DNA of 64,000 nucleotides from Microbacterium sp. 4R-513 (GTDB lineage: Bacteria; Actinomycetota; Actinomycetes; Actinomycetales; Microbacteriaceae), in the NCBI RefSeq assembly GCF_011046485.1, contig NZ_CP049256.1, positions 3,720,001-3,784,000 of the forward strand. The letters run 5' to 3'. Shown here one piece after another: positions 1 through 64,000 of the stretch. The notes under the pieces were generated by a model. That model saw nothing but the letters and a program-made list of their open reading frames with translations. It was not told the DNA's origin and made no database searches. Position 1 is the first letter of the stretch. Each line of letters starts with the position of its first letter. The translations under genes were made by a program, and so were the position numbers.

Positions 1-995
1 ACGACGATGCACCCGATGAGCCCGAGCTCCTCGCCGACGATGGCGAAGATGTAGTCGTTCGCTGCCGCGGGGAGCCAGTCGTACTTCTCCTTGGAGTTGC
101 CGAGGCCGAGCCCGAAGATGCCGCCGCCCGCGAGGCCCCAGATGCCGTGGAGCGGCTGGTAGCAGGAGTTGAAGTAATCCGCGAGGCAGTTCGCATCGAG
201 GAAGCTCATGATGCGGTGCATGCGGTTGGGGCTCGTCACGGCGAATGCCGCGGCCCCGACGATCCCGAGCAGGAGCGGGAGGATGAAGATGCGGAGCTTG
301 ACGCCCGAGAAGAACAGCGCGCCGAGGGCGACGAGGGCGATGACCATGGCGGTGCCCATGTCGTCGCCGGCCATGACCGCGGCGAGCACGAGGAGCGTCA
401 CCGGGACGAGCGGGATGAAGACGTGCGTCCACGACCCCAGGAGCGTCCGCTTGCGGAACAGCACGTAGCCGATCCACAGCGCGAGCGCGAGTTTGAGGAA
501 CTCTGCGGGCTGGGCCTGCACGCCGCCGATCGAGATCCAGTTGCGGTTTCCGTTGGCTTCCACGCCGAGGGGCGTGAAGACGAGCATCTGGAAGAGCAGC
601 GCGAAGATGAGGGCCGGCCACGCCGCGCGCTTCCAGAACTGGATGGGAAGGCGGCTCGCGATGAGCATGAGCGGGATGCCGATGAGGGCGAAGACCGCCT
701 GCTTGAGCACCGCCTCGTAGGGCGCCTCGCCCCGGGCGGTGGCCGTCGCCGAGGTCGCCGACAGGATCATGACGAGCCCGAAGCCCGTGAGCATGAGCGC
801 CGTCGACGTGATGAGCAGGAACTCGCTCGGCACGGGGGCGAAGACCTTGCCGAGATGCACGCGGGCGGCGAGCCCCCGTCTGCTCTTGACGGCTTCCGTG
901 TCCGGCCGCGAAGCGGTTCCGGCCGACGATGTGGCGGCGGTGGCGTCAGGCCTCTTCGCCGCCGGTCGGGTCGGTGTCGTCGTCGTGCTCGCCAT
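1..995 (-). CDS. ftsW: FtsW, peptidoglycan polymerase of the SEDS family (3' end beyond window)
   Basis: SEDS-family glycosyltransferase that polymerises lipid II at the septum together with the FtsI transpeptidase; polytopic membrane protein. The 331 visible residues begin with a basic, Ala/Thr-rich cytoplasmic tail of about 50 residues, followed by successive hydrophobic segments. The signature NRNWISIGG followed by QPAEFLKL and a later GLGLGNSKEKYDWLP stretch are typical of FtsW/RodA. The ATG at 995 lies inside the end of murD (50-bp overlap), so translation is probably coupled. The gene is last in the visible dcw cluster, where murG and murC usually follow. FtsW rather than RodA is inferred from this location. 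The C-terminus lies outside the window. Confidence 0.93.
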   Translation of the reverse strand, partial: MASTTTTPTRPAAKRPDATAATSSAGTASRPDTEAVKSRRGLAARVHLGKVFAPVPSEFLLITSTALMLTGFGLVMILSATSATATARGEAPYEAVLKQAVFALIGIPLMLIASRLPIQFWKRAAWPALIFALLFQMLVFTPLGVEANGNRNWISIGGVQAQPAEFLKLALALWIGYVLFRKRTLLGSWTHVFIPLVPVTLLVLAAVMAGDDMGTAMVIALVALGALFFSGVKLRIFILPLLLGIVGAAAFAVTSPNRMHRIMSFLDANCLADYFNSCYQPLHGIWGLAGGGIFGLGLGNSKEKYDWLPAAANDYIFAIVGEELGLIGCIV

Positions 996-2496
996 CGGCC
1001 CCCCTCGCGATCCGGTCGTTCACGGCCGCAGCGAATCGGCGACCCCGGTCGGCATAGGACGAGAACTGGTCGAAGGATGCCGCGGCGGGGGCGAGCAGCA
1101 CGACGTCCCCGTCACGTGCGATCCCGGCCGCCAGTTCGACGACCCTCGCCATGACGTCTTCAGTCTCATCGGCGTCCACCTCGAACACGGGCACCTCGGG
1201 CGCGTGTCGCGAGAACGCCGCGATCACGTGCTCGCGGTCGACGCCGATGACGATCGCCGCCCGCGAGCGGGCGCCGCGATCGGCGACGAGGTCGGAGATG
1301 TCGACGCCCTTGAGAAGGCCCCCGACGACCCACACCGCGCCCGGGAAGGCGGCGAGCGAGGATGCCGCGGCGTGCGGGTTCGTCGCCTTGGAGTCGTCGA
1401 CCCACGTGACACCCTCCGCCACGGCGACGACCTCGATGCGGTGGGGATCCAGGCGGAAGGTGCGCAGCGCGTCGCGGATCGCCGCGGGCTCCACGTCGAG
1501 CGAGCGCGCGAGCGCGCTCGCAGCGAGGATGTTGGCCACGACGTGCGGGGCCGCGAGTCCGTGCTCCCGCAGCTCGGCGACCGTCGTCAGTTCGAGCGCG
1601 CTGGTGCGGCGCTCCTCGTGGAAGGCCCGGTCGACGAGGATCCCCTCGACGACGCCGAAGTCGCTGGGCCCGGGCACCCCGAGATCGAATCCGATCGCCC
1701 GGGCGCCCTCGACGACATCGGCATCCTCGACCATCGCCTTGGTCGCGGCATCCGCCTTGTTGTAGACGCACGCGACGCGCGTGTTGTCGTAGACATGGGC
1801 CTTCGCATCGCGGTACGCCTCGAACGAGCCGTGCCACTCGAGGTGGTCGTCGGCGAGGTTGAGGCACACGGCGGCGTGCGGCGACACGGGGTCGGGACCC
1901 GACTGCAGGCCGAGGTACCAGAGCTGGTGACTCGACAGCTCGACGACGAGTGCGTCGAAGCCCTCCGGATCGCGCACGGCGTCGAGGACCGGCGTGCCGA
2001 TGTTGCCGACGGGTGCGGCGCGAAGACCGCCGGCCACGAGCATCGTCGCCGTGAGGCGTGTCGTCGTCGTCTTCCCGTTGGTCCCGGTGATGAGGATCCA
2101 GTCGGCGGGGCGCCCGTCGGGGCGCACGACCTTGTCGCGCACGCGCCACGCGAGCTCGACGTCTCCCCATAGCCCGATGCCCGACTCGCGGGCCCACGAG
2201 ACCACGGGATGCTGCGGGGCGAAGCCGGGCGAGGCGATGACGACGTCGGGGGCGAACTCCGAGAGCTCGGGGGGCACGGTGTCGAGGGGGCCCGTCCACA
2301 GGCGCGCTCCGATGACGGGGAGGAGGCGCTCGTACTCCTCGTCGGCCTTCTCGGTCACGACGAGCACTTCTGCGCCGAGCTCCGCGAGCGTGTCGGCGAC
2401 CGAGAAGCCGGTGACCGACAGGCCGAGGACGGCAGCGCGGAGGCCCTTCCAGTCGGCGTTCCAGCTGATCAGGGAGTCGAGACGCTCGGAGCTCAT
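946..2496 (-). CDS. murD: UDP-N-acetylmuramoyl-L-alanine--D-glutamate ligase
   Basis: Cytoplasmic Mur ligase that adds D-Glu to UDP-MurNAc-L-Ala. At 516 aa it is slightly longer than the usual 440-500. The N-terminal Rossmann domain starts LRAAVLGLSVTGFS; the ATP-binding P-loop is ITGTNGKTTTTRL; the C-terminal domain contains DDSKATNPHAA, the family DSKATN motif. The C-terminal tail is acidic (DGEHDDDTDPTGGEEA), covers the start of ftsW and may be dispensable. The ATG at 2496 overlaps the mraY stop by four bases (ATGA), typical of translational coupling. A longer reading frame running in from upstream only extends out of frame through mraY. Confidence 0.96.
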   Translation of the reverse strand: MSSERLDSLISWNADWKGLRAAVLGLSVTGFSVADTLAELGAEVLVVTEKADEEYERLLPVIGARLWTGPLDTVPPELSEFAPDVVIASPGFAPQHPVVSWARESGIGLWGDVELAWRVRDKVVRPDGRPADWILITGTNGKTTTTRLTATMLVAGGLRAAPVGNIGTPVLDAVRDPEGFDALVVELSSHQLWYLGLQSGPDPVSPHAAVCLNLADDHLEWHGSFEAYRDAKAHVYDNTRVACVYNKADAATKAMVEDADVVEGARAIGFDLGVPGPSDFGVVEGILVDRAFHEERRTSALELTTVAELREHGLAAPHVVANILAASALARSLDVEPAAIRDALRTFRLDPHRIEVVAVAEGVTWVDDSKATNPHAAASSLAAFPGAVWVVGGLLKGVDISDLVADRGARSRAAIVIGVDREHVIAAFSRHAPEVPVFEVDADETEDVMARVVELAAGIARDGDVVLLAPAAASFDQFSSYADRGRRFAAAVNDRIARGADGEHDDDTDPTGGEEA

Positions 2497-3602
2497 GTGC
2501 GGGCGAGCCATTCGACGTAGAACGCCCCGATGCCGGTGATCGCGAGCATCCCGGCGATGATCCACATCCGGATGACGATCGTGGTCTCCGGCCAGCCGCG
2601 CATCTCGAGGTGATGGTGGAAGGGGCTCATGAGGAACAGGCGTTTGCCGCGCGTGAGCTTGAAGTAGTACCGCTGCAGGATCACCGAGCCGGGGCCGATG
2701 ATGAAGACGCCGGCGACGATGACCGCGAGGATCTCGGTGCGCGACAGGATCGACATCGCCGCGATGACGCCGCCGATCGCCATCGAGCCCACGTCGCCCA
2801 TGAAGATCTGCGCCCTCGGCGCGTTCCACCACAGGAACCCGACGAGCGCTCCGACGAACGCGGCCGCGACGATCGTTAGATCGAGCGGATCGCGCGTGCC
2901 GTAACACGCGGTCTGATAGCTCGGCACGAGATCGACCGCGACGCAGCGCTGCTTGAACTGCCAGAACGTGATGAGGCTCATGGCGGCGATCGTGAAGATG
3001 CCCGAGCCGGCCGCGAGCCCGTCGAGGCCGTCCGTCACGTTCGTGCTGTTCGACCACGCGACCCCGATGAAGGTGATCCAGATGATGTAGAGGATCCAGC
3101 CGACGACGAGCCCGAGCGCCATGAACGACAGAACGGGGATGTCGCGGAAGAACGAGACGTAGGGCGAGGCCGGCGTCTGGCCGGCCGGGTTCGCGAAGCT
3201 CAGCGAGACGATCGCCCACGGCACGATGACGATGACCTGGCCGAGGATCTTGCGCCACCCGGTCAGGCCGAGGCTCCGCTGCCGGTGCAGCTTCATGTAG
3301 TCGTCGATGAAACCGACGACGCCGAAGCCCACCATCATCCAGAGGACGAGGATGCCCGAGAGCGTCGGCGGGAAGTTCCCCGCGTACGTGCCGATGAAGT
3401 AGCCGAGCAGCGTGCCAGCGATGAAGATGACGCCGCCCATCGTGGGCGTTCCGCGCTTCGCCTCGTGCGGCGGGATGTTGCCGTCCTCGGGCGTGCGGAT
3501 GATCTGGCCCCAGCCCCACCGGCGGAAGAGCCGGATGAAGACGGGCGTCAGGAAGAGAGTGAAGGCCAGCGAGATCGCCGTCGCGGTCAGAAGGGATCTC
3601 AC
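2493..3602 (-). CDS. mraY: Phospho-N-acetylmuramoyl-pentapeptide transferase
   Basis: Integral membrane enzyme that transfers phospho-MurNAc-pentapeptide from UDP to undecaprenyl phosphate, forming lipid I. 369 aa with about ten hydrophobic segments. Family motifs are visible: GFIDDYMKL near residue 100 (acidic DD), NVTDGLDGLAAG, and FMGDVGSMAIGG, plus the His cluster SPFHHHLEMRGWPE near the C-terminus. The GTG start at 3602 overlaps the murF stop (GTGA). It sits between murF and murD as in most dcw clusters. Confidence 0.97.
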   Translation of the reverse strand: MRSLLTATAISLAFTLFLTPVFIRLFRRWGWGQIIRTPEDGNIPPHEAKRGTPTMGGVIFIAGTLLGYFIGTYAGNFPPTLSGILVLWMMVGFGVVGFIDDYMKLHRQRSLGLTGWRKILGQVIVIVPWAIVSLSFANPAGQTPASPYVSFFRDIPVLSFMALGLVVGWILYIIWITFIGVAWSNSTNVTDGLDGLAAGSGIFTIAAMSLITFWQFKQRCVAVDLVPSYQTACYGTRDPLDLTIVAAAFVGALVGFLWWNAPRAQIFMGDVGSMAIGGVIAAMSILSRTEILAVIVAGVFIIGPGSVILQRYYFKLTRGKRLFLMSPFHHHLEMRGWPETTIVIRMWIIAGMLAITGIGAFYVEWLART

Positions 3603-5026
3603 GAGAACGATTCTCCCAGACGATCGCCGAGGAACCTCAGGCCCGCGGAGTTGGACGACTTCACCAGCACGCGGTCACCGTCGCGCAGCTCGGTCATCAG
3701 GTAGTCGTACGCCTCGTCCGCCGTCGCGAAGAAGACCGCCTCGTCGTCCCACGATCCTTCGCCGACGGCGGCGAGGAAGAGGCGGCGAGCCTCGCGGCCC
3801 ACGACGACGATGCGCTTGACGCCGAGGCGGACGGCCTGCAGACCGACGCGGTCGTGCTCCTCGCCCGCGTACTCGCCCAGCTCGCTCATCGCGCCGAGGA
3901 CGGCGACCATGCGCTCGTCCGGACCGGTGATCTGCGCGAGCGTGCGCAGCGCGGCCGACATCGAGTCGGGGCTCGCGTTGTAGGCGTCGTTGATGATGCG
4001 CACGCGCTCGGAGCCGAGCGGCTGCATGCGCCAGCGCTCCGCGAGCTCGAGCGTCTCGAGACGCGCGACGGCGTCCTCGAAAGTCACGCCCAGCGCGGTC
4101 GCCGCCGCGATCGCGGCGAGGGCGTTCATGACGTGATGCTCGCCGAGCACGCGGAGGTGCAAGCGAGCGCTCACTCCGTCCGCTGTGACGATGGAGCGGG
4201 TTCCGGATGCCGTCACTTCGACGTCGTCGGCACGCACGTCGACGGCCGCGCCGTTCACGCCGGCGCCTCGCCCGAACCAGCGGACCGAGGCATCCCTCTC
4301 CCCCGCGATCGCCGCCATCGTCGCGACGCGCGCATCGTCGGCGTTGAGGACGGCGAGGCCGCCCTCGCGCACGGCGCGGATGAGCTGCGACTTCTCGTGG
4401 AGGGTCGACTCGATGCCCCCGAAGCCTCCCGCGTGGGCCATCCCGACCATGAGGACGACGCCGATGTCGGGGTTCACGAGGCCCGCGAGGCGGGCGATCT
4501 CGCCCGGTCCGCTCGCGCCGAACTCGCTCACGAGGAAGCGCGTCGAGCGGGTCACCCGCAGCATGGTGAGGGGCGCGCCGACCTCGTTGTTGAACGAGGC
4601 GCGCGGTGCGACGGTCTCGCCCTCGTCCTCCAGGATCCGGGCGAGCATGTTCTTCGTCGTCGTCTTGCCGTTGGACCCCGTGATGCCGACGATCCGCAGG
4701 TCGCCGTCCGCGCGAACGCGCGCGACCACCTCGCGGGCGAGGTCGGCGAGAGCCGTGACGACATCGCGCACGACGATCTGGGTGACGGATGCCTCGACCC
4801 GACGCTCCACGATCGCGACGACGGCGCCCTTGTCGACGGCGGCCGGGACGAAGAGGTGCCCGTCGGTCACCTCGCCGGGCTTGGCGACGAAGATGCCGCC
4901 GGGCTCCATGAGCCGCGAATCGGTGTCGACGACACCGGAGACGATCGTGTCGGGGGTGTGGTCGGCGGAGAGGTGGAGTTCGCCGGATACGGCGTGCGAA
5001 AGCTGCGTGAGAGTCAGGTCGATCAT
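3599..5026 (-). CDS. murF: UDP-N-acetylmuramoyl-tripeptide--D-alanyl-D-alanine ligase
   Basis: Mur ligase that adds the D-Ala-D-Ala dipeptide to the UDP-MurNAc tripeptide. 475 aa, normal length. The N-terminal substrate domain begins MIDLTLTQLSHAVSG; the P-loop is GITGSNGKTTTKNML near residue 115; central NNEVGAPLT and C-terminal NDAYNASPDSM are characteristic of MurF. The ATG at 5026 lies 25 bp after the ftsI stop, and the gene is coupled to mraY by a four-base overlap. The gene expected between ftsI and murF, murE, is absent. Its substrate here would carry whatever third residue this organism uses, possibly not diaminopimelate. Confidence 0.96.
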   Translation of the reverse strand: MIDLTLTQLSHAVSGELHLSADHTPDTIVSGVVDTDSRLMEPGGIFVAKPGEVTDGHLFVPAAVDKGAVVAIVERRVEASVTQIVVRDVVTALADLAREVVARVRADGDLRIVGITGSNGKTTTKNMLARILEDEGETVAPRASFNNEVGAPLTMLRVTRSTRFLVSEFGASGPGEIARLAGLVNPDIGVVLMVGMAHAGGFGGIESTLHEKSQLIRAVREGGLAVLNADDARVATMAAIAGERDASVRWFGRGAGVNGAAVDVRADDVEVTASGTRSIVTADGVSARLHLRVLGEHHVMNALAAIAAATALGVTFEDAVARLETLELAERWRMQPLGSERVRIINDAYNASPDSMSAALRTLAQITGPDERMVAVLGAMSELGEYAGEEHDRVGLQAVRLGVKRIVVVGREARRLFLAAVGEGSWDDEAVFFATADEAYDYLMTELRDGDRVLVKSSNSAGLRFLGDRLGESFS

Positions 5027-5051
5027 GGTGTGGGTGCTGGTCGGACCGCCG

Positions 5052-6836
5052 TCACCCGAATTTGGGCAACAGGGTCGGCGCCTGGGTGGACGGCATGACG
5101 CGGTACGTCTTGAGCACCTGGGTCATCGCCTTCTGCCATGCGGACGCGTTGGCACCCGACGACTTTATCCGAGTCGGCTCGTCGAGCGTCACCGCGACGA
5201 TGTACTGCGGGTCCTCAGCGGGTGCGAAGCCGATCATCGTGGTGAAGTAGACGCCGCTCTTGTAGTGGCCGTTGCCGTCGGTCTTCTCGCCGGTGCCCGT
5301 CTTGTCGGCGACGTTGTACCCGGCGATCGCGACCTGGTCCGACAGCGTGCTCTGGATCGCGACGTTCTCCATCATCTGCTGCACCTGGACGGCGGTCGAC
5401 TCGCTCACGACCCGCGTGGTCTTGGAGGTGTCGGGCTTGACGACGCTGCCGTCCGCCTTCGTGCACGACTCGACGAGCGAGAGCGGGATCTTGACGCCGT
5501 CGTTGGCGAGCGCCTGGTAAGCGCCCATGAGCTCGGGGATCGTCGTGGAGACGCCCTGGCCGAAGGCGATGTTGTAGAAGCTCTGGTTGTCCCACTTGTC
5601 GGGCGTGCGCAGGTCGCCGGTCGGCTGTCCGTTGAAGGGGATGTCGCTCCCCTCGCCGATGCCGAACTTCTTGAGGTAGTCGTAGCGGATCTGCGGGCTC
5701 ACGCGCTCGGCGAACTTCGAGATCCCGACGTTCGAAGAGTCGATGAGCACGCCCGCGAGAGTGTAGGTGTACTGCGGGTGGTTGAACGAGTCGCCCACGC
5801 GGGCGCCGTTGGGGAAGGTCTCCTTGCCCGCGGCCGTGACCGTGGACGCCGGCGTCTGTCCGCCCGCCTCGATGAGGGTCGCCGCCGTGAGGGGCTTGAA
5901 CGTCGAGCCCGGCTCGAACGAGTTGATGAAGATCCGGCTCCCGCGGTCGTTCGGGTCGGACGCGTCCACGTCGTTCGGGTCGAGCGTCGGATAGTCGGCG
6001 GCGCCGCGGATCTTTCCGGTCTTCGCCTCGACGACGGTGATCGTGCCCGAGAGGGCCCCCATGTCCTGCACCTGCTCGGCGATCAGCTGCTGCAGGTACC
6101 ACTGCAGGTCGCGGTTGATCGTCAGCTGCAGCGTGCCGCCGTCCACGGCCGGCGTCCGCACCTCGGTGCCGGGGATGATGACGCCGTCCTTGCCCTTCTC
6201 ATACGTCGCCGAGCCGTTGGTCGCCGAGAGGCAGTCGTTCTCGGTCTGCTCCAGACCGCCGAGCGCCTCGCCGTCGATGCCGGTGTAGCCCACCAGGTTC
6301 CCGGCCACTGCGCCGTCGGGGTACATGCGCGACGGGTGCTGGTCGAAATAGAGGTACGGGATCTTCAGCGCCGCGAGCGATCGGTACTGCTCGGTCGTGA
6401 GACCGCGCTGAAGCTGCGCGTACTGGGAGTCGGGGTCGGCGGCCTTCGCGTCGGCGACGACCTTCTGCACCTCTTCGGCCGTCTGACCCGTGATGGCGCC
6501 GATCTCGGCAGCGACCGCGGGCCAGGGCACCTCCTCGGTCTTGCCGTCCACAGCCTTGCGCTCGACGGGTCCCACGGTCGAGGGGTCGAGCTGCGCGTCG
6601 TAGAGCAGGATGCTTCCGGCCAGCGTCTGACCCGACTCGTCGACGATCGAGCCCCGCGTGCCGTAGAGCGGGCGGGAGCCGCCGAGCGCGATCGACTTGG
6701 AGTCGGCGATGTGCTCCCGGGCACTCACCACCTGGATGTCGACGAGGCGGACGATGAATCCGGCGAGGACGGCGAGGACGACGGCCAGGGCGACCACGGT
6801 TCGACGGCGCGGGCTGCGGGTGCTTCTCGTGGTCAT
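5052..6836 (-). CDS. ftsI: Septal peptidoglycan transpeptidase (class B penicillin-binding protein, FtsI/PBP3)
   Basis: Class B PBP that cross-links septal peptidoglycan, partner of FtsW. 594 aa. One N-terminal membrane anchor (VVALAVVLAVLAGFIVRLVDI, about residues 13-33) precedes a dimerisation domain and the transpeptidase domain. The three penicillin-binding motifs are present: STFK in FEPGSTFKPL (nucleophile Ser near residue 311), SSN in IDSSNVG, and KTG in VADKTGTGEK. Start ATG at 6836, with the ftsL stop only four bases upstream. The order ftsL-ftsI is the standard dcw arrangement. Confidence 0.96.
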   Translation of the reverse strand: MTTRSTRSPRRRTVVALAVVLAVLAGFIVRLVDIQVVSAREHIADSKSIALGGSRPLYGTRGSIVDESGQTLAGSILLYDAQLDPSTVGPVERKAVDGKTEEVPWPAVAAEIGAITGQTAEEVQKVVADAKAADPDSQYAQLQRGLTTEQYRSLAALKIPYLYFDQHPSRMYPDGAVAGNLVGYTGIDGEALGGLEQTENDCLSATNGSATYEKGKDGVIIPGTEVRTPAVDGGTLQLTINRDLQWYLQQLIAEQVQDMGALSGTITVVEAKTGKIRGAADYPTLDPNDVDASDPNDRGSRIFINSFEPGSTFKPLTAATLIEAGGQTPASTVTAAGKETFPNGARVGDSFNHPQYTYTLAGVLIDSSNVGISKFAERVSPQIRYDYLKKFGIGEGSDIPFNGQPTGDLRTPDKWDNQSFYNIAFGQGVSTTIPELMGAYQALANDGVKIPLSLVESCTKADGSVVKPDTSKTTRVVSESTAVQVQQMMENVAIQSTLSDQVAIAGYNVADKTGTGEKTDGNGHYKSGVYFTTMIGFAPAEDPQYIVAVTLDEPTRIKSSGANASAWQKAMTQVLKTYRVMPSTQAPTLLPKFG

Positions 6837-6840
6837 GGTC

Positions 6841-7455
6841 TCAGTGTGTGCTCGGGGTGGGAAGTCCGTCGGTCAGGGGTGGCGGAGTGTTGGATACCGG
6901 CGTCGTGCCGTCGGTGCCCGTCATTCCGTCAGCGAGGGTGGTGGGGTCTGGGAGCGGCGCTCCCTGGATGGTCGCGTCGGGGTCGGTGACCAGAGGGGTG
7001 TCGGTGATGAGCGCGTTGCCGACGGCGGCCCGGTTGAGCGCGTCGACGGACGATGCGCCGAGCGCGACCTGGTTGGAACCGAGGATCGCGCCGTCGCTGA
7101 GCCGCAGATAGCTCGGAGACTCGTTGATCACCATCCCCAGGGCGGAGGCGTTGGCCGCCAGATACTGCGGCGAGCTCAGCCCTGCGACGTCGTCGTACAG
7201 CATCTGCTTCTGCCAGCTGAGCTCGCGCTGCTGGCTGGTGAGGGTCGCGAGCTGGTACGACCCCTGGGTCGTGAGGATGGACAGCGCCATCTGCGCCGCG
7301 CCGATGGCGACGGCGCCCGCCACGGCGACGATCGCGTACAGGACGCGAGGGCGCCGCCGGCGCGCCGGCGCCTCGACGGCCCGCAGCCTGCGGCCGGGCG
7401 ACTCGCGGCGCGCGGGCGCGACCGATGCCTGATTGGTCTGCGCTGCCAGGCTCAT
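6841..7455 (-). CDS. ftsL: FtsL-like divisome protein
   Basis: Single-pass membrane protein of 204 aa. A basic cytoplasmic N-terminus rich in Arg and Pro precedes one membrane segment ([20 protein letters not shown], about residues 40-60), then a short coiled-coil-like stretch ([22 protein letters not shown]). The Thr/Pro-rich C-terminal tail of about 100 residues looks disordered. FtsL proteins form the FtsQLB scaffold that activates FtsWI. The assignment rests on topology and on its place between rsmH and ftsI, because FtsL sequences are poorly conserved. Its ATG overlaps the rsmH stop by four bases. Confidence 0.8.
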
Positions 7456-8417
7456 GCGGCCGCCTCTCGGATCCGTTCCGCCGCGCGCAGGCGCACGGGC
7501 GTTGCCCGCGGGTTGCGGGCGATCTCTTCAGGCGAGGCGAGTTCGGCGCCCTTGACGAGCAGCCGGAAGCGTGGGGCGTGTTCGGGGAGCTCGACGGGAA
7601 GGCCCGCGGGCGCAGTGGATGCCGCGGCATCCGCCAGCACCCGCTTCACGAGCCGGTCCTCGAGCGACTGATACGACATCACGACGATGCGGCCGCCCAC
7701 CGGCAGGAGGTCGAGAGCTGCCGGGATCGCGGCTTCGAGCGCGGAGAGCTCGCTGTTGACCTCGATGCGCAGCGCCTGGAAGACGCGCTTGGCCGGGTGT
7801 CCGGTCCGCTGCGCCGCGTAGGGGGTCGCCGCGACGAGCACATCGACGAGCTGGCCGGACCGCTCGATCGGCGCCCGGCCGCGCGCGTCGATGATGGCGC
7901 GGGCGTAGCGTCCCGACAGCTTCTCCTCGCCGTAGCGCTCGAAGATGCGACGAAGCTGCCCCTCGCTGTAGTTCGCGACCACGTCGGCGGCGGTCATGCC
8001 GGCCGACTGGTCCATGCGCATGTCGAGCGGTGCGTCCTTCGAGTACGCGAAGCCGCGCTCCGCCTCGTCGAGCTGCAGCGACGAGACCCCGAGATCGAAG
8101 AGGATCCCATCCACCGAGTCGAGGCCGGTGGAGGAGACCGCCTCGGCGATCCCGTCGTAGACGGTGTGGACGAGCGACACTCGGTCGCCGAACGGTGCCA
8201 GGCGCTCCCCCGCGATCCGCAGCGCATCCCGGTCCCGGTCGAGGCCGATGAGCCGGATGGCCGGGAAGCGCTCGAGGAAGGCCTCGGAGTGGCCGCCCAT
8301 GCCGAGCGTCGCGTCGACGAGGACCCGCGGCGCGGAGCCCTCGCGATCCAGGGCGGGAGCGAGCAGCTCGACGCAGCGCTCGAGGAGGACGGGAGTGTGG
8401 ATGTCGCGCAGGTTCAT
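7452..8417 (-). CDS. rsmH: 16S rRNA (cytosine-1402-N4)-methyltransferase
   Basis: SAM-dependent methyltransferase modifying m4Cm1402 of 16S rRNA (formerly MraW). 321 aa from the ATG at 8417. It begins [19 protein letters not shown]; the SAM motif [20 protein letters not shown] and [21 protein letters not shown] are diagnostic. A GTG 21 codons upstream (8480) is in frame, but the extra residues are Gly/Ser-rich and unlike the family, so I prefer 8417. It lies 110 bp after mraZ and is coupled to ftsL. A perfect 16-bp palindrome made of two GGATGCC heptamers lies in the coding sequence at 7617-7632. Confidence 0.96.
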
Positions 8418-8527
8418 GGCGTGCGGGCCCTGTCTGCCGCTGCCCCTCGATCCTGATCCCCATCCGCTCTGACCTGACACCGGGGAAGTGCGTCAGGGCG
8501 TGAGCGGCTGGGAGTCACGATCGAGGG

Positions 8528-8959
8528 TCAGAACAGGCCCGGGATCACCTCCTGCTCCATCTCCGAGTAGCTGTCTTCGTTGCTGTCCGCGTACGCGTTC
8601 CACGCGTCGGCGTTCCAGATCTCGGCGTGCGCGCCGACCCCCGTCACCACGAGGTCGCGCTCGAGTCCGGCGTACGCACGGAGGTGCGGCGGGATCGTGA
8701 CGCGGTTCTGGCTGTCGGGCTTCTCGGCGCTCGCCCCCGAGAGGAACATGCGCTGGAAGTCGCGGGACTGCTTGTTCGTGAGCGGCGCCTCACGGATCCG
8801 CTCGTAGACCCGCTCGAACTCCGCCGTGCTGAAGACGTAGAGGCAGCGCTCCTGGCCTCGCGTGACGACGACGCCCGATCCGAGATCGTCCCGGAACTTC
8901 GACGGAAGGATGACGCGCCCCTTGTCGTCGAGCTTGGGAGTGTGCGTGCCCAGAAGCAT
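8528..8959 (-). CDS. mraZ: Transcriptional regulator MraZ
   Basis: First gene of the dcw cluster and its repressor. 143 aa, the usual length. Two SpoVT/AbrB-like repeats are visible: [23 protein letters not shown] and [25 protein letters not shown] chose the ATG at 8959 because it gives the canonical [15 protein letters not shown] start and follows a strong ribosome binding site (GGGGGTGAGG). A longer in-frame start at 9007 would overlap the operator repeats. The C-terminal [23 protein letters not shown] tail is typical of actinobacterial MraZ. Confidence 0.96.
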
Positions 8960-9003
8960 CGGCACCTCACCCCCTTCGTCCGGCCCCCGACGGGTTGTGG
9001 CCC

Positions 9004-9027
9004 CCACGTTACTCCACAGTCCTCCAC
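9004..9027 (-). promoter_or_regulatory. MraZ operator: three GTGG repeats spaced 10 bp
   Basis: Read on the minus strand, GTGGAG, GTGGAG and GTGGGG occur with exactly ten bases between repeat starts (complement CCAC at 9024-9027, 9014-9017 and 9004-9007). They lie 45-68 bp upstream of the mraZ start. MraZ is known to bind short G-rich direct repeats at 10-bp periodicity in front of its own gene, so this is very likely its autoregulatory site. The dcw promoter should overlap or lie just upstream; I see no clear -10. Confidence 0.75.
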
Positions 9028-9132
9028 TTTGTCACCCGGACGCTCCCCGAGAAGCGGCTGTGAGTGTCGATGCGACGCGACCGCCGTCGGCGGGCGATGG
9101 ATGCGAGATCGCCGGCGGGTGGACCGGGAAAC

Positions 9133-9160
9133 AAAAAAGCACCGACCCGAAGGTCGGTGC
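9133..9160 (-). terminator. Rho-independent terminator of the DUF3040 gene
   Basis: A perfect 9-bp stem (GCACCGACC / GGTCGGTGC, loop of four) at 9139-9160 is followed on the minus strand by six T residues (9133-9138). This is the clearest intrinsic terminator in the window. It isolates the DUF3040 gene from the dcw operon downstream. Confidence 0.9.
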
Positions 9161-9189
9161 TCTGGTGTGCCGGATCGGCGGTCAGGGGG

Positions 9190-9558
9190 TCAGTGCCCCT
9201 CCTGCCGTTTGTCCCAGCGGTCGTTCATGCGGTCCATGAACGACGATGACGACTTGCCCGGCTTGGCGGGCTTGTCGGGATCGGCCGGCATGCGCCCCAC
9301 CCCGCGCGTCGGGGTGACGGCCAGGACGACGCCGCCGAGCATGACGACGAAGCCGAGGACCCCGACCACGATCAGGTCGGTCGAGACGCCGATGATGAGG
9401 CCGCCCAAGCCCAGCAGCACGAGGATCGTGCCGTAGACGATGTTGCGGTAGCTCAGGCTCCGGCCGTCCCGGGGCGCGCTGACGACGTCCGCGTCGTTGC
9501 GCATGAGATGGCGTTCCATCTCATCGAGCAGACGCTGCTCCTGTTCGGACAGTGGCAT
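9190..9558 (-). CDS. DUF3040 domain membrane protein
   Basis: Small membrane protein of 122 aa. It opens with MPLSEQEQRLLDEMERHL, the hallmark of DUF3040, then has two closely spaced hydrophobic segments (IVYGTILVLLGLGGLIIGVS and LIVVGVLGFVVMLGGVVLAV, about residues 40-80) and a basic Lys/Pro-rich cytoplasmic tail. The family is restricted to Actinobacteria, often beside dcw genes; its function is unknown. ATG start with an AGAGGGGG ribosome binding site. It is a monocistronic unit divergent from the polyprenyl synthase gene and closed by its own terminator. Confidence 0.88.
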   Translation of the reverse strand: MPLSEQEQRLLDEMERHLMRNDADVVSAPRDGRSLSYRNIVYGTILVLLGLGGLIIGVSTDLIVVGVLGFVVMLGGVVLAVTPTRGVGRMPADPDKPAKPGKSSSSFMDRMNDRWDKRQEGH

Positions 9559-9611
9559 GCATCCCCCTCTGAAGTCTCAGACGCGTTGATTCTACGCGTG
9601 CGCTCGATCAC

Positions 9612-9617
9612 TAGGCT
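9612..9617 (+). promoter_or_regulatory. -10 box TAGGCT, leaderless start predicted
   Basis: TAGGCT ends six bases before the GTG at 9624, so transcription would begin at or next to the start codon. No ribosome binding site is present. TTGATT at 9586-9591 may be a weak -35. Confidence 0.65.
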
Positions 9618-9623
9618 AGGCCC

Positions 9624-10718
9624 GTGTCACCCTCCACGGACCCGGTCGCGGCGATTTCCCAGCGACTGGACACGTTCGTCTTAGGCGTCCGCGAATCGAG
9701 CGCCGCGATGGGTCCCGAAGCGGCTCTTCTCGTCGATGCGGGGGCGACCGCGCTGGCCGGCGGCAAGCGCCTTCGCGGGCGATTCTGCGTCGCCGGATAC
9801 CGGGCCGTCGCCGAGGCCGGCGGAGGCTCGGCCGGGCTCCCGGATGAGGTCGTGGCCGCGGCATCCTCGCTCGAGATCTTCCATGCGGCCGCGCTCGTGC
9901 ACGACGACGTCATCGACAACTCGGACACCCGCAGAGGGCGGCCCTCGGCGCACCGAGCCCTCGAGGGCTCGCACCGCCGATCCGGCTGGGTCGGCGACGC
10001 GTCGGCCTTCGGCCGGTCGGGCGCCATCCTGCTGGGCGATCTGCTCGTGGCGTGGAGCGACGACCTTCTCGAAGAGGGCTTGGCCGCGGCATCCTTCTCG
10101 CGCGCGGCCGCCGCTCGCGCGGAGTACGCCACCATGCGACGCGACGTCACGATCGGCCAGTTCCTCGACATCGCCGAGGAGTCGGCCTTCCGCAGCGAAG
10201 CCGATGACCGGCACGCCGAGCGCGCGCTGCGCGTCGCCTCGTACAAGTCCGCGCGCTACAGCGTGCAGCAGCCGCTCGCCATCGGAGCGGCCCTTGCGGG
10301 AGCGGATGCCGCGCAGCGGGCCGCCCTGGCGGCCTTCGGCCATCCGCTCGGCATGGCGTTCCAGCTGCGCGACGACGTGCTCGGCGTGTTCGGCGACGAG
10401 GCCGAGACCGGAAAGCCCTCTGGGGACGATCTGCGTGAGGGCAAGCGCACCGTGCTCATCGCGTTCACGCGCGAGCGGCTGGACGGCTCCGCGCGACGCA
10501 TCGTCGACGAGCTCGTCGGCGACCCGCTCCTCGATGAGGGCCAGATCGCGTCGCTCCAGCGCACGATCGTCGACACCGGCGCGCTGGACCGGGTCGAGGG
10601 GCTGATCGCGGACTACGCCCGGGCGGCGGAGCGGGCACTGTCAGGAGCGCGGCTCGGAAACGCCGCGGTCGGCGAGCTGCGTGACCTCTCGCGGGCGGCG
10701 ACGGTCCGCACCACCTGA
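9624..10718 (+). CDS. idsA: Polyprenyl (geranylgeranyl-type) diphosphate synthase
   Basis: Trans-isoprenyl diphosphate synthase that condenses IPP with allylic diphosphates. 364 aa. The first Asp-rich motif is DDVID in HAAALVHDDVIDNSDTRRG (near residues 90-105). The second is degenerate, RDDVLGVFGDEAETGKP, as in actinobacterial geranylgeranyl diphosphate synthases. GGKRLRGRF matches the IPP-binding GGKRxR motif. Product chain length cannot be fixed from sequence alone. Its position near the Rv2175c-like gene and pknL matches idsA2 (Rv2173) of M. tuberculosis. GTG start, probably leaderless. Confidence 0.9.
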   Translation: MSPSTDPVAAISQRLDTFVLGVRESSAAMGPEAALLVDAGATALAGGKRLRGRFCVAGYRAVAEAGGGSAGLPDEVVAAASSLEIFHAAALVHDDVIDNSDTRRGRPSAHRALEGSHRRSGWVGDASAFGRSGAILLGDLLVAWSDDLLEEGLAAASFSRAAAARAEYATMRRDVTIGQFLDIAEESAFRSEADDRHAERALRVASYKSARYSVQQPLAIGAALAGADAAQRAALAAFGHPLGMAFQLRDDVLGVFGDEAETGKPSGDDLREGKRTVLIAFTRERLDGSARRIVDELVGDPLLDEGQIASLQRTIVDTGALDRVEGLIADYARAAERALSGARLGNAAVGELRDLSRAATVRTT

Positions 10719-10726
10719 CCTCGCGG

Positions 10727-11077
10727 TCAGGCGAGGGCCTGGGCGACCCGCCGCACCTCGCTCTTGCGACCGGCGCGGAGGGCTTCGATCGGCGCGACGC
10801 CGATCGACTCCTCGGGGCTGAGGAGCCAGTCGATCGCCTCATCGTCGGTGAAGCCGGCGTCGTGGAGGACGAAGACGGTGCCACGCAGTGAGACGAGCGG
10901 GTGCCCGTCGACGATGAACACGCTCGGCACCTTGAAAGCACCGGCGCGGCGCGAGCCGATGAGGTGATTCTCATCCAGCAGGCGACGGACGCGTCCGAGC
11001 GGTTCGCCCAGAAGGTCGACCAGTTCGGGGAGGGTAAGCCAATCGGTTTCGATGCGAGGCGCCAGATCTGCGGTCAC
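10727..11077 (-). CDS. Rv2175c-family DNA-binding protein
   Basis: 116-aa winged-helix DNA-binding protein like M. tuberculosis Rv2175c, a substrate of the kinase PknL whose DNA binding falls on phosphorylation. The N-terminal half (WLTLPELVDLLGEPLGRVRRLL) is a helix-turn-helix; the C-terminal half contains DDEAIDWLLSPEESIG, typical of the family. pknL lies 1.5 kb away, which supports the same kinase-substrate pairing; that pairing is inferred. GTG start at 11077. It converges on the polyprenyl synthase gene with eight bases between the stops and is divergent from the LysM gene. Confidence 0.88.
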   Translation of the reverse strand: MTADLAPRIETDWLTLPELVDLLGEPLGRVRRLLDENHLIGSRRAGAFKVPSVFIVDGHPLVSLRGTVFVLHDAGFTDDEAIDWLLSPEESIGVAPIEALRAGRKSEVRRVAQALA

Positions 11078-11160
11078 GACCCCACTATCTCATCCTCGCG
11101 GGCCGGCCGTATCCGCCACTTTTGTCACACCGGTAACAGTAGGCACTCGCGCACCACTGG

Positions 11161-11166
11161 TTGACA
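11161..11166 (+). promoter_or_regulatory. Consensus -35 hexamer TTGACA upstream of the LysM gene
   Basis: A perfect TTGACA lies 50 bp before the GTG at 11216. The matching -10 is unclear (a weak CACCTT at 17-bp spacing). It is a likely promoter element of the LysM hydrolase gene. Confidence 0.4.
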
Positions 11167-11215
11167 GTCCTTTACTTCCGTGACACCTTGTGTGGGTCAC
11201 AGAGGGGGGAAACTC

Positions 11216-12535
11216 GTGCGACAGCCCAGTACTCGCCATACGACCGACCGGAGGCGCGGAACGCCGACTGCCCCGCCCACGTCGAGGGGCGCCTCGGCCC
11301 ACGGGACGGTGGCAGGGTCCATCGTCGGATCGATCGCCCTCGTCCTCAGCGCGACGACGGCAGCCGGCCCCGCCGCTGCCACCGAGCAGGAGCACGAGAC
11401 GCGCACGGTCTTCCGGCCGCACGCCCTCTCCGCGGCTCCGATATCGCGGGTCGTCGTCGGCCGCACGGCCCCCGCCGCCGTGGCAGTGCCCGACACCTAT
11501 ACGGTGCAGAAGGGCGACACCGTCTTCGGCATCGCGCTCCGATACGGACTCCGCACCGCCGACGTGCTGGCCCTCAACGGCCTGACCGGCGCGTCGATCA
11601 TCCGGCCCGGCCAGGTGCTCCGGCTCACGGGCACCGTGCCGGCAGCACCTGCGCCGACGGCACCGGCGGCTCCCGCCGCGCCGGCGGGAACGTACACGGT
11701 CCAGAAGGGCGACACCCTCAGCTCCATCGCGGCCAGGCACGGGGTCAGCGTGCAGGCTCTCTTCGCGGCCAACGGCCTCGGCTGGGCGTCGGTGATCTAC
11801 CCCGGCCACAAGCTCACCATCCCCGGCGCTTCAGCGCCGGCGGCGCCGGCTGCCCCCGCGGCGCCCGCGCCGATCGCGCCGCCTGCGCCTTCGGGTACGT
11901 ACACGATCCAGAAGGGCGACACCCTCAGCGGGATCGCCGGTCGGCACGGCATCACGGTGCAGGCCCTCTTCGCCGCGAACGGCCTCGGCTGGAACTCGAT
12001 CATCTATCCCGGACAGAAGGTCGCCATCCCCGGAGGCATGGCGCCCGCGGCCGCCGTAACCCCGGCGGCTCCCCCGGCGGCATCCGCGCCGGCCGCGCCC
12101 GCTCCGCCGATCCAGGCGCCGGTGCCCTCGCTCGACGCCGAGCAGCAGTCGAACGTGCGGCTCATCATCGGCATCGGACGCGAGCTCGGGGTGCCGGACC
12201 GGGGCATCGCGATCGCGCTCGGCGCGGCGATGCAGGAGTCATGGCTGCGCAACCTCACGTGGGGAGACCGCGATTCGGTCGGTCTCTTCCAGCAGCGTCC
12301 GAGCACGGGATGGGGCACCGTCGAGCAGGTGAGCGACCCGGCGCGGTCGACTCGGGCGTTCTTCGGCGGCCCGAGCGATCCCAACGGCCCCGCGACCCGC
12401 GGGCTGCTCGACATCCCCGGCTGGCAGGGCATGACCTTCACGCAGGCCGCCCAGGCGGTGCAGATCTCCGCGTACCCGGACCGCTACGCCCGGTGGGAGC
12501 TGGCCGCCACGACGTGGCTGGCGACCTACGGATGA
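11216..12535 (+). CDS. Secreted LysM protein with C-terminal lysozyme-like domain
   Basis: Exported cell-wall protein of 439 aa. I chose the GTG at 11216 because of the strong AGAGGGGGG box seven bases upstream; a GTG at 11180 is also in frame. A basic N-terminus and a hydrophobic segment (GSIVGSIALVLSATTAAGPAAA) form the export signal. Three LysM repeats follow at about residues 93-138, 158-205 and 227-272, each starting TYTVQKGDT or TYTIQKGDT and separated by Ala/Pro linkers. The last 130 residues (MQESWLRNLTWGDRDSVGLF then QQRPSTGWGT) match the lysozyme-like domain of actinobacterial hydrolases, with a candidate catalytic Glu in MQES. It probably remodels peptidoglycan. It lies between the Rv2175c-like gene and pknL. 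Confidence 0.85.
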   Translation: MRQPSTRHTTDRRRGTPTAPPTSRGASAHGTVAGSIVGSIALVLSATTAAGPAAATEQEHETRTVFRPHALSAAPISRVVVGRTAPAAVAVPDTYTVQKGDTVFGIALRYGLRTADVLALNGLTGASIIRPGQVLRLTGTVPAAPAPTAPAAPAAPAGTYTVQKGDTLSSIAARHGVSVQALFAANGLGWASVIYPGHKLTIPGASAPAAPAAPAAPAPIAPPAPSGTYTIQKGDTLSGIAGRHGITVQALFAANGLGWNSIIYPGQKVAIPGGMAPAAAVTPAAPPAASAPAAPAPPIQAPVPSLDAEQQSNVRLIIGIGRELGVPDRGIAIALGAAMQESWLRNLTWGDRDSVGLFQQRPSTGWGTVEQVSDPARSTRAFFGGPSDPNGPATRGLLDIPGWQGMTFTQAAQAVQISAYPDRYARWELAATTWLATYG

Positions 12536-12595
12536 CGGGTCACGAAGCGGTCTCGGCCGGGTGAGCCGCTCCCCGGGCTCACAGGCGGCCGTCCG

Positions 12596-12601
12596 TAGAC
12601 T
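12596..12601 (+). promoter_or_regulatory. -10 box TAGACT, leaderless start predicted
   Basis: TAGACT is followed by exactly six bases and then the GTG of pknL. There is no ribosome binding site, which is consistent with a leaderless transcript. Confidence 0.65.
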
Positions 12602-12607
12602 TTCAGC

Positions 12608-14545
<1,938 letters not shown>

Positions 14546-14588
14546 CCCGGACCCGGGCGCGATGAGCCCGGAGCCGAGCCGGGCCCGC

Positions 14589-15926
14589 TCAGAGCTTCTC
14601 GAGCTCCTCGGCCACGAGGAAGGCGAGTTCCAGGCTCTGCATGTGGTTGAGGCGCGGATCGCACAGCGACTCGTAGCGGGTCGCGAGCGCGGCCTCGTCG
14701 ATCTCCTCCGAACCGCCCAGGCACTCCGTGACGTCGTCACCCGTGAGCTCGACGTGGATGCCGCCGGGGAACGTGCCGACCTCGCGATGCGCGTCGAAGA
14801 ACCCGCGCACCTCGTCGACGACGTCGTCGAACCGACGCGTCTTGTAGCCCGTGGGCGTCGTGATGCCGTTGCCGTGCATGGGATCGGTGACCCACAGGGG
14901 CGTGGCCCCCGAGTCCTTCACGGCCTGGAGCAGCGGCGGAAGCGCGTCGCGGATCTTGCCGGCGCCCATGCGGGTGATGAAGGTCAGGCGGCCCGGCTCG
15001 CGCTCGGGATCGAGCTTGTCGATCAGCTCGAGAGCCGTCTCGGGTGTCGTCGAGGGCCCGAGCTTGACGCCGATGGGGTTGCGGATGCGCGAGAAGTAGT
15101 CGACGTGCGCGCCGTCGAGGTCGCGCGTGCGCTCGCCGATCCACAGGAAGTGCGCCGACGTGTTGTACGGCGTCCCCGTGCGCGAATCGATGCGGGTCAT
15201 CGGGCGCTCGTAGTCCATGAGGAGACCTTCGTGCCCCGTGTAGAACTCGACGCGGCGGAGCTCGTCGAAGTCGGCGCCGGCGGCCTCCATGAACTTGATC
15301 GCGCGGTCGATCTCGGTCGCGAGGCGCTCGTACTGCTGGTTGGCCGGGTTCTGCGCGAAGCCCTTGTTCCAGCTGTGCACCTCCCGCAGGTCGGCGAACC
15401 CACCCTGGGTGAACGCGCGGATGAGATTGATCGTCGACGCGGCGGTGTGGTACCCCTTCAGCAGCCGCGCCGGGTCGGCCTGGCGCGAGCCCTCGGTGAA
15501 GTCGTAGCCGTTGACGATGTCGCCGCGGTACGCGGGGAGCGTGACGTCGCCCCGCGTCTCGGTGTCGCTCGAGCGGGGCTTGGCGAACTGGCCCGCCATC
15601 CGGCCCATCTTGACGATGGGCATCGAAGCGCCGTAGGTCAGGACGACCGCCATCTGCAGAACGGTCTTGATCCGGTTGCGGATCTGCTCGGCCGTCGCTC
15701 CGGCGAAGGTCTCGGCGCAGTCGCCTCCCTGCAGCAGGAAGGCCTGACCCGCAGCCGCGCGCCCGAGGCGCTCGCGGAGGATGTCGACCTCGCCCGCGAA
15801 GACGAGGGGCGGGAGCGTCGAGATCTCGGCCGACACAGCATCGACGGCGTCGCGGTCGCGCCATGCGGGCTGCTGCTTGATCGGCAGAGTCCGCCAGTGG
15901 TCGAGGGCGTCGAGCTGCTGAAGCAT
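14589..15926 (-). CDS. aroG: 3-deoxy-7-phosphoheptulonate synthase, class II
   Basis: First enzyme of the shikimate pathway, condensing phosphoenolpyruvate and erythrose 4-phosphate. 445 aa, class II (plant/actinobacterial) type. Diagnostic stretches: LQGGDCAETF, KMGRMAGQFAKPRSS, WIGERTRDLDGAHVDYFSRI, ITRMGAGKIRDALPPLL and the metal-site DPMHGN. The order relative to pknL matches M. tuberculosis aroG (Rv2178c). It converges on pknL. ATG start at 15926, predicted leaderless. Confidence 0.96.
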   Translation of the reverse strand: MLQQLDALDHWRTLPIKQQPAWRDRDAVDAVSAEISTLPPLVFAGEVDILRERLGRAAAGQAFLLQGGDCAETFAGATAEQIRNRIKTVLQMAVVLTYGASMPIVKMGRMAGQFAKPRSSDTETRGDVTLPAYRGDIVNGYDFTEGSRQADPARLLKGYHTAASTINLIRAFTQGGFADLREVHSWNKGFAQNPANQQYERLATEIDRAIKFMEAAGADFDELRRVEFYTGHEGLLMDYERPMTRIDSRTGTPYNTSAHFLWIGERTRDLDGAHVDYFSRIRNPIGVKLGPSTTPETALELIDKLDPEREPGRLTFITRMGAGKIRDALPPLLQAVKDSGATPLWVTDPMHGNGITTPTGYKTRRFDDVVDEVRGFFDAHREVGTFPGGIHVELTGDDVTECLGGSEEIDEAALATRYESLCDPRLNHMQSLELAFLVAEELEKL

Positions 15927-15932
15927 CCGCCA

Positions 15933-15938
15933 AGTCTA
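15933..15938 (-). promoter_or_regulatory. -10 box TAGACT of aroG, leaderless start predicted
   Basis: On the minus strand TAGACT, six bases, then the aroG ATG. This is the same hexamer and spacing as at pknL. Confidence 0.65.
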
Positions 15939-16004
15939 TCGGCGGCATGCGAACGCCAGCCGCCGTCTTACGTCCGCGGTGCGGCGCTCCCCGTCGGGCT
16001 CGCG

Positions 16005-16751
16005 TCAGGCCCGGGGCGCAGTCTGGGAGGGCGCGTGCGCCGGCGTCGCGGCGGGCAGCTGGGCCTTTGCGGGCTTCTTGAGTCGGTCCTTGACCGTAGA
16101 GGCGTAGACGTCCTCGTACTCCTGCTCCCCCAGACGCTGCAGGGCGACCATGATCTCGTCGGTCACGGACCGCAGGATGTACCGGTCCCCCTCCATGCCC
16201 TCGAAGCGCGAGAAGTCGAGGGGCTCGCCGATCACGACGCCGACCCGGACGATGCGCGGGATGTGCGTGCCGATCGGCATCATCGAGTCCGTGTCGACCA
16301 TGACAACCGGCACGACCGGCACGTGCGCCTCGAGCGCCATACGTGCGAGCCCCGTACGACCCCGGTACAGCTTTCCGTCGGGGCTGCGCGTGCCCTCGGG
16401 GTAGATGCCGAGCAGATCGCCGCGGCCCAGCACCTGAAGGCCCGTGTTGAGGGATGCCTCGGACGCCTTGCCGCCGGATCGGTCGATCGGGATCTGGCCC
16501 GTCATCTTGAAGAACATGCGGGTCGCCCAGCCCTTGAGCCCGCGACCGGTGAAGTAATCGCTCTTCGCGAGGAAGGACACGGGCCGGTCGATCATGAGCG
16601 GGAGGAAGACCGAGTCGACGAACGACAGGTGGTTGCTCGCGAGGATCGCGGCTCCCTCGGCGGGGATGTTGCGCCGACCCACGATCCACGGACGCCAGAT
16701 GGCCTTCGTGATCGGACCGATCACGATGTACTTCATGAGCCAGTAGAACAA
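16005..16751 (-). CDS. plsC: 1-acyl-sn-glycerol-3-phosphate acyltransferase
   Basis: Membrane-associated acyltransferase that makes phosphatidic acid. 248 aa. Family motifs: NHLSFVDS (the HX4D box), PIDRSGG, GIYPEGTRSPDG and VPVVPV. I place the start at a TTG (16751), giving LFYWLMKYIVIGP, because a GAGGAGG box lies eight bases upstream; starting at the ATG at 16736 would lose five residues and sit too far from that box. The Ala/Pro/Lys-rich C-terminus is probably disordered. It lies 25 bp after the ROK kinase gene and is probably cotranscribed. The equivalent in M. tuberculosis is Rv2182c. Confidence 0.92.
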   Translation of the reverse strand: MFYWLMKYIVIGPITKAIWRPWIVGRRNIPAEGAAILASNHLSFVDSVFLPLMIDRPVSFLAKSDYFTGRGLKGWATRMFFKMTGQIPIDRSGGKASEASLNTGLQVLGRGDLLGIYPEGTRSPDGKLYRGRTGLARMALEAHVPVVPVVMVDTDSMMPIGTHIPRIVRVGVVIGEPLDFSRFEGMEGDRYILRSVTDEIMVALQRLGEQEYEDVYASTVKDRLKKPAKAQLPAATPAHAPSQTAPRA

Positions 16752-16776
16752 GCCGCGTGCCTCCTCGAGCCGTCCG

Positions 16777-17709
16777 CTACTTGCTGCCTGCGAGGTCGGC
16801 GGCGCCGATGATCCCGGCCGCGTTCCCGAGCCGGGCGATCGCGAAGTCCGCGACCGGGCGGTCGCCGTAGCCCGGCAGCGACGTCTCGTAGGCGATGCGC
16901 ACCGGCTCGAGCAGCACGTCGCCGAGCTCGGCCACACCGCCCCCGATGACGAAGAGCGATGGGTCGAGGACGGCCTGGAAGCCGCCGCACGCCTCGCCGA
17001 GCGCCGTCGCGACGCGTCGCAGCGCCTCGAGCGCGCCCGGGTCGCCCGCGAGGACGAGCCGCGAGATCGCCGGACCGCTGATCGAGCCCTTCTCGGTTCG
17101 GACCGCCGCGAGAGCCTCACCGATCCCGCCGGCATCGGCGATCTCATCGGCCTCGCGCTGCAGGGCACGACCGGATGCGTACTGCTCGAGGCATCCGTTC
17201 TGTCCGCAGCCGCACGGGCGGCCGTCCCGCGTGAAGCGCATGTGGCCGAGCTCGGCGCCGATGCCGTGACCGCCGCGGTACAGACTGCCGCCCAGGATGA
17301 CCGCTCCCCCGACGCCCGTGCCGAGCGTCAGCATCACCATGTCGTCGACGTGGGCGCCGCCGCCGAAGCGATACTCGGCCCAACCCGCCGCGTTGGCGTC
17401 GTTCTCGATCGTGACGGGCATGTCGAGGCGGCCCTCGAGCTTGGCCTTGAGCGGCTCGTTCCGCCACGCGATGTTCGGGGCGTGGATGATCACGGCGCCG
17501 TCTCGATCGACGAACCCCGCGGCGGCGACGCCGACGGCCGTGACGTCGTACGAATCGTGGAGGTGGCGGACCATGTCGACCACGGCATCCTCGAGCGCTG
17601 CGGTGTCGACGGGAGTCTCGACGCGAAGCTGCTCGACGATGGTGCCCTCGTCGTCGACCACCCCTCCCGCGATCTTCGTTCCGCCGATGTCGATCCCGAC
17701 CTTGAGCAC
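16777..17709 (-). CDS. glk: ROK-family glucokinase
   Basis: ATP- or polyphosphate-dependent hexokinase of the ROK family, probably phosphorylating glucose. 310 aa from the GTG at 17709, which follows a GGAGGGA box at ideal spacing; no earlier start fits. N-terminal VGIDIGGTKIAGGVVDDEG binds phosphate. The ROK zinc motif GxGCGxxGCxE appears as CGCGQNGCLEQYASG, and the His upstream (GAELGHMRF) completes it. The catalytic ENDANAAGWAEY is present. Glucokinase is the most common role of such genes in Actinobacteria; specificity is inferred. Confidence 0.9.
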   Translation of the reverse strand: MLKVGIDIGGTKIAGGVVDDEGTIVEQLRVETPVDTAALEDAVVDMVRHLHDSYDVTAVGVAAAGFVDRDGAVIIHAPNIAWRNEPLKAKLEGRLDMPVTIENDANAAGWAEYRFGGGAHVDDMVMLTLGTGVGGAVILGGSLYRGGHGIGAELGHMRFTRDGRPCGCGQNGCLEQYASGRALQREADEIADAGGIGEALAAVRTEKGSISGPAISRLVLAGDPGALEALRRVATALGEACGGFQAVLDPSLFVIGGGVAELGDVLLEPVRIAYETSLPGYGDRPVADFAIARLGNAAGIIGAADLAGSK

Positions 17710-17867
17710 CGCGCTCCCTCCGTCATCCTCGCGCGCATCGCGACGCGACGGCGCCTTGAAGTCTATCCGGGCGGTGTCGCGCGCCGAGGCGTGTGTGACA
17801 GGGGGTCCTCGTGGGCCGGGCCGCGGCATCCGTCCCCAGCGATCCGGGCGGGTCCACGGGGTCCGGA

Positions 17868-17873
17868 TACACT
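17868..17873 (+). promoter_or_regulatory. Possible -10 box TACACT of fadD
   Basis: TACACT fits the actinobacterial TANNNT pattern and lies 46 bp before the GTG start of fadD, leaving room for the AAGGAG ribosome binding site at 17908-17913. No -35 is clear. Confidence 0.4.
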
Positions 17874-17918
17874 CGGAGGCAGGCGCACCCGATGAATGCC
17901 GGTACCGAAGGAGTTGCC

Positions 17919-19747
17919 GTGGTCCAGTTCGAAGTCCCCGCGATAGTCCCCGCGGATCCCTCCGCAAACGTCACCGACCTGCTCGTCGAGCGGGTCAAGG
18001 CGACGCCGCAGCTCGCCCTGTTCGCGGTTCCCGACGGGGACGGATGGCGCGACATCACCGCGGCGGAATTCCAGCGCCAGGTCATCGCCCTCGCGAAGGG
18101 CTTCGCTGCCGCCGGCATCGAGCCGGGCGACAAGGTCGGCTTCGTCGCGCGCACGACGTACGAGTGGACGCTCGTCGACTTCGCGCTGTTCTATGCCGGC
18201 GCGGTGATGGTGCCGATCTACGAGACGAGCTCCGCCGCCCAGATCCAGTGGAACCTCTCGGACTCCGGCGCGATCGCGGTCATCACCGAGTCGGCCGACC
18301 ACGCGGCGCGCATCGAAGAGGTCCGCGCCGAACTCCCCTGATCCGCTCGACGTGGTCGATGCACGACGGCGACCTCGACAAGCTCGTCGCCGGAGGCGAG
18401 GGCGTCTCCGATGAGGAGATCGAGCGCCGGCGGAACCTCGCCAACGGCGCCGACATCGCGACCCTCATCTACACGTCGGGCTCGACGGGCCGGCCGAAGG
18501 GCTGCGTGCTCACGCACAGCAACTTCGTCGAGCTGAGCCGCAACGCCGCCAAGTCGCTGCACGAGGTCGTCGAGACTCCGGGCGCTTCGACGCTCCTGTT
18601 CATCACGACGGCGCACGTCTTCGCCCGCTTCATCTCGATCCTCGACATCCATGCCGGCGTCAAGACGGGTCACCAGCCCGACACGAAGCACCTCCTCCCC
18701 GCTCTCGGCTCGTTCAAGCCGACGTTCCTCCTCGCCGTCCCGCGTGTGTTCGAGAAGGTCTACAACTCGGCCGAGCAGAAGGCCGAGGCGGGCGGCAAGG
18801 GCAAGATCTTCCGCGCCGCCGCGAGCGCCGCGATCGAGCACTCGAAGCTCCGCGAAGAGGGCAAGAAGATCCCCCTCGGGCTCAAGATCAGGTTCGCGCT
18901 CTTCGACCGGCTCGTCTACAGCAAGCTCCGCGAGGCGATGGGCGGCAAGGTCGTCTACGCCGTGTCGGGCTCCGCTCCCCTGGGCTCTCGCCTCGGCCAC
19001 TTCTTCCACAGCCTCGGCGTCGTGATCCTCGAGGGATACGGACTCACCGAGACCACGGCCCCCGCAACGGTCAACCTCGCGACGAAGTCGAAGATCGGGA
19101 CCGTCGGACCCGCGCTCCCCGGCGTCGGCGTCCGTCTCGCCGACGACGGCGAGATCCAGGTCCGCGGCATCAACGTCTTCAAGGAGTACTGGCGCAACCC
19201 CGAGGCGACGGCCGCCGCGTTCGACGGCGACTGGTTCCTCACCGGCGACCTGGGCTCGTTCGACGATGAGGGCTTCCTCAGGATCACGGGTCGCAAGAAG
19301 GAGATCATCGTCACGGCCGGCGGCAAGAACGTCGCGCCGGCCGCCCTCGAAGACCCCATCCGCTCGAACCCGATCGTCGGCCAGGTCGTCGTCGTGGGCG
19401 ACCAGAAGCCGTTCATCTCCTGCCTCGTCACCCTCGACCCCGAGATGCTGCCGACCTGGCTCGCCAACAACGACCTGCCGGCCGACATGTCGCTCGCCGA
19501 TGCCGCGAAGAACAGCGCCGTCCGTGCCGAAGTGCAGCGGGCGATCGACACCGCCAACAAGTCCGTCTCGCGCGCCGAGTCGATCCGCAAGTTCGCGATC
19601 CTCTCGACCGAGTGGACCGAGGCGAGCGGGCACCTCACACCGAAGATGAGCATCAAGCGCAACGTCATCCTGCAGGACTTCGCGTCCGAGGTCGACGAGC
19701 TCTACAACGTGCCGGTCGCGACGACCAACGTGTCGCTCGGAGGCTGA
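17919..19747 (+). pseudogene. fadD: Long-chain fatty acid--CoA ligase FadD, broken by a one-base frameshift
   Basis: AMP-forming acyl-CoA synthetase of the FadD15 type. The N-terminal 141 codons are read from a GTG at 17919 (AAGGAG box five bases upstream) and end at a TGA at 18339-18341. All later motifs are in the next frame: P-loop TSGSTGRPKG, GYGLTETTA, TGDLGSF and GRKKEIIVTAGGKN. Adding one C to the run at 18335-18338 restores a continuous ORF of about 610 codons (ELP then LIRSTWSMHDGDLDKL). The rest is well conserved, with no other lesion. This is either a recent mutation or a homopolymer sequencing error. Its position beside plsC matches fadD15 near Rv2182c. Confidence 0.85.
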
Positions 19748-19764
19748 GCGGCCAAGCCACGCAA

Positions 19765-19792
19765 GAGGGCCCGGACGATCGTCCGGGCCCTC
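19765..19792. terminator. Bidirectional terminator between fadD and def
   Basis: Perfect 12-bp stem GAGGGCCCGGAC / GTCCGGGCCCTC with a GATC loop, between two convergent genes. There is no strong T-run on either side. Position and stability make it a terminator for both. Confidence 0.8.
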
Positions 19793-19798
19793 TTCGCG

Positions 19799-20290
19799 TC
19801 AGAACCAGTCGCTCTCGCGGATCTCCCGCATCGCGACCTTGCGCTCCTCGGGCGTGAGGCGCTGGATGTACAGCATCCCGTCGAGGTGGTCGGTCTCGTG
19901 CTGCAGCGCCTGAGCGAGCAGACCCTCGCCCTCGACCACGATCTCGTTGCCGTCGAGGTCGATCCCCCGCACCTTCGCATACGGATGCCGCAGCGCGTCG
20001 TGCCAGAGCCCCGGGACGGAGAGGCATCCCTCGCCGGTCGGCACGGGGTCACCCGAGACCTCGACGATCTCGGGGTTGATGACGTAGCCGATGTCGCCGT
20101 CGATGTTGTAGCTGAAGGCCCGGAGGCCGACGCCGATCTGCGGTGCGGCGACGCCGGCGCGGCCGGGGAGCTCGACGGTGTCGACGAGATCCTGCACGAG
20201 TGCGCGCACGCCGTCGTCGATCTCGCCGATCGGCGCGCTGGGCGCGCGGAGGACGGGGTCGCCGAAGAGGCGGATGGGCCGGACCGCCAC
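19799..20290 (-). CDS. def: Peptide deformylase
   Basis: Metalloenzyme that removes the formyl group from nascent proteins. 163 aa. The three motifs are intact: [10 protein letters not shown] (motif I), EGCLSVPG (motif II, metal Cys) and QHETDHLDG (motif III, HExxH variant with two metal His). GTG start at 20290, one base after the stop of the MinD-like gene, so translation is probably coupled. Confidence 0.96.
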
Positions 20291-20291
20291 G

Positions 20292-22310
20292 TCAGGCGGC
20301 CGACGCGAGCGAGCGCAGCCCCTCGACGACGCTCGCCGCGAGCTCCCGTGCGGCGAGTCGGGTCTCGGGGCGCAGGTCGCGGAAGGTGATCGCGCTGCCT
20401 GCGGCGATGTGCGGGTCGTACGGCACGCGCACGACGGCGCGCACGCGGCTCTTGAAGTGCGTCTCGAGCTCCTCGGGGCGCACGAGGGGCGTCCCCGGCC
20501 GAGCGTTGTTCAGCACCACGACGGCGCCGCGCACCTGCTCGGCGTAGCCGTTCGTCTCCAGCCACGTCAGGGTCTCGGACGCGAGGCGGGCCTCGTCGAC
20601 ACTCAGTCCCGAGACGATGACGAGCTGATCGGCGAGATCGAGCGTCGCCTGCATGACCGAGTGCACGATGCCCGTGCCCGTGTCGGTGAGGACGATCGAG
20701 TAGTAGTGCGCGGCGATCGAGGCGACGTCGTGGTAATCCCGGTCGTTGAAGGCCTCGGCGATGCGAGGGTCGGCATCGGAGGCGAGGACGTCGAGGCGCG
20801 TGTCGTCGCGCGCGACGATCGACGAGATGCCCGCGTAGCCCGAGATCTCGCCGCGAGCGCGGGCGAGGTCCCGCACCGTCTTGCCGTTCTGGCGCGCGAT
20901 GCGCTCCGCGAGCGTGCCGCGGTCGGGATTGGCGTCGATCGCGATGATCCGGTCGTCGCGCGCATCCGCCAGTGCCATGCCGAGGAGCGTCGTGATCGTC
21001 GTCTTGCCCACGCCGCCCTTGCGCGAGAGCACCGGCACGAACCGCGCGCCCTGGCCGAGGGCGGCCGAGATGCGGCGGTCGAGCTCCTTGCGGGCCCGCG
21101 CGCGCTTGCCGTCGCCGAGGTTCACGCGCCGGCCGGTGATCGAGTAGACGAAGTGCTGCCATGCGCCCTCGGGCTCGGGCTTGATGACCTGGTGCGGGTC
21201 GAGCAGGCGGTCGGCCGTCAGAAGGTCGGCCGACTCGCGGCCCGGCTCGAACTCGCCGAGGCGCTTGGACGTGAGGGCCACATCGGACCGCGGCTGCACG
21301 CGCTCCACGGCGTGTGCGCGCTCCTGCTTGTCGGCCGACTCGGCGTGCGCCTCCCGGCGGGTCGCGGGATTGGAGCCGGTGGTGGTCGGCACCGAACCGG
21401 TAGGGGTGACGGATGCCGCGCCCCGCGCGGTGCCGCCGGTGAGAGGCGCCGGGGCGTCGGCCTGGCCGGCGTCGCCCGGGTGGTCCTGTTCAGTCACGAT
21501 CTCGGCCTCCACGGTCGATTCGGTGGCACCCCCGGGCTCGGCGGTGTCTGCGTCGTGCGCGTCATCGGTGAACCCCATCACCGGAAGCGCGTCGGCGCCG
21601 TCGTCTTCATCATCGGAATCCTGGATGCCGGGGCCTGCGACACCGGCGGCGTCGGCGTCGTGTTCGACGTCGGCGCCGGCGGCGGTGCCGTCGATGTCGT
21701 CATCGTCGAAGCCCTCGACGAGCACGGGTCCTTCGAGGTCGTCGACGATCTCGGCGACGACCTCTGCATCAGCGGTGTGGATCTCGTCATCGGCGTGAGC
21801 GGTCTCGTGCGTCTCGCCGTCTCCGGCGACGTACGTCTCGTACGTGCCTACATTCTCGCCATCGGCGTCGGTCCCGTCGACGACATCGACGAACTCGACG
21901 ACCTCGGGATCGTCCGCGTCCTCGAGCTCGCCCTCGAGTGCAGGGTGATCGGCGGACTGCTCTTCGGATGCGGGGAAGTCGGATTCGGCGGCGGAGGCCT
22001 CGGACGCGGCATCCTCGATCTCGACGTGCACGGGCTCATTCGCCGCCTCGCCGAGCCACTCGGCCTCATAGGCCGGGCGCTCGAGGCGCGGCGGGAAGTC
22101 CACGTCGATGCTCTCGACCTCGACCTCGTCGCCGACGACGTCGTCGTCGCCGAGCTCTTCGTCGTCGGAGGCGGAGGGAAGGACGACGCTCACCTGTTCG
22201 GTGCCGCCGCCGAGGATTCCGATGGCGGTCGTGTCGATCCCGCCGGTCTCGGCGAGCACGCCGTTCTCGGTCTCTTCGTCGGGGTGCTGGTCGTTGCGCT
22301 CGGGCGTCAC
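20292..22310 (-). CDS. MinD/ParA-like ATPase with long acidic N-terminal region
   Basis: 672 aa from the GTG at 22310, chosen because TGGAGA lies seven bases upstream; an in-frame ATG at 22349 has GGAGG directly against it. The first 300 or so residues are low-complexity and very acidic (runs such as [20 protein letters not shown]). The C-terminal 270 residues form a deviant Walker A ATPase: [33 protein letters not shown] (Walker A') and VLTDTGTG (Walker B region). Such proteins position cell structures or secretion machines; the target here is unknown. It is cotranscribed between pyc and def, and a second ParA lies on the other side of pyc. The acidic region may bind a basic partner. Confidence 0.8.
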
Positions 22311-22357
22311 TGCATGATCTCCAGAGGATGTCGGGCGTCGGGTGCCCATCCTCCAGG

Positions 22358-25300
22358 CTACTGGGCGGGGCGGATGACGACCAAAAGGTCGCCGGCCTCC
22401 ACCTGCTGCGTGGCGGCGATCGCGATCCTCTCGATCACTCCGTCGACCGGAGCCGTGATGGCCGCCTCCATCTTCATCGCCTCGATCGACGCGATCGGCT
22501 GCCCCGCGGTCACGGTGTCGCCGGCCTCGGTCTTGATCGTCACGACCCCCGAGAACGGCGCCGCGACCTGCCCGGGCCGCGACGTGTCGGCCCTCTCGGC
22601 CTGGCGCGTCTCGACCTTGATGCTGCGGTCGCGGACGTACACGGGGCGCAGCTGTCCGTTGAGCGTCGTCATGACGGTGCGGACGCCCTTGGCGTCGGCC
22701 TCGCCGATCGCCTCGAGGCCCACGTAGAGCTGCACGCCGGGATCGATCTCGGCGACATGCTCCTCACCGGGCTTCAGCCCGTAGAGGTAGTCGGGCGTGC
22801 CGAGCGTCGAGAGGTCGCCGTAGGTCTCCCGCGCCTTCTCGAACTCCTTCGCGGGTCCGGGGAAGAGCAGGCGGTTGAGGGTGCGGCGGCGGGTCGCGGC
22901 ATCCCCCTCAAGTCCCGCGCGCTCGGCGTCGGTGAGCGGCGGGATGTCGATCGAGATCTGCCTGCCCGCGAGCACCTTCGTGCGGAACGGCTCGGGCCAG
23001 CCTCCCGGCAGGTCGCCGAGCTCGCCCGCCATGAAACCCACCACCGAGTCCGGGATGTCGTAGTTCTGCGGGTTCTCGGCGAAGTCGGCCGGGTCGGCCT
23101 TCGCTGCCACGAGCGCCAGCGCCAGGTCGCCCACGACCTTGGACGACGGAGTCACCTTCGGGATGCGGCCGAGGATGCGGTCGGCCGCGGCGTACATGTC
23201 CTCGATGAGCTCGAAGTCGTCGGCCATGCCCAGTGCGATCGCCTGCTGGCGGAGGTTCGACAGCTGGCCGCCGGGGATCTCGTGGTGGTACACGCGGCCT
23301 GTGGGGCCGGGCAGGCCGGACTCGAACGGCGCATACAGGTGGCGCACGCCCTCCCAGTAGGGCTCGAGATCGCTGACGGCGGCGAGGTCGATGCCGGTGT
23401 CGCGCTCGGTGTGCGCGAGAGCGGCGACGAGCGCCGACAGGGACGGCTGACTCGTCGTGCCCGACAGCGGGGCGGCCGCGGCATCCACCGCATCCACTCC
23501 CGCCGCGCTCGCCGCGAGCAGCGTCGCGAGCTGGCCGCCCGCCGTGTCGTGGGTGTGCAGGTGCACGGGAAGGTCGAACCGCTCGCGCAGCGCCGTCACG
23601 AGCTTCGCCGCGGCGGCGGGACGCAGGAGGCCCGCCATGTCCTTGATGGCGAGGATGTGCGCGCCGGACTCGACGATCTGATCCGCGAGGCGGAGGTAGT
23701 AGTCGAGCGTGTAGAGCTTCTCTGCGGGGTCGAGGAGGTCGGCCGTGTAGCAGACGGCGACCTCGGCGAGGGCGGTGCCCGTCTCGAGGACGGCGGAGAT
23801 GGCCGGGCGCATCTGATCGACGTCGTTGAGTGCGTCGAAGATGCGGAAGATGTCCACGCCCGTCGAGGCCGCCTCGCGCACGAAGGCGTCGGTCACCTCG
23901 ACTGGCCGCGGCGTGTAGCCGACCGTGTTGCGGCCGCGGAGCAGCATCTGGATCGGGATGTTGGGGATCGCCTCGCGAACGGCGGCAAGGCGCTCCCACG
24001 GGTCTTCGGCGAGGAACCGGAGGGCCACGTCGTACGTCGCACCACCCCACGCCTCGACCGAGAGGAGGCCCGGCGTCATGCGGGCGACGTGCGGCCCGAC
24101 GCGGACGAGGTCGCGTGTGCGCACGCGCGTCGCGAGAAGGGACTGGTGGGCGTCCCGGTACGTCGTCTCGGTGACGGCGAGGGGCACCTGCTCGCGGAGT
24201 GCGCGGGCGAAACCGGCGGGCCCGAGCTCGCGCAGCCGGTCGAGCGTGCCCGCGGGAGGCGGAGTGGACAGGTCGATGGCCGGGAGCTTGCTGCCCGGCG
24301 ACACCGACACCGGCTTCTCGCCGTAGGGTCGGTTGACCGTCACGTCGGCCAGCCAGTTGATGAGCTTCGTCGCGCGGTCGCGCGAGGGGTGGCTCGTCAG
24401 CAGACTCGGGCGCTCCTCGATGAACGCCGTGCTGAGGTCGCCGACCACGAACGAGGGGTCGTCGAGCACGGCGCGGAGGAACGGGATGTTGGTCGCCACC
24501 CCGCGGATGCGGAACTCGGCGAGTGCGCGCTTGGCCCGCGCGACGGCGGCGGGGAAGTCCCGCCCGCGGCACGTGAGCTTGGCCAGCATCGAGTCGAAGT
24601 GCGGGCTGATCTGGGAACCCGCGGCCGTCGTGCCGCCGTCGAGGCGGATCCCGGCGCCGCCCGGCGACCGGTACGTCGTGATGCGTCCGGTGTCGGGGCG
24701 GAAGCCCTGCGACGGGTCCTCGGTCGTGATGCGGCACTGCAGCGCTGCGCCGCGGAGGACGATCTTCTCCTGGGCGAGGCCCAGTTCGTCGAGCGTCGCG
24801 CCGGCGGCGATCAGCATCTGCGACTGGACGAGGTCGACGTCGGTGACCTCTTCCGTGACGGTGTGCTCGACCTGGATGCGCGGGTTCATCTCGATGAACA
24901 CGTGCTGGCCGGCCCGCTCCCCCGCCGTGTCGACGAGGAACTCGACGGTCCCCGCGTTGACGTAGCCGATGGACTTCGCGAAGGCGACCGCATCACGATG
25001 GATGCGCTGCCGCAGCTCGTCGTCGAGATTCGGAGCCGGCGCGATCTCGATCACCTTCTGGTGGCGCCGCTGCACCGAGCAGTCGCGCTCGAAGAGGTGG
25101 ACGGTGTGGCCCGTGGCGTCCGCGAGGATCTGCACCTCGATGTGGCGGGGACGCACGACGGCCTGCTCGAGGAACACGCGCGCGTCACCGAAAGCCGCTC
25201 CCGCCTCGCGCATCGCCTCGGCGATTGCGGGAGGCAGCTCGCCGGGCGTCTCGACGCGACGCATGCCGCGTCCGCCACCTCCGGCGACCGCCTTGACGAA

Positions 25301-25765
25301 GATCGGGAACCCGATGCCGGCCGCCTGGGCGACGAGCTCGTCGACGTCCTCGGACGCCTCCGTCGACTTCAGGACGGGGACGCCCGCGGCGATCGCGTGC
25401 TGCTTCGCCGTGACCTTGTTGCCCGCCATCTCGAGAGCCGTCGACGGCGGGCCGATGAAGGTGATGCCGTGCTCGGCCGCGCGGGCGGCGAGCTCGGGGT
25501 TCTCGGACAGGAAGCCGTAGCCGGGATAGATGGCGTCGGCACCCGACGCGAGGGCGACCCGGATGATCTCGTCGACGTCGAGATACGCGCGGACAGGATG
25601 CCCCTGCTCGCCGATGACGTAGGACTCGTCGGCCTTCTGTCGGTGCAGCGATCCTCTGTCCTCATAGGGGAAGACCGCGACGGTCCGCGCCCCCAATTCG
25701 AAGGCCGCGCGGAACGCTCGAATCGCGATCTCGCCACGGTTTGCGACCAGGATCTTCCGGAACAT
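22358..25765 (-). CDS. pyc: Pyruvate carboxylase
   Basis: Biotin enzyme that carboxylates pyruvate to oxaloacetate, an anaplerotic step. 1135 aa, single-chain type. The biotin carboxylase domain (about 1-450) has KILVANRGEIAIRAFRA, KAVAGGGGRGMRRV and EMNPRIQVEHTVTEEVT. The carboxyltransferase domain (about 530-800) has LLRGRNTVGYTPRP, FRIFDALNDVDQM and LAIKDMAGLL. The biotinyl domain carries EAMKMEA with Lys near residue 1098. I chose the ATG at 25765 (GAGG five bases upstream); a GTG two codons earlier is possible. The MinD-like gene follows 47 bp downstream. Confidence 0.97.
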   Translation of the reverse strand: MFRKILVANRGEIAIRAFRAAFELGARTVAVFPYEDRGSLHRQKADESYVIGEQGHPVRAYLDVDEIIRVALASGADAIYPGYGFLSENPELAARAAEHGITFIGPPSTALEMAGNKVTAKQHAIAAGVPVLKSTEASEDVDELVAQAAGIGFPIFVKAVAGGGGRGMRRVETPGELPPAIAEAMREAGAAFGDARVFLEQAVVRPRHIEVQILADATGHTVHLFERDCSVQRRHQKVIEIAPAPNLDDELRQRIHRDAVAFAKSIGYVNAGTVEFLVDTAGERAGQHVFIEMNPRIQVEHTVTEEVTDVDLVQSQMLIAAGATLDELGLAQEKIVLRGAALQCRITTEDPSQGFRPDTGRITTYRSPGGAGIRLDGGTTAAGSQISPHFDSMLAKLTCRGRDFPAAVARAKRALAEFRIRGVATNIPFLRAVLDDPSFVVGDLSTAFIEERPSLLTSHPSRDRATKLINWLADVTVNRPYGEKPVSVSPGSKLPAIDLSTPPPAGTLDRLRELGPAGFARALREQVPLAVTETTYRDAHQSLLATRVRTRDLVRVGPHVARMTPGLLSVEAWGGATYDVALRFLAEDPWERLAAVREAIPNIPIQMLLRGRNTVGYTPRPVEVTDAFVREAASTGVDIFRIFDALNDVDQMRPAISAVLETGTALAEVAVCYTADLLDPAEKLYTLDYYLRLADQIVESGAHILAIKDMAGLLRPAAAAKLVTALRERFDLPVHLHTHDTAGGQLATLLAASAAGVDAVDAAAAPLSGTTSQPSLSALVAALAHTERDTGIDLAAVSDLEPYWEGVRHLYAPFESGLPGPTGRVYHHEIPGGQLSNLRQQAIALGMADDFELIEDMYAAADRILGRIPKVTPSSKVVGDLALALVAAKADPADFAENPQNYDIPDSVVGFMAGELGDLPGGWPEPFRTKVLAGRQISIDIPPLTDAERAGLEGDAATRRRTLNRLLFPGPAKEFEKARETYGDLSTLGTPDYLYGLKPGEEHVAEIDPGVQLYVGLEAIGEADAKGVRTVMTTLNGQLRPVYVRDRSIKVETRQAERADTSRPGQVAAPFSGVVTIKTEAGDTVTAGQPIASIEAMKMEAAITAPVDGVIERIAIAATQQVEAGDLLVVIRPAQ

Positions 25766-25825
25766 GCGCACCTCGTTCGGACGTCGTCATGTGGGGGCTG
25801 AGTGTGCTCTCAGCCTAGGGGACGG

Positions 25826-25831
25826 TAACGT
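25826..25831 (+). promoter_or_regulatory. Possible -10 box TAACGT of the parA-like gene
   Basis: TAACGT lies eight bases before the GTG at 25840, a slightly longer spacing than at the other predicted leaderless genes. No ribosome binding site is visible. Confidence 0.45.
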
Positions 25832-25839
25832 AGACCCTT

Positions 25840-26649
25840 GTGCACGTACTCTCGGTGAGCTCGCTCAAGGGCGGAGTCGGCAAGACGACCGTGACTCTCG
25901 GCCTCGCTTCGGCCGCCTTCGCACGTGGAGTCCGCACCCTCGTCGTCGACCTCGACCCGCAGTCCGACGTATCTACCGGCATGGACATCCAGGTCGCCGG
26001 CCGGCTGAATGTCGCCGACGTGCTCGCCAATCCCAAGGAGAAGGTCGTCCGTCAGGCGATCACCTCGAGCGGCTGGGCGAAGGTGCACCCGGGCACGATC
26101 GACGTGATGATCGGCAGCCCGTCAGCGATCAACTTCGACGGCCCGCACCCGAGCGTCCGCGACGTGTGGAAGCTCGAAGAGGCGCTCGCGACGATCGAGT
26201 CCGACTACGATCTCGTGCTGATCGACTGCGCCCCCTCGCTGAACGCCCTCACGCGCACCGCTTGGGCGGCGTCCGACCGGGTCATCGTCGTGACCGAGCC
26301 GGGCCTGTTCTCGGTCGCCGCCGCCGACCGGGCTCTCCGCGCGATCGAAGAGATCCGCCGCGGCCTCTCCCCCCGCCTCCAGCCTCTCGGCATCGTCGTG
26401 AACCGCGTGCGACCGCAGTCGATCGAGCACCAGTTCCGCATCAAGGAGCTGCGCGACATGTTCGGGCCGCTGGTCCTCTCGCCGCAGCTGCCTGAGCGCA
26501 CGTCGCTCCAGCAGGCGCAGGGCGCCGCCAAGCCGCTGCACATCTGGCCGGGCGACTCCGCCCAGGAGCTCGCCGCCGACTTCGACGCGCTGCTCGACCG
26601 CGTCATGCGCACGGGGCGCATCCCCGTGCCGGGCGAAGCGCGCGCCTGA
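25840..26649 (+). CDS. ParA-family ATPase
   Basis: Soluble deviant Walker A ATPase of 269 aa: [20 protein letters not shown] (Walker A with signature Lys), LVVDLDPQSDVSTG (A') and LVLIDCAPSLNALTRTA (B). No ParB gene or parS-like site is nearby, so it may be an orphan ParA or MinD-like positioning protein rather than the main chromosome partitioner. Divergent from pyc. The GTG start at 25840 has no Shine-Dalgarno sequence and a TANNNT box just upstream, so a leaderless mRNA is likely. Confidence 0.9.
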   Translation: MHVLSVSSLKGGVGKTTVTLGLASAAFARGVRTLVVDLDPQSDVSTGMDIQVAGRLNVADVLANPKEKVVRQAITSSGWAKVHPGTIDVMIGSPSAINFDGPHPSVRDVWKLEEALATIESDYDLVLIDCAPSLNALTRTAWAASDRVIVVTEPGLFSVAAADRALRAIEEIRRGLSPRLQPLGIVVNRVRPQSIEHQFRIKELRDMFGPLVLSPQLPERTSLQQAQGAAKPLHIWPGDSAQELAADFDALLDRVMRTGRIPVPGEARA

Positions 26650-26782
26650 CCCACCCGGCCCGGCCCATAGCACACTTCCTCGGCTCGCCGTGATGGTCAC
26701 TTTGTCGCGAGCGTGAGCGTTCTGCTCCATTAATGCGACAGCTCCTGAGCATCAGTTGCCGGACGGCGCGCGATGACAGAGC

Positions 26783-28015
26783 ATGCTGTTCATGGCACCG
26801 AAGACGTTGCAACCCGACAGCATCGCTGTGCACGCCGGCCGCGAAGATCTCGCGAGCCTCGGCGTGCACGCGCTCCCCCTCGACCTCTCGTCGACGAGCC
26901 CGCTTCCGGACGTCGAGCTGGGCGGACTCTCGTATGAGGTCCTCGCGACCGGCGGCCTGCCGCTCGACGGCGGCTCGAACGTGTACGCGAGGCTGTGGAA
27001 CCCGACCGTCGCCCGGTTCGAGCAGGCGCTCGCGCGGCTCGAGCACGCCGAGGAGGCCGTCGCGTTCTCGTCCGGCATGGCGGCGCTCACCGCGACGCTC
27101 CTCGCGGTGACCCACGAGAGCGGCAAGCGCCATGTGGTCGCCGTCCGGCCGCTGTACGGCGGATCCGATCACCTCCTGGCATCCGGTCTGCTCGGAGTCG
27201 ACACCACGTTCTGCCGACCCGAGGATGTCGCGGCATCCGTCCGCGCCGACACAGCTCTCGTCATCGTCGAGTCCCCCGCCAACCCGACGCTGGAGCTCGT
27301 CGACATCCGCGCGGTCGCGGCGGCCGCGGGCGATGTGCCGGTGCTCGTCGACAACACGTTCGCGACGCCGGTGCTGCAGCATCCGCTCGACCTGGGCGCC
27401 GCCCTCTCACTCCACAGCGCGACGAAGTACCTGGGCGGACACGGCGACGTCGTGGGCGGCGTCGTCGCATGCGACGCGCGGCTCGCGTCGGCTCTGCGGC
27501 GAACGCGCGCCATCACCGGCTCGATCCTGCACCCGCTCGCGGCCTACCTGCTGCACCGCGGGCTCGGGACGCTGCCGGTCCGCATGCGCGCGCAGCAGGA
27601 CGGCGCCAGGACCGTGGCGGAGTGGCTCCGGTCGCGGCCGGAGGTCGCCGCCGTCCACTTCCCGGGATTCCCCGAGTGCGATCCCCACGGCCTCATCGGC
27701 ACGCAGCAGTCGGGCCCGGGCGCCATGATCGCCATCGAGCTCGCCGACGGCTACGGCGCGGCGGTGGCGCTGACGTCGGGCGTGCGGCTCTTCACCCACG
27801 CCGTCTCGCTCGGAAGCGTCGACTCGCTCATCCAGCATCCCGCCGCACTGACCCACCGTCCGGTCCAGTCCGAGGCGAAGCCGTCCGACGCGCTCGTCCG
27901 GCTCAGCATCGGCCTCGAGGACCCGACGGATCTCATCGCCGATCTCGCGCAGGCCTTCGAGTCGGGGACGGATGCCGCGGCATCCGTCGCCCACGACCTC
28001 GCGTATGCAGGCTGA
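26783..28015 (+). CDS. PLP-dependent Cys/Met metabolism enzyme (cystathionine gamma-lyase / methionine gamma-lyase type)
   Basis: Fold-type I PLP enzyme of about 410 aa acting on sulfur amino acids. Substrate motifs: LDGGSNVYARLWNPTVARFE, AVAFSSGMAALTA, VESPANPTLELVDI, LVDNTFATPVLQHPLDLGA and the PLP lysine in SLHSATKYLGGHGDVVGG. The C-terminal LVRLSIGLEDPTDLIADL is typical. Sequence alone does not separate gamma-lyase from gamma-synthase. Two in-frame ATGs (26783, 26792) lack a clear ribosome binding site. The upstream gap holds TGTCGC (26703-26708) and GCGACA (26735-26740), a spaced inverted repeat of unknown meaning. A 22-bp perfect palindrome of paired GGATGCC heptamers lies near the 3' end. 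Confidence 0.88.
   Translation: MLFMAPKTLQPDSIAVHAGREDLASLGVHALPLDLSSTSPLPDVELGGLSYEVLATGGLPLDGGSNVYARLWNPTVARFEQALARLEHAEEAVAFSSGMAALTATLLAVTHESGKRHVVAVRPLYGGSDHLLASGLLGVDTTFCRPEDVAASVRADTALVIVESPANPTLELVDIRAVAAAAGDVPVLVDNTFATPVLQHPLDLGAALSLHSATKYLGGHGDVVGGVVACDARLASALRRTRAITGSILHPLAAYLLHRGLGTLPVRMRAQQDGARTVAEWLRSRPEVAAVHFPGFPECDPHGLIGTQQSGPGAMIAIELADGYGAAVALTSGVRLFTHAVSLGSVDSLIQHPAALTHRPVQSEAKPSDALVRLSIGLEDPTDLIADLAQAFESGTDAAASVAHDLAYAG
27967..27988. repeat. 22-bp perfect palindrome of two GGATGCC heptamers
   Basis: GACGGATGCCG followed by its exact reverse complement. It lies inside the 3' end of the PLP enzyme gene, encoding TDAAASV. It is the longest inverted pair of the heptamer that is over-represented across the window. 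Confidence 0.8.
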
Positions 28016-28048
28016 GGCGTCGCGCCTGGCGTCCTCCGCGAGAGGGCG

Positions 28049-28594
28049 TCAGGCGGTGCGCGCCGCGCGGCGAGCGGCGAGCTCGTCCAGCGCGTCGGGA
28101 GCCTGCGGCTCGAACTCGACGAGGGTCGACTCGACCTCGCGCAGCACATTGCCGACGGCGATGCCGAAGACGCCCTGGCCGCGGCTGATGAGGTCGATGA
28201 CCTCGTCGTTCGACGTGCAGAGGTAGACCGAGGCGCCGTCGCTCATGAGGGTCGTGCCGGTGAGGTCGCGAATGCCGGCCGCGCGCAGCTGGTCGACGGC
28301 GGTGCGGATCTGCTGCAAAGAGATGCCGGTGTCGAGCAGGCGCTTCACGAGCTTGAGAACGAGGATGTCGCGGAAGCCGTACAGGCGCTGCGAGCCCGAC
28401 CCGCTCGCGCCCCGGACGGTGGGCTCGACGAGCTCGGTGCGCGCCCAGTAGTCGAGCTGGCGATACGTGATGCCGGCGGCGCGGGCGGCGACCGCTCCGC
28501 GGTACCCGACCTCGTCGTCCATGGCGGGAAGACCGTCGGTGAAGAGGAGGTCTGCGACGAACTGGGGCTCCTCGGGAGTCTCGTCAGTTGTCAT
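28049..28594 (-). CDS. MerR-family transcriptional regulator (Rv1830-like)
   Basis: 181 aa. An N-terminal MerR helix-turn-helix (YRGAVAARAAGITYRQLDYW, then LYGFRDILVLKLVKRLLDTGISLQQIRTAVDQLR) is followed by a ligand-free type C-terminal region. It matches the second MerR gene next to garA-ftsR in Actinobacteria (Rv1830 in M. tuberculosis). The bifunctional nuclease gene usually found between them is missing here. ATG start with a GGGAGGAGG box. Probably in one operon with ftsR and garA, 121 bp downstream of ftsR. Confidence 0.88.
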   Translation of the reverse strand: MTTDETPEEPQFVADLLFTDGLPAMDDEVGYRGAVAARAAGITYRQLDYWARTELVEPTVRGASGSGSQRLYGFRDILVLKLVKRLLDTGISLQQIRTAVDQLRAAGIRDLTGTTLMSDGASVYLCTSNDEVIDLISRGQGVFGIAVGNVLREVESTLVEFEPQAPDALDELAARRAARTA

Positions 28595-28715
28595 TCGGTG
28601 CCTCCTCCCGGACCGTGTTATCCAACGCTAGATGAGGGGTGGGCCCCGGGCAACGACATCCGCTCCCCGGCGCTCGGCGTGTCGCGCGTTCGAGGCCGGC
28701 GCGGGCCGGATCGGG

Positions 28716-29408
28716 TCAGGACAGAAGGCGGTCCAGCGCGCTGCGGACGAAGATCGCCCGGAGCTCCTCCAGGCGCTTGGCGAGCTCCGGTGCGAGCTCG
28801 CTGGCGCGGGCGCGGCTCGAGGCATCCGTCCGGCGCAGGAGCGCCGCGAGAGCCGACTCGACCAGTGCGACGTCGCGCTCGGCGCTCTGTCGCAGCGTGC
28901 GGACGTGGCGCGGCTCGATGCCGTGGCGGTCGAGGGCGACGAGGGCGCGGAGGATCGCGACCTGCTGCTCGGTGTACGCGTCGGAGCCGGCGAGCACGCC
29001 CGTGCTGATCGCGTCGTTGAGCAGCTGGGGCGCCGCGCCCGTGGCCGAGAGGAGCTCCTCGCGACGGTAGCGCCGCGGCGCGGGAACGATCGAGGGCGGC
29101 GGAGCGGCGACCGGGGTCGCGGGGTCACGGCCGGCGTCGATGTCTTCGAGGTACTCGCGGATGACGACGAGCGGCAGGTAGTGGTCGCGCTGGAGCGTCA
29201 GGGCGAGACGCAGCCGCTCGAGGTCGGTCTGCGAGAACTTGCGATAGCCCGACTCGGTGCGCACGGGCGTCACGATGCCCTGCACTTCGAGGAAGCGCAG
29301 CTTGCTCGAGGTGAGCGTCGGGAACTCCGGGGCAAGCCGGGCGAGGACCTGTCCGATGCTCAGAAGACCCGCGGACGATGAGCGTTCGCGGGCGGCAGCC
29401 GTCGACAT
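28716..29408 (-). CDS. ftsR: FtsR-type MerR regulator
   Basis: 230 aa. Orthologue of Rv1828/FtsR, which in Corynebacterium activates ftsZ. The MerR DNA-binding region is at the N-terminus (LLSIGQVLARLAPEFPTLTS, then RFLEVQGIVTPVRTESGYRKFSQTDLERLRL with conserved SGYR), and an effector-like C-terminal domain follows (ELLSATGAAPQLLNDAISTGVL). I use the ATG at 29408, which overlaps the garA stop in TGATG. Its place directly after garA is the conserved actinobacterial arrangement. Confidence 0.9.
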   Translation of the reverse strand: MSTAAARERSSSAGLLSIGQVLARLAPEFPTLTSSKLRFLEVQGIVTPVRTESGYRKFSQTDLERLRLALTLQRDHYLPLVVIREYLEDIDAGRDPATPVAAPPPSIVPAPRRYRREELLSATGAAPQLLNDAISTGVLAGSDAYTEQQVAILRALVALDRHGIEPRHVRTLRQSAERDVALVESALAALLRRTDASSRARASELAPELAKRLEELRAIFVRSALDRLLS

Positions 29409-29908
29409 CAACCGTCCGCGGCCTGCGCGAGGTCTGCGGGCGAGACGAAGAAGTTGAGGCGGAACTTGCCGATGCGCACCTCGGAGCCGTTGTCGAGGCG
29501 GGCACGGTCGACCCGCTCGCCGTTGACGTAGGTGCCGTTGAGCGATCGCTGATCGACGATCTCGAAGCCCGCGTCATCCCGCGTGATCTCGGCATGGCGG
29601 CGCGACACGGTGACGTCGTCGAAGAAGATGTCGGCCTCGGGGTGGCGGCCCACCGTCGTCACGTCGGTGTCGAGGAGGTAGCGGGCGCCGGCCGTGGGAC
29701 CGGAGCGCACGATGAGGATCGCTACGCGCGACGGCAGGGCCTCGATCGCGTCGAGCTCGGCGGTCGACAGGTCGGCCCCGAACGGGATGAAGGACAGATC
29801 GGAATCGTGTCCGAACGTCTGGGTCGTGTCTGCGGCCCGGTCGGCCGGGTGTGCAGCCTCCGAGTCCGCAGCGCGGCGGATCTCATCCGGTCGGCGATTG
29901 TCGTCCAC
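29408..29908 (-). CDS. garA: GarA/OdhI-type FHA regulator of 2-oxoglutarate metabolism
   Basis: FHA-domain protein of 166 aa. Unphosphorylated GarA/OdhI inhibits 2-oxoglutarate dehydrogenase and glutamate dehydrogenase; phosphorylation by PknB/PknG-type kinases at an N-terminal Thr pair switches it off. Here the pair is Thr28-Thr29 in ADTTQTFG, matching ETTSVF of GarA. The FHA domain (about 70-160) has TTVGRHPEADIFFDDVTVSRRHAEI and SLNGTYVNGERV with the phosphopeptide-binding residues. The GTG start at 29908 is fixed by GAGGAGG six bases upstream. The kinase gene pknL lies 15 kb away. Confidence 0.93.
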   Translation of the reverse strand: MDDNRRPDEIRRAADSEAAHPADRAADTTQTFGHDSDLSFIPFGADLSTAELDAIEALPSRVAILIVRSGPTAGARYLLDTDVTTVGRHPEADIFFDDVTVSRRHAEITRDDAGFEIVDQRSLNGTYVNGERVDRARLDNGSEVRIGKFRLNFFVSPADLAQAADG

Positions 29909-30092
29909 GCTGCTCCTCCTCGTCGCAAAAAGCCTATCCGATCGGCTCGCCCCGTGAAGAGCCGTCGCCACCCGCTCGCGCCGCGGACCGGGGGGGTTCC
30001 GCATTGTTTCGGCGTGTGTCGCTTCGGATGCCTCGGCAGGCGCCCTTGCCTAGCCTTGGCGGGGTAATCGAACCTACTGATCGGAGCAACCC

Positions 30093-30446
30093 GTGTCGAC
30101 CCCGCACTCCCACATTCCGCCCCTCGAGGTGCGTGAGCGTGCGGCGTGCATGTGCGTCCACGGGCGGGCCTGCTCGACGTTCGCGCCGGGTCACGCGCTG
30201 CATCTGATCCAGGCGCGCCTGGCTTCGGCCACACCCTCGGACTGGGTGGACGCGATCGTCGAGGCGGTCCACGCCGATGGCACGCTCGTGCTGCGGCCGA
30301 TCGCCGGCGCGACGCCCCTCTCCGTGTGGAACGGATCAGGCGCCGCGCAGGAGATCTCCGCCGGCACGCCGGTCGCGCTGCACGAGCGCTACGACGTCCT
30401 CGCGGTCGGCCAGCGGCGCTTCAACGTCGCGCCGCTCACCGACTGA
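30093..30446 (+). CDS. Conserved-looking hypothetical protein, 117 aa
   Basis: I do not recognise the family. Soluble, with no signal or membrane segment. It starts MSTPHSHIPPLEVRERAACM and has clustered Cys and His in the first 35 residues (CMCVHGRACSTFAPGH), which might bind metal. A C-terminal beta-rich half (DGTLVLRPIAGATPLSVWNG) follows. GTG start with GGAG six bases upstream. It converges on the Cys/Met-rich copper protein gene (22 bp apart) and is divergent from garA. Its codon use fits its neighbours, so it is probably real. Confidence 0.65.
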   Translation: MSTPHSHIPPLEVRERAACMCVHGRACSTFAPGHALHLIQARLASATPSDWVDAIVEAVHADGTLVLRPIAGATPLSVWNGSGAAQEISAGTPVALHERYDVLAVGQRRFNVAPLTD

Positions 30447-30468
30447 CGCCAAGGGAAAGGCGACGGGC

Positions 30469-30870
30469 TCAGCCCATCGCCATCATGCTGTCCTTCATGG
30501 CCATGCATGCGTCCATGCACGCCTTGCAGGACTGAGCGCACATCTTGCAGATCTCGCTGTGATCGGCGTGCTCCATGCACTCGTCCATGCACTGCTGGCA
30601 CATCGCGATGCACGCGTCGAGCATCGCCATCATGCTGGCCTGGTTCATGCCCTGCATGCGCAGCATCGCGCGCATCATCGTGTTGCACATGTCCGCGCAG
30701 TTCATGCACGTGATCGCGCACGACATCATCTGCGTCGAGCACACCGTGCAGGCCTGCTCGCAAGCCGAGCAGGCATCCATACACGCCTGCATGACCGACA
30801 TGTCCATCATGTCCATGCCGGGCATCGACTTCATGTCCTTCGACATCATGTCCATCATCATCGAGTCCAT
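30469..30870 (-). CDS. Cys/Met-rich four-helix copper-binding protein (Csp-like)
   Basis: 133 aa, of which 18 are Cys and about 36 Met, some 40% of the protein. Cys residues sit at CxxxC and CxxC spacing typical of four-helix copper storage proteins (MQACMDACSACEQACTVCS, then KMCAQSCKACMDACMAMKD). The N-terminal Met/Asp-rich segment (MMMDMMSKDMKSMPGMDMM) resembles Met-motif copper sites. No signal peptide, so it would act as a cytosolic Cu(I) store. ATG at 30870 with GGAGG six bases upstream. It is divergent from copC, which supports a copper role. Confidence 0.85.
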   Translation of the reverse strand: MDSMMMDMMSKDMKSMPGMDMMDMSVMQACMDACSACEQACTVCSTQMMSCAITCMNCADMCNTMMRAMLRMQGMNQASMMAMLDACIAMCQQCMDECMEHADHSEICKMCAQSCKACMDACMAMKDSMMAMG

Positions 30871-30936
30871 CCCGCACCTCCGTCCGTTGCATCGAATCGA
30901 CGGGCGTTCGGACCCGCCTGCGGCCATGGTATGCCG

Positions 30937-30960
30937 GGGGTCGCCGTCATAGAAGACCCC
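30937..30960. promoter_or_regulatory. Inverted repeat GGGGTC-N12-GACCCC between csp-like gene and copC
   Basis: The arms lie at 30937-30942 and 30955-30960, directly before the copC -10 box and in the divergent region between the two copper genes. GC-rich dyads in this position are typical of CsoR-type copper operators. The regulator is not in the window, so the assignment is inference. Confidence 0.45.
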
Positions 30961-30962
30961 GA

Positions 30963-30968
30963 TAGGCT
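30963..30968 (+). promoter_or_regulatory. -10 box TAGGCT of copC, leaderless start predicted
   Basis: TAGGCT is followed by seven bases and the GTG at 30976. No ribosome binding site is visible. The preceding inverted repeat would overlap RNA polymerase. Confidence 0.55.
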
Positions 30969-30975
30969 CTGGCGG

Positions 30976-31692
30976 GTGTCGTCACAAGGAATTCACAAAC
31001 GCCCCGTCCGCCGGGTCTCCGCGGCCCTCGTCGCCGTCGCCCTGAGCCTTGCGGCGACCATCGGCGCAACCCTCCTCGGGGCCGCACCCGCGAGCGCGCA
31101 CGACGAGTTCCTCTCGGCCGATCCGGCCGCCGACGCGACCGTCGAGTCGCTCCCGGCGGAGATCACGCTGACCTTCAGCGGCCTCATCTCCACTGAGGAG
31201 GGTGCGAACGAGATCGCGGTGACGGATGCCTCGGGCGCCTCGCTCGTCGAGGGCGAGCCGTCCGTGAGCGACACCGTGGTGACGCAGCGGCTCACGACCG
31301 GCGCCGCGAGCGCGTCGGGTGCCGTCACGGTGCTGTGGAAGGTCGTCTCGAGCGACGGGCATCCGATTTCGGGCGAGTACTCGTTCACCGTCACCGGAGC
31401 CCCCACTCCGACGCCCACAGCCTCGAGCTCTCCCACCGAGAGCGCGTCGCCCGCAGAGCCCGTGGAGACGCCCAGCGCGACCGCCACCCCGACCACTGCG
31501 CCGACGGAGGCCTCATCGTCTGGGGCTGTCTGGCCGTGGGTCGTCGGGGGCCTCGTCGTCCTGGCCGTCGCCGCCGCCCTGATCTACCTCCTCACCTCCC
31601 GCTCACGACGTGAGCGGGCCCTCGCCGAAGGCCGTGATCCCGCGGGTCCCGCGGCCTCCGGCGGCGGATCGGAGCCTCCGCTCGACCGATAG
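30976..31692 (+). CDS. copC: CopC-domain copper resistance protein, membrane-anchored
   Basis: Exported copper-binding protein of 238 aa. The signal peptide (VSAALVAVALSLAATIGATLLGAAPASA) ends before AHDEFLSADPAADATVESLP, placing the copper-ligand His next to the mature N-terminus as in CopC. The CopC beta-sandwich (about 36-135) includes WKVVSSDGHPISGEYSFTV with a second His. A Thr/Pro/Ser linker leads to a C-terminal membrane segment (VVGGLVVLAVAAALIYLL) and a basic tail. GTG start without a Shine-Dalgarno sequence. It lies nine bases before lpd, but lpd has its own promoter. It probably handles extracytoplasmic Cu with the neighbouring storage protein. Confidence 0.9.
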   Translation: MSSQGIHKRPVRRVSAALVAVALSLAATIGATLLGAAPASAHDEFLSADPAADATVESLPAEITLTFSGLISTEEGANEIAVTDASGASLVEGEPSVSDTVVTQRLTTGAASASGAVTVLWKVVSSDGHPISGEYSFTVTGAPTPTPTASSSPTESASPAEPVETPSATATPTTAPTEASSSGAVWPWVVGGLVVLAVAAALIYLLTSRSRRERALAEGRDPAGPAASGGGSEPPLDR

Positions 31693-31695
31693 GGT
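31690..31695 (+). promoter_or_regulatory. -10 box TAGGGT of lpd, leaderless start predicted
   Basis: TAGGGT, six bases, then the lpd ATG. The box overlaps the copC stop codon region, giving lpd its own leaderless promoter. Confidence 0.65.
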
Positions 31696-31701
31696 TAAGG
31701 C

Positions 31702-33102
31702 ATGCCTCACTACGACGTCGTCATCCTCGGTGCCGGCCCCGGCGGCTATGTCGCGGCCGTCCGCAGCGCTCAGCTCGGCCTCTCCGTCGCGATCATCGAA
31801 GAGAAGTACTGGGGCGGCGTCTGCCTCAACGTCGGGTGCATCCCCTCGAAGGCGCTGCTCAAGAACGCAGACCTCGCGCACCAGTTCCACCACAAGGCCG
31901 ACCTCTTCGGCATCTCGGGCGACGTGTCGTTCGACTACGGCGTCGCGTGGGACCGCAGCCGCACCGTGGCCAACGGCCACGTCAAGGGCATCCACTTCCT
32001 CATGAAGAAGAACAAGGTGACCGAGTACGAGGGTCGTGGCACCTTCACCGGCCCGAACGCCATCAGCGTCAAGAAGACGGACGGCTCTACCGAAGAGGTC
32101 ACCTTCGACAACGCGATCATCGCGACCGGCTCGCGCGTGCGCCTCCTCCCCGGGGTGTCGATCGGCGGCAACATCGTGACCTACGAGGAGCAGATCCTCA
32201 CGCGCGAGCTGCCCAAGTCGATCGTCATCGTCGGCGCCGGCGCGATCGGCATGGAGTTCGCGTTCGTCATGACGAACTACGGCGTCAAGGTCACGATCAT
32301 CGAGTTCCTCGACCGCGCGCTCCCCAACGAGGACGCCGACGTGTCGAAGGAGATCGCCAAGCAGTACAAGGGCTACGGCGTCGACATCCTCACCTCCACC
32401 AAGGTCGAGACCGTCACCGATCACGGCGACCACGTCACCGTCACCTACACCCCCGCGGCGGGCGGCGAGACCCAGTCCATCGACGCCGACAAGGTCATGA
32501 TGTCGATCGGCTTCGCGCCCAACGTCGAGGGCTTCGGCCTCGAGGCGACGGGCGTCAAGCTCAGCGATCGCGGAGCGATCGAGATCGACGACCACATGCG
32601 CACCAACGTGCCGCACATCTACGCGATCGGTGACGTCACGGCGAAGCTCCAGCTCGCGCACGTCGCCGAGGCTCAGGGCGTCGTCGCCGCCGAGACGATC
32701 GGCAAGGCCGAGACGATGACCCTCGGCGACTACCGCAACATGCCCCGCGCGACGTTCTGCTCGCCGCAGGTCGCCTCGTTCGGCCTCACCGAGCAGCAGG
32801 CGCGCGACGCCGGCTACGACGTCAAGGTCGCGAAGTTCCCGTTCTCGGCGAACGGCAAGGCCAACGGCCTCGGCGAGCCCGTGGGCTTCGTCAAGCTCAT
32901 CGCCGACGGCGAGCACCTCGAGCTCCTCGGCGGCCACCTCATCGGCCCCGACGTGTCGGAGCTCCTCCCCGAGCTGACGCTCGCGCAGAAGTGGGACCTC
33001 ACGGCCCTCGAGGCCGCCCGCAACGTGCACACGCACCCGACGCTCTCCGAGGCGCTGCAGGAGGCCTTCCACGGCCTCGCGGGTCACATGATCAACCTCT
33101 GA
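31702..33102 (+). CDS. lpd: Dihydrolipoyl dehydrogenase (E3)
   Basis: FAD enzyme that reoxidises lipoamide in pyruvate and 2-oxoglutarate dehydrogenase complexes. 466 aa. N-terminal FAD motif [21 protein letters not shown]; redox-active disulfide in [20 protein letters not shown] motif [18 protein letters not shown]; second FAD motif [20 protein letters not shown]-terminal [17 protein letters not shown] with the catalytic His-Glu pair. GarA, encoded 2 kb away, regulates the same 2-oxoglutarate node. A strong terminator follows. Confidence 0.97.
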
Positions 33103-33114
33103 CCCCAGCTCACT

Positions 33115-33152
33115 GAAGAAGCCCCCGCGCCGACGGCAGCGGGGGCTTCTTC
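33115..33152 (+). terminator. Terminator of lpd
   Basis: 14-bp perfect stem (GAAGAAGCCCCCGC and its complement) with a ten-base loop, just after the lpd stop. Only two T residues follow the stem. Confidence 0.8.
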
Positions 33153-33276
33153 TTGCGCCAGCCTCGGTTCTTTGCGCTCACCCCGGGCCTCAACCCACAT
33201 ATTCGCGCTCGACCCCCCACGTCCGTGCGACCTCAACGCGTGGGTTCGCGCGCCGATGTGTGGGCTCGACGGGCAG

Positions 33277-33348
33277 CCGGGTCGGTGGGCGAGCGGGCGG
33301 CCGGGTCAGTGGCCGAGCGGGCCGCCGAGTCAGTGCCCGAGGGTGCGG
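33277..33348. repeat. Three imperfect 24-bp tandem repeats spanning the 3' end of the CYTH gene
   Basis: Units at 33277-33300, 33301-33324 and 33325-33348 share the pattern CCGGGTC(A/G)GTGGCCGAGCGGG. The third copy contains the CYTH stop codon and last codons, so the two others look like duplications of the gene end into the intergenic region. Confidence 0.7.
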
Positions 33349-33992
33349 GCGAGTTTGGAATCGGATGCCGCGGGCCGCGCGCCCGCGGCCGTCATAACGC
33401 GCTCGGCAGCCGCGAAGAACGCGGCGATCTCGTCGGGATCGGTGGGCGCTGCGGGGCCGAGCTCCAGCTCCCACTCACGCCATGCCTGCTCCGCTCCCCC
33501 GCCGCGGCGCTCGTCGGTCGCGACGACATGATCGTCGACGAACTCCGCGACGACGCCGCCCTCGGCATCGCGCAGGTGGTACGCCGTGCGGGCGTTGCGG
33601 ATGCGGGCGAGCGGGGAGAGCGAGGCATCCGTCGCCTGAGGCACGGCGGAGCGGACGGCCTCGTGCACCGCCGCGGGCAGCGTTTCGTCGCCGGTGAGCG
33701 GCCAGTGCTGCTCGGTGCGGCCACCGCCCTCCTCACGCGGGCCCTTGATGTGCCACCCCGCGTCGGGACCGCCGGAGCGTCGGCGCAGCGCGTAGCCGGC
33801 GTGCGCAAGGGCGAGGTCGTCGGTGTCGAAGTACCGGGCGTCGAGGTCGCGCGGCTCGGGGTCGGAGACCGACGTGATTCCGGGAAGCCCCGTCCAGTCA
33901 GGCAGGGGCGTCGCGTCGTCGACGTCGAACTTCAGCTCGACCTCGAGCGAGCTCGACGGACCGTCTTTCGGGGTCTCGCTCGAACCGGCCAC
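33330..33992 (-). CDS. CYTH domain protein (inorganic triphosphatase-like)
   Basis: 220 aa. The N-terminal EXEXK motif is visible as SLEVELKFDVDD. Further charged strands line the CYTH tunnel (HIKGPREEGGGRTEQHWPL, ARIRNARTAYHL, EFVDDHVVATDERR, WREWELELG). CYTH enzymes cleave triphosphates such as tripolyphosphate or ThTP, or act as adenylyl cyclases; the substrate is unknown here. GTG start at 33992, three bases after the 72-aa gene, so the two form an operon with a predicted leaderless promoter. The gene end is duplicated downstream (see repeats). Confidence 0.85.
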   Translation of the reverse strand: MAGSSETPKDGPSSSLEVELKFDVDDATPLPDWTGLPGITSVSDPEPRDLDARYFDTDDLALAHAGYALRRRSGGPDAGWHIKGPREEGGGRTEQHWPLTGDETLPAAVHEAVRSAVPQATDASLSPLARIRNARTAYHLRDAEGGVVAEFVDDHVVATDERRGGGAEQAWREWELELGPAAPTDPDEIAAFFAAAERVMTAAGARPAASDSKLARTLGH

Positions 33993-33995
33993 GGC

Positions 33996-34214
33996 TCAGT
34001 CGTCGGCGGAGTTGCCGATGTCGTCGGTCGCCTCGACGAACCAGAACGCGGCCTCGGTCGGGCCGTCGTCGGTGCCGGTGTGCTCGACCTCGCCGTCGCG
34101 GCGGTAGACGATCTGGCCCTCGCCGTAGGGGACGATGAGCGAGTCGAGTTCGGGCTGCTCGAGAGGAAGGATCTGCCCGTCGAGCGGGCCCCCGTGAAGT
34201 CGTGCGATGGCCAT
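33996..34214 (-). CDS. Small hypothetical protein, 72 aa
   Basis: First gene of a two-gene operon with the CYTH protein. It begins MAIARLHGGPLDGQILPLEQ; the GGPLDGQ turn followed by a short beta-rich acidic body occurs in small actinobacterial proteins of unknown function. No membrane segment. The ATG at 34214 is six bases after a TAGGCT box with no Shine-Dalgarno sequence. Tight linkage to the CYTH gene suggests a shared role, which is inference only. Confidence 0.7.
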   Translation of the reverse strand: MAIARLHGGPLDGQILPLEQPELDSLIVPYGEGQIVYRRDGEVEHTGTDDGPTEAAFWFVEATDDIGNSADD

Positions 34215-34220
34215 GCGTCG

Positions 34221-34226
34221 AGCCTA
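34221..34226 (-). promoter_or_regulatory. -10 box TAGGCT, leaderless start predicted
   Basis: On the minus strand TAGGCT, six bases, then the ATG of the 72-aa gene. It lies in the 46 bp behind the mmsA stop, separating the two transcription units. Confidence 0.65.
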
Positions 34227-34260
34227 CTCCCGGCCCCGCGCGGGAGCCGGGAGGCGGCGG

Positions 34261-35799
34261 TCAGTGCGTCGGGAAGCCGAGGCTGATCTGGCTCTCGCTC
34301 GGCTCGGGCCAGCGCGTCGTGACGACCTTACGGCGCGTGTAGAAGTTGAAGGCCTCCGGGCCGTACATGTGCGTGTCGCCGAAGAGCGAGTCCTTCCAGC
34401 CGCCGAACGAGAACGACCCGACCGGCACGGGGATCGGCACGTTGATGCCCACCATGCCCACCTCGATGTCGAACTCGAACTGGCGAGCGGTCTTGCCGTC
34501 GCGGGTGAAGACGGCGGTGCCGTTCGCGTAGCGGTTGGAGTTGATGAGCTCGACGGCCTCGTCGTAGTTCGCGACGCGGACGACCGACAGCACCGGGCCG
34601 AAGATCTCCTCGTCGTACACGCGCATGCCGGGCTTGACGTCGTCGACCAGCGAGGCGCCGATGAAGAACCCTTCGCCCTCGAACTTGTGGTCGCGCCCGT
34701 CGACGACGACCTTCGCGCCCTCGCCGGAGGCGCCCTCGACGAAGCCGGCGACGCGCTCCCGCGCCTCGCGCGTGATGAGCGGGCCCATCTCGGACTTCGG
34801 GTCGGTGCCGTCGCCGATGACGAGGCCGCCGATGCGGTCGCTCACCTTGGAGATCAGCCCGTCCGCGACGTCGCCGACGGCGACGACGACCGAGACGGCC
34901 ATGCAGCGCTCCCCCGCCGAGCCGTAGGCGGCCGAGACGGCGGCGTCCGCTGCGGCATCCAGGTCGGCATCCGGCATGACGATCATGTGGTTCTTCGCGC
35001 CGCCCAGCGCCTGGACGCGCTTGCCGTTGGCCGCCGCACGCGTGTAGATGTACTTCGCGATCGGCGTCGAGCCGACGAACGACACGGCGCGGATGATCGG
35101 GTCGTCGAGGATCGCATCCACCGTCTCCTTGTCGCCGTGCACGACGTTGAAGATCCCGTCGGGGAGCCCCGCCTCACGGAACGCCTCGGCGAGCCATACG
35201 GCGGCGGAGGGGTCGCGCTCGGACGGCTTGAGGATCACCGCGTTGCCCGCGGCGATCGCCGTCGTGACCATCCAGAGAGGCACCATCGCGGGGAAGTTGA
35301 ACGGGGTGATGCACGCGACGACGCCGAGCGGCTGACGCACCTGGTGCACGTCCACACCGCCCGCGACCTGCTCGGAGTACTCACCCTTGAGGTGGTGCAT
35401 CAGGCCGGTGCAGAACTCGACGTTCTCGAGGCCGCGCGCGACCTCGCCCAGCGCATCAGCGACGGTCTTGCCGTGCTCGGCGGTGATGACGCGGGCGAGC
35501 TCCTCGGCGCGGGAGCTGATGATCTCGCGCAGCCGGAACATGACCGCGCTGCGCTTGGCGAGGCCCGTCTCGCGCCACCCCGGCTGCGCAGCCTTCGCCT
35601 TCGCGGCGACCTCGTGCAGGAAGTCGGCACTCGCGAACGCCACCTCGGCCGTCTGCGCGCCGGTCGCCGGGTTGAAGACGCGGCCGAAGCGGACGTCGTC
35701 GCCCGTGGGCGAGACGCGCTCGCCGGCGACGTAGTGCGGGATCGTCGGGAGGGTGCCGGATGCCTCGGCCGGCGACTTCTCGATCGTGGAGGTGCTCAT
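34261..35799 (-). CDS. mmsA: CoA-acylating methylmalonate-semialdehyde dehydrogenase
   Basis: NAD-dependent aldehyde dehydrogenase converting methylmalonate or malonate semialdehyde to propionyl- or acetyl-CoA in valine (or inositol) breakdown. 512 aa. Family stretches: PLGVVACITPFNFPAMVPLW, ILKPSERDPSAAVWLAEAF, catalytic Cys299 in GSAGERCMAVS, and the C-terminal VPVGSFSFGGWKDSLFGDTH followed by PEAFNFYTRRKVVTTRWP. It lies 28 bp downstream of mmsB in one operon; pairing with 3-hydroxyisobutyrate dehydrogenase points to valine catabolism. AAGGA box before the ATG. Confidence 0.95.
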   Translation of the reverse strand: MSTSTIEKSPAEASGTLPTIPHYVAGERVSPTGDDVRFGRVFNPATGAQTAEVAFASADFLHEVAAKAKAAQPGWRETGLAKRSAVMFRLREIISSRAEELARVITAEHGKTVADALGEVARGLENVEFCTGLMHHLKGEYSEQVAGGVDVHQVRQPLGVVACITPFNFPAMVPLWMVTTAIAAGNAVILKPSERDPSAAVWLAEAFREAGLPDGIFNVVHGDKETVDAILDDPIIRAVSFVGSTPIAKYIYTRAAANGKRVQALGGAKNHMIVMPDADLDAAADAAVSAAYGSAGERCMAVSVVVAVGDVADGLISKVSDRIGGLVIGDGTDPKSEMGPLITREARERVAGFVEGASGEGAKVVVDGRDHKFEGEGFFIGASLVDDVKPGMRVYDEEIFGPVLSVVRVANYDEAVELINSNRYANGTAVFTRDGKTARQFEFDIEVGMVGINVPIPVPVGSFSFGGWKDSLFGDTHMYGPEAFNFYTRRKVVTTRWPEPSESQISLGFPTH

Positions 35800-35827
35800 G
35801 TTCTCGTCCTTCTTGCCGGGAGTGAGG

Positions 35828-36766
35828 TCAGGCGCTCGCCGCGACGCGGTCGAGCGAGGGGTCGTAGCCGCGGAGCGTGCCGTCGGGCGTAGCGAGCCGG
35901 GTCACGAGGGTGCAGTCCTTCCCGCCGAGGCCCTCCTCGGCGAGCTGCACGAGCTGAGAGAGCGCGAGCTGCGCTGCGGGGAGGTGCACGCCGGTCGTCT
36001 CGCCGGCCTGCACCGCGAGGGCGCAGTCCTTGCGCGCGAGGTCGACCGAGAACGTCGCGTCGAAGTTCCGGTTCGCGGCTGACGTCTCGACGACGCCGGG
36101 AACGGGATACCAGACGCGCTGCGGCCAGGAGCCGCCCGAGGACGCGTTCGCGACCTGCCAGAACGTCTGCTGGTCGAGGCCGAGCTGCTCGGCGAGCTGC
36201 GATCCCTCGGCGACGGCCATGACGCCGATGAACAGCATCATGTTGTTGACGAGCTTCGCCGCGATGCCGCTCGTCGGGCCGCCGCACGCGACGATCGACC
36301 CCGCCATCGGCCCGATGAACTCCTTCGCCCGCTCGACGTCTTCGGGGCGTCCGCCGAGCATGAAGGTGAGCGAGTGCGCCTCGGCACCGGCCGTGCCGCC
36401 CGAGATCGGCGAGTCGACGAACACGAAGCCCCGCGCCTCCGACTCGGCGTGGCACCAGCGCGATGTCTCGATGTCGACCGTCGACGTGTCGAGGAGGATC
36501 GTTCCTGTGGCGGCGTTCGCCCAGATGCCGTCCGGTCCCTCGTAGACGCCGCGCACATGCTGCGGCATCGGGAGCGATGTGAAGCACGCGTCCGCGCCCT
36601 CGAGCGCTTCGGCGATGGAGCCGGCGAGCGTCACGCCGCGGGCTTCGGCGGCGGCTGCGGCGGCCGGGTTGATGTCGAACCCGCGGACAGTGTGGCCAGC
36701 GGCGACGAGGTGCCCCGTCATGGGCGCGCCCATGTGGCCGAGTCCGATCCAGGCGATCGTGGACAT
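35828..36766 (-). CDS. mmsB: 3-hydroxyisobutyrate dehydrogenase
   Basis: Beta-hydroxyacid dehydrogenase oxidising 3-hydroxyisobutyrate to methylmalonate semialdehyde, the substrate of MmsA. 312 aa from the ATG at 36766 (CAGGAGA box). The Rossmann motif IAWIGLGHMGAPMTGHLV is at the N-terminus, substrate motif DSPISGGTAGAE near residue 125, and the catalytic Lys motif GIAAKLVNNMM near residue 180. First gene of the operon, divergent from the LysR gene. Confidence 0.95.
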   Translation of the reverse strand: MSTIAWIGLGHMGAPMTGHLVAAGHTVRGFDINPAAAAAAEARGVTLAGSIAEALEGADACFTSLPMPQHVRGVYEGPDGIWANAATGTILLDTSTVDIETSRWCHAESEARGFVFVDSPISGGTAGAEAHSLTFMLGGRPEDVERAKEFIGPMAGSIVACGGPTSGIAAKLVNNMMLFIGVMAVAEGSQLAEQLGLDQQTFWQVANASSGGSWPQRVWYPVPGVVETSAANRNFDATFSVDLARKDCALAVQAGETTGVHLPAAQLALSQLVQLAEEGLGGKDCTLVTRLATPDGTLRGYDPSLDRVAASA

Positions 36767-36859
36767 GAGGTCTCCTGAGATCCTGCGTCGTTGGAAGGAT
36801 GCGACGCCAGCATAGGCATCCCGAGCACTTGCGCTCAATGCACGACCGCGCACGAATCT

Positions 36860-36876
36860 TGCACTCCAACTGTGCA
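36860..36876. promoter_or_regulatory. Dyad TGCAC-N7-GTGCA, candidate LysR operator
   Basis: Perfect dyad in the mmsB-lysR divergent region, ending 18 bp before the LysR start. A related half-site pair (TTGCGCTCAATGCAC) lies at about 36828-36842, on the mmsB side. The arrangement fits LysR regulators, which bind a recognition site and an adjacent activation site. Confidence 0.55.
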
Positions 36877-36894
36877 TCTGCGCACACTTCTCTT

Positions 36895-37785
36895 GTGACC
36901 GCCGCGACCCGCGAGCCTCAACTCGACGCCCTCATGACCTTCCTCGCCGCGGCCCGGCTCGGCCGCTATACGGCTGCCGCCGAGGTGCTCGGCGTCAACC
37001 ACTCGACCGTCTCGCGGAGGATCGCCTCGCTCGAGGACGCGATGGGCGGCCGCGTGCTCGTGCGCACGGCGTCGGGATGGGAGGTGACCGAGCTCGGACG
37101 GCGCGCACTCGCCGTCGCGGAGCGGATCGAGGCATCCGTCCGCGAACTCTCCGGGGACGCCGCCGCTGTACAAGGGATGGTGCGCATCGCGGCTCCGGAT
37201 GCCTTCACGTCGGTGTTCCTCGTACCGGCGATGGCACGGCTGCAGGCGCAGCACCCCGCCCTCGCCGTCGAGCTCATCGCCGCGACACAGCGCGTCCGCC
37301 AGAACCGATCCGGCGTCGACCTCGAGATCGTCGTCGGTCGCCCGCAGGTCCACCGCGCCTTCGCGACCCCCGTGTGCGCCTACTCGCTCCGGCTCTATGC
37401 GACGCCGGCGTATCTGGAGCGAGCCGGGACCCCGGCATCCGTCGCCGACCTCGCACGCCACCCGCTCGTCTACTACATCGAGTCGTCGCTCCAGGTCGAC
37501 GACCTCGACCACGCCGTGCAGTCGCTGCCCGCCTCGCCCGCGTCCATCCGGTCGACGAGCGTCTTCGCGCACGTCGAGGCGACGGCGGCCGGCGCGGGCG
37601 TCGGACTCCTCCCCGACTTCCTCGCCGACGCAGACCCGCGCCTCGTGCGCGTGCTCGACGGAGCGTTCGCGCATCCGCTGCGCTACTGGGCCGTGACGCG
37701 CGACGAAGGCCCCCGCAACCCCGTGGTGGCCGAGGCGCTCGAAGCCATCCGCGCGCACATCGCGGCCGTGCCGGTCCGGCCCTGA
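36895..37785 (+). CDS. LysR-family transcriptional regulator
   Basis: 296 aa. The N-terminal winged helix (LDALMTFLAAARLGRYTAAAEVLGVNHSTVSRRIASLEDAMG) is followed by a LysR substrate-binding domain (GMVRIAAPDAFTSVFLVPAM and so on). I use the GTG at 36895; an upstream in-frame ATG would run through the operator dyad. Divergence from mmsB-mmsA and the dyad between them suggest it controls that operon in response to a valine catabolite. The inducer is not known from sequence. Confidence 0.88.
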   Translation: MTAATREPQLDALMTFLAAARLGRYTAAAEVLGVNHSTVSRRIASLEDAMGGRVLVRTASGWEVTELGRRALAVAERIEASVRELSGDAAAVQGMVRIAAPDAFTSVFLVPAMARLQAQHPALAVELIAATQRVRQNRSGVDLEIVVGRPQVHRAFATPVCAYSLRLYATPAYLERAGTPASVADLARHPLVYYIESSLQVDDLDHAVQSLPASPASIRSTSVFAHVEATAAGAGVGLLPDFLADADPRLVRVLDGAFAHPLRYWAVTRDEGPRNPVVAEALEAIRAHIAAVPVRP

Positions 37786-37795
37786 CGAGTCAGGG
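37780..37795. terminator. Small hairpin at the convergent lysR/glgP ends
   Basis: CCCTGA-CGAG-TCAGGG encloses the lysR stop codon, and a second CTGAC-GG-GTCAG hairpin (37811-37822) encloses the glgP stop. There is no T-run. These may be weak bidirectional terminators. Confidence 0.4.
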
Positions 37796-37818
37796 CGTGC
37801 GCCTGCGACCCTGACGGG

Positions 37819-40335
<2,517 letters not shown>

Positions 40336-40341
40336 GGTGAA

Positions 40342-40347
40342 ACGCTA
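40342..40347 (-). promoter_or_regulatory. -10 box TAGCGT of glgP, leaderless start predicted
   Basis: TAGCGT, six bases, then the glgP GTG on the minus strand. Confidence 0.65.
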
Positions 40348-40354
40348 CCCACTG

Positions 40355-40378
40355 ATCCCGAGAGCGCGGAATCGGGAT
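40355..40378. promoter_or_regulatory. Inverted repeat ATCCCGA-N10-TCGGGAT upstream of glgP
   Basis: The arms at 40355-40361 and 40372-40378 lie in the -35 region of the predicted glgP promoter. The position suits a repressor or activator binding as a dimer. The regulator is unknown. Confidence 0.5.
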
Positions 40379-40440
40379 GGCGCTCGTGAGGAGAGTTTGC
40401 ACGATGGAAACATGCGGCGGCCGGTCGCCCGGCGGCCCTT

Positions 40441-40446
40441 TAGGGT
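40441..40446 (+). promoter_or_regulatory. -10 box TAGGGT of the amidotransferase gene, leaderless start predicted
   Basis: TAGGGT, six bases, then GTG at 40453. This spacing favours the GTG over the ATG three bases upstream. Confidence 0.6.
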
Positions 40447-40452
40447 CGAATG

Positions 40453-41184
40453 GTGAAACCGTTCGTCCTTCTCGCCACCCGGGCCGAAGACCTCCCGGCC
40501 GACGAGGAGTACGCGCTCTTCCTGCGCTACACGGGGCTCGACGAGGGCTCGCTGCGTCGCGTGCGCCTCGAGTCCGAGGCCATGCCCGACTTCGACCTCG
40601 ACGAGCTCTCCGGCATCTTCGTGGGCGGCGGGCCTTTCAACGCTTCGGACCCGCCCGAGAAGAAGTCGGCTGTTCAGCATCGCGTGGAGGCCGAGTTCGC
40701 GGCGCTCCTCGACCGAGTCGTCGCCCGTGACTTCCCGTTCCTCGGCGCGTGCTACGGCGTGGGAACGGTCGGCGCCTACCTGGGCGCGACGATCGACCGG
40801 ACCTACACCGAGCCGATCAGTGTCGTGCCCGTGACGCTCACCGAGGGTGGCGCATCCGATCCGCTCCTAGCAGGGATGCCGCGGACCTTCGAGGCGTTCG
40901 TCGGCCACAAGGAGGCGATCTCGTGGCTGCCTGAGCGGGCCGTGCTGCTCGCGTCCTCCCCCACCTGCCCCGTCCAGATGTTCCGCGTCGGCCGGAACGT
41001 CTATGCGACGCAGTTCCACCCGGAGCTCGACGTCGAGGGCATCACGACGCGCATCCACGCGTACGCGTCCCACGGCTACTTCGCCGCCGACGAGCTGCAG
41101 CTGACGCTCGATGCGGTGCGGCGCGCTCCGGTGTCGCACCCGAGCCGGATGCTCGGCACTTTCGTGGAGCGCTACGCCCGGTAG
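40453..41184 (+). CDS. Class I glutamine amidotransferase (GMP synthase-like)
   Basis: Stand-alone GATase domain of 243 aa. The nucleophile elbow is LGACYGVGTVGAYLG (Cys100); the partner His189 and Glu191 are in QFHPELD. The oxyanion-side GIFVGGGPFN is also present. It resembles the GMP synthase glutaminase domain but lacks a synthetase domain, so it may be a peptidase-like or gamma-glutamyl-cleaving amidotransferase. I prefer the GTG at 40453, six bases after the TAGGGT box, over the ATG at 40450. Divergent from glgP. Confidence 0.88.
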   Translation: MKPFVLLATRAEDLPADEEYALFLRYTGLDEGSLRRVRLESEAMPDFDLDELSGIFVGGGPFNASDPPEKKSAVQHRVEAEFAALLDRVVARDFPFLGACYGVGTVGAYLGATIDRTYTEPISVVPVTLTEGGASDPLLAGMPRTFEAFVGHKEAISWLPERAVLLASSPTCPVQMFRVGRNVYATQFHPELDVEGITTRIHAYASHGYFAADELQLTLDAVRRAPVSHPSRMLGTFVERYAR

Positions 41185-41195
41185 GTCCGGGGTTC

Positions 41196-41936
41196 TCAGC
41201 CCTCGATGACGCGGGCGACGGATGCCTCGGCCACCGCCGGGTCGTCCGCCAGTCCGTCGCCCAGCCCGAGGTCGACGAGGACGATCTCGCCCACGAACTC
41301 CGGGCCGCGGCCGAGGGCCAGGCCGGCCTTCGCGGCCCCGAACGTGACGGTGACGGATGCTGGGAGCACCGCGTCGTCGGCCGTCGTGCCGTCGTCGGGC
41401 TGAAGGCCGCTCGGAAGGTCGACCGCGACGACTCGCGAATCGGCGGCCCGCACGGCCGGGAGGAGCGTCTCGACGACCTCGCGCGCGAGGCCGCGGAGCG
41501 CCGGATCGCTCGCCGCGCCGATGCCCAGGATTCCGTCGAGCACGAGGTCGTAGACAGGCTCGGCGTCGCGCACGTCGGTGAGCTGCACGAGCTCGGCACC
41601 CTCGGCGAGCGCGGTGGCGAGCGCCTTCTCGTGGACGCGCTTGCCGGTGGACAGGACGTGGACCTCCGCGCGCTGGAGAGCGGCCGCGGCGAACAGGGCG
41701 TCGCCGCCGTTGTCGCCGCTGCCCGCGAGCACGAGGACGCGCACGTCCTCTTCCGGGTGCTCGTCGAGCTCTTCGTCGACGAGTCCCTGCACGACGTGCG
41801 CGAGCGCCGCGGCCGCGCGGCGCATGAGCGGCTCGCCGGCCTCGAGCAGTGGCTGCTCGGCGGCGCGGACCTGGTCGGCGGTGTACGCCGGGACGGTGAT
41901 GCGACCCGTGACGGTGTCGTCGCCGGTCTCAGGCAT
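41196..41936 (-). CDS. nnrE: NAD(P)H-hydrate epimerase (YjeF N-terminal domain only)
   Basis: 246 aa. Epimerase that interconverts R and S forms of damaged, hydrated NAD(P)H. Motifs: YTADQVRAAEQPLLEAGEPLMRRAA, VLVLAGSGDNGGDALFAA (family GxGNNGGDG), LVLDGILGIGA and VVAVDLPSGLQPDDG. The dehydratase (NnrD) domain often fused to it is absent and must be encoded elsewhere. The ATG at 41936 overlaps the end of the yihY gene by eight bases and has AAGGAG seven bases upstream. Confidence 0.93.
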   Translation of the reverse strand: MPETGDDTVTGRITVPAYTADQVRAAEQPLLEAGEPLMRRAAAALAHVVQGLVDEELDEHPEEDVRVLVLAGSGDNGGDALFAAAALQRAEVHVLSTGKRVHEKALATALAEGAELVQLTDVRDAEPVYDLVLDGILGIGAASDPALRGLAREVVETLLPAVRAADSRVVAVDLPSGLQPDDGTTADDAVLPASVTVTFGAAKAGLALGRGPEFVGEIVLVDLGLGDGLADDPAVAEASVARVIEG

Positions 41937-42960
41937 TCGCGCGCTCCTTCTCTTCGTCGGCCCGGGCGTGCTGAAGCTCTTCGGTCGCCACGCGGACGGA
42001 TGCCTCGGCGCGCCGCACTCGCCGCTGCGCGAACGTCGATGCGCCGTGGCGCGCCTTGACCCGGTCGGCCTCCTCTTCGACGCCCGTGATGATGTACGCG
42101 CTCGCGATGAGGATGACCTGTGCCGAGAGGTTGAACCACAGGAGCAGCGCGATGAGCGACGCGAACGACGCGAGCAGCGGATTCGACGACGCTCCGCCCA
42201 GGAACAGTCCGGACAGCTGCTGCAGCACGATGAGCCCGAGGGCGCCGAAGAGCGATCCACTCCAGAGCGACCGGGCGGAGGGCTTGACCCCCGAGAGAGC
42301 GACGAAGAGCACCGCGATGGCCGCGGCATCCAGTGCGAACACCACCACGACCGTCACCGCTCGCGCCGCGAAGAGCCCCACGGGCTCATTCGCACCGACG
42401 CCGAACCATCCGAGGATGACGTTGACGCCCGCGGTGCCGAGGAAGGTGATCGCACCGGCGGCCGCGAGGCCCGCGCCGATGCCGATGGCGAGCGCGAGGT
42501 TGCGCAGGATCACCCAGACCCAGAAGACGTCGTCATGCACCTTGTCGGCGAGGATGTGGAGGGCCGTGCGGAGCGATCCGATCGCGCCGATCGCCGCGCC
42601 GATGAGTCCGATGAAGGCGATGACGCCGACGAACGTCAGGCCCGCGGGCGCCTGGATGTCCGCGGGGTCGATGAGGCCGTCCTCACCGAGGAGACCCGGG
42701 ATCGCGGCGTTGACAGCGTCGATGAGCGCCTGCCACGCCGTCGGGTTGCCCGCGAGCCAGAGCGCTGCGAGCGAGAAGCCCAGGAGCACGCCCGCGAAGA
42801 CGCTGAACAGCGTGCGGTACGTGACGCTGTCGGCGAGCATGGGGCCGCGGTGCTCGCTGTAGAGGAGCAGCGCCCGGACGGGTTTGGTGCTCAGCGCCCA
42901 CGCGGTGACCCGCTGAATGAGGTTGCGGTCTTTCGGAACGGATGCCGCGGTCTCGGCCAT
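41929..42960 (-). CDS. YihY/BrkB-family inner membrane protein
   Basis: 343-aa polytopic membrane protein with about six hydrophobic segments and a charged C-terminal tail rich in Arg/Glu (RRAEASVRVATEELQHARAD). It matches the YihY family, once annotated as ribonuclease BN or virulence factor BrkB; a transport role is suspected but unproven. Coupled to nnrE by an eight-base overlap. The ATG at 42960 is six bases after TAGCCT, with no ribosome binding site. Confidence 0.9.
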   Translation of the reverse strand: MAETAASVPKDRNLIQRVTAWALSTKPVRALLLYSEHRGPMLADSVTYRTLFSVFAGVLLGFSLAALWLAGNPTAWQALIDAVNAAIPGLLGEDGLIDPADIQAPAGLTFVGVIAFIGLIGAAIGAIGSLRTALHILADKVHDDVFWVWVILRNLALAIGIGAGLAAAGAITFLGTAGVNVILGWFGVGANEPVGLFAARAVTVVVVFALDAAAIAVLFVALSGVKPSARSLWSGSLFGALGLIVLQQLSGLFLGGASSNPLLASFASLIALLLWFNLSAQVILIASAYIITGVEEEADRVKARHGASTFAQRRVRRAEASVRVATEELQHARADEEKERANA

Positions 42961-42966
42961 GTCGTC

Positions 42967-42972
42967 AGGCTA
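42967..42972 (-). promoter_or_regulatory. -10 box TAGCCT of the yihY-nnrE operon, leaderless start predicted
   Basis: On the minus strand TAGCCT, six bases, then ATG. Confidence 0.65.
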
Positions 42973-43048
42973 ACGGCGAGGCCCCCCTGCCCTCGCGGGC
43001 TTGACAGTCGCTTCCCGTTCTCACAGCCGCGAAACCGGCCTCCTCGCT

Positions 43049-43054
43049 TATGAT
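43049..43054 (+). promoter_or_regulatory. -10 box TATGAT of pilB, followed by a G-tract leader
   Basis: TATGAT is near consensus and lies 43 bp before the pilB ATG. The predicted leader (from about 43061) contains four runs of four or five G (43061-43065, 43069-43072, 43087-43090, 43102-43105), the third forming part of the ribosome binding site. A G-quadruplex could form in the mRNA. Confidence 0.5.
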
Positions 43055-43097
43055 TCAGGTGGGGGTTTGGGGACTCCCATGGACTTGGGGAGATCCA

Positions 43098-44765
43098 ATG
43101 AGGGGACTCGCACAGACGCTTGTGCTGACCGGGGCCGTGCGTGCGGCCGAGATGTCGGCTGCGCTCGCCGAGGTGGGTGACGGCCCGGAGCTCAGAGAGC
43201 ACCTCGTCAACGCGCACATCGCGACCGAGGCGCAGGTCGCTGAGGCCGTCGCGCTGCACACAGGCCATCGCTATGTCGAGCTCGCGAACATCCCGCTCGA
43301 CCCGAACGTCGTGGCGCTCGTGCCCGGCAACATCTGCCGCAAGTACCAGCTGATCCCGCTCGACCGCCGGGGCGACCGGCTCGTGGTGGGCATCCTGGAT
43401 CCCAACGACATCGTCGCGCTCGACGACGTCGCCAGTGTCACCGACCTCTTCGTCGAGCCGGTCGTCGTCGCGCGCGACGCGCTGGAGCAGATGTTCGAGC
43501 GCTTCCTGCGGTCGGACGAGGAGCTCAGCGAGCTGTCCATCGCGATCGAGGAGAACGTCGAGTCGACGTCCGAGTCGTTCACCGAGACGATCGAGGATCA
43601 GGACGCCGACGCCCCCGTCGTGCGGTTCGTCAACCTCCTGATCTCTCAGGCCATCAACGACCGCGCGAGCGACATCCACGTCGAGCCGGGCGAGAGCCAG
43701 CTGACCGTCCGGTACCGCATCGACGGCGTGCTGCACGAGATGCAGAAGGCCGACCGGTCGATCCAGGACGGCATCATCTCGCGCCTCAAGATCATGTCGT
43801 CGATCGACATCGCGGAGAAGCGCCGGCCCCAGGATGGGCGCCTCTCGGTGGCGCACGAGGGCCGGCAGGTCGACCTCCGCGTCGCGACGCTACCGACCGT
43901 GTGGGGCGAGAAGATCGTCATGCGCATCCTCGACAACACCGGTCAGCGGATGGCGATGTCGGACCTCCTGATGTCGCCGCGCAACCTCGACCGGTTTGAG
44001 GCCTCGATCTCGCGGCCGCACGGCATGGTGCTGGCGACGGGTCCGACCGGGTCGGGCAAGTCGACGACGCTGTACACCGCGCTCCGGGCCGTGGCTAACC
44101 CGAAGATCAACGTCATCACGGTCGAAGACCCGGTGGAGTACCGCATCGGCGGCATCAACCAGGTGCAGGTGAACAACAAGGCCGGGCTGACGTTCAGCAA
44201 TGCCCTGCGGTCGATCCTGCGCTCCGACCCCGATGTCGTTCTCGTCGGCGAGATCCGCGACCACGAGACGGCCGTCATCTCCATCGAGGCGGCGCTCACC
44301 GGTCACCTCGTGCTGTCGACGCTGCACACGAACGACGCTCCGTCGGCTCTCACTCGCCTGACCGAGATCGGCTGCGAGCCGTTCCTCGTGGCGACGGCGC
44401 TCGAGGCCATCGTCGCCCAGCGTCTCGCCCGGCGGCTCTGCACGCGGTGCCGCGAGCCCTTCACCGAGCCGACCGACGTGCTGACGTCGCTCGGTTTTCC
44501 GCACGACCCGTCGGACCCGCCCCAGATCTTCCGCGCGGCCGGCTGCCCCGCCTGCTCGGGGACGGGCTACCGCGGTCGTGTCGCCCTGCACGAGGTCATG
44601 ACGCTCACCGAGGAGCTCGAGCAGCTCGTCGTGACGCGCGCGACGGGCAGCGAGATGCGTCAGGTCGCGCTGCGGCAGGGCATGGTGTCGCTCCGTGAGG
44701 ACGGCTTCAGCAAGGTCGCGCAGGGTCTCACGACCATCGAAGAGGTGCTGCGGGTCTCGGTGTAG
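43098..44765 (+). CDS. pilB: Type IV pilus assembly ATPase PilB
   Basis: Hexameric ATPase that powers pilus extension. 555 aa from the ATG at 43098 (GGGGAG five bases upstream). The N-terminal GspE-N domain (about 1-150) is followed by the ATPase: Walker A GPTGSGKSTTLYTA, Asp box VEDPVEYRIGGINQVQVN, Walker B ILRSDPDVVLVGEIRDHETA, and His box LVLSTLHTNDA. The tetracysteine zinc motif CTRCREP then CPACSGTGYRGR is intact. Unlike the other pil genes it is on the plus strand and is separated from pilC by a DUF222-HNH gene. Confidence 0.95.
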   Translation: MRGLAQTLVLTGAVRAAEMSAALAEVGDGPELREHLVNAHIATEAQVAEAVALHTGHRYVELANIPLDPNVVALVPGNICRKYQLIPLDRRGDRLVVGILDPNDIVALDDVASVTDLFVEPVVVARDALEQMFERFLRSDEELSELSIAIEENVESTSESFTETIEDQDADAPVVRFVNLLISQAINDRASDIHVEPGESQLTVRYRIDGVLHEMQKADRSIQDGIISRLKIMSSIDIAEKRRPQDGRLSVAHEGRQVDLRVATLPTVWGEKIVMRILDNTGQRMAMSDLLMSPRNLDRFEASISRPHGMVLATGPTGSGKSTTLYTALRAVANPKINVITVEDPVEYRIGGINQVQVNNKAGLTFSNALRSILRSDPDVVLVGEIRDHETAVISIEAALTGHLVLSTLHTNDAPSALTRLTEIGCEPFLVATALEAIVAQRLARRLCTRCREPFTEPTDVLTSLGFPHDPSDPPQIFRAAGCPACSGTGYRGRVALHEVMTLTEELEQLVVTRATGSEMRQVALRQGMVSLREDGFSKVAQGLTTIEEVLRVSV

Positions 44766-44806
44766 AGGACGGCGCGGTCCTGGGGAGGGCGCTGCCTCTA
44801 AAGGGC

Positions 44807-44825
44807 ACTGCCTCCGAAGGGCAGT
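44807..44825. terminator. Possible weak terminator between pilB and the HNH gene
   Basis: ACTGCC-N7-GGCAGT hairpin between two convergent stops, next to short direct repeats (GGGCGCTGCCTC, GGGCACTGCCTC). There is no T-run. Confidence 0.35.
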
Positions 44826-44861
44826 TACGTCAGATGGCGCGTCCGCCAGGTGGCCCGTCCG

Positions 44862-46169
44862 TCAGAACGGCGCGTCCGCGGATTCCGCCGGCCGGAAGAC
44901 GGGAACCCTGCGCTCCGGCTCCACGACATAGCGACGCCCCGTCGGAGAGATCCACTCGAGAGCACCACCGCTCCCCTCGATCTGGCGCACGGTCCAGCCA
45001 CCGTGGTGCTTGATCGTGTGGTGACCCGTGCAGAGCGGGCAAAGGTTTCCGAGCGAGGTGTGACCGCCGTGCTGCCACGCGATCGAGTGGTCGACCTCGC
45101 ATCTCGAGGCCGGGACGCTGCATCCCGGAGCCATGCATCGCTCGGCCCGCCACTTGACGAGCTTCGCCAGCCACGGAGGCGGCTCGTATCGATCGCGCGA
45201 GACCGAGAGCACCATTCCAGTCTCCGGATGGGTGAGGATGCGCATCATCGACCGGTCTTCCCCGGCCAGCTCGCGAGCCCGCTCGAGGGGAATCGGACCG
45301 ACTCCCTCGACGGTCGGCGGCTGCCCCGTCGCCGCTGCCGCAGCCGCCGCGCCGTCCTTCAGGAGCGCGAGCGCCGGCACCGTCACGACGACCGTCGGCC
45401 TGATCCCCCGCGCCTGCTCGGGATGCAGGTTGGAACGTCCGTCGATGAGGAGGTCGCTCATCACATCGGCGCGAGTCTGGTCGAGCGTCCGCGTCTCGTC
45501 AGGCGTCGCTTTGATGACCTTGGCCATCCTCGTAATCCGACCGTGGATCGCCTGGATCTCGACCGCGGGGCCGAAGAGCATGAGCCACGCCATGCCGTCG
45601 TCCGCAGGCATGACGGCCGTACGGCGCTGCGACGCAGCAGCTTCGTGGCGCTCAGCGAGGGTGACGAATCGCGCAGACTCCACGAGGCTGCGGAGGCGCC
45701 GACGGAAGGTGCCGATCGGCTCGACTTCGGCGAGCGCGACAGCCCGAGCGACGAGATCATCGCGCAGCTCGGCCTCCGCCTCGTCGACGAGGTCCACCAG
45801 GATGCTCGCGTGCCGCTCCGTCATGCGCGCATGAGACAGAGAGTCGAGTACGGCCGGATACCGGTGCACCACTGCCTCAGCAAGTCGCAGCAGCTCCTCG
45901 GCTGCGTGCTCGGTGATCCGCAGCCCGGCGGCGAGCTCGAGCCGCACCGAGCGGTGTGCCACCTCGTTCAGCTGCCGCCCGAATCGCTCCGCCTCGGCGA
46001 GCGCCTCGCGTCGCATCGCATCGATCCGCGCGAGCCGCTGTGCGGCGAGGACGGACATCACGTCGGCCACTTCGACGACCAATGCAAGAGAGTCCGGAAC
46101 ATCGGGAATGAACCGCTCATCCAGCCAGTCGGGGGCTTGCGCCTCTCCCAAACGGCTCTCCGGTGGCAT
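44862..46169 (-). CDS. DUF222 / HNH endonuclease domain protein
   Basis: 435 aa. The N-terminal DUF222 region (helical, about 40-330) precedes a C-terminal HNH nuclease with zinc-type Cys pairs: CMAPGCSVPASRCEVDHSIA, HTSLGNLCPLCTGHHTIKHH (Cys near residues 355-400). This family (13E12-like) is multicopy in Actinobacteria and suspected to be mobile or tied to DNA exchange; its function is unproven. It stands alone between pilB and pilC, breaking what is normally a continuous pil cluster. The ATG at 46169 is six bases after TAAGCT. Confidence 0.9.
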   Translation of the reverse strand: MPPESRLGEAQAPDWLDERFIPDVPDSLALVVEVADVMSVLAAQRLARIDAMRREALAEAERFGRQLNEVAHRSVRLELAAGLRITEHAAEELLRLAEAVVHRYPAVLDSLSHARMTERHASILVDLVDEAEAELRDDLVARAVALAEVEPIGTFRRRLRSLVESARFVTLAERHEAAASQRRTAVMPADDGMAWLMLFGPAVEIQAIHGRITRMAKVIKATPDETRTLDQTRADVMSDLLIDGRSNLHPEQARGIRPTVVVTVPALALLKDGAAAAAAATGQPPTVEGVGPIPLERARELAGEDRSMMRILTHPETGMVLSVSRDRYEPPPWLAKLVKWRAERCMAPGCSVPASRCEVDHSIAWQHGGHTSLGNLCPLCTGHHTIKHHGGWTVRQIEGSGGALEWISPTGRRYVVEPERRVPVFRPAESADAPF

Positions 46170-46175
46170 AGCACG

Positions 46176-46181
46176 AGCTTA
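46176..46181 (-). promoter_or_regulatory. -10 box TAAGCT of the HNH gene, leaderless start predicted
   Basis: On the minus strand TAAGCT, six bases, then ATG, so the gene is independent of the pil operon. Confidence 0.65.
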
Positions 46182-46216
46182 GTACATATGTTCGACACCC
46201 GCAACAACAAGCGAGC

Positions 46217-46253
46217 GACGGGGTGGCGACATCCCCCGCGTCGCCACCCCGTC
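46217..46253 (-). terminator. Terminator at the end of the pil operon
   Basis: 14-bp perfect stem GACGGGGTGGCGAC / GTCGCCACCCCGTC with a nine-base loop, 25 bp after the pilC stop. No T-run on the minus strand. It separates pilC from the HNH gene. Confidence 0.75.
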
Positions 46254-46277
46254 TTTCTCCCCCCAGAGAACTGCGCC

Positions 46278-47516
46278 CTACGCCTGCTTCGCGAGATCCC
46301 CGTAGAGCGTGAAGATGGGCAGGTAGAGCGAGATGACCATGGCACCGATGATGATGCCGAGGCCCACGATGAGGACGGGCTCGATCGTCGCCGAGAGCTG
46401 CGAGGTCGCCGTCTCGACCTCGTCCTCGTAGAAGTCCGCGATGCTCGCGAGCATCTCCGACAGCGTTCCCGACTCCTCGCCCACCGCGACCATCTGCGGG
46501 ACCATCGTCGGGAACACGCCCGCCTTGGCCAGCGGCCCGGAGAACGAGCGCCCCTGTCGCACGGAGTCCTGGATGTCGTGCACGGCCCGCTCGACCGCCC
46601 AGTTGTTCGAGGCCTGGCCCACGATCGCGAGCGCCTGGATGATCGGCACACCGGCGTCGAGCATCATCGAGAGGTTGCGGCTGAACCGCGCCACAGCCAT
46701 CTTCGTGAAGACCTTGCCGAAGATGGGCATCTTGAGCTTGAAGGGGTCGATGACCCTCCTCACGCTCTCCTTATTCCGGTTGCGGAGCCACCACACCCAG
46801 GCGACGCCGACCACGACGATGAGGAGCGGCAGAATCCACCACATGTTGCGCGAGATCGTCACGAGGATCTGCGTCGGCAGCGGAAGCGAAGTGCCGAGCC
46901 CCGCGAACATGTTCTCGAACACCGGTACGACGAAGGTCACCATCGCCAGCACGCCGATGATGGCGATGATGAGGACGATCGTCGGGTAGGTGACGGCAGC
47001 GCGGATCTTGTTCTGGAGCTCGGACTCCTTCTGATAGTTCTCGGCGAGCGACATCATCGCCCGCGAGAGGAATCCACCCGTCTCGCCCACCCGCACGATG
47101 CTGATCATGAGAGGCGGGAAGATCTCGGGATGCCGCGACAGTGCCTGCGAGAACGACGAGCCGCTCTCGACATCCGCCTGCACCTTCACGAGGGCGGGCT
47201 GCAGCCGCTTGTCCTCCGTCTGCTCGATGAGGATCGAGAGGGTCCGCATGAGCGGAAGGCCCGCGTTCAGCAGACCCGCCATCTGCCGCGTGAAAATGGC
47301 GAGCGACTTGGCCTTGACCGTCCCGCCGAGGCCCGGGATCTTGATCTCGCGGTTGAGACCGGTCTTGGAGAGCGGCGAGATCTCGAGGGGCGTGAGGCCC
47401 TGAGCGCGCAGCTTGCCGGTCACCGCCGACTCGCTGGATGCCTCCATCGAGCCCTTGATGACGCTGCCGCCGCGCGGGTCGACCGCGCGGTACGTGAATT
47501 CCTGAACGATCGCCAT
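46278..47516 (-). CDS. pilC: Type IV pilus inner membrane platform protein PilC
   Basis: Polytopic GspF-family platform protein of 412 aa on which PilB and PilT act. It has two homologous GspF domains (about 75-198 and 278-400): IFTRQMAGLLNAGLPLMRTL and ARFSRNLSMMLDAGVPIIQAL. Three main membrane segments include IVLIIAIIGVLAMVTFVVPVF. The N-terminus EFTYRAVDPRGGSVIKGSME is typical. ATG at 47516, two bases after the pilT stop. Last gene of the operon. Confidence 0.95.
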   Translation of the reverse strand: MAIVQEFTYRAVDPRGGSVIKGSMEASSESAVTGKLRAQGLTPLEISPLSKTGLNREIKIPGLGGTVKAKSLAIFTRQMAGLLNAGLPLMRTLSILIEQTEDKRLQPALVKVQADVESGSSFSQALSRHPEIFPPLMISIVRVGETGGFLSRAMMSLAENYQKESELQNKIRAAVTYPTIVLIIAIIGVLAMVTFVVPVFENMFAGLGTSLPLPTQILVTISRNMWWILPLLIVVVGVAWVWWLRNRNKESVRRVIDPFKLKMPIFGKVFTKMAVARFSRNLSMMLDAGVPIIQALAIVGQASNNWAVERAVHDIQDSVRQGRSFSGPLAKAGVFPTMVPQMVAVGEESGTLSEMLASIADFYEDEVETATSQLSATIEPVLIVGLGIIIGAMVISLYLPIFTLYGDLAKQA

Positions 47517-47518
47517 GA

Positions 47519-48652
47519 TCAGATCCCCTGGTACTGACGTTCGCCGGCGTGCATCGACCACGCCTCGGCATCGAGGTCGCGCGGCCGCACATGCACGCCG
47601 TCGAGGTACTTCGGATCGACCGCGAACATCCGGGCGACGTGTGCCGCGATGACGCCCTCCTCGACGAGTCGCCGGAGGTCTTGATCCAATGTGTGCATGC
47701 CCACCTGCGCACCGGCCTGCATCGCCGTGTAGAGCTGCGCGACCTGGCCCTCACGGATGAGGTTCGCAACCGCCGGCGTGTTGATGAGCACTTCAGTCGC
47801 GATCGTCCGGCCGCCCGTCTGCGCGAGCGGCATGAGCGTCTGGCTGATAATGCCCTGGAGGGTGTCGCCGAGCTGCGTCCGGATCTGCTGCTGCTGATCG
47901 GCGGGGAACACATCGACGATGCGGTTCACGCTCTTCGCCGCGCCCTGCGTGTGCAGGGTTGAGAGAACGAGGTGGCCCGTCTCCGCCGCGGAGAGCGCCG
48001 TCTGAATCGACTCCGGGTCGCGAAGCTCGCCGATGAGGATGACATCGGGGTCCTGGCGCAGCACGCGGCGCAGGGCCTCGGCGAACGATCCCGTGTCGGC
48101 TCCCACCTCGCGCTGGTGGATCAGGGACCTCTTGCTCTCGTGATGGAATTCGATCGGATCTTCGATCGCGATCACGTGCGCCGGCAGCGTGTTGTTGATG
48201 ATGTCGACCATCGCTGTCAGGGTCGTCGACTTGCCCGAGCCCGTCGGACCCGTGAGCAGCACGAGGCCTCTCGGCTTGAGCGCCAGGTCGCGCGCGATGG
48301 CGGGCGCCCCCAGCTCTTCGAGGGTGAAAACGCGCTGCGGGATGAAACGGAGGGCGACAGCAATCGATCCGAGCTGGCGGAACACGTTGACGCGGAAGCG
48401 CCCGAGGCCTTCGGACGCGTGCGCGAGATCCACCTCGTGGCGTTCGTCGAACTCGTCGCGCTGCGCAGGCGCCATGAGTCCGAACGCGGCCGACTCCACC
48501 CAGAGGGCGGAGAGCGGGTCGGTGTATCCGGGGATCGGCACAAGGTCGCCGTCGACGCGCATGAGCGGCGGAGCTTCGGCCGTCAGGTGGACATCGGATG
48601 CGTCGTACCGGGAGGCCGCGAGCAGCAGCCCATCGAGTGCACTCGGGCTCAT
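47519..48652 (-). CDS. pilT: Type IV pilus retraction ATPase PilT
   Basis: 377-aa retraction motor. N-terminal SDVHLTAEAPPLMRVDGDLVPI; Walker A LLTGPTGSGKSTTLTAMVD; Asp box AIEDPIEFHHESKRSLIHQREVG; Walker B LRQDPDVILIGELRD; His box LVLSTLHTQGAA. No tetracysteine motif, as expected for PilT. Its presence implies retractable pili, needed for twitching or DNA uptake. Two bases separate it from pilO and from pilC. Confidence 0.95.
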   Translation of the reverse strand: MSPSALDGLLLAASRYDASDVHLTAEAPPLMRVDGDLVPIPGYTDPLSALWVESAAFGLMAPAQRDEFDERHEVDLAHASEGLGRFRVNVFRQLGSIAVALRFIPQRVFTLEELGAPAIARDLALKPRGLVLLTGPTGSGKSTTLTAMVDIINNTLPAHVIAIEDPIEFHHESKRSLIHQREVGADTGSFAEALRRVLRQDPDVILIGELRDPESIQTALSAAETGHLVLSTLHTQGAAKSVNRIVDVFPADQQQQIRTQLGDTLQGIISQTLMPLAQTGGRTIATEVLINTPAVANLIREGQVAQLYTAMQAGAQVGMHTLDQDLRRLVEEGVIAAHVARMFAVDPKYLDGVHVRPRDLDAEAWSMHAGERQYQGI

Positions 48653-48654
48653 GA

Positions 48655-49365
48655 TCAGCCCTCCTTCGGCATGACGAAGGTGAGCGCTGACACGGTCACG
48701 TCGAAGCCCGTGCCGGTCGGAGAGACGGTCGTCTTCACCTGGCCGAGCAGTCGGGGTCCGCCTCGCAGCTCGTCGAGGAATGCGACGACCTGGTCGATCG
48801 AGTCCGCCGTCACGTTGATCGAGAAGTCGACCTGAGTGCGACCGGCGGGCGCTGCCGCGGTGCCATCCGCGGCGACAGCACCCTGGGCGCCATCCGCAGC
48901 CGCCGGAGTAGAGGCATCCGTGGGTGCGGGCGTCGCCGCCGGATCGGCGGTCGCGGCATCCGGAGCGGGCGCTGCTTCGGCGGCTTGCGCTGTCTCGTCG
49001 ATCGTCGTCGCACCGGTGCGCTCGACGAACGCGACGGCGTCGCCGGCGGTGATCCCCGTGATCGAGACACCCGCTCGTTCCGCCGCGGTGGCGACCAGTT
49101 CGAAGACGTCGTCGAGGTCGTTCGCCGGCGTGATCTGCGTCTGCAGCCCCGCGACCGAGGCCTCGATGTCGTCGAGCTGCTTCTGCTGCTCGGTGAGACT
49201 GTCGACCTGGGCTTGATACATAGCGTTCGTGTTCGCGACGGTCGCGGTCTGGCCGACGACGTCCAGCGCCTGGAAGCCGACGGGAACTGCCACGAGGAAG
49301 ATGCCGAGTGCGAGCACCGCCACCATGACGACGACGCCGATGAGGTTGATGAGCGACCGAGGCAT
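48655..49365 (-). CDS. pilO: PilO-like pilus alignment protein
   Basis: Bitopic protein of 236 aa with a membrane segment at the N-terminus (LINLIGVVVMVAVLALGIFLVAVPV), a coiled coil (YQAQVDSLTEQQKQLDDIEASVAGLQTQI) and a periplasm-side ferredoxin-like fold split by a long Ala/Pro/Asp-rich insert (about residues 125-165). PilO pairs with PilN. The assignment rests on topology and operon position. ATG overlaps the pilN stop (TGATG). Confidence 0.82.
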   Translation of the reverse strand: MPRSLINLIGVVVMVAVLALGIFLVAVPVGFQALDVVGQTATVANTNAMYQAQVDSLTEQQKQLDDIEASVAGLQTQITPANDLDDVFELVATAAERAGVSITGITAGDAVAFVERTGATTIDETAQAAEAAPAPDAATADPAATPAPTDASTPAAADGAQGAVAADGTAAAPAGRTQVDFSINVTADSIDQVVAFLDELRGGPRLLGQVKTTVSPTGTGFDVTVSALTFVMPKEG

Positions 49366-50018
49366 CACTCGCCGCCTTCCTGCGTCGCGAACTGTCCGGA
49401 GTAGATGGACTGGTCGAACGCGATGTCGAGTTCGTAGACGTAGGAGCCGACCGTCTGCTGACCCGTCGACAGCGAACGGCCGTCGACCGACGACACGCCT
49501 GCCAGGCCGCGGATGCCGCGCACCGTGGCCGGCAGGTCGATCGGCGTGGGGCTCTCGAGCGTGAGCGTGCCGGTGAGACCGATCTCCGTCGCCGGGTCGG
49601 CGGTCTGCGGCACTCCGCCGCTCACGACATCGAACCCGACCAGGGTGACGTCGGGCGGCAGCGCGCTGCGGATGGACGCCACGATCGGGGACCACGCGAA
49701 GTCGCCGCCCATCGCATCGGAGCGGAATGACTGCAGCTCCTGCTCCGTCGCGAGCGCGCCGCTGACGTCGGACAGGCCCGCGAGCTCCGAGGTGAGGAGG
49801 TTCGTCTGCGCCTGCTGCGCCGCGAGCTGCTGGTCGGCGAGGAGTTTGAGCGCGAAGGCGCCCATGATGATGAGGACGGCCGCGACGACTGCCGCGAGCA
49901 CACCCCAGACCCAGCCGCGGGCGAGAGAGGCGCGGCGACGACGCTCGATCTCGACCGGCGGCATGAGGTTGACGCGCGGCACGCCGGCGAACGCCAGCGC
50001 GGGTGCTGTGCGGGCCAT
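49365..50018 (-). CDS. pilN: PilN-like pilus alignment protein
   Basis: Bitopic protein of 217 aa. The N-terminal cytoplasmic motif VNLMPPVEIERRR (family INLLP) is the peptide that docks into PilM. A membrane segment (GWVWGVLAAVVAAVLIIMGAFALKLLAD) and coiled coil follow, then an extracellular domain. Overlaps both pilM and pilO by one base in TGATG junctions. Confidence 0.88.
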   Translation of the reverse strand: MARTAPALAFAGVPRVNLMPPVEIERRRRASLARGWVWGVLAAVVAAVLIIMGAFALKLLADQQLAAQQAQTNLLTSELAGLSDVSGALATEQELQSFRSDAMGGDFAWSPIVASIRSALPPDVTLVGFDVVSGGVPQTADPATEIGLTGTLTLESPTPIDLPATVRGIRGLAGVSSVDGRSLSTGQQTVGSYVYELDIAFDQSIYSGQFATQEGGE

Positions 50019-51058
50019 CAGTTCCCCTCCCCGAGCAGGATGCCGAGCGTGCTGACGGCGTTGAACGCAAGCTCTTCGGGGAGAGCGAGCCCGCTGCTGA
50101 TCTTCACGACATCGGCGACGTGGATGCCTCGCACCGGAACGTCGAAGGCGCGGGTGAGCGACTCGGACACCCCGTGCGCGAGGAAGCCGGCGCCGCTCAC
50201 CGCCACCGCCGAGATGCGCGGGGCGCCGGGCCGGTTCGTGAAGAACGACACCGTGCTGCGGATGCGGCTGACGAGGTCGGCGACCGAGGGATCCCCGGCA
50301 CCGCCCGTCCGCAGCGCGGCCCGCGTGCGCGTGACGCTGGCCGGCATGGGGGGCACGGTCTCTAGGGCGAACTCCTCGACCGGCACGTCGACGAGAGAGT
50401 TGAGCGCTTCGTCGCGTCGCCGCACGGCGGCCGTCGCGACGTCGGCGGGAAGGATGCGCACGAAGTGCGGCACCCCGTCGGTGGCGATCACGACGTGCGA
50501 TGTGTGGTCGCCGACGTGGATCATCGCGATCGTGTCGCCCGCGACGGCGATGCGCTTGGCCACCCGCGCGAGACCGAACGGCACGAGGTCGACCGCCCGG
50601 GTCTTGAGCTTCGCGCGGTCGGTCGTGGCGATGAGCTGTTCGATCGTCTCGGCCACGGCCGCGACGAGGAGTCCCGACACCTGGTCGCCGATCTGCGACA
50701 CCGGGTAGAAGTCCAGCACCGCCTGATTGGCGGGCACGGGCAGGAGGTCCTGCACTTGGTACGGAAGCGCCTGACGGAGCATCTCGGGCGCCATCGCCTG
50801 CGTCGTGTACTCGCGCACGAGGATCCGGCGGCTTCCCACACCGAGCGTCACCTCACGCCCCTTGAACGCGAAGGTCGACCACAACTGCCGCAGCGCCATC
50901 GCCACGACATCCCGATCGATCACCTCCGAGTCCCGCGCCGCCTCCTCCGGCAGCGCGATCTCGCCCGCCGCGACGAGGACGGGAGTCTTGCCACGCCGTA
51001 TCTCTACGGCACGCACACTCTCTTCTGTTATCTCCAGGCCGACCACTGTCGATGCCAT
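50018..51058 (-). CDS. pilM: PilM, actin-like pilus assembly protein
   Basis: Cytoplasmic actin-fold ATPase-like protein of 346 aa. VGLEITEESVRAVEIRRGKT at the N-terminus is the phosphate-1 strand; VREYTTQAMAPEMLRQALPYQVQDLLPVP and the C-terminal VSGAGFLAHGVSESLTRAFDVPVRGIHVADVV complete the fold. PilM binds the PilN N-terminal peptide and connects the motor to PilNO. The ATG is 21 bp after the prepilin peptidase stop. Confidence 0.9.
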   Translation of the reverse strand: MASTVVGLEITEESVRAVEIRRGKTPVLVAAGEIALPEEAARDSEVIDRDVVAMALRQLWSTFAFKGREVTLGVGSRRILVREYTTQAMAPEMLRQALPYQVQDLLPVPANQAVLDFYPVSQIGDQVSGLLVAAVAETIEQLIATTDRAKLKTRAVDLVPFGLARVAKRIAVAGDTIAMIHVGDHTSHVVIATDGVPHFVRILPADVATAAVRRRDEALNSLVDVPVEEFALETVPPMPASVTRTRAALRTGGAGDPSVADLVSRIRSTVSFFTNRPGAPRISAVAVSGAGFLAHGVSESLTRAFDVPVRGIHVADVVKISSGLALPEELAFNAVSTLGILLGEGN

Positions 51059-51079
51059 GTTTCCCTCTCCCCTGCCTGC

Positions 51080-51895
51080 TCAGAGTCCGAGCAGGCTGAC
51101 GTACCAGGCGCCGAGCGCCTGCCCCATAAAGATTCCGACCCATGCTCCGGCGAGCATCCACGGGCCGAAAGGAATCGCTGAGCGCCGCCCGGCGCGGCGC
51201 ACAGCGATGAGTGCGAGTCCGAACAGTCCGCCGAGCACGAAGGCTGCGAACGCCCCGACGGCGAGGGCTCCCCAGCCCAGCCACCCGAGATAGAGACCGA
51301 CGACGCCGGCCAGCTTGACGTCTCCGCCGCCCATTCCGTCGGGACGGATGAGGCGGATGACGAAATAGAAGCCGTAGAGGATCGCCATGCCGATGACGGC
51401 CGTCAGCAGCCGGCCCCAGTCCGCGCCCAGCACGCAGGCTGCCGTGAGCAGAACGCCGGCGACGACGTAGCTCGGCAGGACGATCGCGTTCGGAAGGCGG
51501 TGTGTGTCGAGGTCGATCAGCGTCAGCACGACGCTGATCGCCGCGAAGTAGAGGAACGCGACCAGCACCGCATACGTCGCCGGGAGGGGTGCGGTGCTGG
51601 TCGCGAGTGTGAGCCAGGCGACGAGCGCGAAGAAGACGCCCGTGATCGCCTCGACGATCGGATACCGCGGCGAGATGCCCTTCCCGCACGACGCGCAGCG
51701 CCCGCGCAGGATGAGCCACCCGCCGACGGGCACGTTGTGCCACGGCTTGATGGCCGCATCGCAGTGGGGGCACCGGCTCTCGCGCGCGAGCGGCATGCCG
51801 GCGGGCACGCGCACGGCCACGACGTTCAGGAAGGAGCCGATGATGAGGCCCAGAATGCCTGAGACGACGACGGTGAAGGGGACGAGGACGGCCAC
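51080..51895 (-). CDS. pilD: Prepilin peptidase (PilD type A24)
   Basis: Membrane aspartyl protease and N-methylase that processes prepilins. 271 aa. The N-terminal methylase domain has the zinc tetracysteine CPHCDAAIKPWHN then GRCASCGKGISPRYP. Catalytic aspartates are in LTLIDLDTHRLPN and RPDGMGGGDVKLAGVVGLYLG (GxGD motif). About seven membrane segments. GTG start at 51895, one base after the PilX-like stop. It would process the four pilin-like proteins encoded just upstream. Confidence 0.95.
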   Translation of the reverse strand: MAVLVPFTVVVSGILGLIIGSFLNVVAVRVPAGMPLARESRCPHCDAAIKPWHNVPVGGWLILRGRCASCGKGISPRYPIVEAITGVFFALVAWLTLATSTAPLPATYAVLVAFLYFAAISVVLTLIDLDTHRLPNAIVLPSYVVAGVLLTAACVLGADWGRLLTAVIGMAILYGFYFVIRLIRPDGMGGGDVKLAGVVGLYLGWLGWGALAVGAFAAFVLGGLFGLALIAVRRAGRRSAIPFGPWMLAGAWVGIFMGQALGAWYVSLLGL

Positions 51896-51896
51896 G

Positions 51897-53516
51897 CTAC
51901 TTCTCCGACTGGTAGACGAGGCCGTCGAGACGCTGCACGAGCGTGCTCGAGTCGATGATGCCGCCGGATCCCTTGATCGTGCAGCCGAGGCTGGGAAGAG
52001 CCGTGCCCCAGCTCATCGGCTTGCAGGTGTAGGCAGACCCCGAGTGGAAGTTCGTGGTGTCGTCTGTGTACAGCTGACCCGCGAAGCTCGCCGTGACCGT
52101 ACCGCTGAGGCCGCACGGCGAGTAGATCATGACGCTGATGTTCGACGCGATCGAGCCGGTGGTGCCGAACCCGTCCTGCGCGTTGCGCGTGCCCGAGCTT
52201 CCGCACGTCGGCTTCGGGTCGCCCGACGCGTCGCGGTCGTCGCGGTTGCCGTCCGCATGGACGAACAGCAGCTGGAAGTTGCTGCCGGCGGCGGCCGTGA
52301 GACCACCCAGCGAGATCGTGAGTCCCTGGTCCTTCGGCGAGATGACGACGACGTTTCGGGTGACGGGCACGGATCCGGTCAGATCCAGCTTGACGTCCTT
52401 CGTGCACCCACTGAAGTTGAGGACGAGCGGGGTCGTGCCCGAAGAAAGCAGTGGCTTGACCTTGGCCGTGGCGGTGTTCGCGTTCTGCAGATCGCTCGCG
52501 CAGTTGATGGGCGCGGACGTTCCCCAGCTCGACGCGCCGTCGAGGTCGATCCACTTCGTCGCGGCGCGTAACCATGCGAGCGTCGGGTCGAACACGGGGT
52601 CCGATGGCGAGTTCTGGGTCACGGCCCCGGTCGTCCAGGCCGGCAAGTCGACAACCGCCGTGCCCTTCGTCGTCACCGTGCCGCCGACCGTCGCAGCGCC
52701 ACCGCCCGTCGCGTTGAGTTTGATGTTTCCCTTGGCCGAAATGTACCCGGCGACAGTCGGATTGCCGTTGGCGTCGAAGGAAACCGTGCCGTTGGTGGTG
52801 ATGTTGCCAGCGCTCGTGCTGCCCGCTCGGGCGTTGACGTGCCACGACTGGGAGTTGCTCGAGACGTTGCCGCTCGCGTAGATGTCGCCGTTGACGATGC
52901 ATCCGGTGCTGAGGCTCACGGTGCCGTTCAGGACATACAGGTCGCCGTCGAGCGTGCCGCCGTTAGGGCATGCCCAGTTTCCGTTCCGGAGCACGAGGTC
53001 GCCTGTGTAGTGCGACACGCTCTGCGAGACGCTGCCCGAGAAGTAGGTGACGACGCCGCCCGGGACGTTCGAGTACGTGACAGTCCACGGATAAACGGAG
53101 TCGATCGTGGTGGTCGCGCCGTCGGGGCCCGTGCCGGTCGTGCGGAAGACGACGTACTTCGAGGTGCTCGACGGGCACCCCAGCGTGACGCCGGCGTCCG
53201 TGGCCGAGGTCGGCTTGGTACCGCTCGTCGAATAGATCTTGGTGGTGTAGGTCGGGTTGGTGCCGGTGAGCGTCGTCGCCGTGCACCCGGCGGTAACGGC
53301 CGCAACCCCCACATCGCGGCCGGATTCGGCAGCGATGAAGGCCTCGGTACGGTCTTTGTTGGTGTCGTTGGCGCCGATCGTGAACATGACGGATGCCGCG
53401 ATCGTCGCCGCGACGATGAAGCCGACGAACATCACCACGACCACCGTGACGAGGATCGCGCCGCTCTCGTCGCTGCGGAACTTCGCCCGCGCGAGCAGTC
53501 GCTGAATCACCAACAT
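51897..53516 (-). CDS. PilX-like minor pilin with a large beta-helix-like domain
   Basis: 539 aa. Residues 14-48 (FRSDESGAILVTVVVVMFVGF and on) form a pilin-like or PilX-type N-terminal helix without the usual G/F processing site. About residues 175-290 repeat short strands with turn Gly/Asp/Asn (GGTLDGDLYVLNGTVSL, GCIVNGDIYASGNV, AGNITTNGTVSFDANG, GYISAKGNIKLNATGG, GGTVTTKGTAVVD), resembling bactofilin or other right-handed beta-helices. A C-terminal domain follows with several Cys (CSGC absent; FSGCTKDVKL, CGSSG, SPCGLSG, YTCKPM). Size and place suggest a tip or adhesive subunit, which is inference. Its ATG overlaps the PilW-like gene by ten bases. Confidence 0.75.
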   Translation of the reverse strand: MLVIQRLLARAKFRSDESGAILVTVVVVMFVGFIVAATIAASVMFTIGANDTNKDRTEAFIAAESGRDVGVAAVTAGCTATTLTGTNPTYTTKIYSTSGTKPTSATDAGVTLGCPSSTSKYVVFRTTGTGPDGATTTIDSVYPWTVTYSNVPGGVVTYFSGSVSQSVSHYTGDLVLRNGNWACPNGGTLDGDLYVLNGTVSLSTGCIVNGDIYASGNVSSNSQSWHVNARAGSTSAGNITTNGTVSFDANGNPTVAGYISAKGNIKLNATGGGAATVGGTVTTKGTAVVDLPAWTTGAVTQNSPSDPVFDPTLAWLRAATKWIDLDGASSWGTSAPINCASDLQNANTATAKVKPLLSSGTTPLVLNFSGCTKDVKLDLTGSVPVTRNVVVISPKDQGLTISLGGLTAAAGSNFQLLFVHADGNRDDRDASGDPKPTCGSSGTRNAQDGFGTTGSIASNISVMIYSPCGLSGTVTASFAGQLYTDDTTNFHSGSAYTCKPMSWGTALPSLGCTIKGSGGIIDSSTLVQRLDGLVYQSEK

Positions 53517-54034
53517 CCGCCGTTACCTGTTTCTTGATCTGATCGAACTGCGACGTCGCCGCTAATCCGCACCGGAGCGGATTCCGTCTGGATGTCGAAG
53601 CTGTAAGAGAGAACGCCGTTCGTGAGGGTGAAGTAGGGCGCTCCGCCGACCGCCTTGATGGCGGGCTTCCACGCCGGCCAGGTAGTGCCGATAGACGTGG
53701 AAGATGTTGCGACCTGCACGCCCGTGGAGGCGACCTTGAATCCCTGACACTTAAGCGCTGTACCGTCGAGGGAGGTGCGCACGCGGAGCTCATCTCCCGC
53801 ACCGTTGACGCTGAGATAGAGCGAGTTTCGTACGGCCCGCTCGATCATCGACCCAACGACTTGGCCACGATTGGTGCTGCCGGTCACGCTCGTCACTTGA
53901 TCCTGCGTCTTCCAGGAATTCACGAAGATTGAAGCGATCGCAATCATGATGATCCCGGTCACGACCAGCACGACTATGAGCTCAATCAGCCCCAGCCCGG
54001 AGTCATCATCGCGCTTCGACGTGTGATGGGTCAT
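53507..54034 (-). CDS. PilW-like minor pilin
   Basis: 175 aa. Type IV prepilin signal: DDDSGLGLIELIVVLVVTGI, cleaved after Gly with Leu in place of the usual Phe, Glu at +5 followed by a hydrophobic helix. The globular part has a possible disulfide (CQGF ... GGCW at the C-terminus). ATG at 54034, overlapping the upstream pilin stop (ATGA). Its position among minor pilins fits PilW/PilJ-type subunits that prime assembly. Confidence 0.8.
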   Translation of the reverse strand: MTHHTSKRDDDSGLGLIELIVVLVVTGIIMIAIASIFVNSWKTQDQVTSVTGSTNRGQVVGSMIERAVRNSLYLSVNGAGDELRVRTSLDGTALKCQGFKVASTGVQVATSSTSIGTTWPAWKPAIKAVGGAPYFTLTNGVLSYSFDIQTESAPVRISGDVAVRSDQETGNGGCW

Positions 54035-54420
54035 GGGATATAGACGAGTGCTGTGGTGGAGGCGAGGACTTTGCCGTCGCCGGTGATCTGCAGAGAGAGT
54101 CGCGCGGCTCGACCGGAACTGCAATTTGTGACGGTTCCCGCTACGACCAAATCCCGACCGCGACCATCTTTCAGCGGGGTGGCGGACGGTGACGGAGTGG
54201 CGATCGAATTGAGCGCCGAGCAGGAGTGCGCGTCGCGCGCCTCCTCCACGAGGGCGTTGAGGTATCGAGTAGCGGTCGCCGTCGACGATTGCCTAGCCGA
54301 CTGGGAGATCCCCTGCCACAGTCCCGGCAATATGGCGACCGCCACCACCGCGAGGAGGAAGATCGCTATAACCACCTCGACCAGACCAAAGCCCTGATCG
54401 GCTCTATTTCTACCCGACAT
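54031..54420 (-). CDS. PilV-like minor pilin
   Basis: 129 aa. Prepilin signal ADQGFGLVEVVIAIFLLAVV (cleavage after Gly, then FGLVEV with Glu at +5). The short globular domain has two Cys (HSCSALN, TNCSSG). It follows pilA by 62 bp and overlaps the next pilin gene. It matches the PilV/GspI-like minor pilin profile by size and order. Confidence 0.8.
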   Translation of the reverse strand: MSGRNRADQGFGLVEVVIAIFLLAVVAVAILPGLWQGISQSARQSSTATATRYLNALVEEARDAHSCSALNSIATPSPSATPLKDGRGRDLVVAGTVTNCSSGRAARLSLQITGDGKVLASTTALVYIP

Positions 54421-54482
54421 CTGCAGCTCCGAAGTTGGGACTCGGAGCTGGCGTACTGGACGCCAGCTCCGAGCTCGGCGTG

Positions 54483-54869
54483 CTAGGAGCAGCCCGGTCC
54501 GGACTTGTACGACTGAGCCGTCGCCGGCAGGTCAGTGTTCGTGGCCGTGGCGCAGACCGAGTCGATGGTGGCAGTCGCACCCGGCTTGCCCGCCACGGTG
54601 ATCTTGGTGTCGCCGGTCTTGTATTCAGTCGGGGTCTCGCCGTTTGCGAGCTGAGCCGACCACTGAGTCGCCGCAGCCGCCGCAACGGACTTGGTCGCGT
54701 TGATCCGCGCGTTCTCCTGGATGCTGCCGAAGACCGGGATGGCGATCGCGACGAGGATGCCGAGGATGACCACGACGATGATGAGCTCGATCAGCGAGAA
54801 GCCCTTCTCGCCGTTCTCCTCGCGACGCTGCTTTGCGGACTCGAGGTAGTTGTGAATTGTTGCACGCAC
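54483..54869 (-). CDS. pilA: Major pilin (type IVa-like prepilin)
   Basis: 128 aa. Prepilin leader ends EENGEKG followed by FSLIELIIVVVILGILVAIAIPVF, the canonical processing site with Phe at +1 and Glu at +5. The C-terminal domain is small with a Cys pair (DSVCAT ... GPGCS) forming a likely disulfide loop. First gene of the operon and so the likely major subunit. GTG start at 54869 with AAGGAG seven bases upstream; that box abuts a long hairpin in the leader. Confidence 0.93.
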   Translation of the reverse strand: MRATIHNYLESAKQRREENGEKGFSLIELIIVVVILGILVAIAIPVFGSIQENARINATKSVAAAAATQWSAQLANGETPTEYKTGDTKITVAGKPGATATIDSVCATATNTDLPATAQSYKSGPGCS

Positions 54870-54880
54870 GTGCGTTCTCC

Positions 54881-54943
54881 TTGTTTGAGGACAGGTGTAT
54901 AGACAGCTCTGACTAGACCGGTTTCACACCAGTCCTCGAACAA
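54881..54943 (-). promoter_or_regulatory. Leader hairpin directly upstream of the pilA ribosome binding site
   Basis: Inverted repeat with 18-base arms (54881-54898 and 54926-54943), 16 of 18 positions paired, 27-base loop. On the minus-strand RNA the 3' arm ends in CAA, immediately followed by GGAG, so the stem touches the AAGGAG box. It may control translation or transcription of the pil operon. Confidence 0.6.
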
Positions 54944-55134
54944 CCCCAAGTAGCGATGTTCCGGCACGCCGAAGCGTCCGGCCCCCAGATATCCCCAGTT
55001 ACGTGTCCCAGTCTTCGCAGAGCTGGGTTTTGGAATACACGCGCTGCGTGGATCCCCTCCCGCATGACAGTGTGAGAGGTTTCTCATCAAAGGTCAAGTG
55101 CTGATCATCACGAATCCGCAACGCCGCCCGTGAT
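54944..55134. other. Non-coding region upstream of pilA
   Basis: 191 bp with noticeably more A/T than the surroundings (for example GTGTGAGAGGTTTCTCATCAAAGG). It should hold the pil operon promoter. I see no confident -10/-35 pair. GAGAGGTTTCTC at 55074-55085 is a small inverted repeat that could be an operator. Confidence 0.4.
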
Positions 55135-55163
55135 ACCCGGTATCAGCCGGAGTGATACCGGGT
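55135..55163 (-). terminator. Terminator of the DUF1905 gene
   Basis: Perfect 10-bp stem ACCCGGTATC / GATACCGGGT with a nine-base loop, ending directly at the stop codon. No T-run. The first arm also forms a GATACC-C-GGTATC palindrome with the bases beside it. Confidence 0.6.
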
Positions 55164-55460
55164 TCAGCCGTCCAGCACTTGGAGGTGCACCGAGACCGAG
55201 CCGCCGTCGACGAGGTGCTCGGCATCCCGAACCGCCTTCTTGAGCGGCAGCACGTAGGCCTCGTGCGACGAGTCGGGGAAGATCGACGTGCGCCACTCGG
55301 ACGCTCCGACGCGGGCGATCACGCGCACGGAGCCGAAGCCGCGGAAGGGGCGAGGGATCTCGCGGATCTGCTCGCTCAGGTCAGCCGGCAGCGCCGTGAA
55401 GAACCAGGAATCGGTGCGGGCGTCCCAGCGGAAGATCTCGCCCTCGAACTCCACGATCAT
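55164..55460 (-). CDS. DUF1905 domain protein
   Basis: 98 aa. MIVEFEGEIFRWDARTDSWFFTALP and RGFGSVRVIARVGASEWRTSIFPD are typical of the DUF1905 beta-barrel family, whose function is unknown. The ATG at 55460 lies seven bases after TACGCT. The CGGAGG between them is too close to serve as a ribosome binding site, so a leaderless or near-leaderless start is likely. Confidence 0.88.
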   Translation of the reverse strand: MIVEFEGEIFRWDARTDSWFFTALPADLSEQIREIPRPFRGFGSVRVIARVGASEWRTSIFPDSSHEAYVLPLKKAVRDAEHLVDGGSVSVHLQVLDG

Positions 55461-55467
55461 GCCTCCG

Positions 55468-55473
55468 AGCGTA
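55468..55473 (-). promoter_or_regulatory. -10 box TACGCT of the DUF1905 gene
   Basis: On the minus strand TACGCT, seven bases, then ATG. Confidence 0.5.
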
Positions 55474-55527
55474 GCCAGCGGTGACGACAGCCCGCGAAGC
55501 GGGCCCCATCGCCCACGCCCGCCTGAC

Positions 55528-55570
55528 GCCGTGCGTGCTGCCCCTGATCCGGGAGACCAGCACGCACGGC
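55528..55570. repeat. Perfect 13-bp inverted repeat with 17-base loop
   Basis: GCCGTGCGTGCTG and its complement CAGCACGCACGGC. It could terminate minus-strand readthrough from the glycosyltransferase gene, or be the end of a lost element. Confidence 0.6.
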
Positions 55571-55858
55571 GCTGCGCGAGGTGTCCGGTTGAGTGCGCGT
55601 CCGGACTCGGATCGCTCCTTCGTCGCCCCGTCTCTTGCGAAAGGGCGGGTAACAGGTGTATTCCTGTGCTGTTGCAACACCTCGCACTTGGGAGATTCCG
55701 CACGATGATGTGCAGAAAGCGAGGAGACCAGGACTGCTGACGCGGGTGCGATGCGGCGACGGCGACGTTCGTCGCGGAGTGATCGCCCGAACAACCGCGA
55801 ACACCATGCGCATGAATGACAACGCTGCCGCGCAGTCGTTGTCCGGTAGACGGGGAAG

Positions 55859-55935
55859 GGCTGAGCTGCTTGTCGAAGGGTCGTACTCCGGGGCATATCC
55901 GGGGGCTTGGGTGCGCCCCTTCGGCAAGCTCAGCC
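55859..55935. repeat. Inverted pair of the dispersed CTTGTCGAAGGG element
   Basis: The left arm (55859-55880) contains CTGAGCTGCTTGTCGAAGGG and the right arm (55917-55935) CCCTTCGGCAAGCTCAGCC. Both are diverged copies of the unit in the 56888-57103 array and could pair as a long stem. Confidence 0.7.
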
Positions 55936-56034
55936 GTCCCTGAGCACCGACCGCGCACCGTTGCGAGACGCCGTCCGGGGCGAGCGCTGACGCGGACTGA
56001 CAGAGCAGGTCGGACGGCCCTCCAGGGGCAGCCG

Positions 56035-56865
56035 TCAGCGGCCGAACTCGGGCGTCCAGTCGTCATCGACCGGCGACCAGATGTCGGCCGAGACGTCGTC
56101 GAAGTCGCGGGATCCGGATGACGCGGCATCCGCTCGGCGATGCCAGGCGGCCCCCTCCGGCCAGCTCGCCGCGAAGGTCGGAACGACCCGCCACACGCGC
56201 CGCCAGAGGCCGCGCTGGGTCGTGAGCGGGCGCGCCGAGACGGGCATGCGCAGCTCGGGGTCGTATCGAACGCCGTCCGACGGACGCAGGCGGATCGTCA
56301 GGTCGAGGTCGTCGTGGATGCCCGCGTTCGTGCGGTCGACCTGGTCGCGCACCCGGTTCCACACCGACGTGCGCATGGCGAAGTTCGACCCGAAGACGAG
56401 CGGGATGCCGAGGAACTTCTTGATCCAGTAGTGCCCTCCCCCGACGTACCAGTGCTCGCCGAGGTAGTTGACGAGGGGACTTGCGCCGTAGAACTCCGCT
56501 CCCCCCGTCAGCACGCCGAGGCCGGGATCGGCGACGAAGGCGCGCACGAGCCGGGCGATCCAGTCGGGGTGGGGGCGGGAGTCCGCGTCGAGGCGGGCGA
56601 TGATATCGGCCGTCCCGCGCGCCTCGTCGTAGCCGCGCGCGGCCGCGGGCCAGATGCCGACGAGCGGCTCCTCGATCACGTCGACACCGTGCGCGCGCGC
56701 GACGGCGGCGGAGGCATCCGTGCTCGCGTTGTCGACCACGATGACGCGGTCGGCGGGATGCGTCTGCGCCGCGAGCGCCGTCAGACAGGCGTCGAGGAAT
56801 TCGGCGTCGTCACGGCACGGAACGACGACCGTGACGCGCGGCGAGAAGGACACGAGGTGAACCAT
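56035..56865 (-). CDS. Family 2 glycosyltransferase
   Basis: GT-A fold glycosyltransferase of 276 aa. SPRVTVVVPCRDDAEFLDACLTAL opens the nucleotide-sugar domain; the metal-binding DXD is in IIARLDADSRPHPDW; GIHDDLDLTIRLR is the acceptor-side motif. No membrane segment, so it works at the cytosolic face, probably on wall or lipid-linked glycan. Start is ATG at 56865 (GGAG three bases upstream) or GTG at 56853, which is seven bases after TATGGT and could be leaderless. Sequence upstream of it is the repeat array. Confidence 0.88.
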   Translation of the reverse strand: MVHLVSFSPRVTVVVPCRDDAEFLDACLTALAAQTHPADRVIVVDNASTDASAAVARAHGVDVIEEPLVGIWPAAARGYDEARGTADIIARLDADSRPHPDWIARLVRAFVADPGLGVLTGGAEFYGASPLVNYLGEHWYVGGGHYWIKKFLGIPLVFGSNFAMRTSVWNRVRDQVDRTNAGIHDDLDLTIRLRPSDGVRYDPELRMPVSARPLTTQRGLWRRVWRVVPTFAASWPEGAAWHRRADAASSGSRDFDDVSADIWSPVDDDWTPEFGR

Positions 56866-56887
56866 ACTCTCCGCCGGGCGGGGAGGC

Positions 56888-57103
56888 GTTCGACCCTTCG
56901 ACAAGCTCAGGGACCGGTCACCGGCGGCAGCGGGTTCGACCCTTCGACAAGCTCAGGGACCGGGTCGGGGGCGGCGGCGGGTTCGACCCTTCGACAAGCT
57001 CAGGGACCGGGTCGGGGGCGGCGGCGGGTTCGACCCTTCGACAAGCTCAGGGACCGGTCACCGGCGGCGGCGGGTTCGGCCCTTCGACGAGCTCAGGGAC
57101 CGG
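56888..57103. repeat. Array of five 46-47 bp repeats with core CCCTGAGCTTGTCGAAGGG
   Basis: Units start at 56888, 56934, 56981, 57028 and 57074. Each has the 19-bp core (plus-strand sense CCCTTCGACAAGCTCAGGG) and a GC-rich spacer of two alternating types (GGTCACCGGCGGCGG or GGGTCGGGGGCGGCGG). The fifth copy is slightly diverged and holds the MFS stop codon. The core resembles dispersed intergenic elements that I recall from Microbacteriaceae genomes. No transposase is adjacent. Confidence 0.85.
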
Positions 57104-58418
57104 GGCGGGAGAGGCGGGCGCGGCGGCGCAGAACCACGACGAGAAGGATCAGCGCCGCCACCTGCAGAACGGCGACGATCGCGATGAGCACGGGGATGCT
57201 GTCGTACAGGGCCCCCGCCACCACAGCTCCGGCGAGCGCTCCGACCCCCTGGAACACGGCGAACGAGCCGTACGCCGAACCCCGCTTGCCACCGGGCACG
57301 AGATCTGCGACGAGGGCCTTCACTGTCGAGTCCTGAACTCCCGACGCGGCGCCCCACAGGACAACTCCCGCGAGAACCATCACGACGGTCGGCCCCAGCA
57401 CGAGCCCCGGCACGAACACGGTGATCACCGGCACCGACAGCAGCACCGCGGCGCCCCACCGGTCGTACAACCACCCCGTGAGGATCGCGGCGACGGCGGC
57501 GGCCGCCATGCCGACGGCGTAGACGAGCGGCACCGCGCTCACGGTCACGAGCTCCGCGGCGGCCAGGTGGAACGAGATGACGCCGAAGCTCAGCAGGCCG
57601 AACTCGGTGAGCCCCGCGAAGAACGAGAACATGAGGAACGTCCGTGATGCTTCGCGCGACGGCCCGTCATCGGCCCGTGTGTCCACGGCCGTCGAGACAG
57701 CGGGAGACTCCGACGCGGCGGGCGACTCCGGACCCATCGCGGCGGGGGCTTCGGCGGCGACGGATGCCTCGGCCTCCCCTCGTTCGGTGCGGTAGAGGCT
57801 CGGATCGGGCACCTTTGCGCGCAGCCAGAACAGCAGCACCATCGCGGCCGCGCCGGGGATGATCAGCACGAGAAACGCGGGCCAGAGACTCCCCGCGATC
57901 GCGGCGACGCCGGCGACGACGAGCGGACCGGCGAAGGCGCCGATCTGGTCGAGCGTCTTGTGCACGCCGAAACCCTTGCCCCGCCCCACTGCACCCGCGG
58001 CATCGGCGAGGAGCACGGTCTTCGCGGGAGCGCGGATCGCCTTGCCCGTGCGCTCGATCAGCAGCAGCGCACTCGCGACCGCGAGGCCGGCCGCGCCGAG
58101 CATCGGCGTGAAGAAGAGGAGCGGCACCGACACCGCCGTGAGCGCGTAGCCCAGGATCGTGAACGTCCAGTACGCACCCGTGCGGTCGGCCCACGGGCCC
58201 GTCGCGAGCCGCAGAAGCAGCGCCAGCGCCTCGGCGCCGCCCGTCACGAGGCCGACGAGCAGGGCCGTCGCCCCGAGCTCCTCGAGCATCGCGCCGCTCA
58301 CGGCGGCCGAGCCATCCGCGACCATGTCGATCAGCAGGCTCACGAACCCCAGCCCGACGACCATCGACCACGGTCGCAGAGCAGGCGTCCGCGGCACGCG
58401 GGCAGTCCGATTCGTCAT
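57093..58418 (-). CDS. Major facilitator superfamily transporter
   Basis: 441 aa with about twelve hydrophobic segments and a central Ala/Glu/Asp-rich cytoplasmic loop (about 215-250). The MFS motif A appears as LRLATGPWADRTGAYW, with a related DRWGAA in the second half. N-terminal LGFVSLLIDMVADGSAAVSGAML resembles drug-type or sugar-type exporters. Substrate unknown. The C-terminus RLSRPGP and the stop fall inside the last unit of the repeat array, suggesting that the repeat altered the gene end. TAGCCT lies nine bases before the ATG. Confidence 0.88.
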   Translation of the reverse strand: MTNRTARVPRTPALRPWSMVVGLGFVSLLIDMVADGSAAVSGAMLEELGATALLVGLVTGGAEALALLLRLATGPWADRTGAYWTFTILGYALTAVSVPLLFFTPMLGAAGLAVASALLLIERTGKAIRAPAKTVLLADAAGAVGRGKGFGVHKTLDQIGAFAGPLVVAGVAAIAGSLWPAFLVLIIPGAAAMVLLFWLRAKVPDPSLYRTERGEAEASVAAEAPAAMGPESPAASESPAVSTAVDTRADDGPSREASRTFLMFSFFAGLTEFGLLSFGVISFHLAAAELVTVSAVPLVYAVGMAAAAVAAILTGWLYDRWGAAVLLSVPVITVFVPGLVLGPTVVMVLAGVVLWGAASGVQDSTVKALVADLVPGGKRGSAYGSFAVFQGVGALAGAVVAGALYDSIPVLIAIVAVLQVAALILLVVVLRRRARLSRPGP

Positions 58419-58470
58419 GTCGCGTTCAGGCTATCCCTCGCGCTGAGTGGGGCGAGGCGGGCCTCGCCGA

Positions 58471-58514
58471 GGCATCCGTCGCCTGGATCTCGCCGTATGA
58501 CGACGACGGATGCC
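58471..58514. repeat. Inverted pair of GGATGCC heptamers in a divergent intergenic region
   Basis: GGCATCCGTCG (58471-58481) and CGACGGATGCC (58504-58514) form an 11-bp stem with a 22-base loop, between the divergent MFS and DUF7144 genes. A terminator role is unlikely at this position. Confidence 0.65.
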
Positions 58515-58699
58515 GCGAGTCGGCGCATGACGCGGCAGCGCGGTCACACGGGGAAAACGTCACCCCGCGCGGGTGAACGCGGGCCCGTCCTCATCGACGC
58601 GCCCGGGGCGCGACGCCACCATCGGAGCAAGGCACGATGCACGCCGTGCCCCGCGCTGGTCCGCCGCAGAGCGGATCGACTCAGAAGGGAGTCTCCACC

Positions 58700-59107
58700 T
58701 TGTCCAACACGCAGCAGCAGTCCGGTTGGGTCGGATGGGCCGTCTTCGGCGGCATCGTCCTGATCATCACCGGCGTCTTCGACTTCCTCTTCGGCCTCGC
58801 CGCCGTGGTCGGGCCGGACAGCGCCTACTTCCGAAACGGCGAGGGCGACCTGTGGCTCCTCAACGTTTCGGGCTGGGGCTGGTGGCACCTCATCTTCGGT
58901 CTCGTGCTCGTGCTCGTCGGCGTGTTCCTGATCCGGGGCGCGACGTGGGCGCGCACCATCGCGGTCATCGTCGTCGGTCTCAACGCGATCAGCCAGCTGA
59001 CGCTCCTCCCCTATCAGCCGCTCTGGGCGCTCCTCATCATCGGCCTCGACCTGCTCGTGATCTACGCGGTCGTCGTCCACGGCCGTGAGCTGCGGACACG
59101 CGACTAG
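58700..59107 (+). CDS. DUF7144 family membrane protein
   Basis: 135 aa with four membrane segments (WAVFGGIVLIITGVFDFLFGL, WWHLIFGLVLVLVGVFLI, WARTIAVIVVGLNAISQL, LWALLIIGLDLLVIYAVVVH). Function unknown; common in Actinobacteria. I place the start at a TTG (58700) giving LSNTQQQSGWVGW, because AAGGGAG lies eight bases upstream; an ATG at 58637 would add an unlikely Pro/Gly-rich stretch. A strong terminator follows. Confidence 0.82.
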   Translation: MSNTQQQSGWVGWAVFGGIVLIITGVFDFLFGLAAVVGPDSAYFRNGEGDLWLLNVSGWGWWHLIFGLVLVLVGVFLIRGATWARTIAVIVVGLNAISQLTLLPYQPLWALLIIGLDLLVIYAVVVHGRELRTRD

Positions 59108-59123
59108 CCGATAAGCGAACGCC

Positions 59124-59158
59124 AGGCGCCGCACCTCTTCGCAAGAGGTGCGGCGCCT
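59124..59158 (+). terminator. Terminator of the DUF7144 gene
   Basis: Perfect 16-bp stem (AGGCGCCGCACCTCTT and complement) with a CGC loop, 17 bp after the stop; TTGTAGTTT follows. Confidence 0.85.
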
Positions 59159-59255
59159 TGTAGTTTCGCTCTTGAGCGCGCTCCTACGATTTGGTTACAG
59201 TTCAGTAAGTAAACGCGGCGAACCGCCGGTCACCCTCGATGGAGAGGAAAGTCGC

Positions 59256-61155
59256 ATGAACCCCCCGACCGAAACCCGAAGCCGGTCCCGGCATCGCACG
59301 CGTCTTCTCGCGTCGGTGACCGCGGGCGCGGCCCTCATCGCAGGAGCGCTCGTGGCCGCCCCGGCCTACGCCGCGCCCCCCGCAGCCGATCGATCCCACC
59401 CACCCCGACTTCGGGCCGAACGTCACCGTCTTCAGCCCCGCGACTCCCCTCGCTGAGATCCAGCAGACCATGGACGACCTCGCCGCGCAGCAGGTGAACG
59501 CCGAGATGTCGACGGCGCGTCACGCCGTCTACTTCCTCCCCGGCACGTACGGAACGGCGGCCGACCCGCTCCAGTTCCAGGTCGGGTACTACACCGAGGT
59601 CGCGGGCCTCGGCGCATCCCCGTCCGACGTCGTCATCCGCGGCGCCGCCGAGGTCTACAACCGCTGCCTCGAGAACAACGGCACCTCGAACTGCCTCGCG
59701 CTCGTGAACTTCTGGCGGACCCTCGCGAACCTCACGGTGCAGGTGGACAAGTCCGGGCAGGACGGATGCCGGCAGAGCGCCAACTTCTGGGCCGTGTCAC
59801 AGGCAGTCTCGCTGCGGCGCGTCGCCTTCACCGGCGGGACCAACCTGTCGCTGATGGACTACTGCACCGCCGGTCCGCAGTACGCGAGCGGTGGCTTCAT
59901 CGCCGACTCGAAGCTGCCCTTCACGATCAACGGCTCGCAGCAGCAATGGCTCACGCGCAACAGCGAGGTCGCCGGCTGGAGCAACGGCGTGTGGAACCAG
60001 GTCTTTTCGGGCGTCGTCGGCGCACCGGACGACTCCGCCTTCCCGAACCCGCCGTACACGACGATCGACAAGACGCCGATCTCGCGCGAGAAGCCGTTCC
60101 TCTACGTCGGTGCTGACGGCAAGTACGCCGTGCGCGTGCCGGCCGCGCGCACCGAGACGAGCGGCACGTCGTGGGCCGACGACGCCACGTCGGGGCGCAG
60201 CATCCCGATCACCGACTTCTACATCGCGAAGCCGGGCGACTCGGTGCAGGTCATCAACAACAACCTCGCACGCGGCAAGAACCTGCTGCTGACCCCCGGC
60301 GTGTACGACATCGACAAGTCGATCGAGATCAAGCGGCCGGACACCGTCGTGCTCGGAATGGGGCACGCGACGCTCACGGCCGTAGGCGGTGCCGTGCCGA
60401 TCGAGGTGAAGGATGTCGCGGGCGCCGTCGTGGCGGGCGTCACGATCGACGCCGGCACGACCCTCTCCCCAGCGCTCATGCGGATCGGGAAGGCGAACGG
60501 CGACGGCCACGGCAACAAGGTCGACCCTGCGAACCCGATCACCCTCAACGACGTGTACTTCCGCGTGGGCGGACCGCACGTCGGCAAGGTCACGACGGCG
60601 CTCGAGGTGAACGCCGACAACGTGCTCATCGACCACATCTGGGTGTGGCGCGCCGACCACGGCATCGAAGGGTTCACCGGAGGCGATACCGAGCGGTGGA
60701 ACACCAACACCGGCACGACGGGCGTCATCGTGAACGGCGACAACGTCACCGCGACGGGCCTGTTCGTCGAGCACTTCCAGACGTATAACACCCTCTGGAA
60801 CGGCGAGAACGGCCGCGTCATCCTGTACCAGAACGAGCTGCCTTACGACCCGCCGACGCAGGCGGACTGGACGCAGCCCGACGGCACGCTCGGCTACCCC
60901 GGCTACAAGGTGGCTGACGGCGTGAAGACGCACGAGCTCGACGGCGGAGGCGTCTACGTCTTCAACCAGAACAACCCGTCGATCGTCACGGCGAACGGGT
61001 TCGAGGTTCCGGAGACGCCCGGCGTGAAGCTGCACCACATCATGACGGTCAACCTCAGTGCGGGCACGATCCTGCACGTCGTCAACGGCGTGGGCGGCAC
61101 TGCCGACACGACCAAGGTCGGCGTGCCGCAGTACATCGTGGACTACCCCGGCTGA
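59256..61155 (+). pseudogene. Secreted beta-helix protein, frameshifted in its signal peptide
   Basis: A Sec-type signal (SRHRTRLLASVTAGAALIAGALVAAPAYAAPP) starts at the ATG 59256 (GAGAGGA box), but its frame leaves the mature protein after the C6 run at 59376-59381. Removing one C gives AAPPQPIDPTHPDFGPNVTVFS and a continuous ORF of about 630 codons. The mature part is a right-handed beta-helix protein (YYTEVAGLGASPSDVVIRGAAE, FIADSKLPFTINGSQQQWLT, GKNLLLTPGVYDIDKSIEIK, VIVNGDNVTATGLFVEHF) like secreted actinobacterial proteins often misnamed adenylyl cyclase; glycan binding or cleavage is plausible. A start at 59470 would make a cytosolic fragment. Confidence 0.8.
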
Positions 61156-61167
61156 TCAACCGATAAG

Positions 61168-61217
61168 ACGACGGATGCCTCGGCTCGGCGGCTTCGCCGG
61201 GCCGGGGCATCCGCGTC
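61168..61217. terminator. Terminator between the beta-helix gene and the aldo/keto reductase gene
   Basis: Imperfect stem whose arms include GACG-CGGATGCC-CGGC and GCCG-GGCATCCGCGTC, between convergent genes. It is built on an inverted pair of the GGATGCC heptamer (61173-61179, 61206-61212). Confidence 0.7.
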
Positions 61218-61231
61218 TTCAGGCTCGCCCG

Positions 61232-62233
61232 TCACCACTGGGGGTGGATGGCCTCGCGCAGACGGCGGTCGTAGACGTCCCGCACGACGGCGTCGAAGGC
61301 CGCCAGGTCGAACCCGGAGTGCGCGCCGTCGAGGAGGGCGGCGGCATCCGCGTTCGACTGCGCCTGCGCGACGTTGCGTGCGCCCGGGATGACCGACGTG
61401 ACACCCGGAAGAGACGCGATCCAGGCCAGGGTCGCCGCCGGCAGCGGTACGTCGGACGGGAGCGCGGCGGCGAGCTCGGCGGCGGCATCCAGTCCCACCT
61501 CGTAGTCGACGCCCGAGAACGTCTCGCCGCGGTCGAACGCCTCGCCGTGGCGGTTGTAGTTGCGGTGGTCGTTCGACGCGAAGGTGGTCGACGACGTGTA
61601 CTTGCCAGACAGCAGGCCCGAGGCGAGCGGCACGCGGGCGAAGATCGCGACATCGGCCGCCTGCGCGGCGGGCAGCACCTCGTCGAGCGGCTTCAGGCGG
61701 AACGGGTTCAGGATGATCTGCACGTTCGTCACGTTCGGGTGCGAGATCGCGGCGAGCGCCTGGGCCGACGTCTCGACCGAGACGCCGTAGGCGGCGATCG
61801 CCCCGTCGGCGACGAGCTCGTCGAGCGCGTCGTACGTCGCATCGTCCTCGATGACCGCGGTCGGCGGGCAGTGCAGCTGCACGAGGTCGAGGGTGTCGAC
61901 GCCGAGGTTGAGGCGGGAGCGCTCGGTCCACGCGCGGAAGTTCTCGGGCGTGTAGTTCTCGGGCTCCTGAGCGGCGCGCCGGCCCATCTTCGTCGCCACG
62001 ACGATGTCGTGCTCGGGGTGCTCGGCGAGGAATCCGCCGATGATCGACTCGCTGCGCCCGTCGCCGTAGACGTCGGCGGTGTCGAAGAGCGTCACGCCGT
62101 GGGCGACGGATGCCTCGAGCACCGCCCGCGCGTCGCTCTCGCTGACATCGCCCCAATCGGCGCCGAGCTGCCAGGTGCCGAGGCCGATCGCCGAGACGTG
62201 ACGACCGGTGCGGCCGAGGGGGCGCTGCTGCAT
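61232..62233 (-). CDS. Aldo/keto reductase
   Basis: NADPH-dependent oxidoreductase of the AKR superfamily, 333 aa, (alpha/beta)8 barrel. Motifs: GTWQLGADWGDVSESDARAVL, VTLFDTADVYGDGRSESIIG with catalytic Asp and Tyr, IVVATKMGRRA with Lys, LVQLHCPP with His, and the C-terminal SVIPGARNVAQAQSN cofactor loop. Substrate unknown. Start ATG at 62233 with AAGGAG eight bases upstream. Confidence 0.92.
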   Translation of the reverse strand: MQQRPLGRTGRHVSAIGLGTWQLGADWGDVSESDARAVLEASVAHGVTLFDTADVYGDGRSESIIGGFLAEHPEHDIVVATKMGRRAAQEPENYTPENFRAWTERSRLNLGVDTLDLVQLHCPPTAVIEDDATYDALDELVADGAIAAYGVSVETSAQALAAISHPNVTNVQIILNPFRLKPLDEVLPAAQAADVAIFARVPLASGLLSGKYTSSTTFASNDHRNYNRHGEAFDRGETFSGVDYEVGLDAAAELAAALPSDVPLPAATLAWIASLPGVTSVIPGARNVAQAQSNADAAALLDGAHSGFDLAAFDAVVRDVYDRRLREAIHPQW

Positions 62234-62309
62234 GACGGAACTCCTTCGAACAGGGAGGGGTTTCTCTATCCTGGCCCCTCCCGGGCGCTCGGGTGCCGCG
62301 GGGCCCGGC

Positions 62310-62876
62310 TCAGGGGACGATGCCGGCGGCGCGCGCAGGACCCGCGTAGGCTTCGGCGAGCGACTGGATGGTGTCGTGCGCGTTGAGCCCGCTGGGGTTC
62401 GGGACGACCCAGAGCTCGGAGTCGCCGAGCCGCTCCTCCTGCCGCCCCTGCACGGCACGCGGTCGTGCGAAGCCCTGGCGGTAGGCCGTGAGCCCCAGGA
62501 TCGCGATCACGGGTGCACCCCACCGCGCGGCATCCGCGGCCACCCGTTCGGCGCCTTCCCGCAGCTCTTCGCGCGTGAGCTCGTCGGCCCGCGCGGTCGC
62601 CCGGCGCACGATGCTCGAGATGCCTATCCCCCGATCGAGCAGGAGGCGGCGGTCTTCGTCGGAGAAGCCCGCGGAGTACGCCGGCACGCGCGGGATGATC
62701 CCGGCCGCGGCGAGCGCCGGATAGAACCGGTTGCCGGGACGCGCGAACGGGGTGTTGGTCGCGGCCGTCCACAGGCCCGGGTTGATCCCGACGAAGACGA
62801 GCCGCGGATGCGCCGGCATGAGGTCGTCGATGACGGCATCGCGATACGACTCGAGCTCTGCGCGTGTGAAGCCCAT
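62310..62876 (-). CDS. mug: Mismatch-specific uracil/thymine DNA glycosylase (Mug)
   Basis: 188 aa. VFVGINPGLWTAATNTPFARPGNRFYPAL carries the Mug motif GINPG and the substrate-pocket residues; the second motif is VVPNPSGLNAH. It excises U or T opposite G, and ethenocytosine. Start is ATG at 62876 or the GTG directly before it; GAGG is upstream at 5-8 bases. It lies 35 bp after the L,D-transpeptidase gene and may be cotranscribed. Confidence 0.92.
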   Translation of the reverse strand: MGFTRAELESYRDAVIDDLMPAHPRLVFVGINPGLWTAATNTPFARPGNRFYPALAAAGIIPRVPAYSAGFSDEDRRLLLDRGIGISSIVRRATARADELTREELREGAERVAADAARWGAPVIAILGLTAYRQGFARPRAVQGRQEERLGDSELWVVPNPSGLNAHDTIQSLAEAYAGPARAAGIVP

Positions 62877-62911
62877 CACGCCATCCTCGCGCCTCGGCGG
62901 GCGGCCGGGGC

Positions 62912-63820
62912 TCACGCCCGGATGAAGACCGGTGTTCCGGGCGGCAGCTGGGCGAGCTTCTCGATCGCGTCGGGGTCCATGCGGAGGCATCCGTTCGAGA
63001 TCTGCCCGGAGTGGTCGTCGTGATAGTGGAAGGCCGTCACAGCGACGCTCGACCCGCCGAAGCCGTCGAGCGTCGGCGACTGCACCGAGAGGTACACGAT
63101 CGGGTGACCGCGGGTGTACCAGAGGTTCGGGTCCGCGCGGACGAGCATGACGAACGAGCGGCCCAGCGGCGTCGGTGTCGCCTCCGTGCCCCAGGCGAAG
63201 TCGTTCGAGATCCGCTCGGGGACGCCGCCGCGCCAGACGTCGACCGTCCGCGCCGAGATGCTCACCTCGACCATCGTGTCGATCGGCGCGAGAGTGACAT
63301 CCTGCGCTCGCAGCCATCCGGTGACCTGGCCCGGGTCGCCCTCGGACGGCACCGCCTGGCGCCCCGTGAGGAGCACCTTGACCCAGTTCGCCTGCCGTTC
63401 GACGACCGGAACCGTCGCGCCGCCGTAGACGAAATCGCGCAGCAGCCGCGCGACCGGCTGGCCGAGCGGATCGGCGAACACGGGAGCCGCCCAGTCGCGG
63501 GGTGTCGCCGTCTCTCCCACGAAGGGCGCGTACGGTGCATCGTCCACGGGCACCGAGGGGATGACCGCGAAGACGTCCGACGAGGGCAGCGCATCGAGGT
63601 CGTACGCCGCTGTGTTCGCCGGAAATCCCGTCGGCGTCGGGGCCGGGGTCGGAGTGGGCGTCGGGGTCTCGGGTGCCGTGATCGCGGGGGTCGGCGAGCG
63701 GGAGGGGATGGATGCCTCAGCCTCCGGCCGCTGCGCGACCCAGGCGACGCCGAGGCCGAGCAGCAACGTAGCCGCGAGCGTCACGGCGACCCACAGCATC
63801 CTTCCGCCCGATCGCCCCAT
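62912..63820 (-). CDS. L,D-transpeptidase with YkuD domain
   Basis: Extracytoplasmic enzyme that forms 3-3 peptidoglycan cross-links or attaches proteins. 302 aa. N-terminal membrane anchor or signal (MLWVAVTLAATLLLGLGVAWVAQ), a Thr/Pro linker (residues 40-65), an SH3-like region (TVPVVERQANWVKVLLTGRQ) and a C-terminal YkuD domain with the catalytic motif HYHDDHSGQISNGCLRM (Cys near residue 279, His upstream). Common in Microbacteriaceae. Divergent from the DUF4287 gene. Confidence 0.92.
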   Translation of the reverse strand: MGRSGGRMLWVAVTLAATLLLGLGVAWVAQRPEAEASIPSRSPTPAITAPETPTPTPTPAPTPTGFPANTAAYDLDALPSSDVFAVIPSVPVDDAPYAPFVGETATPRDWAAPVFADPLGQPVARLLRDFVYGGATVPVVERQANWVKVLLTGRQAVPSEGDPGQVTGWLRAQDVTLAPIDTMVEVSISARTVDVWRGGVPERISNDFAWGTEATPTPLGRSFVMLVRADPNLWYTRGHPIVYLSVQSPTLDGFGGSSVAVTAFHYHDDHSGQISNGCLRMDPDAIEKLAQLPPGTPVFIRA

Positions 63821-63885
63821 GACTCCATCGTCGGCGGGCGGTCCAGGTGCCGCAACCTGCGGTCGCGGCTGTCGGCGAGCCTCGC

Positions 63886-63891
63886 TAGCAT
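63886..63891 (+). promoter_or_regulatory. -10 box TAGCAT, leaderless start predicted
   Basis: TAGCAT, six bases, then the ATG at 63898. Confidence 0.65.
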
Positions 63892-63897
63892 CGCGGC

Positions 63898-64000
63898 ATG
63901 CCAGAACATCGCGTGACTCCCCCGCCGCCCTCGGACGAGAAGCTGAAGGGACCGGCGTCGTACTTCCCGAGCATCGAGAAGAACTACGGCCGGCCGATTC
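63898..64000 (+). CDS. DUF4287 domain protein (cut by window end)
   Basis: Only the first 34 residues are visible: a Pro-rich start, then LKGPASYFPSIEKNYGRPI, which matches the beginning of DUF4287. Function unknown. ATG at 63898 is six bases after a TAGCAT box and has no Shine-Dalgarno sequence. Confidence 0.75.
   Translation, partial: MPEHRVTPPPPSDEKLKGPASYFPSIEKNYGRPI

Follow-up and report, generated by a model that had tools for sequence, protein, structure and literature searches.

The closest described systems are the uptake tags of Neisseriaceae (DUS) and Pasteurellaceae (USS). Neisseriaceae DUS are about 12 bases long (PMC5031613) and are described as occurring in thousands of copies, as dialects that share a common core and follow phylogeny, and with inverted pairs that are tabulated for the family (PMC3630211). 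Pasteurellaceae USS are also described as an abundant short word, of which there are two types (PMC12616744, PMC5031613). We analyzed the word GGATGCC in a Microbacterium genome, starting from the window (the whole 64,000-nt stretch of DNA analyzed here), and lean towards reading it as a putative tag that marks self DNA for uptake in natural transformation. Named relatives of the PilT encoded in the window place the genome in Microbacterium. Like DUS, the word has thousands of copies, a core common to phylogeny-following dialects, and inverted pairs; unlike DUS, it belongs to a monoderm group (Actinomycetota), has the core CGGA rather than CTG, and includes one palindromic dialect. The uptake receptor of Neisseriaceae is ComP-like, and a part in uptake is putative for the Microbacterium word. 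Because the core lengths differ (7 bases here, at up to ~2280 per Mb), the densities are not directly comparable. The likeness to USS lies in being abundant, short and of more than one type, but word and phylum are unrelated, and no AT-rich flanking tracts were found within 45 bp of GGATGCC sites.

HIP1 of cyanobacteria, GCGATCGC, is palindromic and hyper-abundant genome-wide. The likeness is this genome-wide hyper-abundance; GGATGCC is asymmetric, most of its dialects are not palindromic, and GCGATCGC was not among the top words listed in the 464 kb sample or in the dialect search. Chi sites are abundant short self-DNA words as well, but the Microbacterium word shows no orientation bias.

Abundance and placement of GGATGCC

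The window contained 86 copies of GGATGCC scattered throughout (42 forward, 44 reverse), compared with about 70 counted by eye in the original prediction; 100 dinucleotide shuffles gave a mean of 14.5 and a maximum of 23, the earlier expectation having been about 15. The over-representation is real and genome-wide: the 3.91 Mb genome carries 6199 copies (3068 forward, 3131 reverse), versus 167 + 197 for the reversed word as a control. The third-order Markov expectation for the window was 23.8, and the z-score of GGATGCC topped all 7-mers, whereas under a fifth-order model it was not among the top words listed because its 5- and 6-base parts share the same excess. In a 464 kb genome sample (the window and 20 slices of 20 kb each), a Markov comparison of the kind proposed with the original prediction gave expectations of 182.5 (third order) and 361 (fourth order), and 710 copies were observed. 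The (G/T)CGG-type extension noted earlier proved real in the same sample (ACGGATGCC, 184 vs 11.4 expected; GGCATCCGTC, 159 vs 5.9), with G as the next base after GGATGCC in 64% of sites and T in 24%, and the word in the window's genome extends to GACGGATGCC[G/T]CG. Words with one mismatch were partly raised there (GGATGTC 1.48-fold, GGATTCC 1.84-fold). Strand bias relative to origin and terminus, which the prediction had suggested examining, was absent: with the origin assumed at the contig start, strands were balanced in the first (148/151) and second (160/165) contig halves, and no Chi-type orientation bias relative to replication was found between them.

Sites were spaced in a Poisson-like manner (CV 0.98), and both clustering and even spacing were rejected; the exception was an excess of convergent pairs at spacing 9, of which there were 15 against ~0.3 expected by rough arithmetic. 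Among close pairs, 36 of 64 were convergent, and just 8 of those 36 lay wholly between predicted genes. The four inverted pairs reported earlier are all present in the window, and the last, previously called a terminator, is indeed terminator-like:

7617..7632 (no strand): tight inverted pair GGATGCC-GC-GGCATCC, inside mraW (rsmH), Methyltransf_5 domain
27970..27985 (no strand): tight inverted pair in the palindrome GACGGATGCCGCGGCATCCGTC, close to the 3' end of the gene for a PLP enzyme of Cys/Met metabolism
58471..58514 (no strand): divergent pair, GGCATCC then GGATGCC, spacing 37
61173..61212 (no strand): inverted pair bounding a GC-rich, terminator-like hairpin, flanked by two predicted genes in convergent orientation
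59470-61155 (+) and 61232-62458 (-): the convergent predicted genes around this hairpin

No flanking tracts were seen beyond the extended consensus, only codon periodicity; signals at -5 and -14 around the 86 window sites faded with 707 sites.

Dialects across Microbacterium and its relatives

The Microbacterium word has dialects, in that some GGATGCC-poor genomes bear other words with a shared 5' half. Among 80 chosen genomes, CGGATCCG exceeded 1000 sites in 21, all of which held GGATGCC at 162-396 per Mb, and CGGAACCA reached 2372-2917 copies in 3 genomes (GGATGCC 176-221 per Mb) against 34-213 in the remaining 77. CGGATGGCC, CGGATGCTG and GGATGCGG are provisional further dialects; the counts for GGATGCGG come from 20-kb loci that are orthologous among four related genomes and are therefore not independent. 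With three dialects resting on whole-genome counts and three more provisional, the genus has at least three and perhaps six. The dialect words have GGA, usually CGGA, at the 5' end in common, and one of them is palindromic. They are mutually exclusive and follow clades, with switches; sister species whose dialects differ occur, for example, in the G160/G264/G067 and G083/G286/G345 clades. The GGATGCC core attains a density of up to ~2280 per Mb. This dialect pattern is the strongest new argument for the uptake-signal-like reading. No dialect was visible in 36-80 kb sampled from eight genomes (G064, G310, G195, G352, G113, G148, G161 and G214).

In a second Microbacteriaceae genus, 2 of 120 genomes, both of group g56, carried 1510 and 1635 copies of CGGATCCG, with GGATGCC at 275-290 per Mb. 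Six further genera of the family were sampled at 40-60 kb each: no such word was found in G402, G404, G421 and G439, G419 had 37 GGATGCC against 14.7 expected, and G445 was GGATGCC-rich (a seventh, G392, was left out, as a 1.2-kb contig alone represented it). The 23 order-level relatives outside the family held 541-2007 GGATGCC per genome, as raw counts.

Pilus and competence genes

The original prediction linked the word to a type IV pilus locus in the window. PilB, PilC, PilT and a pilin are encoded there as claimed (43050-54869), together with PilM and a prepilin peptidase:

43050..44765 (+): PilB-type pilus assembly ATPase, TIGR02538 match (1.7e-185) under the curated cut-off of that model
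44862..46169 (-): DUF222/HNH protein, within the pilus locus
46278..47561 (-): PilC, T2SSF, two domains
47519..48652 (-): PilT retraction ATPase, TIGR01420 above cut-off
50018..51058 (-): PilM, above cut-off in one profile search and below in another
51080..51895 (-): prepilin peptidase, PilD type
53507..54124 (-): pilin-like protein, N-terminal methylation motif
54031..54420 (-): pilin-like protein, N-terminal methylation motif
54483..54869 (-): pilin

The link itself found no support. The locus is motif-poor (10 sites per 11.85 kb; P ~0.04, in a test chosen post hoc after long gaps were seen), and the distribution of PilM, present in 114 of 366 genomes, rules out the type IV pilus as determinant of GGATGCC: 35 of the 51 densest genomes lack PilM, and among genomes at least 90% complete (24 of the 366 fell below 90% and were dropped), the median was 1111 GGATGCC per Mb in 234 without PilM versus 1311 in 108 with it. 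An identical bias in pilus-less relatives, named earlier as evidence against an uptake signal, thus exists; it separates the word from this type IV pilus but does not refute uptake, since all 36 genomes tested have, apart from any PilB, a secretion ATPase of the pilus type (PF00437). All four PF00437 proteins checked by model were TadA, and the window's genome has two Tad clusters.

ComEC, DprA and ComEA were present wherever tested (71/71, 36/36 and 33/33 genomes), including the eight genomes with no visible dialect in the sampled DNA (ComEC 8/8, DprA 8/8, ComEA 7/7 looked at). These genes and the pilus ATPases were rejected as discriminators of motif-rich and motif-poor genomes; being found in every tested genome, they are uninformative on motif abundance. 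In the actinobacterium Micrococcus luteus, transformation is described as needing Tad genes (PMC4322843), and drying-like stress, applied with PEG, is reported to induce ComEC ~5-fold in Microbacterium sp. 3J1 (PMC5177630). For DNA binding by Tad pili, as in Micrococcus luteus, PMC12153270 names the mechanism as undiscovered.

Weighing the readings

Within predicted genes, 582 GGATGCC were found versus 175 after synonymous shuffling (ACGGATGCC: 143 vs 11.5), and all six frame/strand classes exceeded the shuffles, from the Asp-Ala (207 vs 37.4) and Ala-Ser (142 vs 5.5) frames down to two classes with small excess (150 vs 110.6 and 21 vs 12.1). This upholds the earlier statements that the word occurs in differing frames and between genes and that codon or peptide bias is insufficient. 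Codon-pair or amino-acid composition bias, for which it may be said that the Asp-Ala and Ala-Ser frames supply most of the excess, deserves scarcely any credence given these shuffles, the similar densities in genes (1505 per Mb) and between genes (1594 per Mb), and the replacement of GGATGCC by dialect words in some genomes. Aligned GGATGCC sites were identical between species in 1396 of 2100 cases (66%), versus 47% for pooled shuffled words (every second shuffled word; the test omitted seven loci of other dialects and gapped aligned sites), although GGATGCC is not alone in such conservation: among 402 shuffled controls, at least 8 words were more conserved. A mutation or repair bias turning near-matches into the word would fit the raised one-mismatch words and the T to C change at the fourth base (85 of 273 single-base differences), but is very improbable: differences hit every one of the seven positions and comprise 20 kinds of position/base change, 431 of the 704 non-identical sites (61%, vs 35% for shuffled words) had at least two base differences, and five phages stood at background or at most 2-fold. 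A single-step mutational signature, one of the options offered originally, is therefore unlikely.

In all, nine phages were compared: these five had 0.6-2.0-fold the expected GGATGCC, Zeta1847 2.7-fold, and three related 17-kb phages 5.1-6.6-fold, i.e. host density, with other 7-mers more biased than GGATGCC in those three. The word above expectation in the last four is in line with a chromosomal self-mark that acts within the cell (in Chi-like control of end processing, or as the site of a nucleoid or repair protein) and is recognized by a reader whose specificity shifts between clades, since carrying the word would then benefit phages; the weak relation of motif density to the type IV pilus and the presence of com genes whether the word is abundant or not point the same way. 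We nevertheless consider a self-mark unlikely: classical Chi is polar, whereas the chromosome-wide orientation bias is nil under the assumed origin, one dialect is palindromic, and the joint turnover of thousands of sites needs a drive that a self-mark does not supply. Somewhat more doubtful still is a candidate role as a target of methylation or of a restriction-modification system, or as a highly iterated word of the HIP1 kind. The BamHI site GGATCC, contained in CGGATCCG, and the FokI site GGATG, contained in GGATGCC, would suit it, as does an abundance resembling that of cyanobacterial HIP1; however, restriction sites are usually avoided rather than enriched, and kindred words with a common 5' half do not resemble a set of unrelated enzyme specificities.

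Uptake-signal-like behavior, the core of the original prediction, remains the best-supported reading, whereas its coupling to the window's type IV pilus fell. Counting for uptake are the extreme abundance, the strand balance, the all-frame excess, the exclusive clade-following dialects, the fairly high site conservation, and the com genes and pilus-type ATPase of the genomes tested. Counting against it are genomes with no visible dialect that keep ComEC, DprA and ComEA, some phages at host density, the palindromic dialect, the 4 of 6 further genera with no such word in their 40-60 kb samples, and less-shared dcw DNA that is not motif-poor. The idea that accessory DNA is motif-poor was not borne out at these dcw loci: 9.5 kb of less-shared DNA held 18 sites (1899 per Mb), the comparison figure being 669 sites in 529 kb (1266 per Mb). 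A plasmid search gave a single matching Microbacterium record, which bears chromosomal genes.

Under the uptake reading, a surface receptor would prefer DNA bearing the local word and would probably sit on a Tad/Flp pilus, because the type IV pilus is found in only some one in three species. Recombination of taken-up DNA may slowly enrich the word, and a changed receptor specificity would turn the genome over to a new dialect. The chances seem evenly poised that Microbacteriaceae have a self-specific uptake system, evolved independently of those in Neisseriaceae and Pasteurellaceae, with several mutually exclusive dialects, the first in Gram-positives, read by Tad/Flp pili and raising gene-exchange barriers within a genus. 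Our literature search found no report of a reader for the Microbacterium word, and should the uptake reading fail, a word that switches and attains ~2280 copies per Mb would still demand one. If uptake is right, this would be a third, unrelated case of uptake tags, in a monoderm phylum, meaning that such tags have arisen repeatedly and can do without both an outer membrane and a type IVa pilus. Hundreds of sequenced species would then offer natural dialect switches for receptor mapping, and a test bed for whether tags can accumulate through uptake bias alone.

Abundance and arrangement of GGATGCC

Counted on both strands, GGATGCC occurs 86 times in the window, against a mean of 14.5 and a maximum of 23 in 100 dinucleotide shuffles, and has the top z-score of all 7-mers there under a third-order Markov model. 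The strong over-representation claimed in the original prediction extends to the whole genome (one contig, 3,910,080 bases), with 6199 copies (3068 forward, 3131 reverse) versus 167 and 197 for the reversed control word. In twenty 20-kb slices along the chromosome the count ranged from 18 to 39, averaging 31.2 with a variance of 25.7, and the suggested strand check found no bias in either chromosome half (forward/reverse, 148/151 and 160/165). In these slices plus the window (464 kb), the core was observed 710 times versus 182.5 expected; the figures for GGCATCCGTC (reverse complement of GACGGATGCC) are 159 versus 5.9. In this genome the consensus extends to GACGGATGCC[G/T]CG; flanks are weaker in many other genomes, often just a G after GGATGCC.

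Composition bias was rejected as the source of the word: predicted genes hold 582 copies versus 174.9 (sd 8.9) in 20 synonymous-codon shuffles that kept every protein, and 143 copies of ACGGATGCC versus 11.5. GGATGCC exceeded the shuffles in all six frame/strand classes, slightly in two of them, and its density was 1505 per Mb within and 1594 per Mb between genes, the latter class possibly including missed genes, as prediction relied on GC at codon positions. The excess in all frames and the similar intergenic density agree with the earlier view that simple codon or peptide bias is not enough.

Spacing was random, convergent pairs excepted: the order GGATGCC then GGCATCC was found in 36 of the 64 pairs within 60 bp, 15 of them in the tight form GGATGCC-NN-GGCATCC (464-kb sample). 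Convergent pairs are probably not mainly terminators, because just 8 of the 36 lie wholly between predicted genes; the pair at 61173-61212, originally placed within a terminator, does sit between convergent genes. Twelve of the 15 tight pairs lie inside predicted genes, and four form the perfect 22-base palindrome GACGGATGCCGCGGCATCCGTC.

Dialects and their evolution

Among 366 Microbacterium genomes, GGATGCC density spanned roughly 162-2280 per Mb. When GGATGCC-poor genomes were sampled for replacement words ("dialects"), the palindrome CGGATCCG surfaced in genomes G098 and G099, and CGGAACCA in G281 (13.6-fold over a third-order model). Whole-genome counts were made in 80 genomes, whose dialect fractions are not genus frequencies because they were picked mostly for low GGATGCC. 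There, CGGAACCA occurred 2372-2917 times in G154, G281, and G354 and 34-213 times in the other 77, and 21 genomes had 1171-3091 sites of CGGATCCG, five had 472-954, and 54 had 50-415; all 21 rich genomes had 162-396 GGATGCC per Mb. In 21 kb of Microbacterium sp. 8M, CGGATCCG occurred 44 times versus 9.0 expected (two strands together). Samples of 20-80 kb provisionally add CGGATGGCC in G032, CGGATGCTG in G240 and G245, and GGATGCGG in G078, G079, G301, and G331; no dialect was found in 36-80 kb sampled from eight GGATGCC-poor genomes.

In the family sample, several genera were GGATGCC-rich, and two group g56 genomes among the 120 reached 1510 and 1635 copies of CGGATCCG (≤529 in the rest). Pooled Cryobacterium loci showed 17-fold over-representation of AGCGGATGC, perhaps a further variant, with counts inflated because the loci are partly orthologous. 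Nine pooled dcw loci (L122, L133-L135, L150, L152, L155-L157) repeated CTAGCCTAG, AGTCTAGTG, and TGGAGTAAA far beyond expectation; these could be conserved repeats that precede mraZ.

A tree of 32 genomes was built from LeuS and ComEC with IQ-TREE (quick search, SH-aLRT support, rooted at the midpoint). In it, the three CGGAACCA genomes grouped together, the GGATGCC clade G160/G264/G067 was sister to the CGGATCCG genomes G083/G286/G345 (support 100), the CGGATGCTG pair joined a GGATGCC genome (support 99), and G064, in which no dialect was found, fell among CGGATCCG genomes. Dialects are therefore inherited but switch.

Sites were compared across 25 dcw loci, taken as 44 pairs with 84-97% identity. 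GGATGCC was identical in 1396 of 2100 comparisons, versus 47.3% for pooled same-letter shuffled words, although these counts are not independent because pairs share loci; among 402 control words taken singly, at least 8 had higher conservation than GGATGCC (mean per word 41.7%, sd 15.7). Single-base differences numbered 273 and covered all seven positions and 20 position/base changes, with T to C at base four the most common (85). A further 431 sites differed by at least two bases (61% of non-identical sites versus 35% in controls). One-step mutation or repair bias is unlikely, as it would not leave such a spread of single-base and multi-base differences.

Pilus, uptake machinery, and phages

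The window's pilus set is type IVa-like, as follows.

43050 to 54869, PilB to pilins
44862-46169, DUF222/HNH gene between pilB and pilC

Among the best 80 PilT relatives listed, the nine closest (75-84% identity) are all named Microbacterium, and the others reach ≤56%; the window's genome was assigned to Microbacterium on this ground. The proposed link between GGATGCC and this adjoining pilus did not hold. Of the 366 genomes, 114 have PilM, 113 of them with a score above the curated cut-off; in 342 genomes at least 90% complete, median density was 1311 per Mb with PilM (n = 108) versus 1111 without (n = 234), a weak difference (Mann-Whitney P = 0.003, a statistic that ignores descent). PilM is absent from 35 of the 51 densest genomes, and the locus itself is motif-poor (10 sites in 11.85 kb). 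We therefore reject this pilus as the cause.

Other machinery is widespread: ComEC is present in all 71 genomes looked at (35 low and 35 high in GGATGCC, plus the window's own), ComEA in 33 of 33, and DprA in 36 of 36. Each of 36 genomes gave a strong PF00437 match distinct from PilB; 9 of these 36 have the full PilB form. In the window's genome, two PF00437 ATPases fit the TadA model (one exceeds its cut-off); both adjoin T2SSF genes, with TadE-like genes in one cluster. TadA was above cut-off in the pilus-poor, motif-rich G377 and G009, and the ATPases of the remaining genomes are probably TadA. Such genes permit uptake but do not discriminate, being present in every genome looked at. PMC4322843 reports that Micrococcus luteus transformation needs tad genes, a need its authors consider likely in other Actinobacteria, and PMC5177630 reports ComEC expression up about 5-fold in Microbacterium sp. 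3J1 in 50% vs 5% PEG.

GGATGCC in phages (second-order expectation; the word may not be the hosts' own dialect)
Phage, observed/expected
Min1, 16/12.8
SanaSana, 6/10.0
Quenya, 10/10.4
Lynlen, 15/10.2
Clayda5, 21/10.7
Zeta1847, 27/10.1
Efeko (L206), 17-kb Microbacterium phage, 19/3.7
Noelani (L227), 17-kb Microbacterium phage, 22/3.6
BarBear (L228), 17-kb Microbacterium phage, 25/3.8

Efeko, Noelani, and BarBear are relatives of one another, with 73-94% identity over the pieces that align. In them GGATGCC reaches host density, and it ranks 8th, 11th, and 8th among their biased words. CGCCGGC is also strongly biased in all three, as is ACATGTC in Noelani and BarBear.

Function of the word

Four features make the word look like the DUS of Neisseriaceae and the USS of Pasteurellaceae: its abundance, its balance between strands, its dialects, and the machinery of its hosts. 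On these four points the uptake-signal-like character first suggested stands; the link to the window's type IV pilus does not. The phage content either counts against a pure uptake model or means that phages mimic or share the tag. A self-mark read inside the cell is an unlikely alternative reading of the same word. According to PMC12616744, uptake words are known from just two families, and our literature search, with many subscription papers and bioRxiv preprints outside its scope, found no Actinomycetota uptake words, GGATGCC motif, or dialects; the letters GGATGCC do turn up in two papers on unrelated subjects. GGATGCC is a real word in part of the family, with exclusive dialects of a common 5' core, and we slightly favor the reading that it would serve as a DNA uptake sequence.
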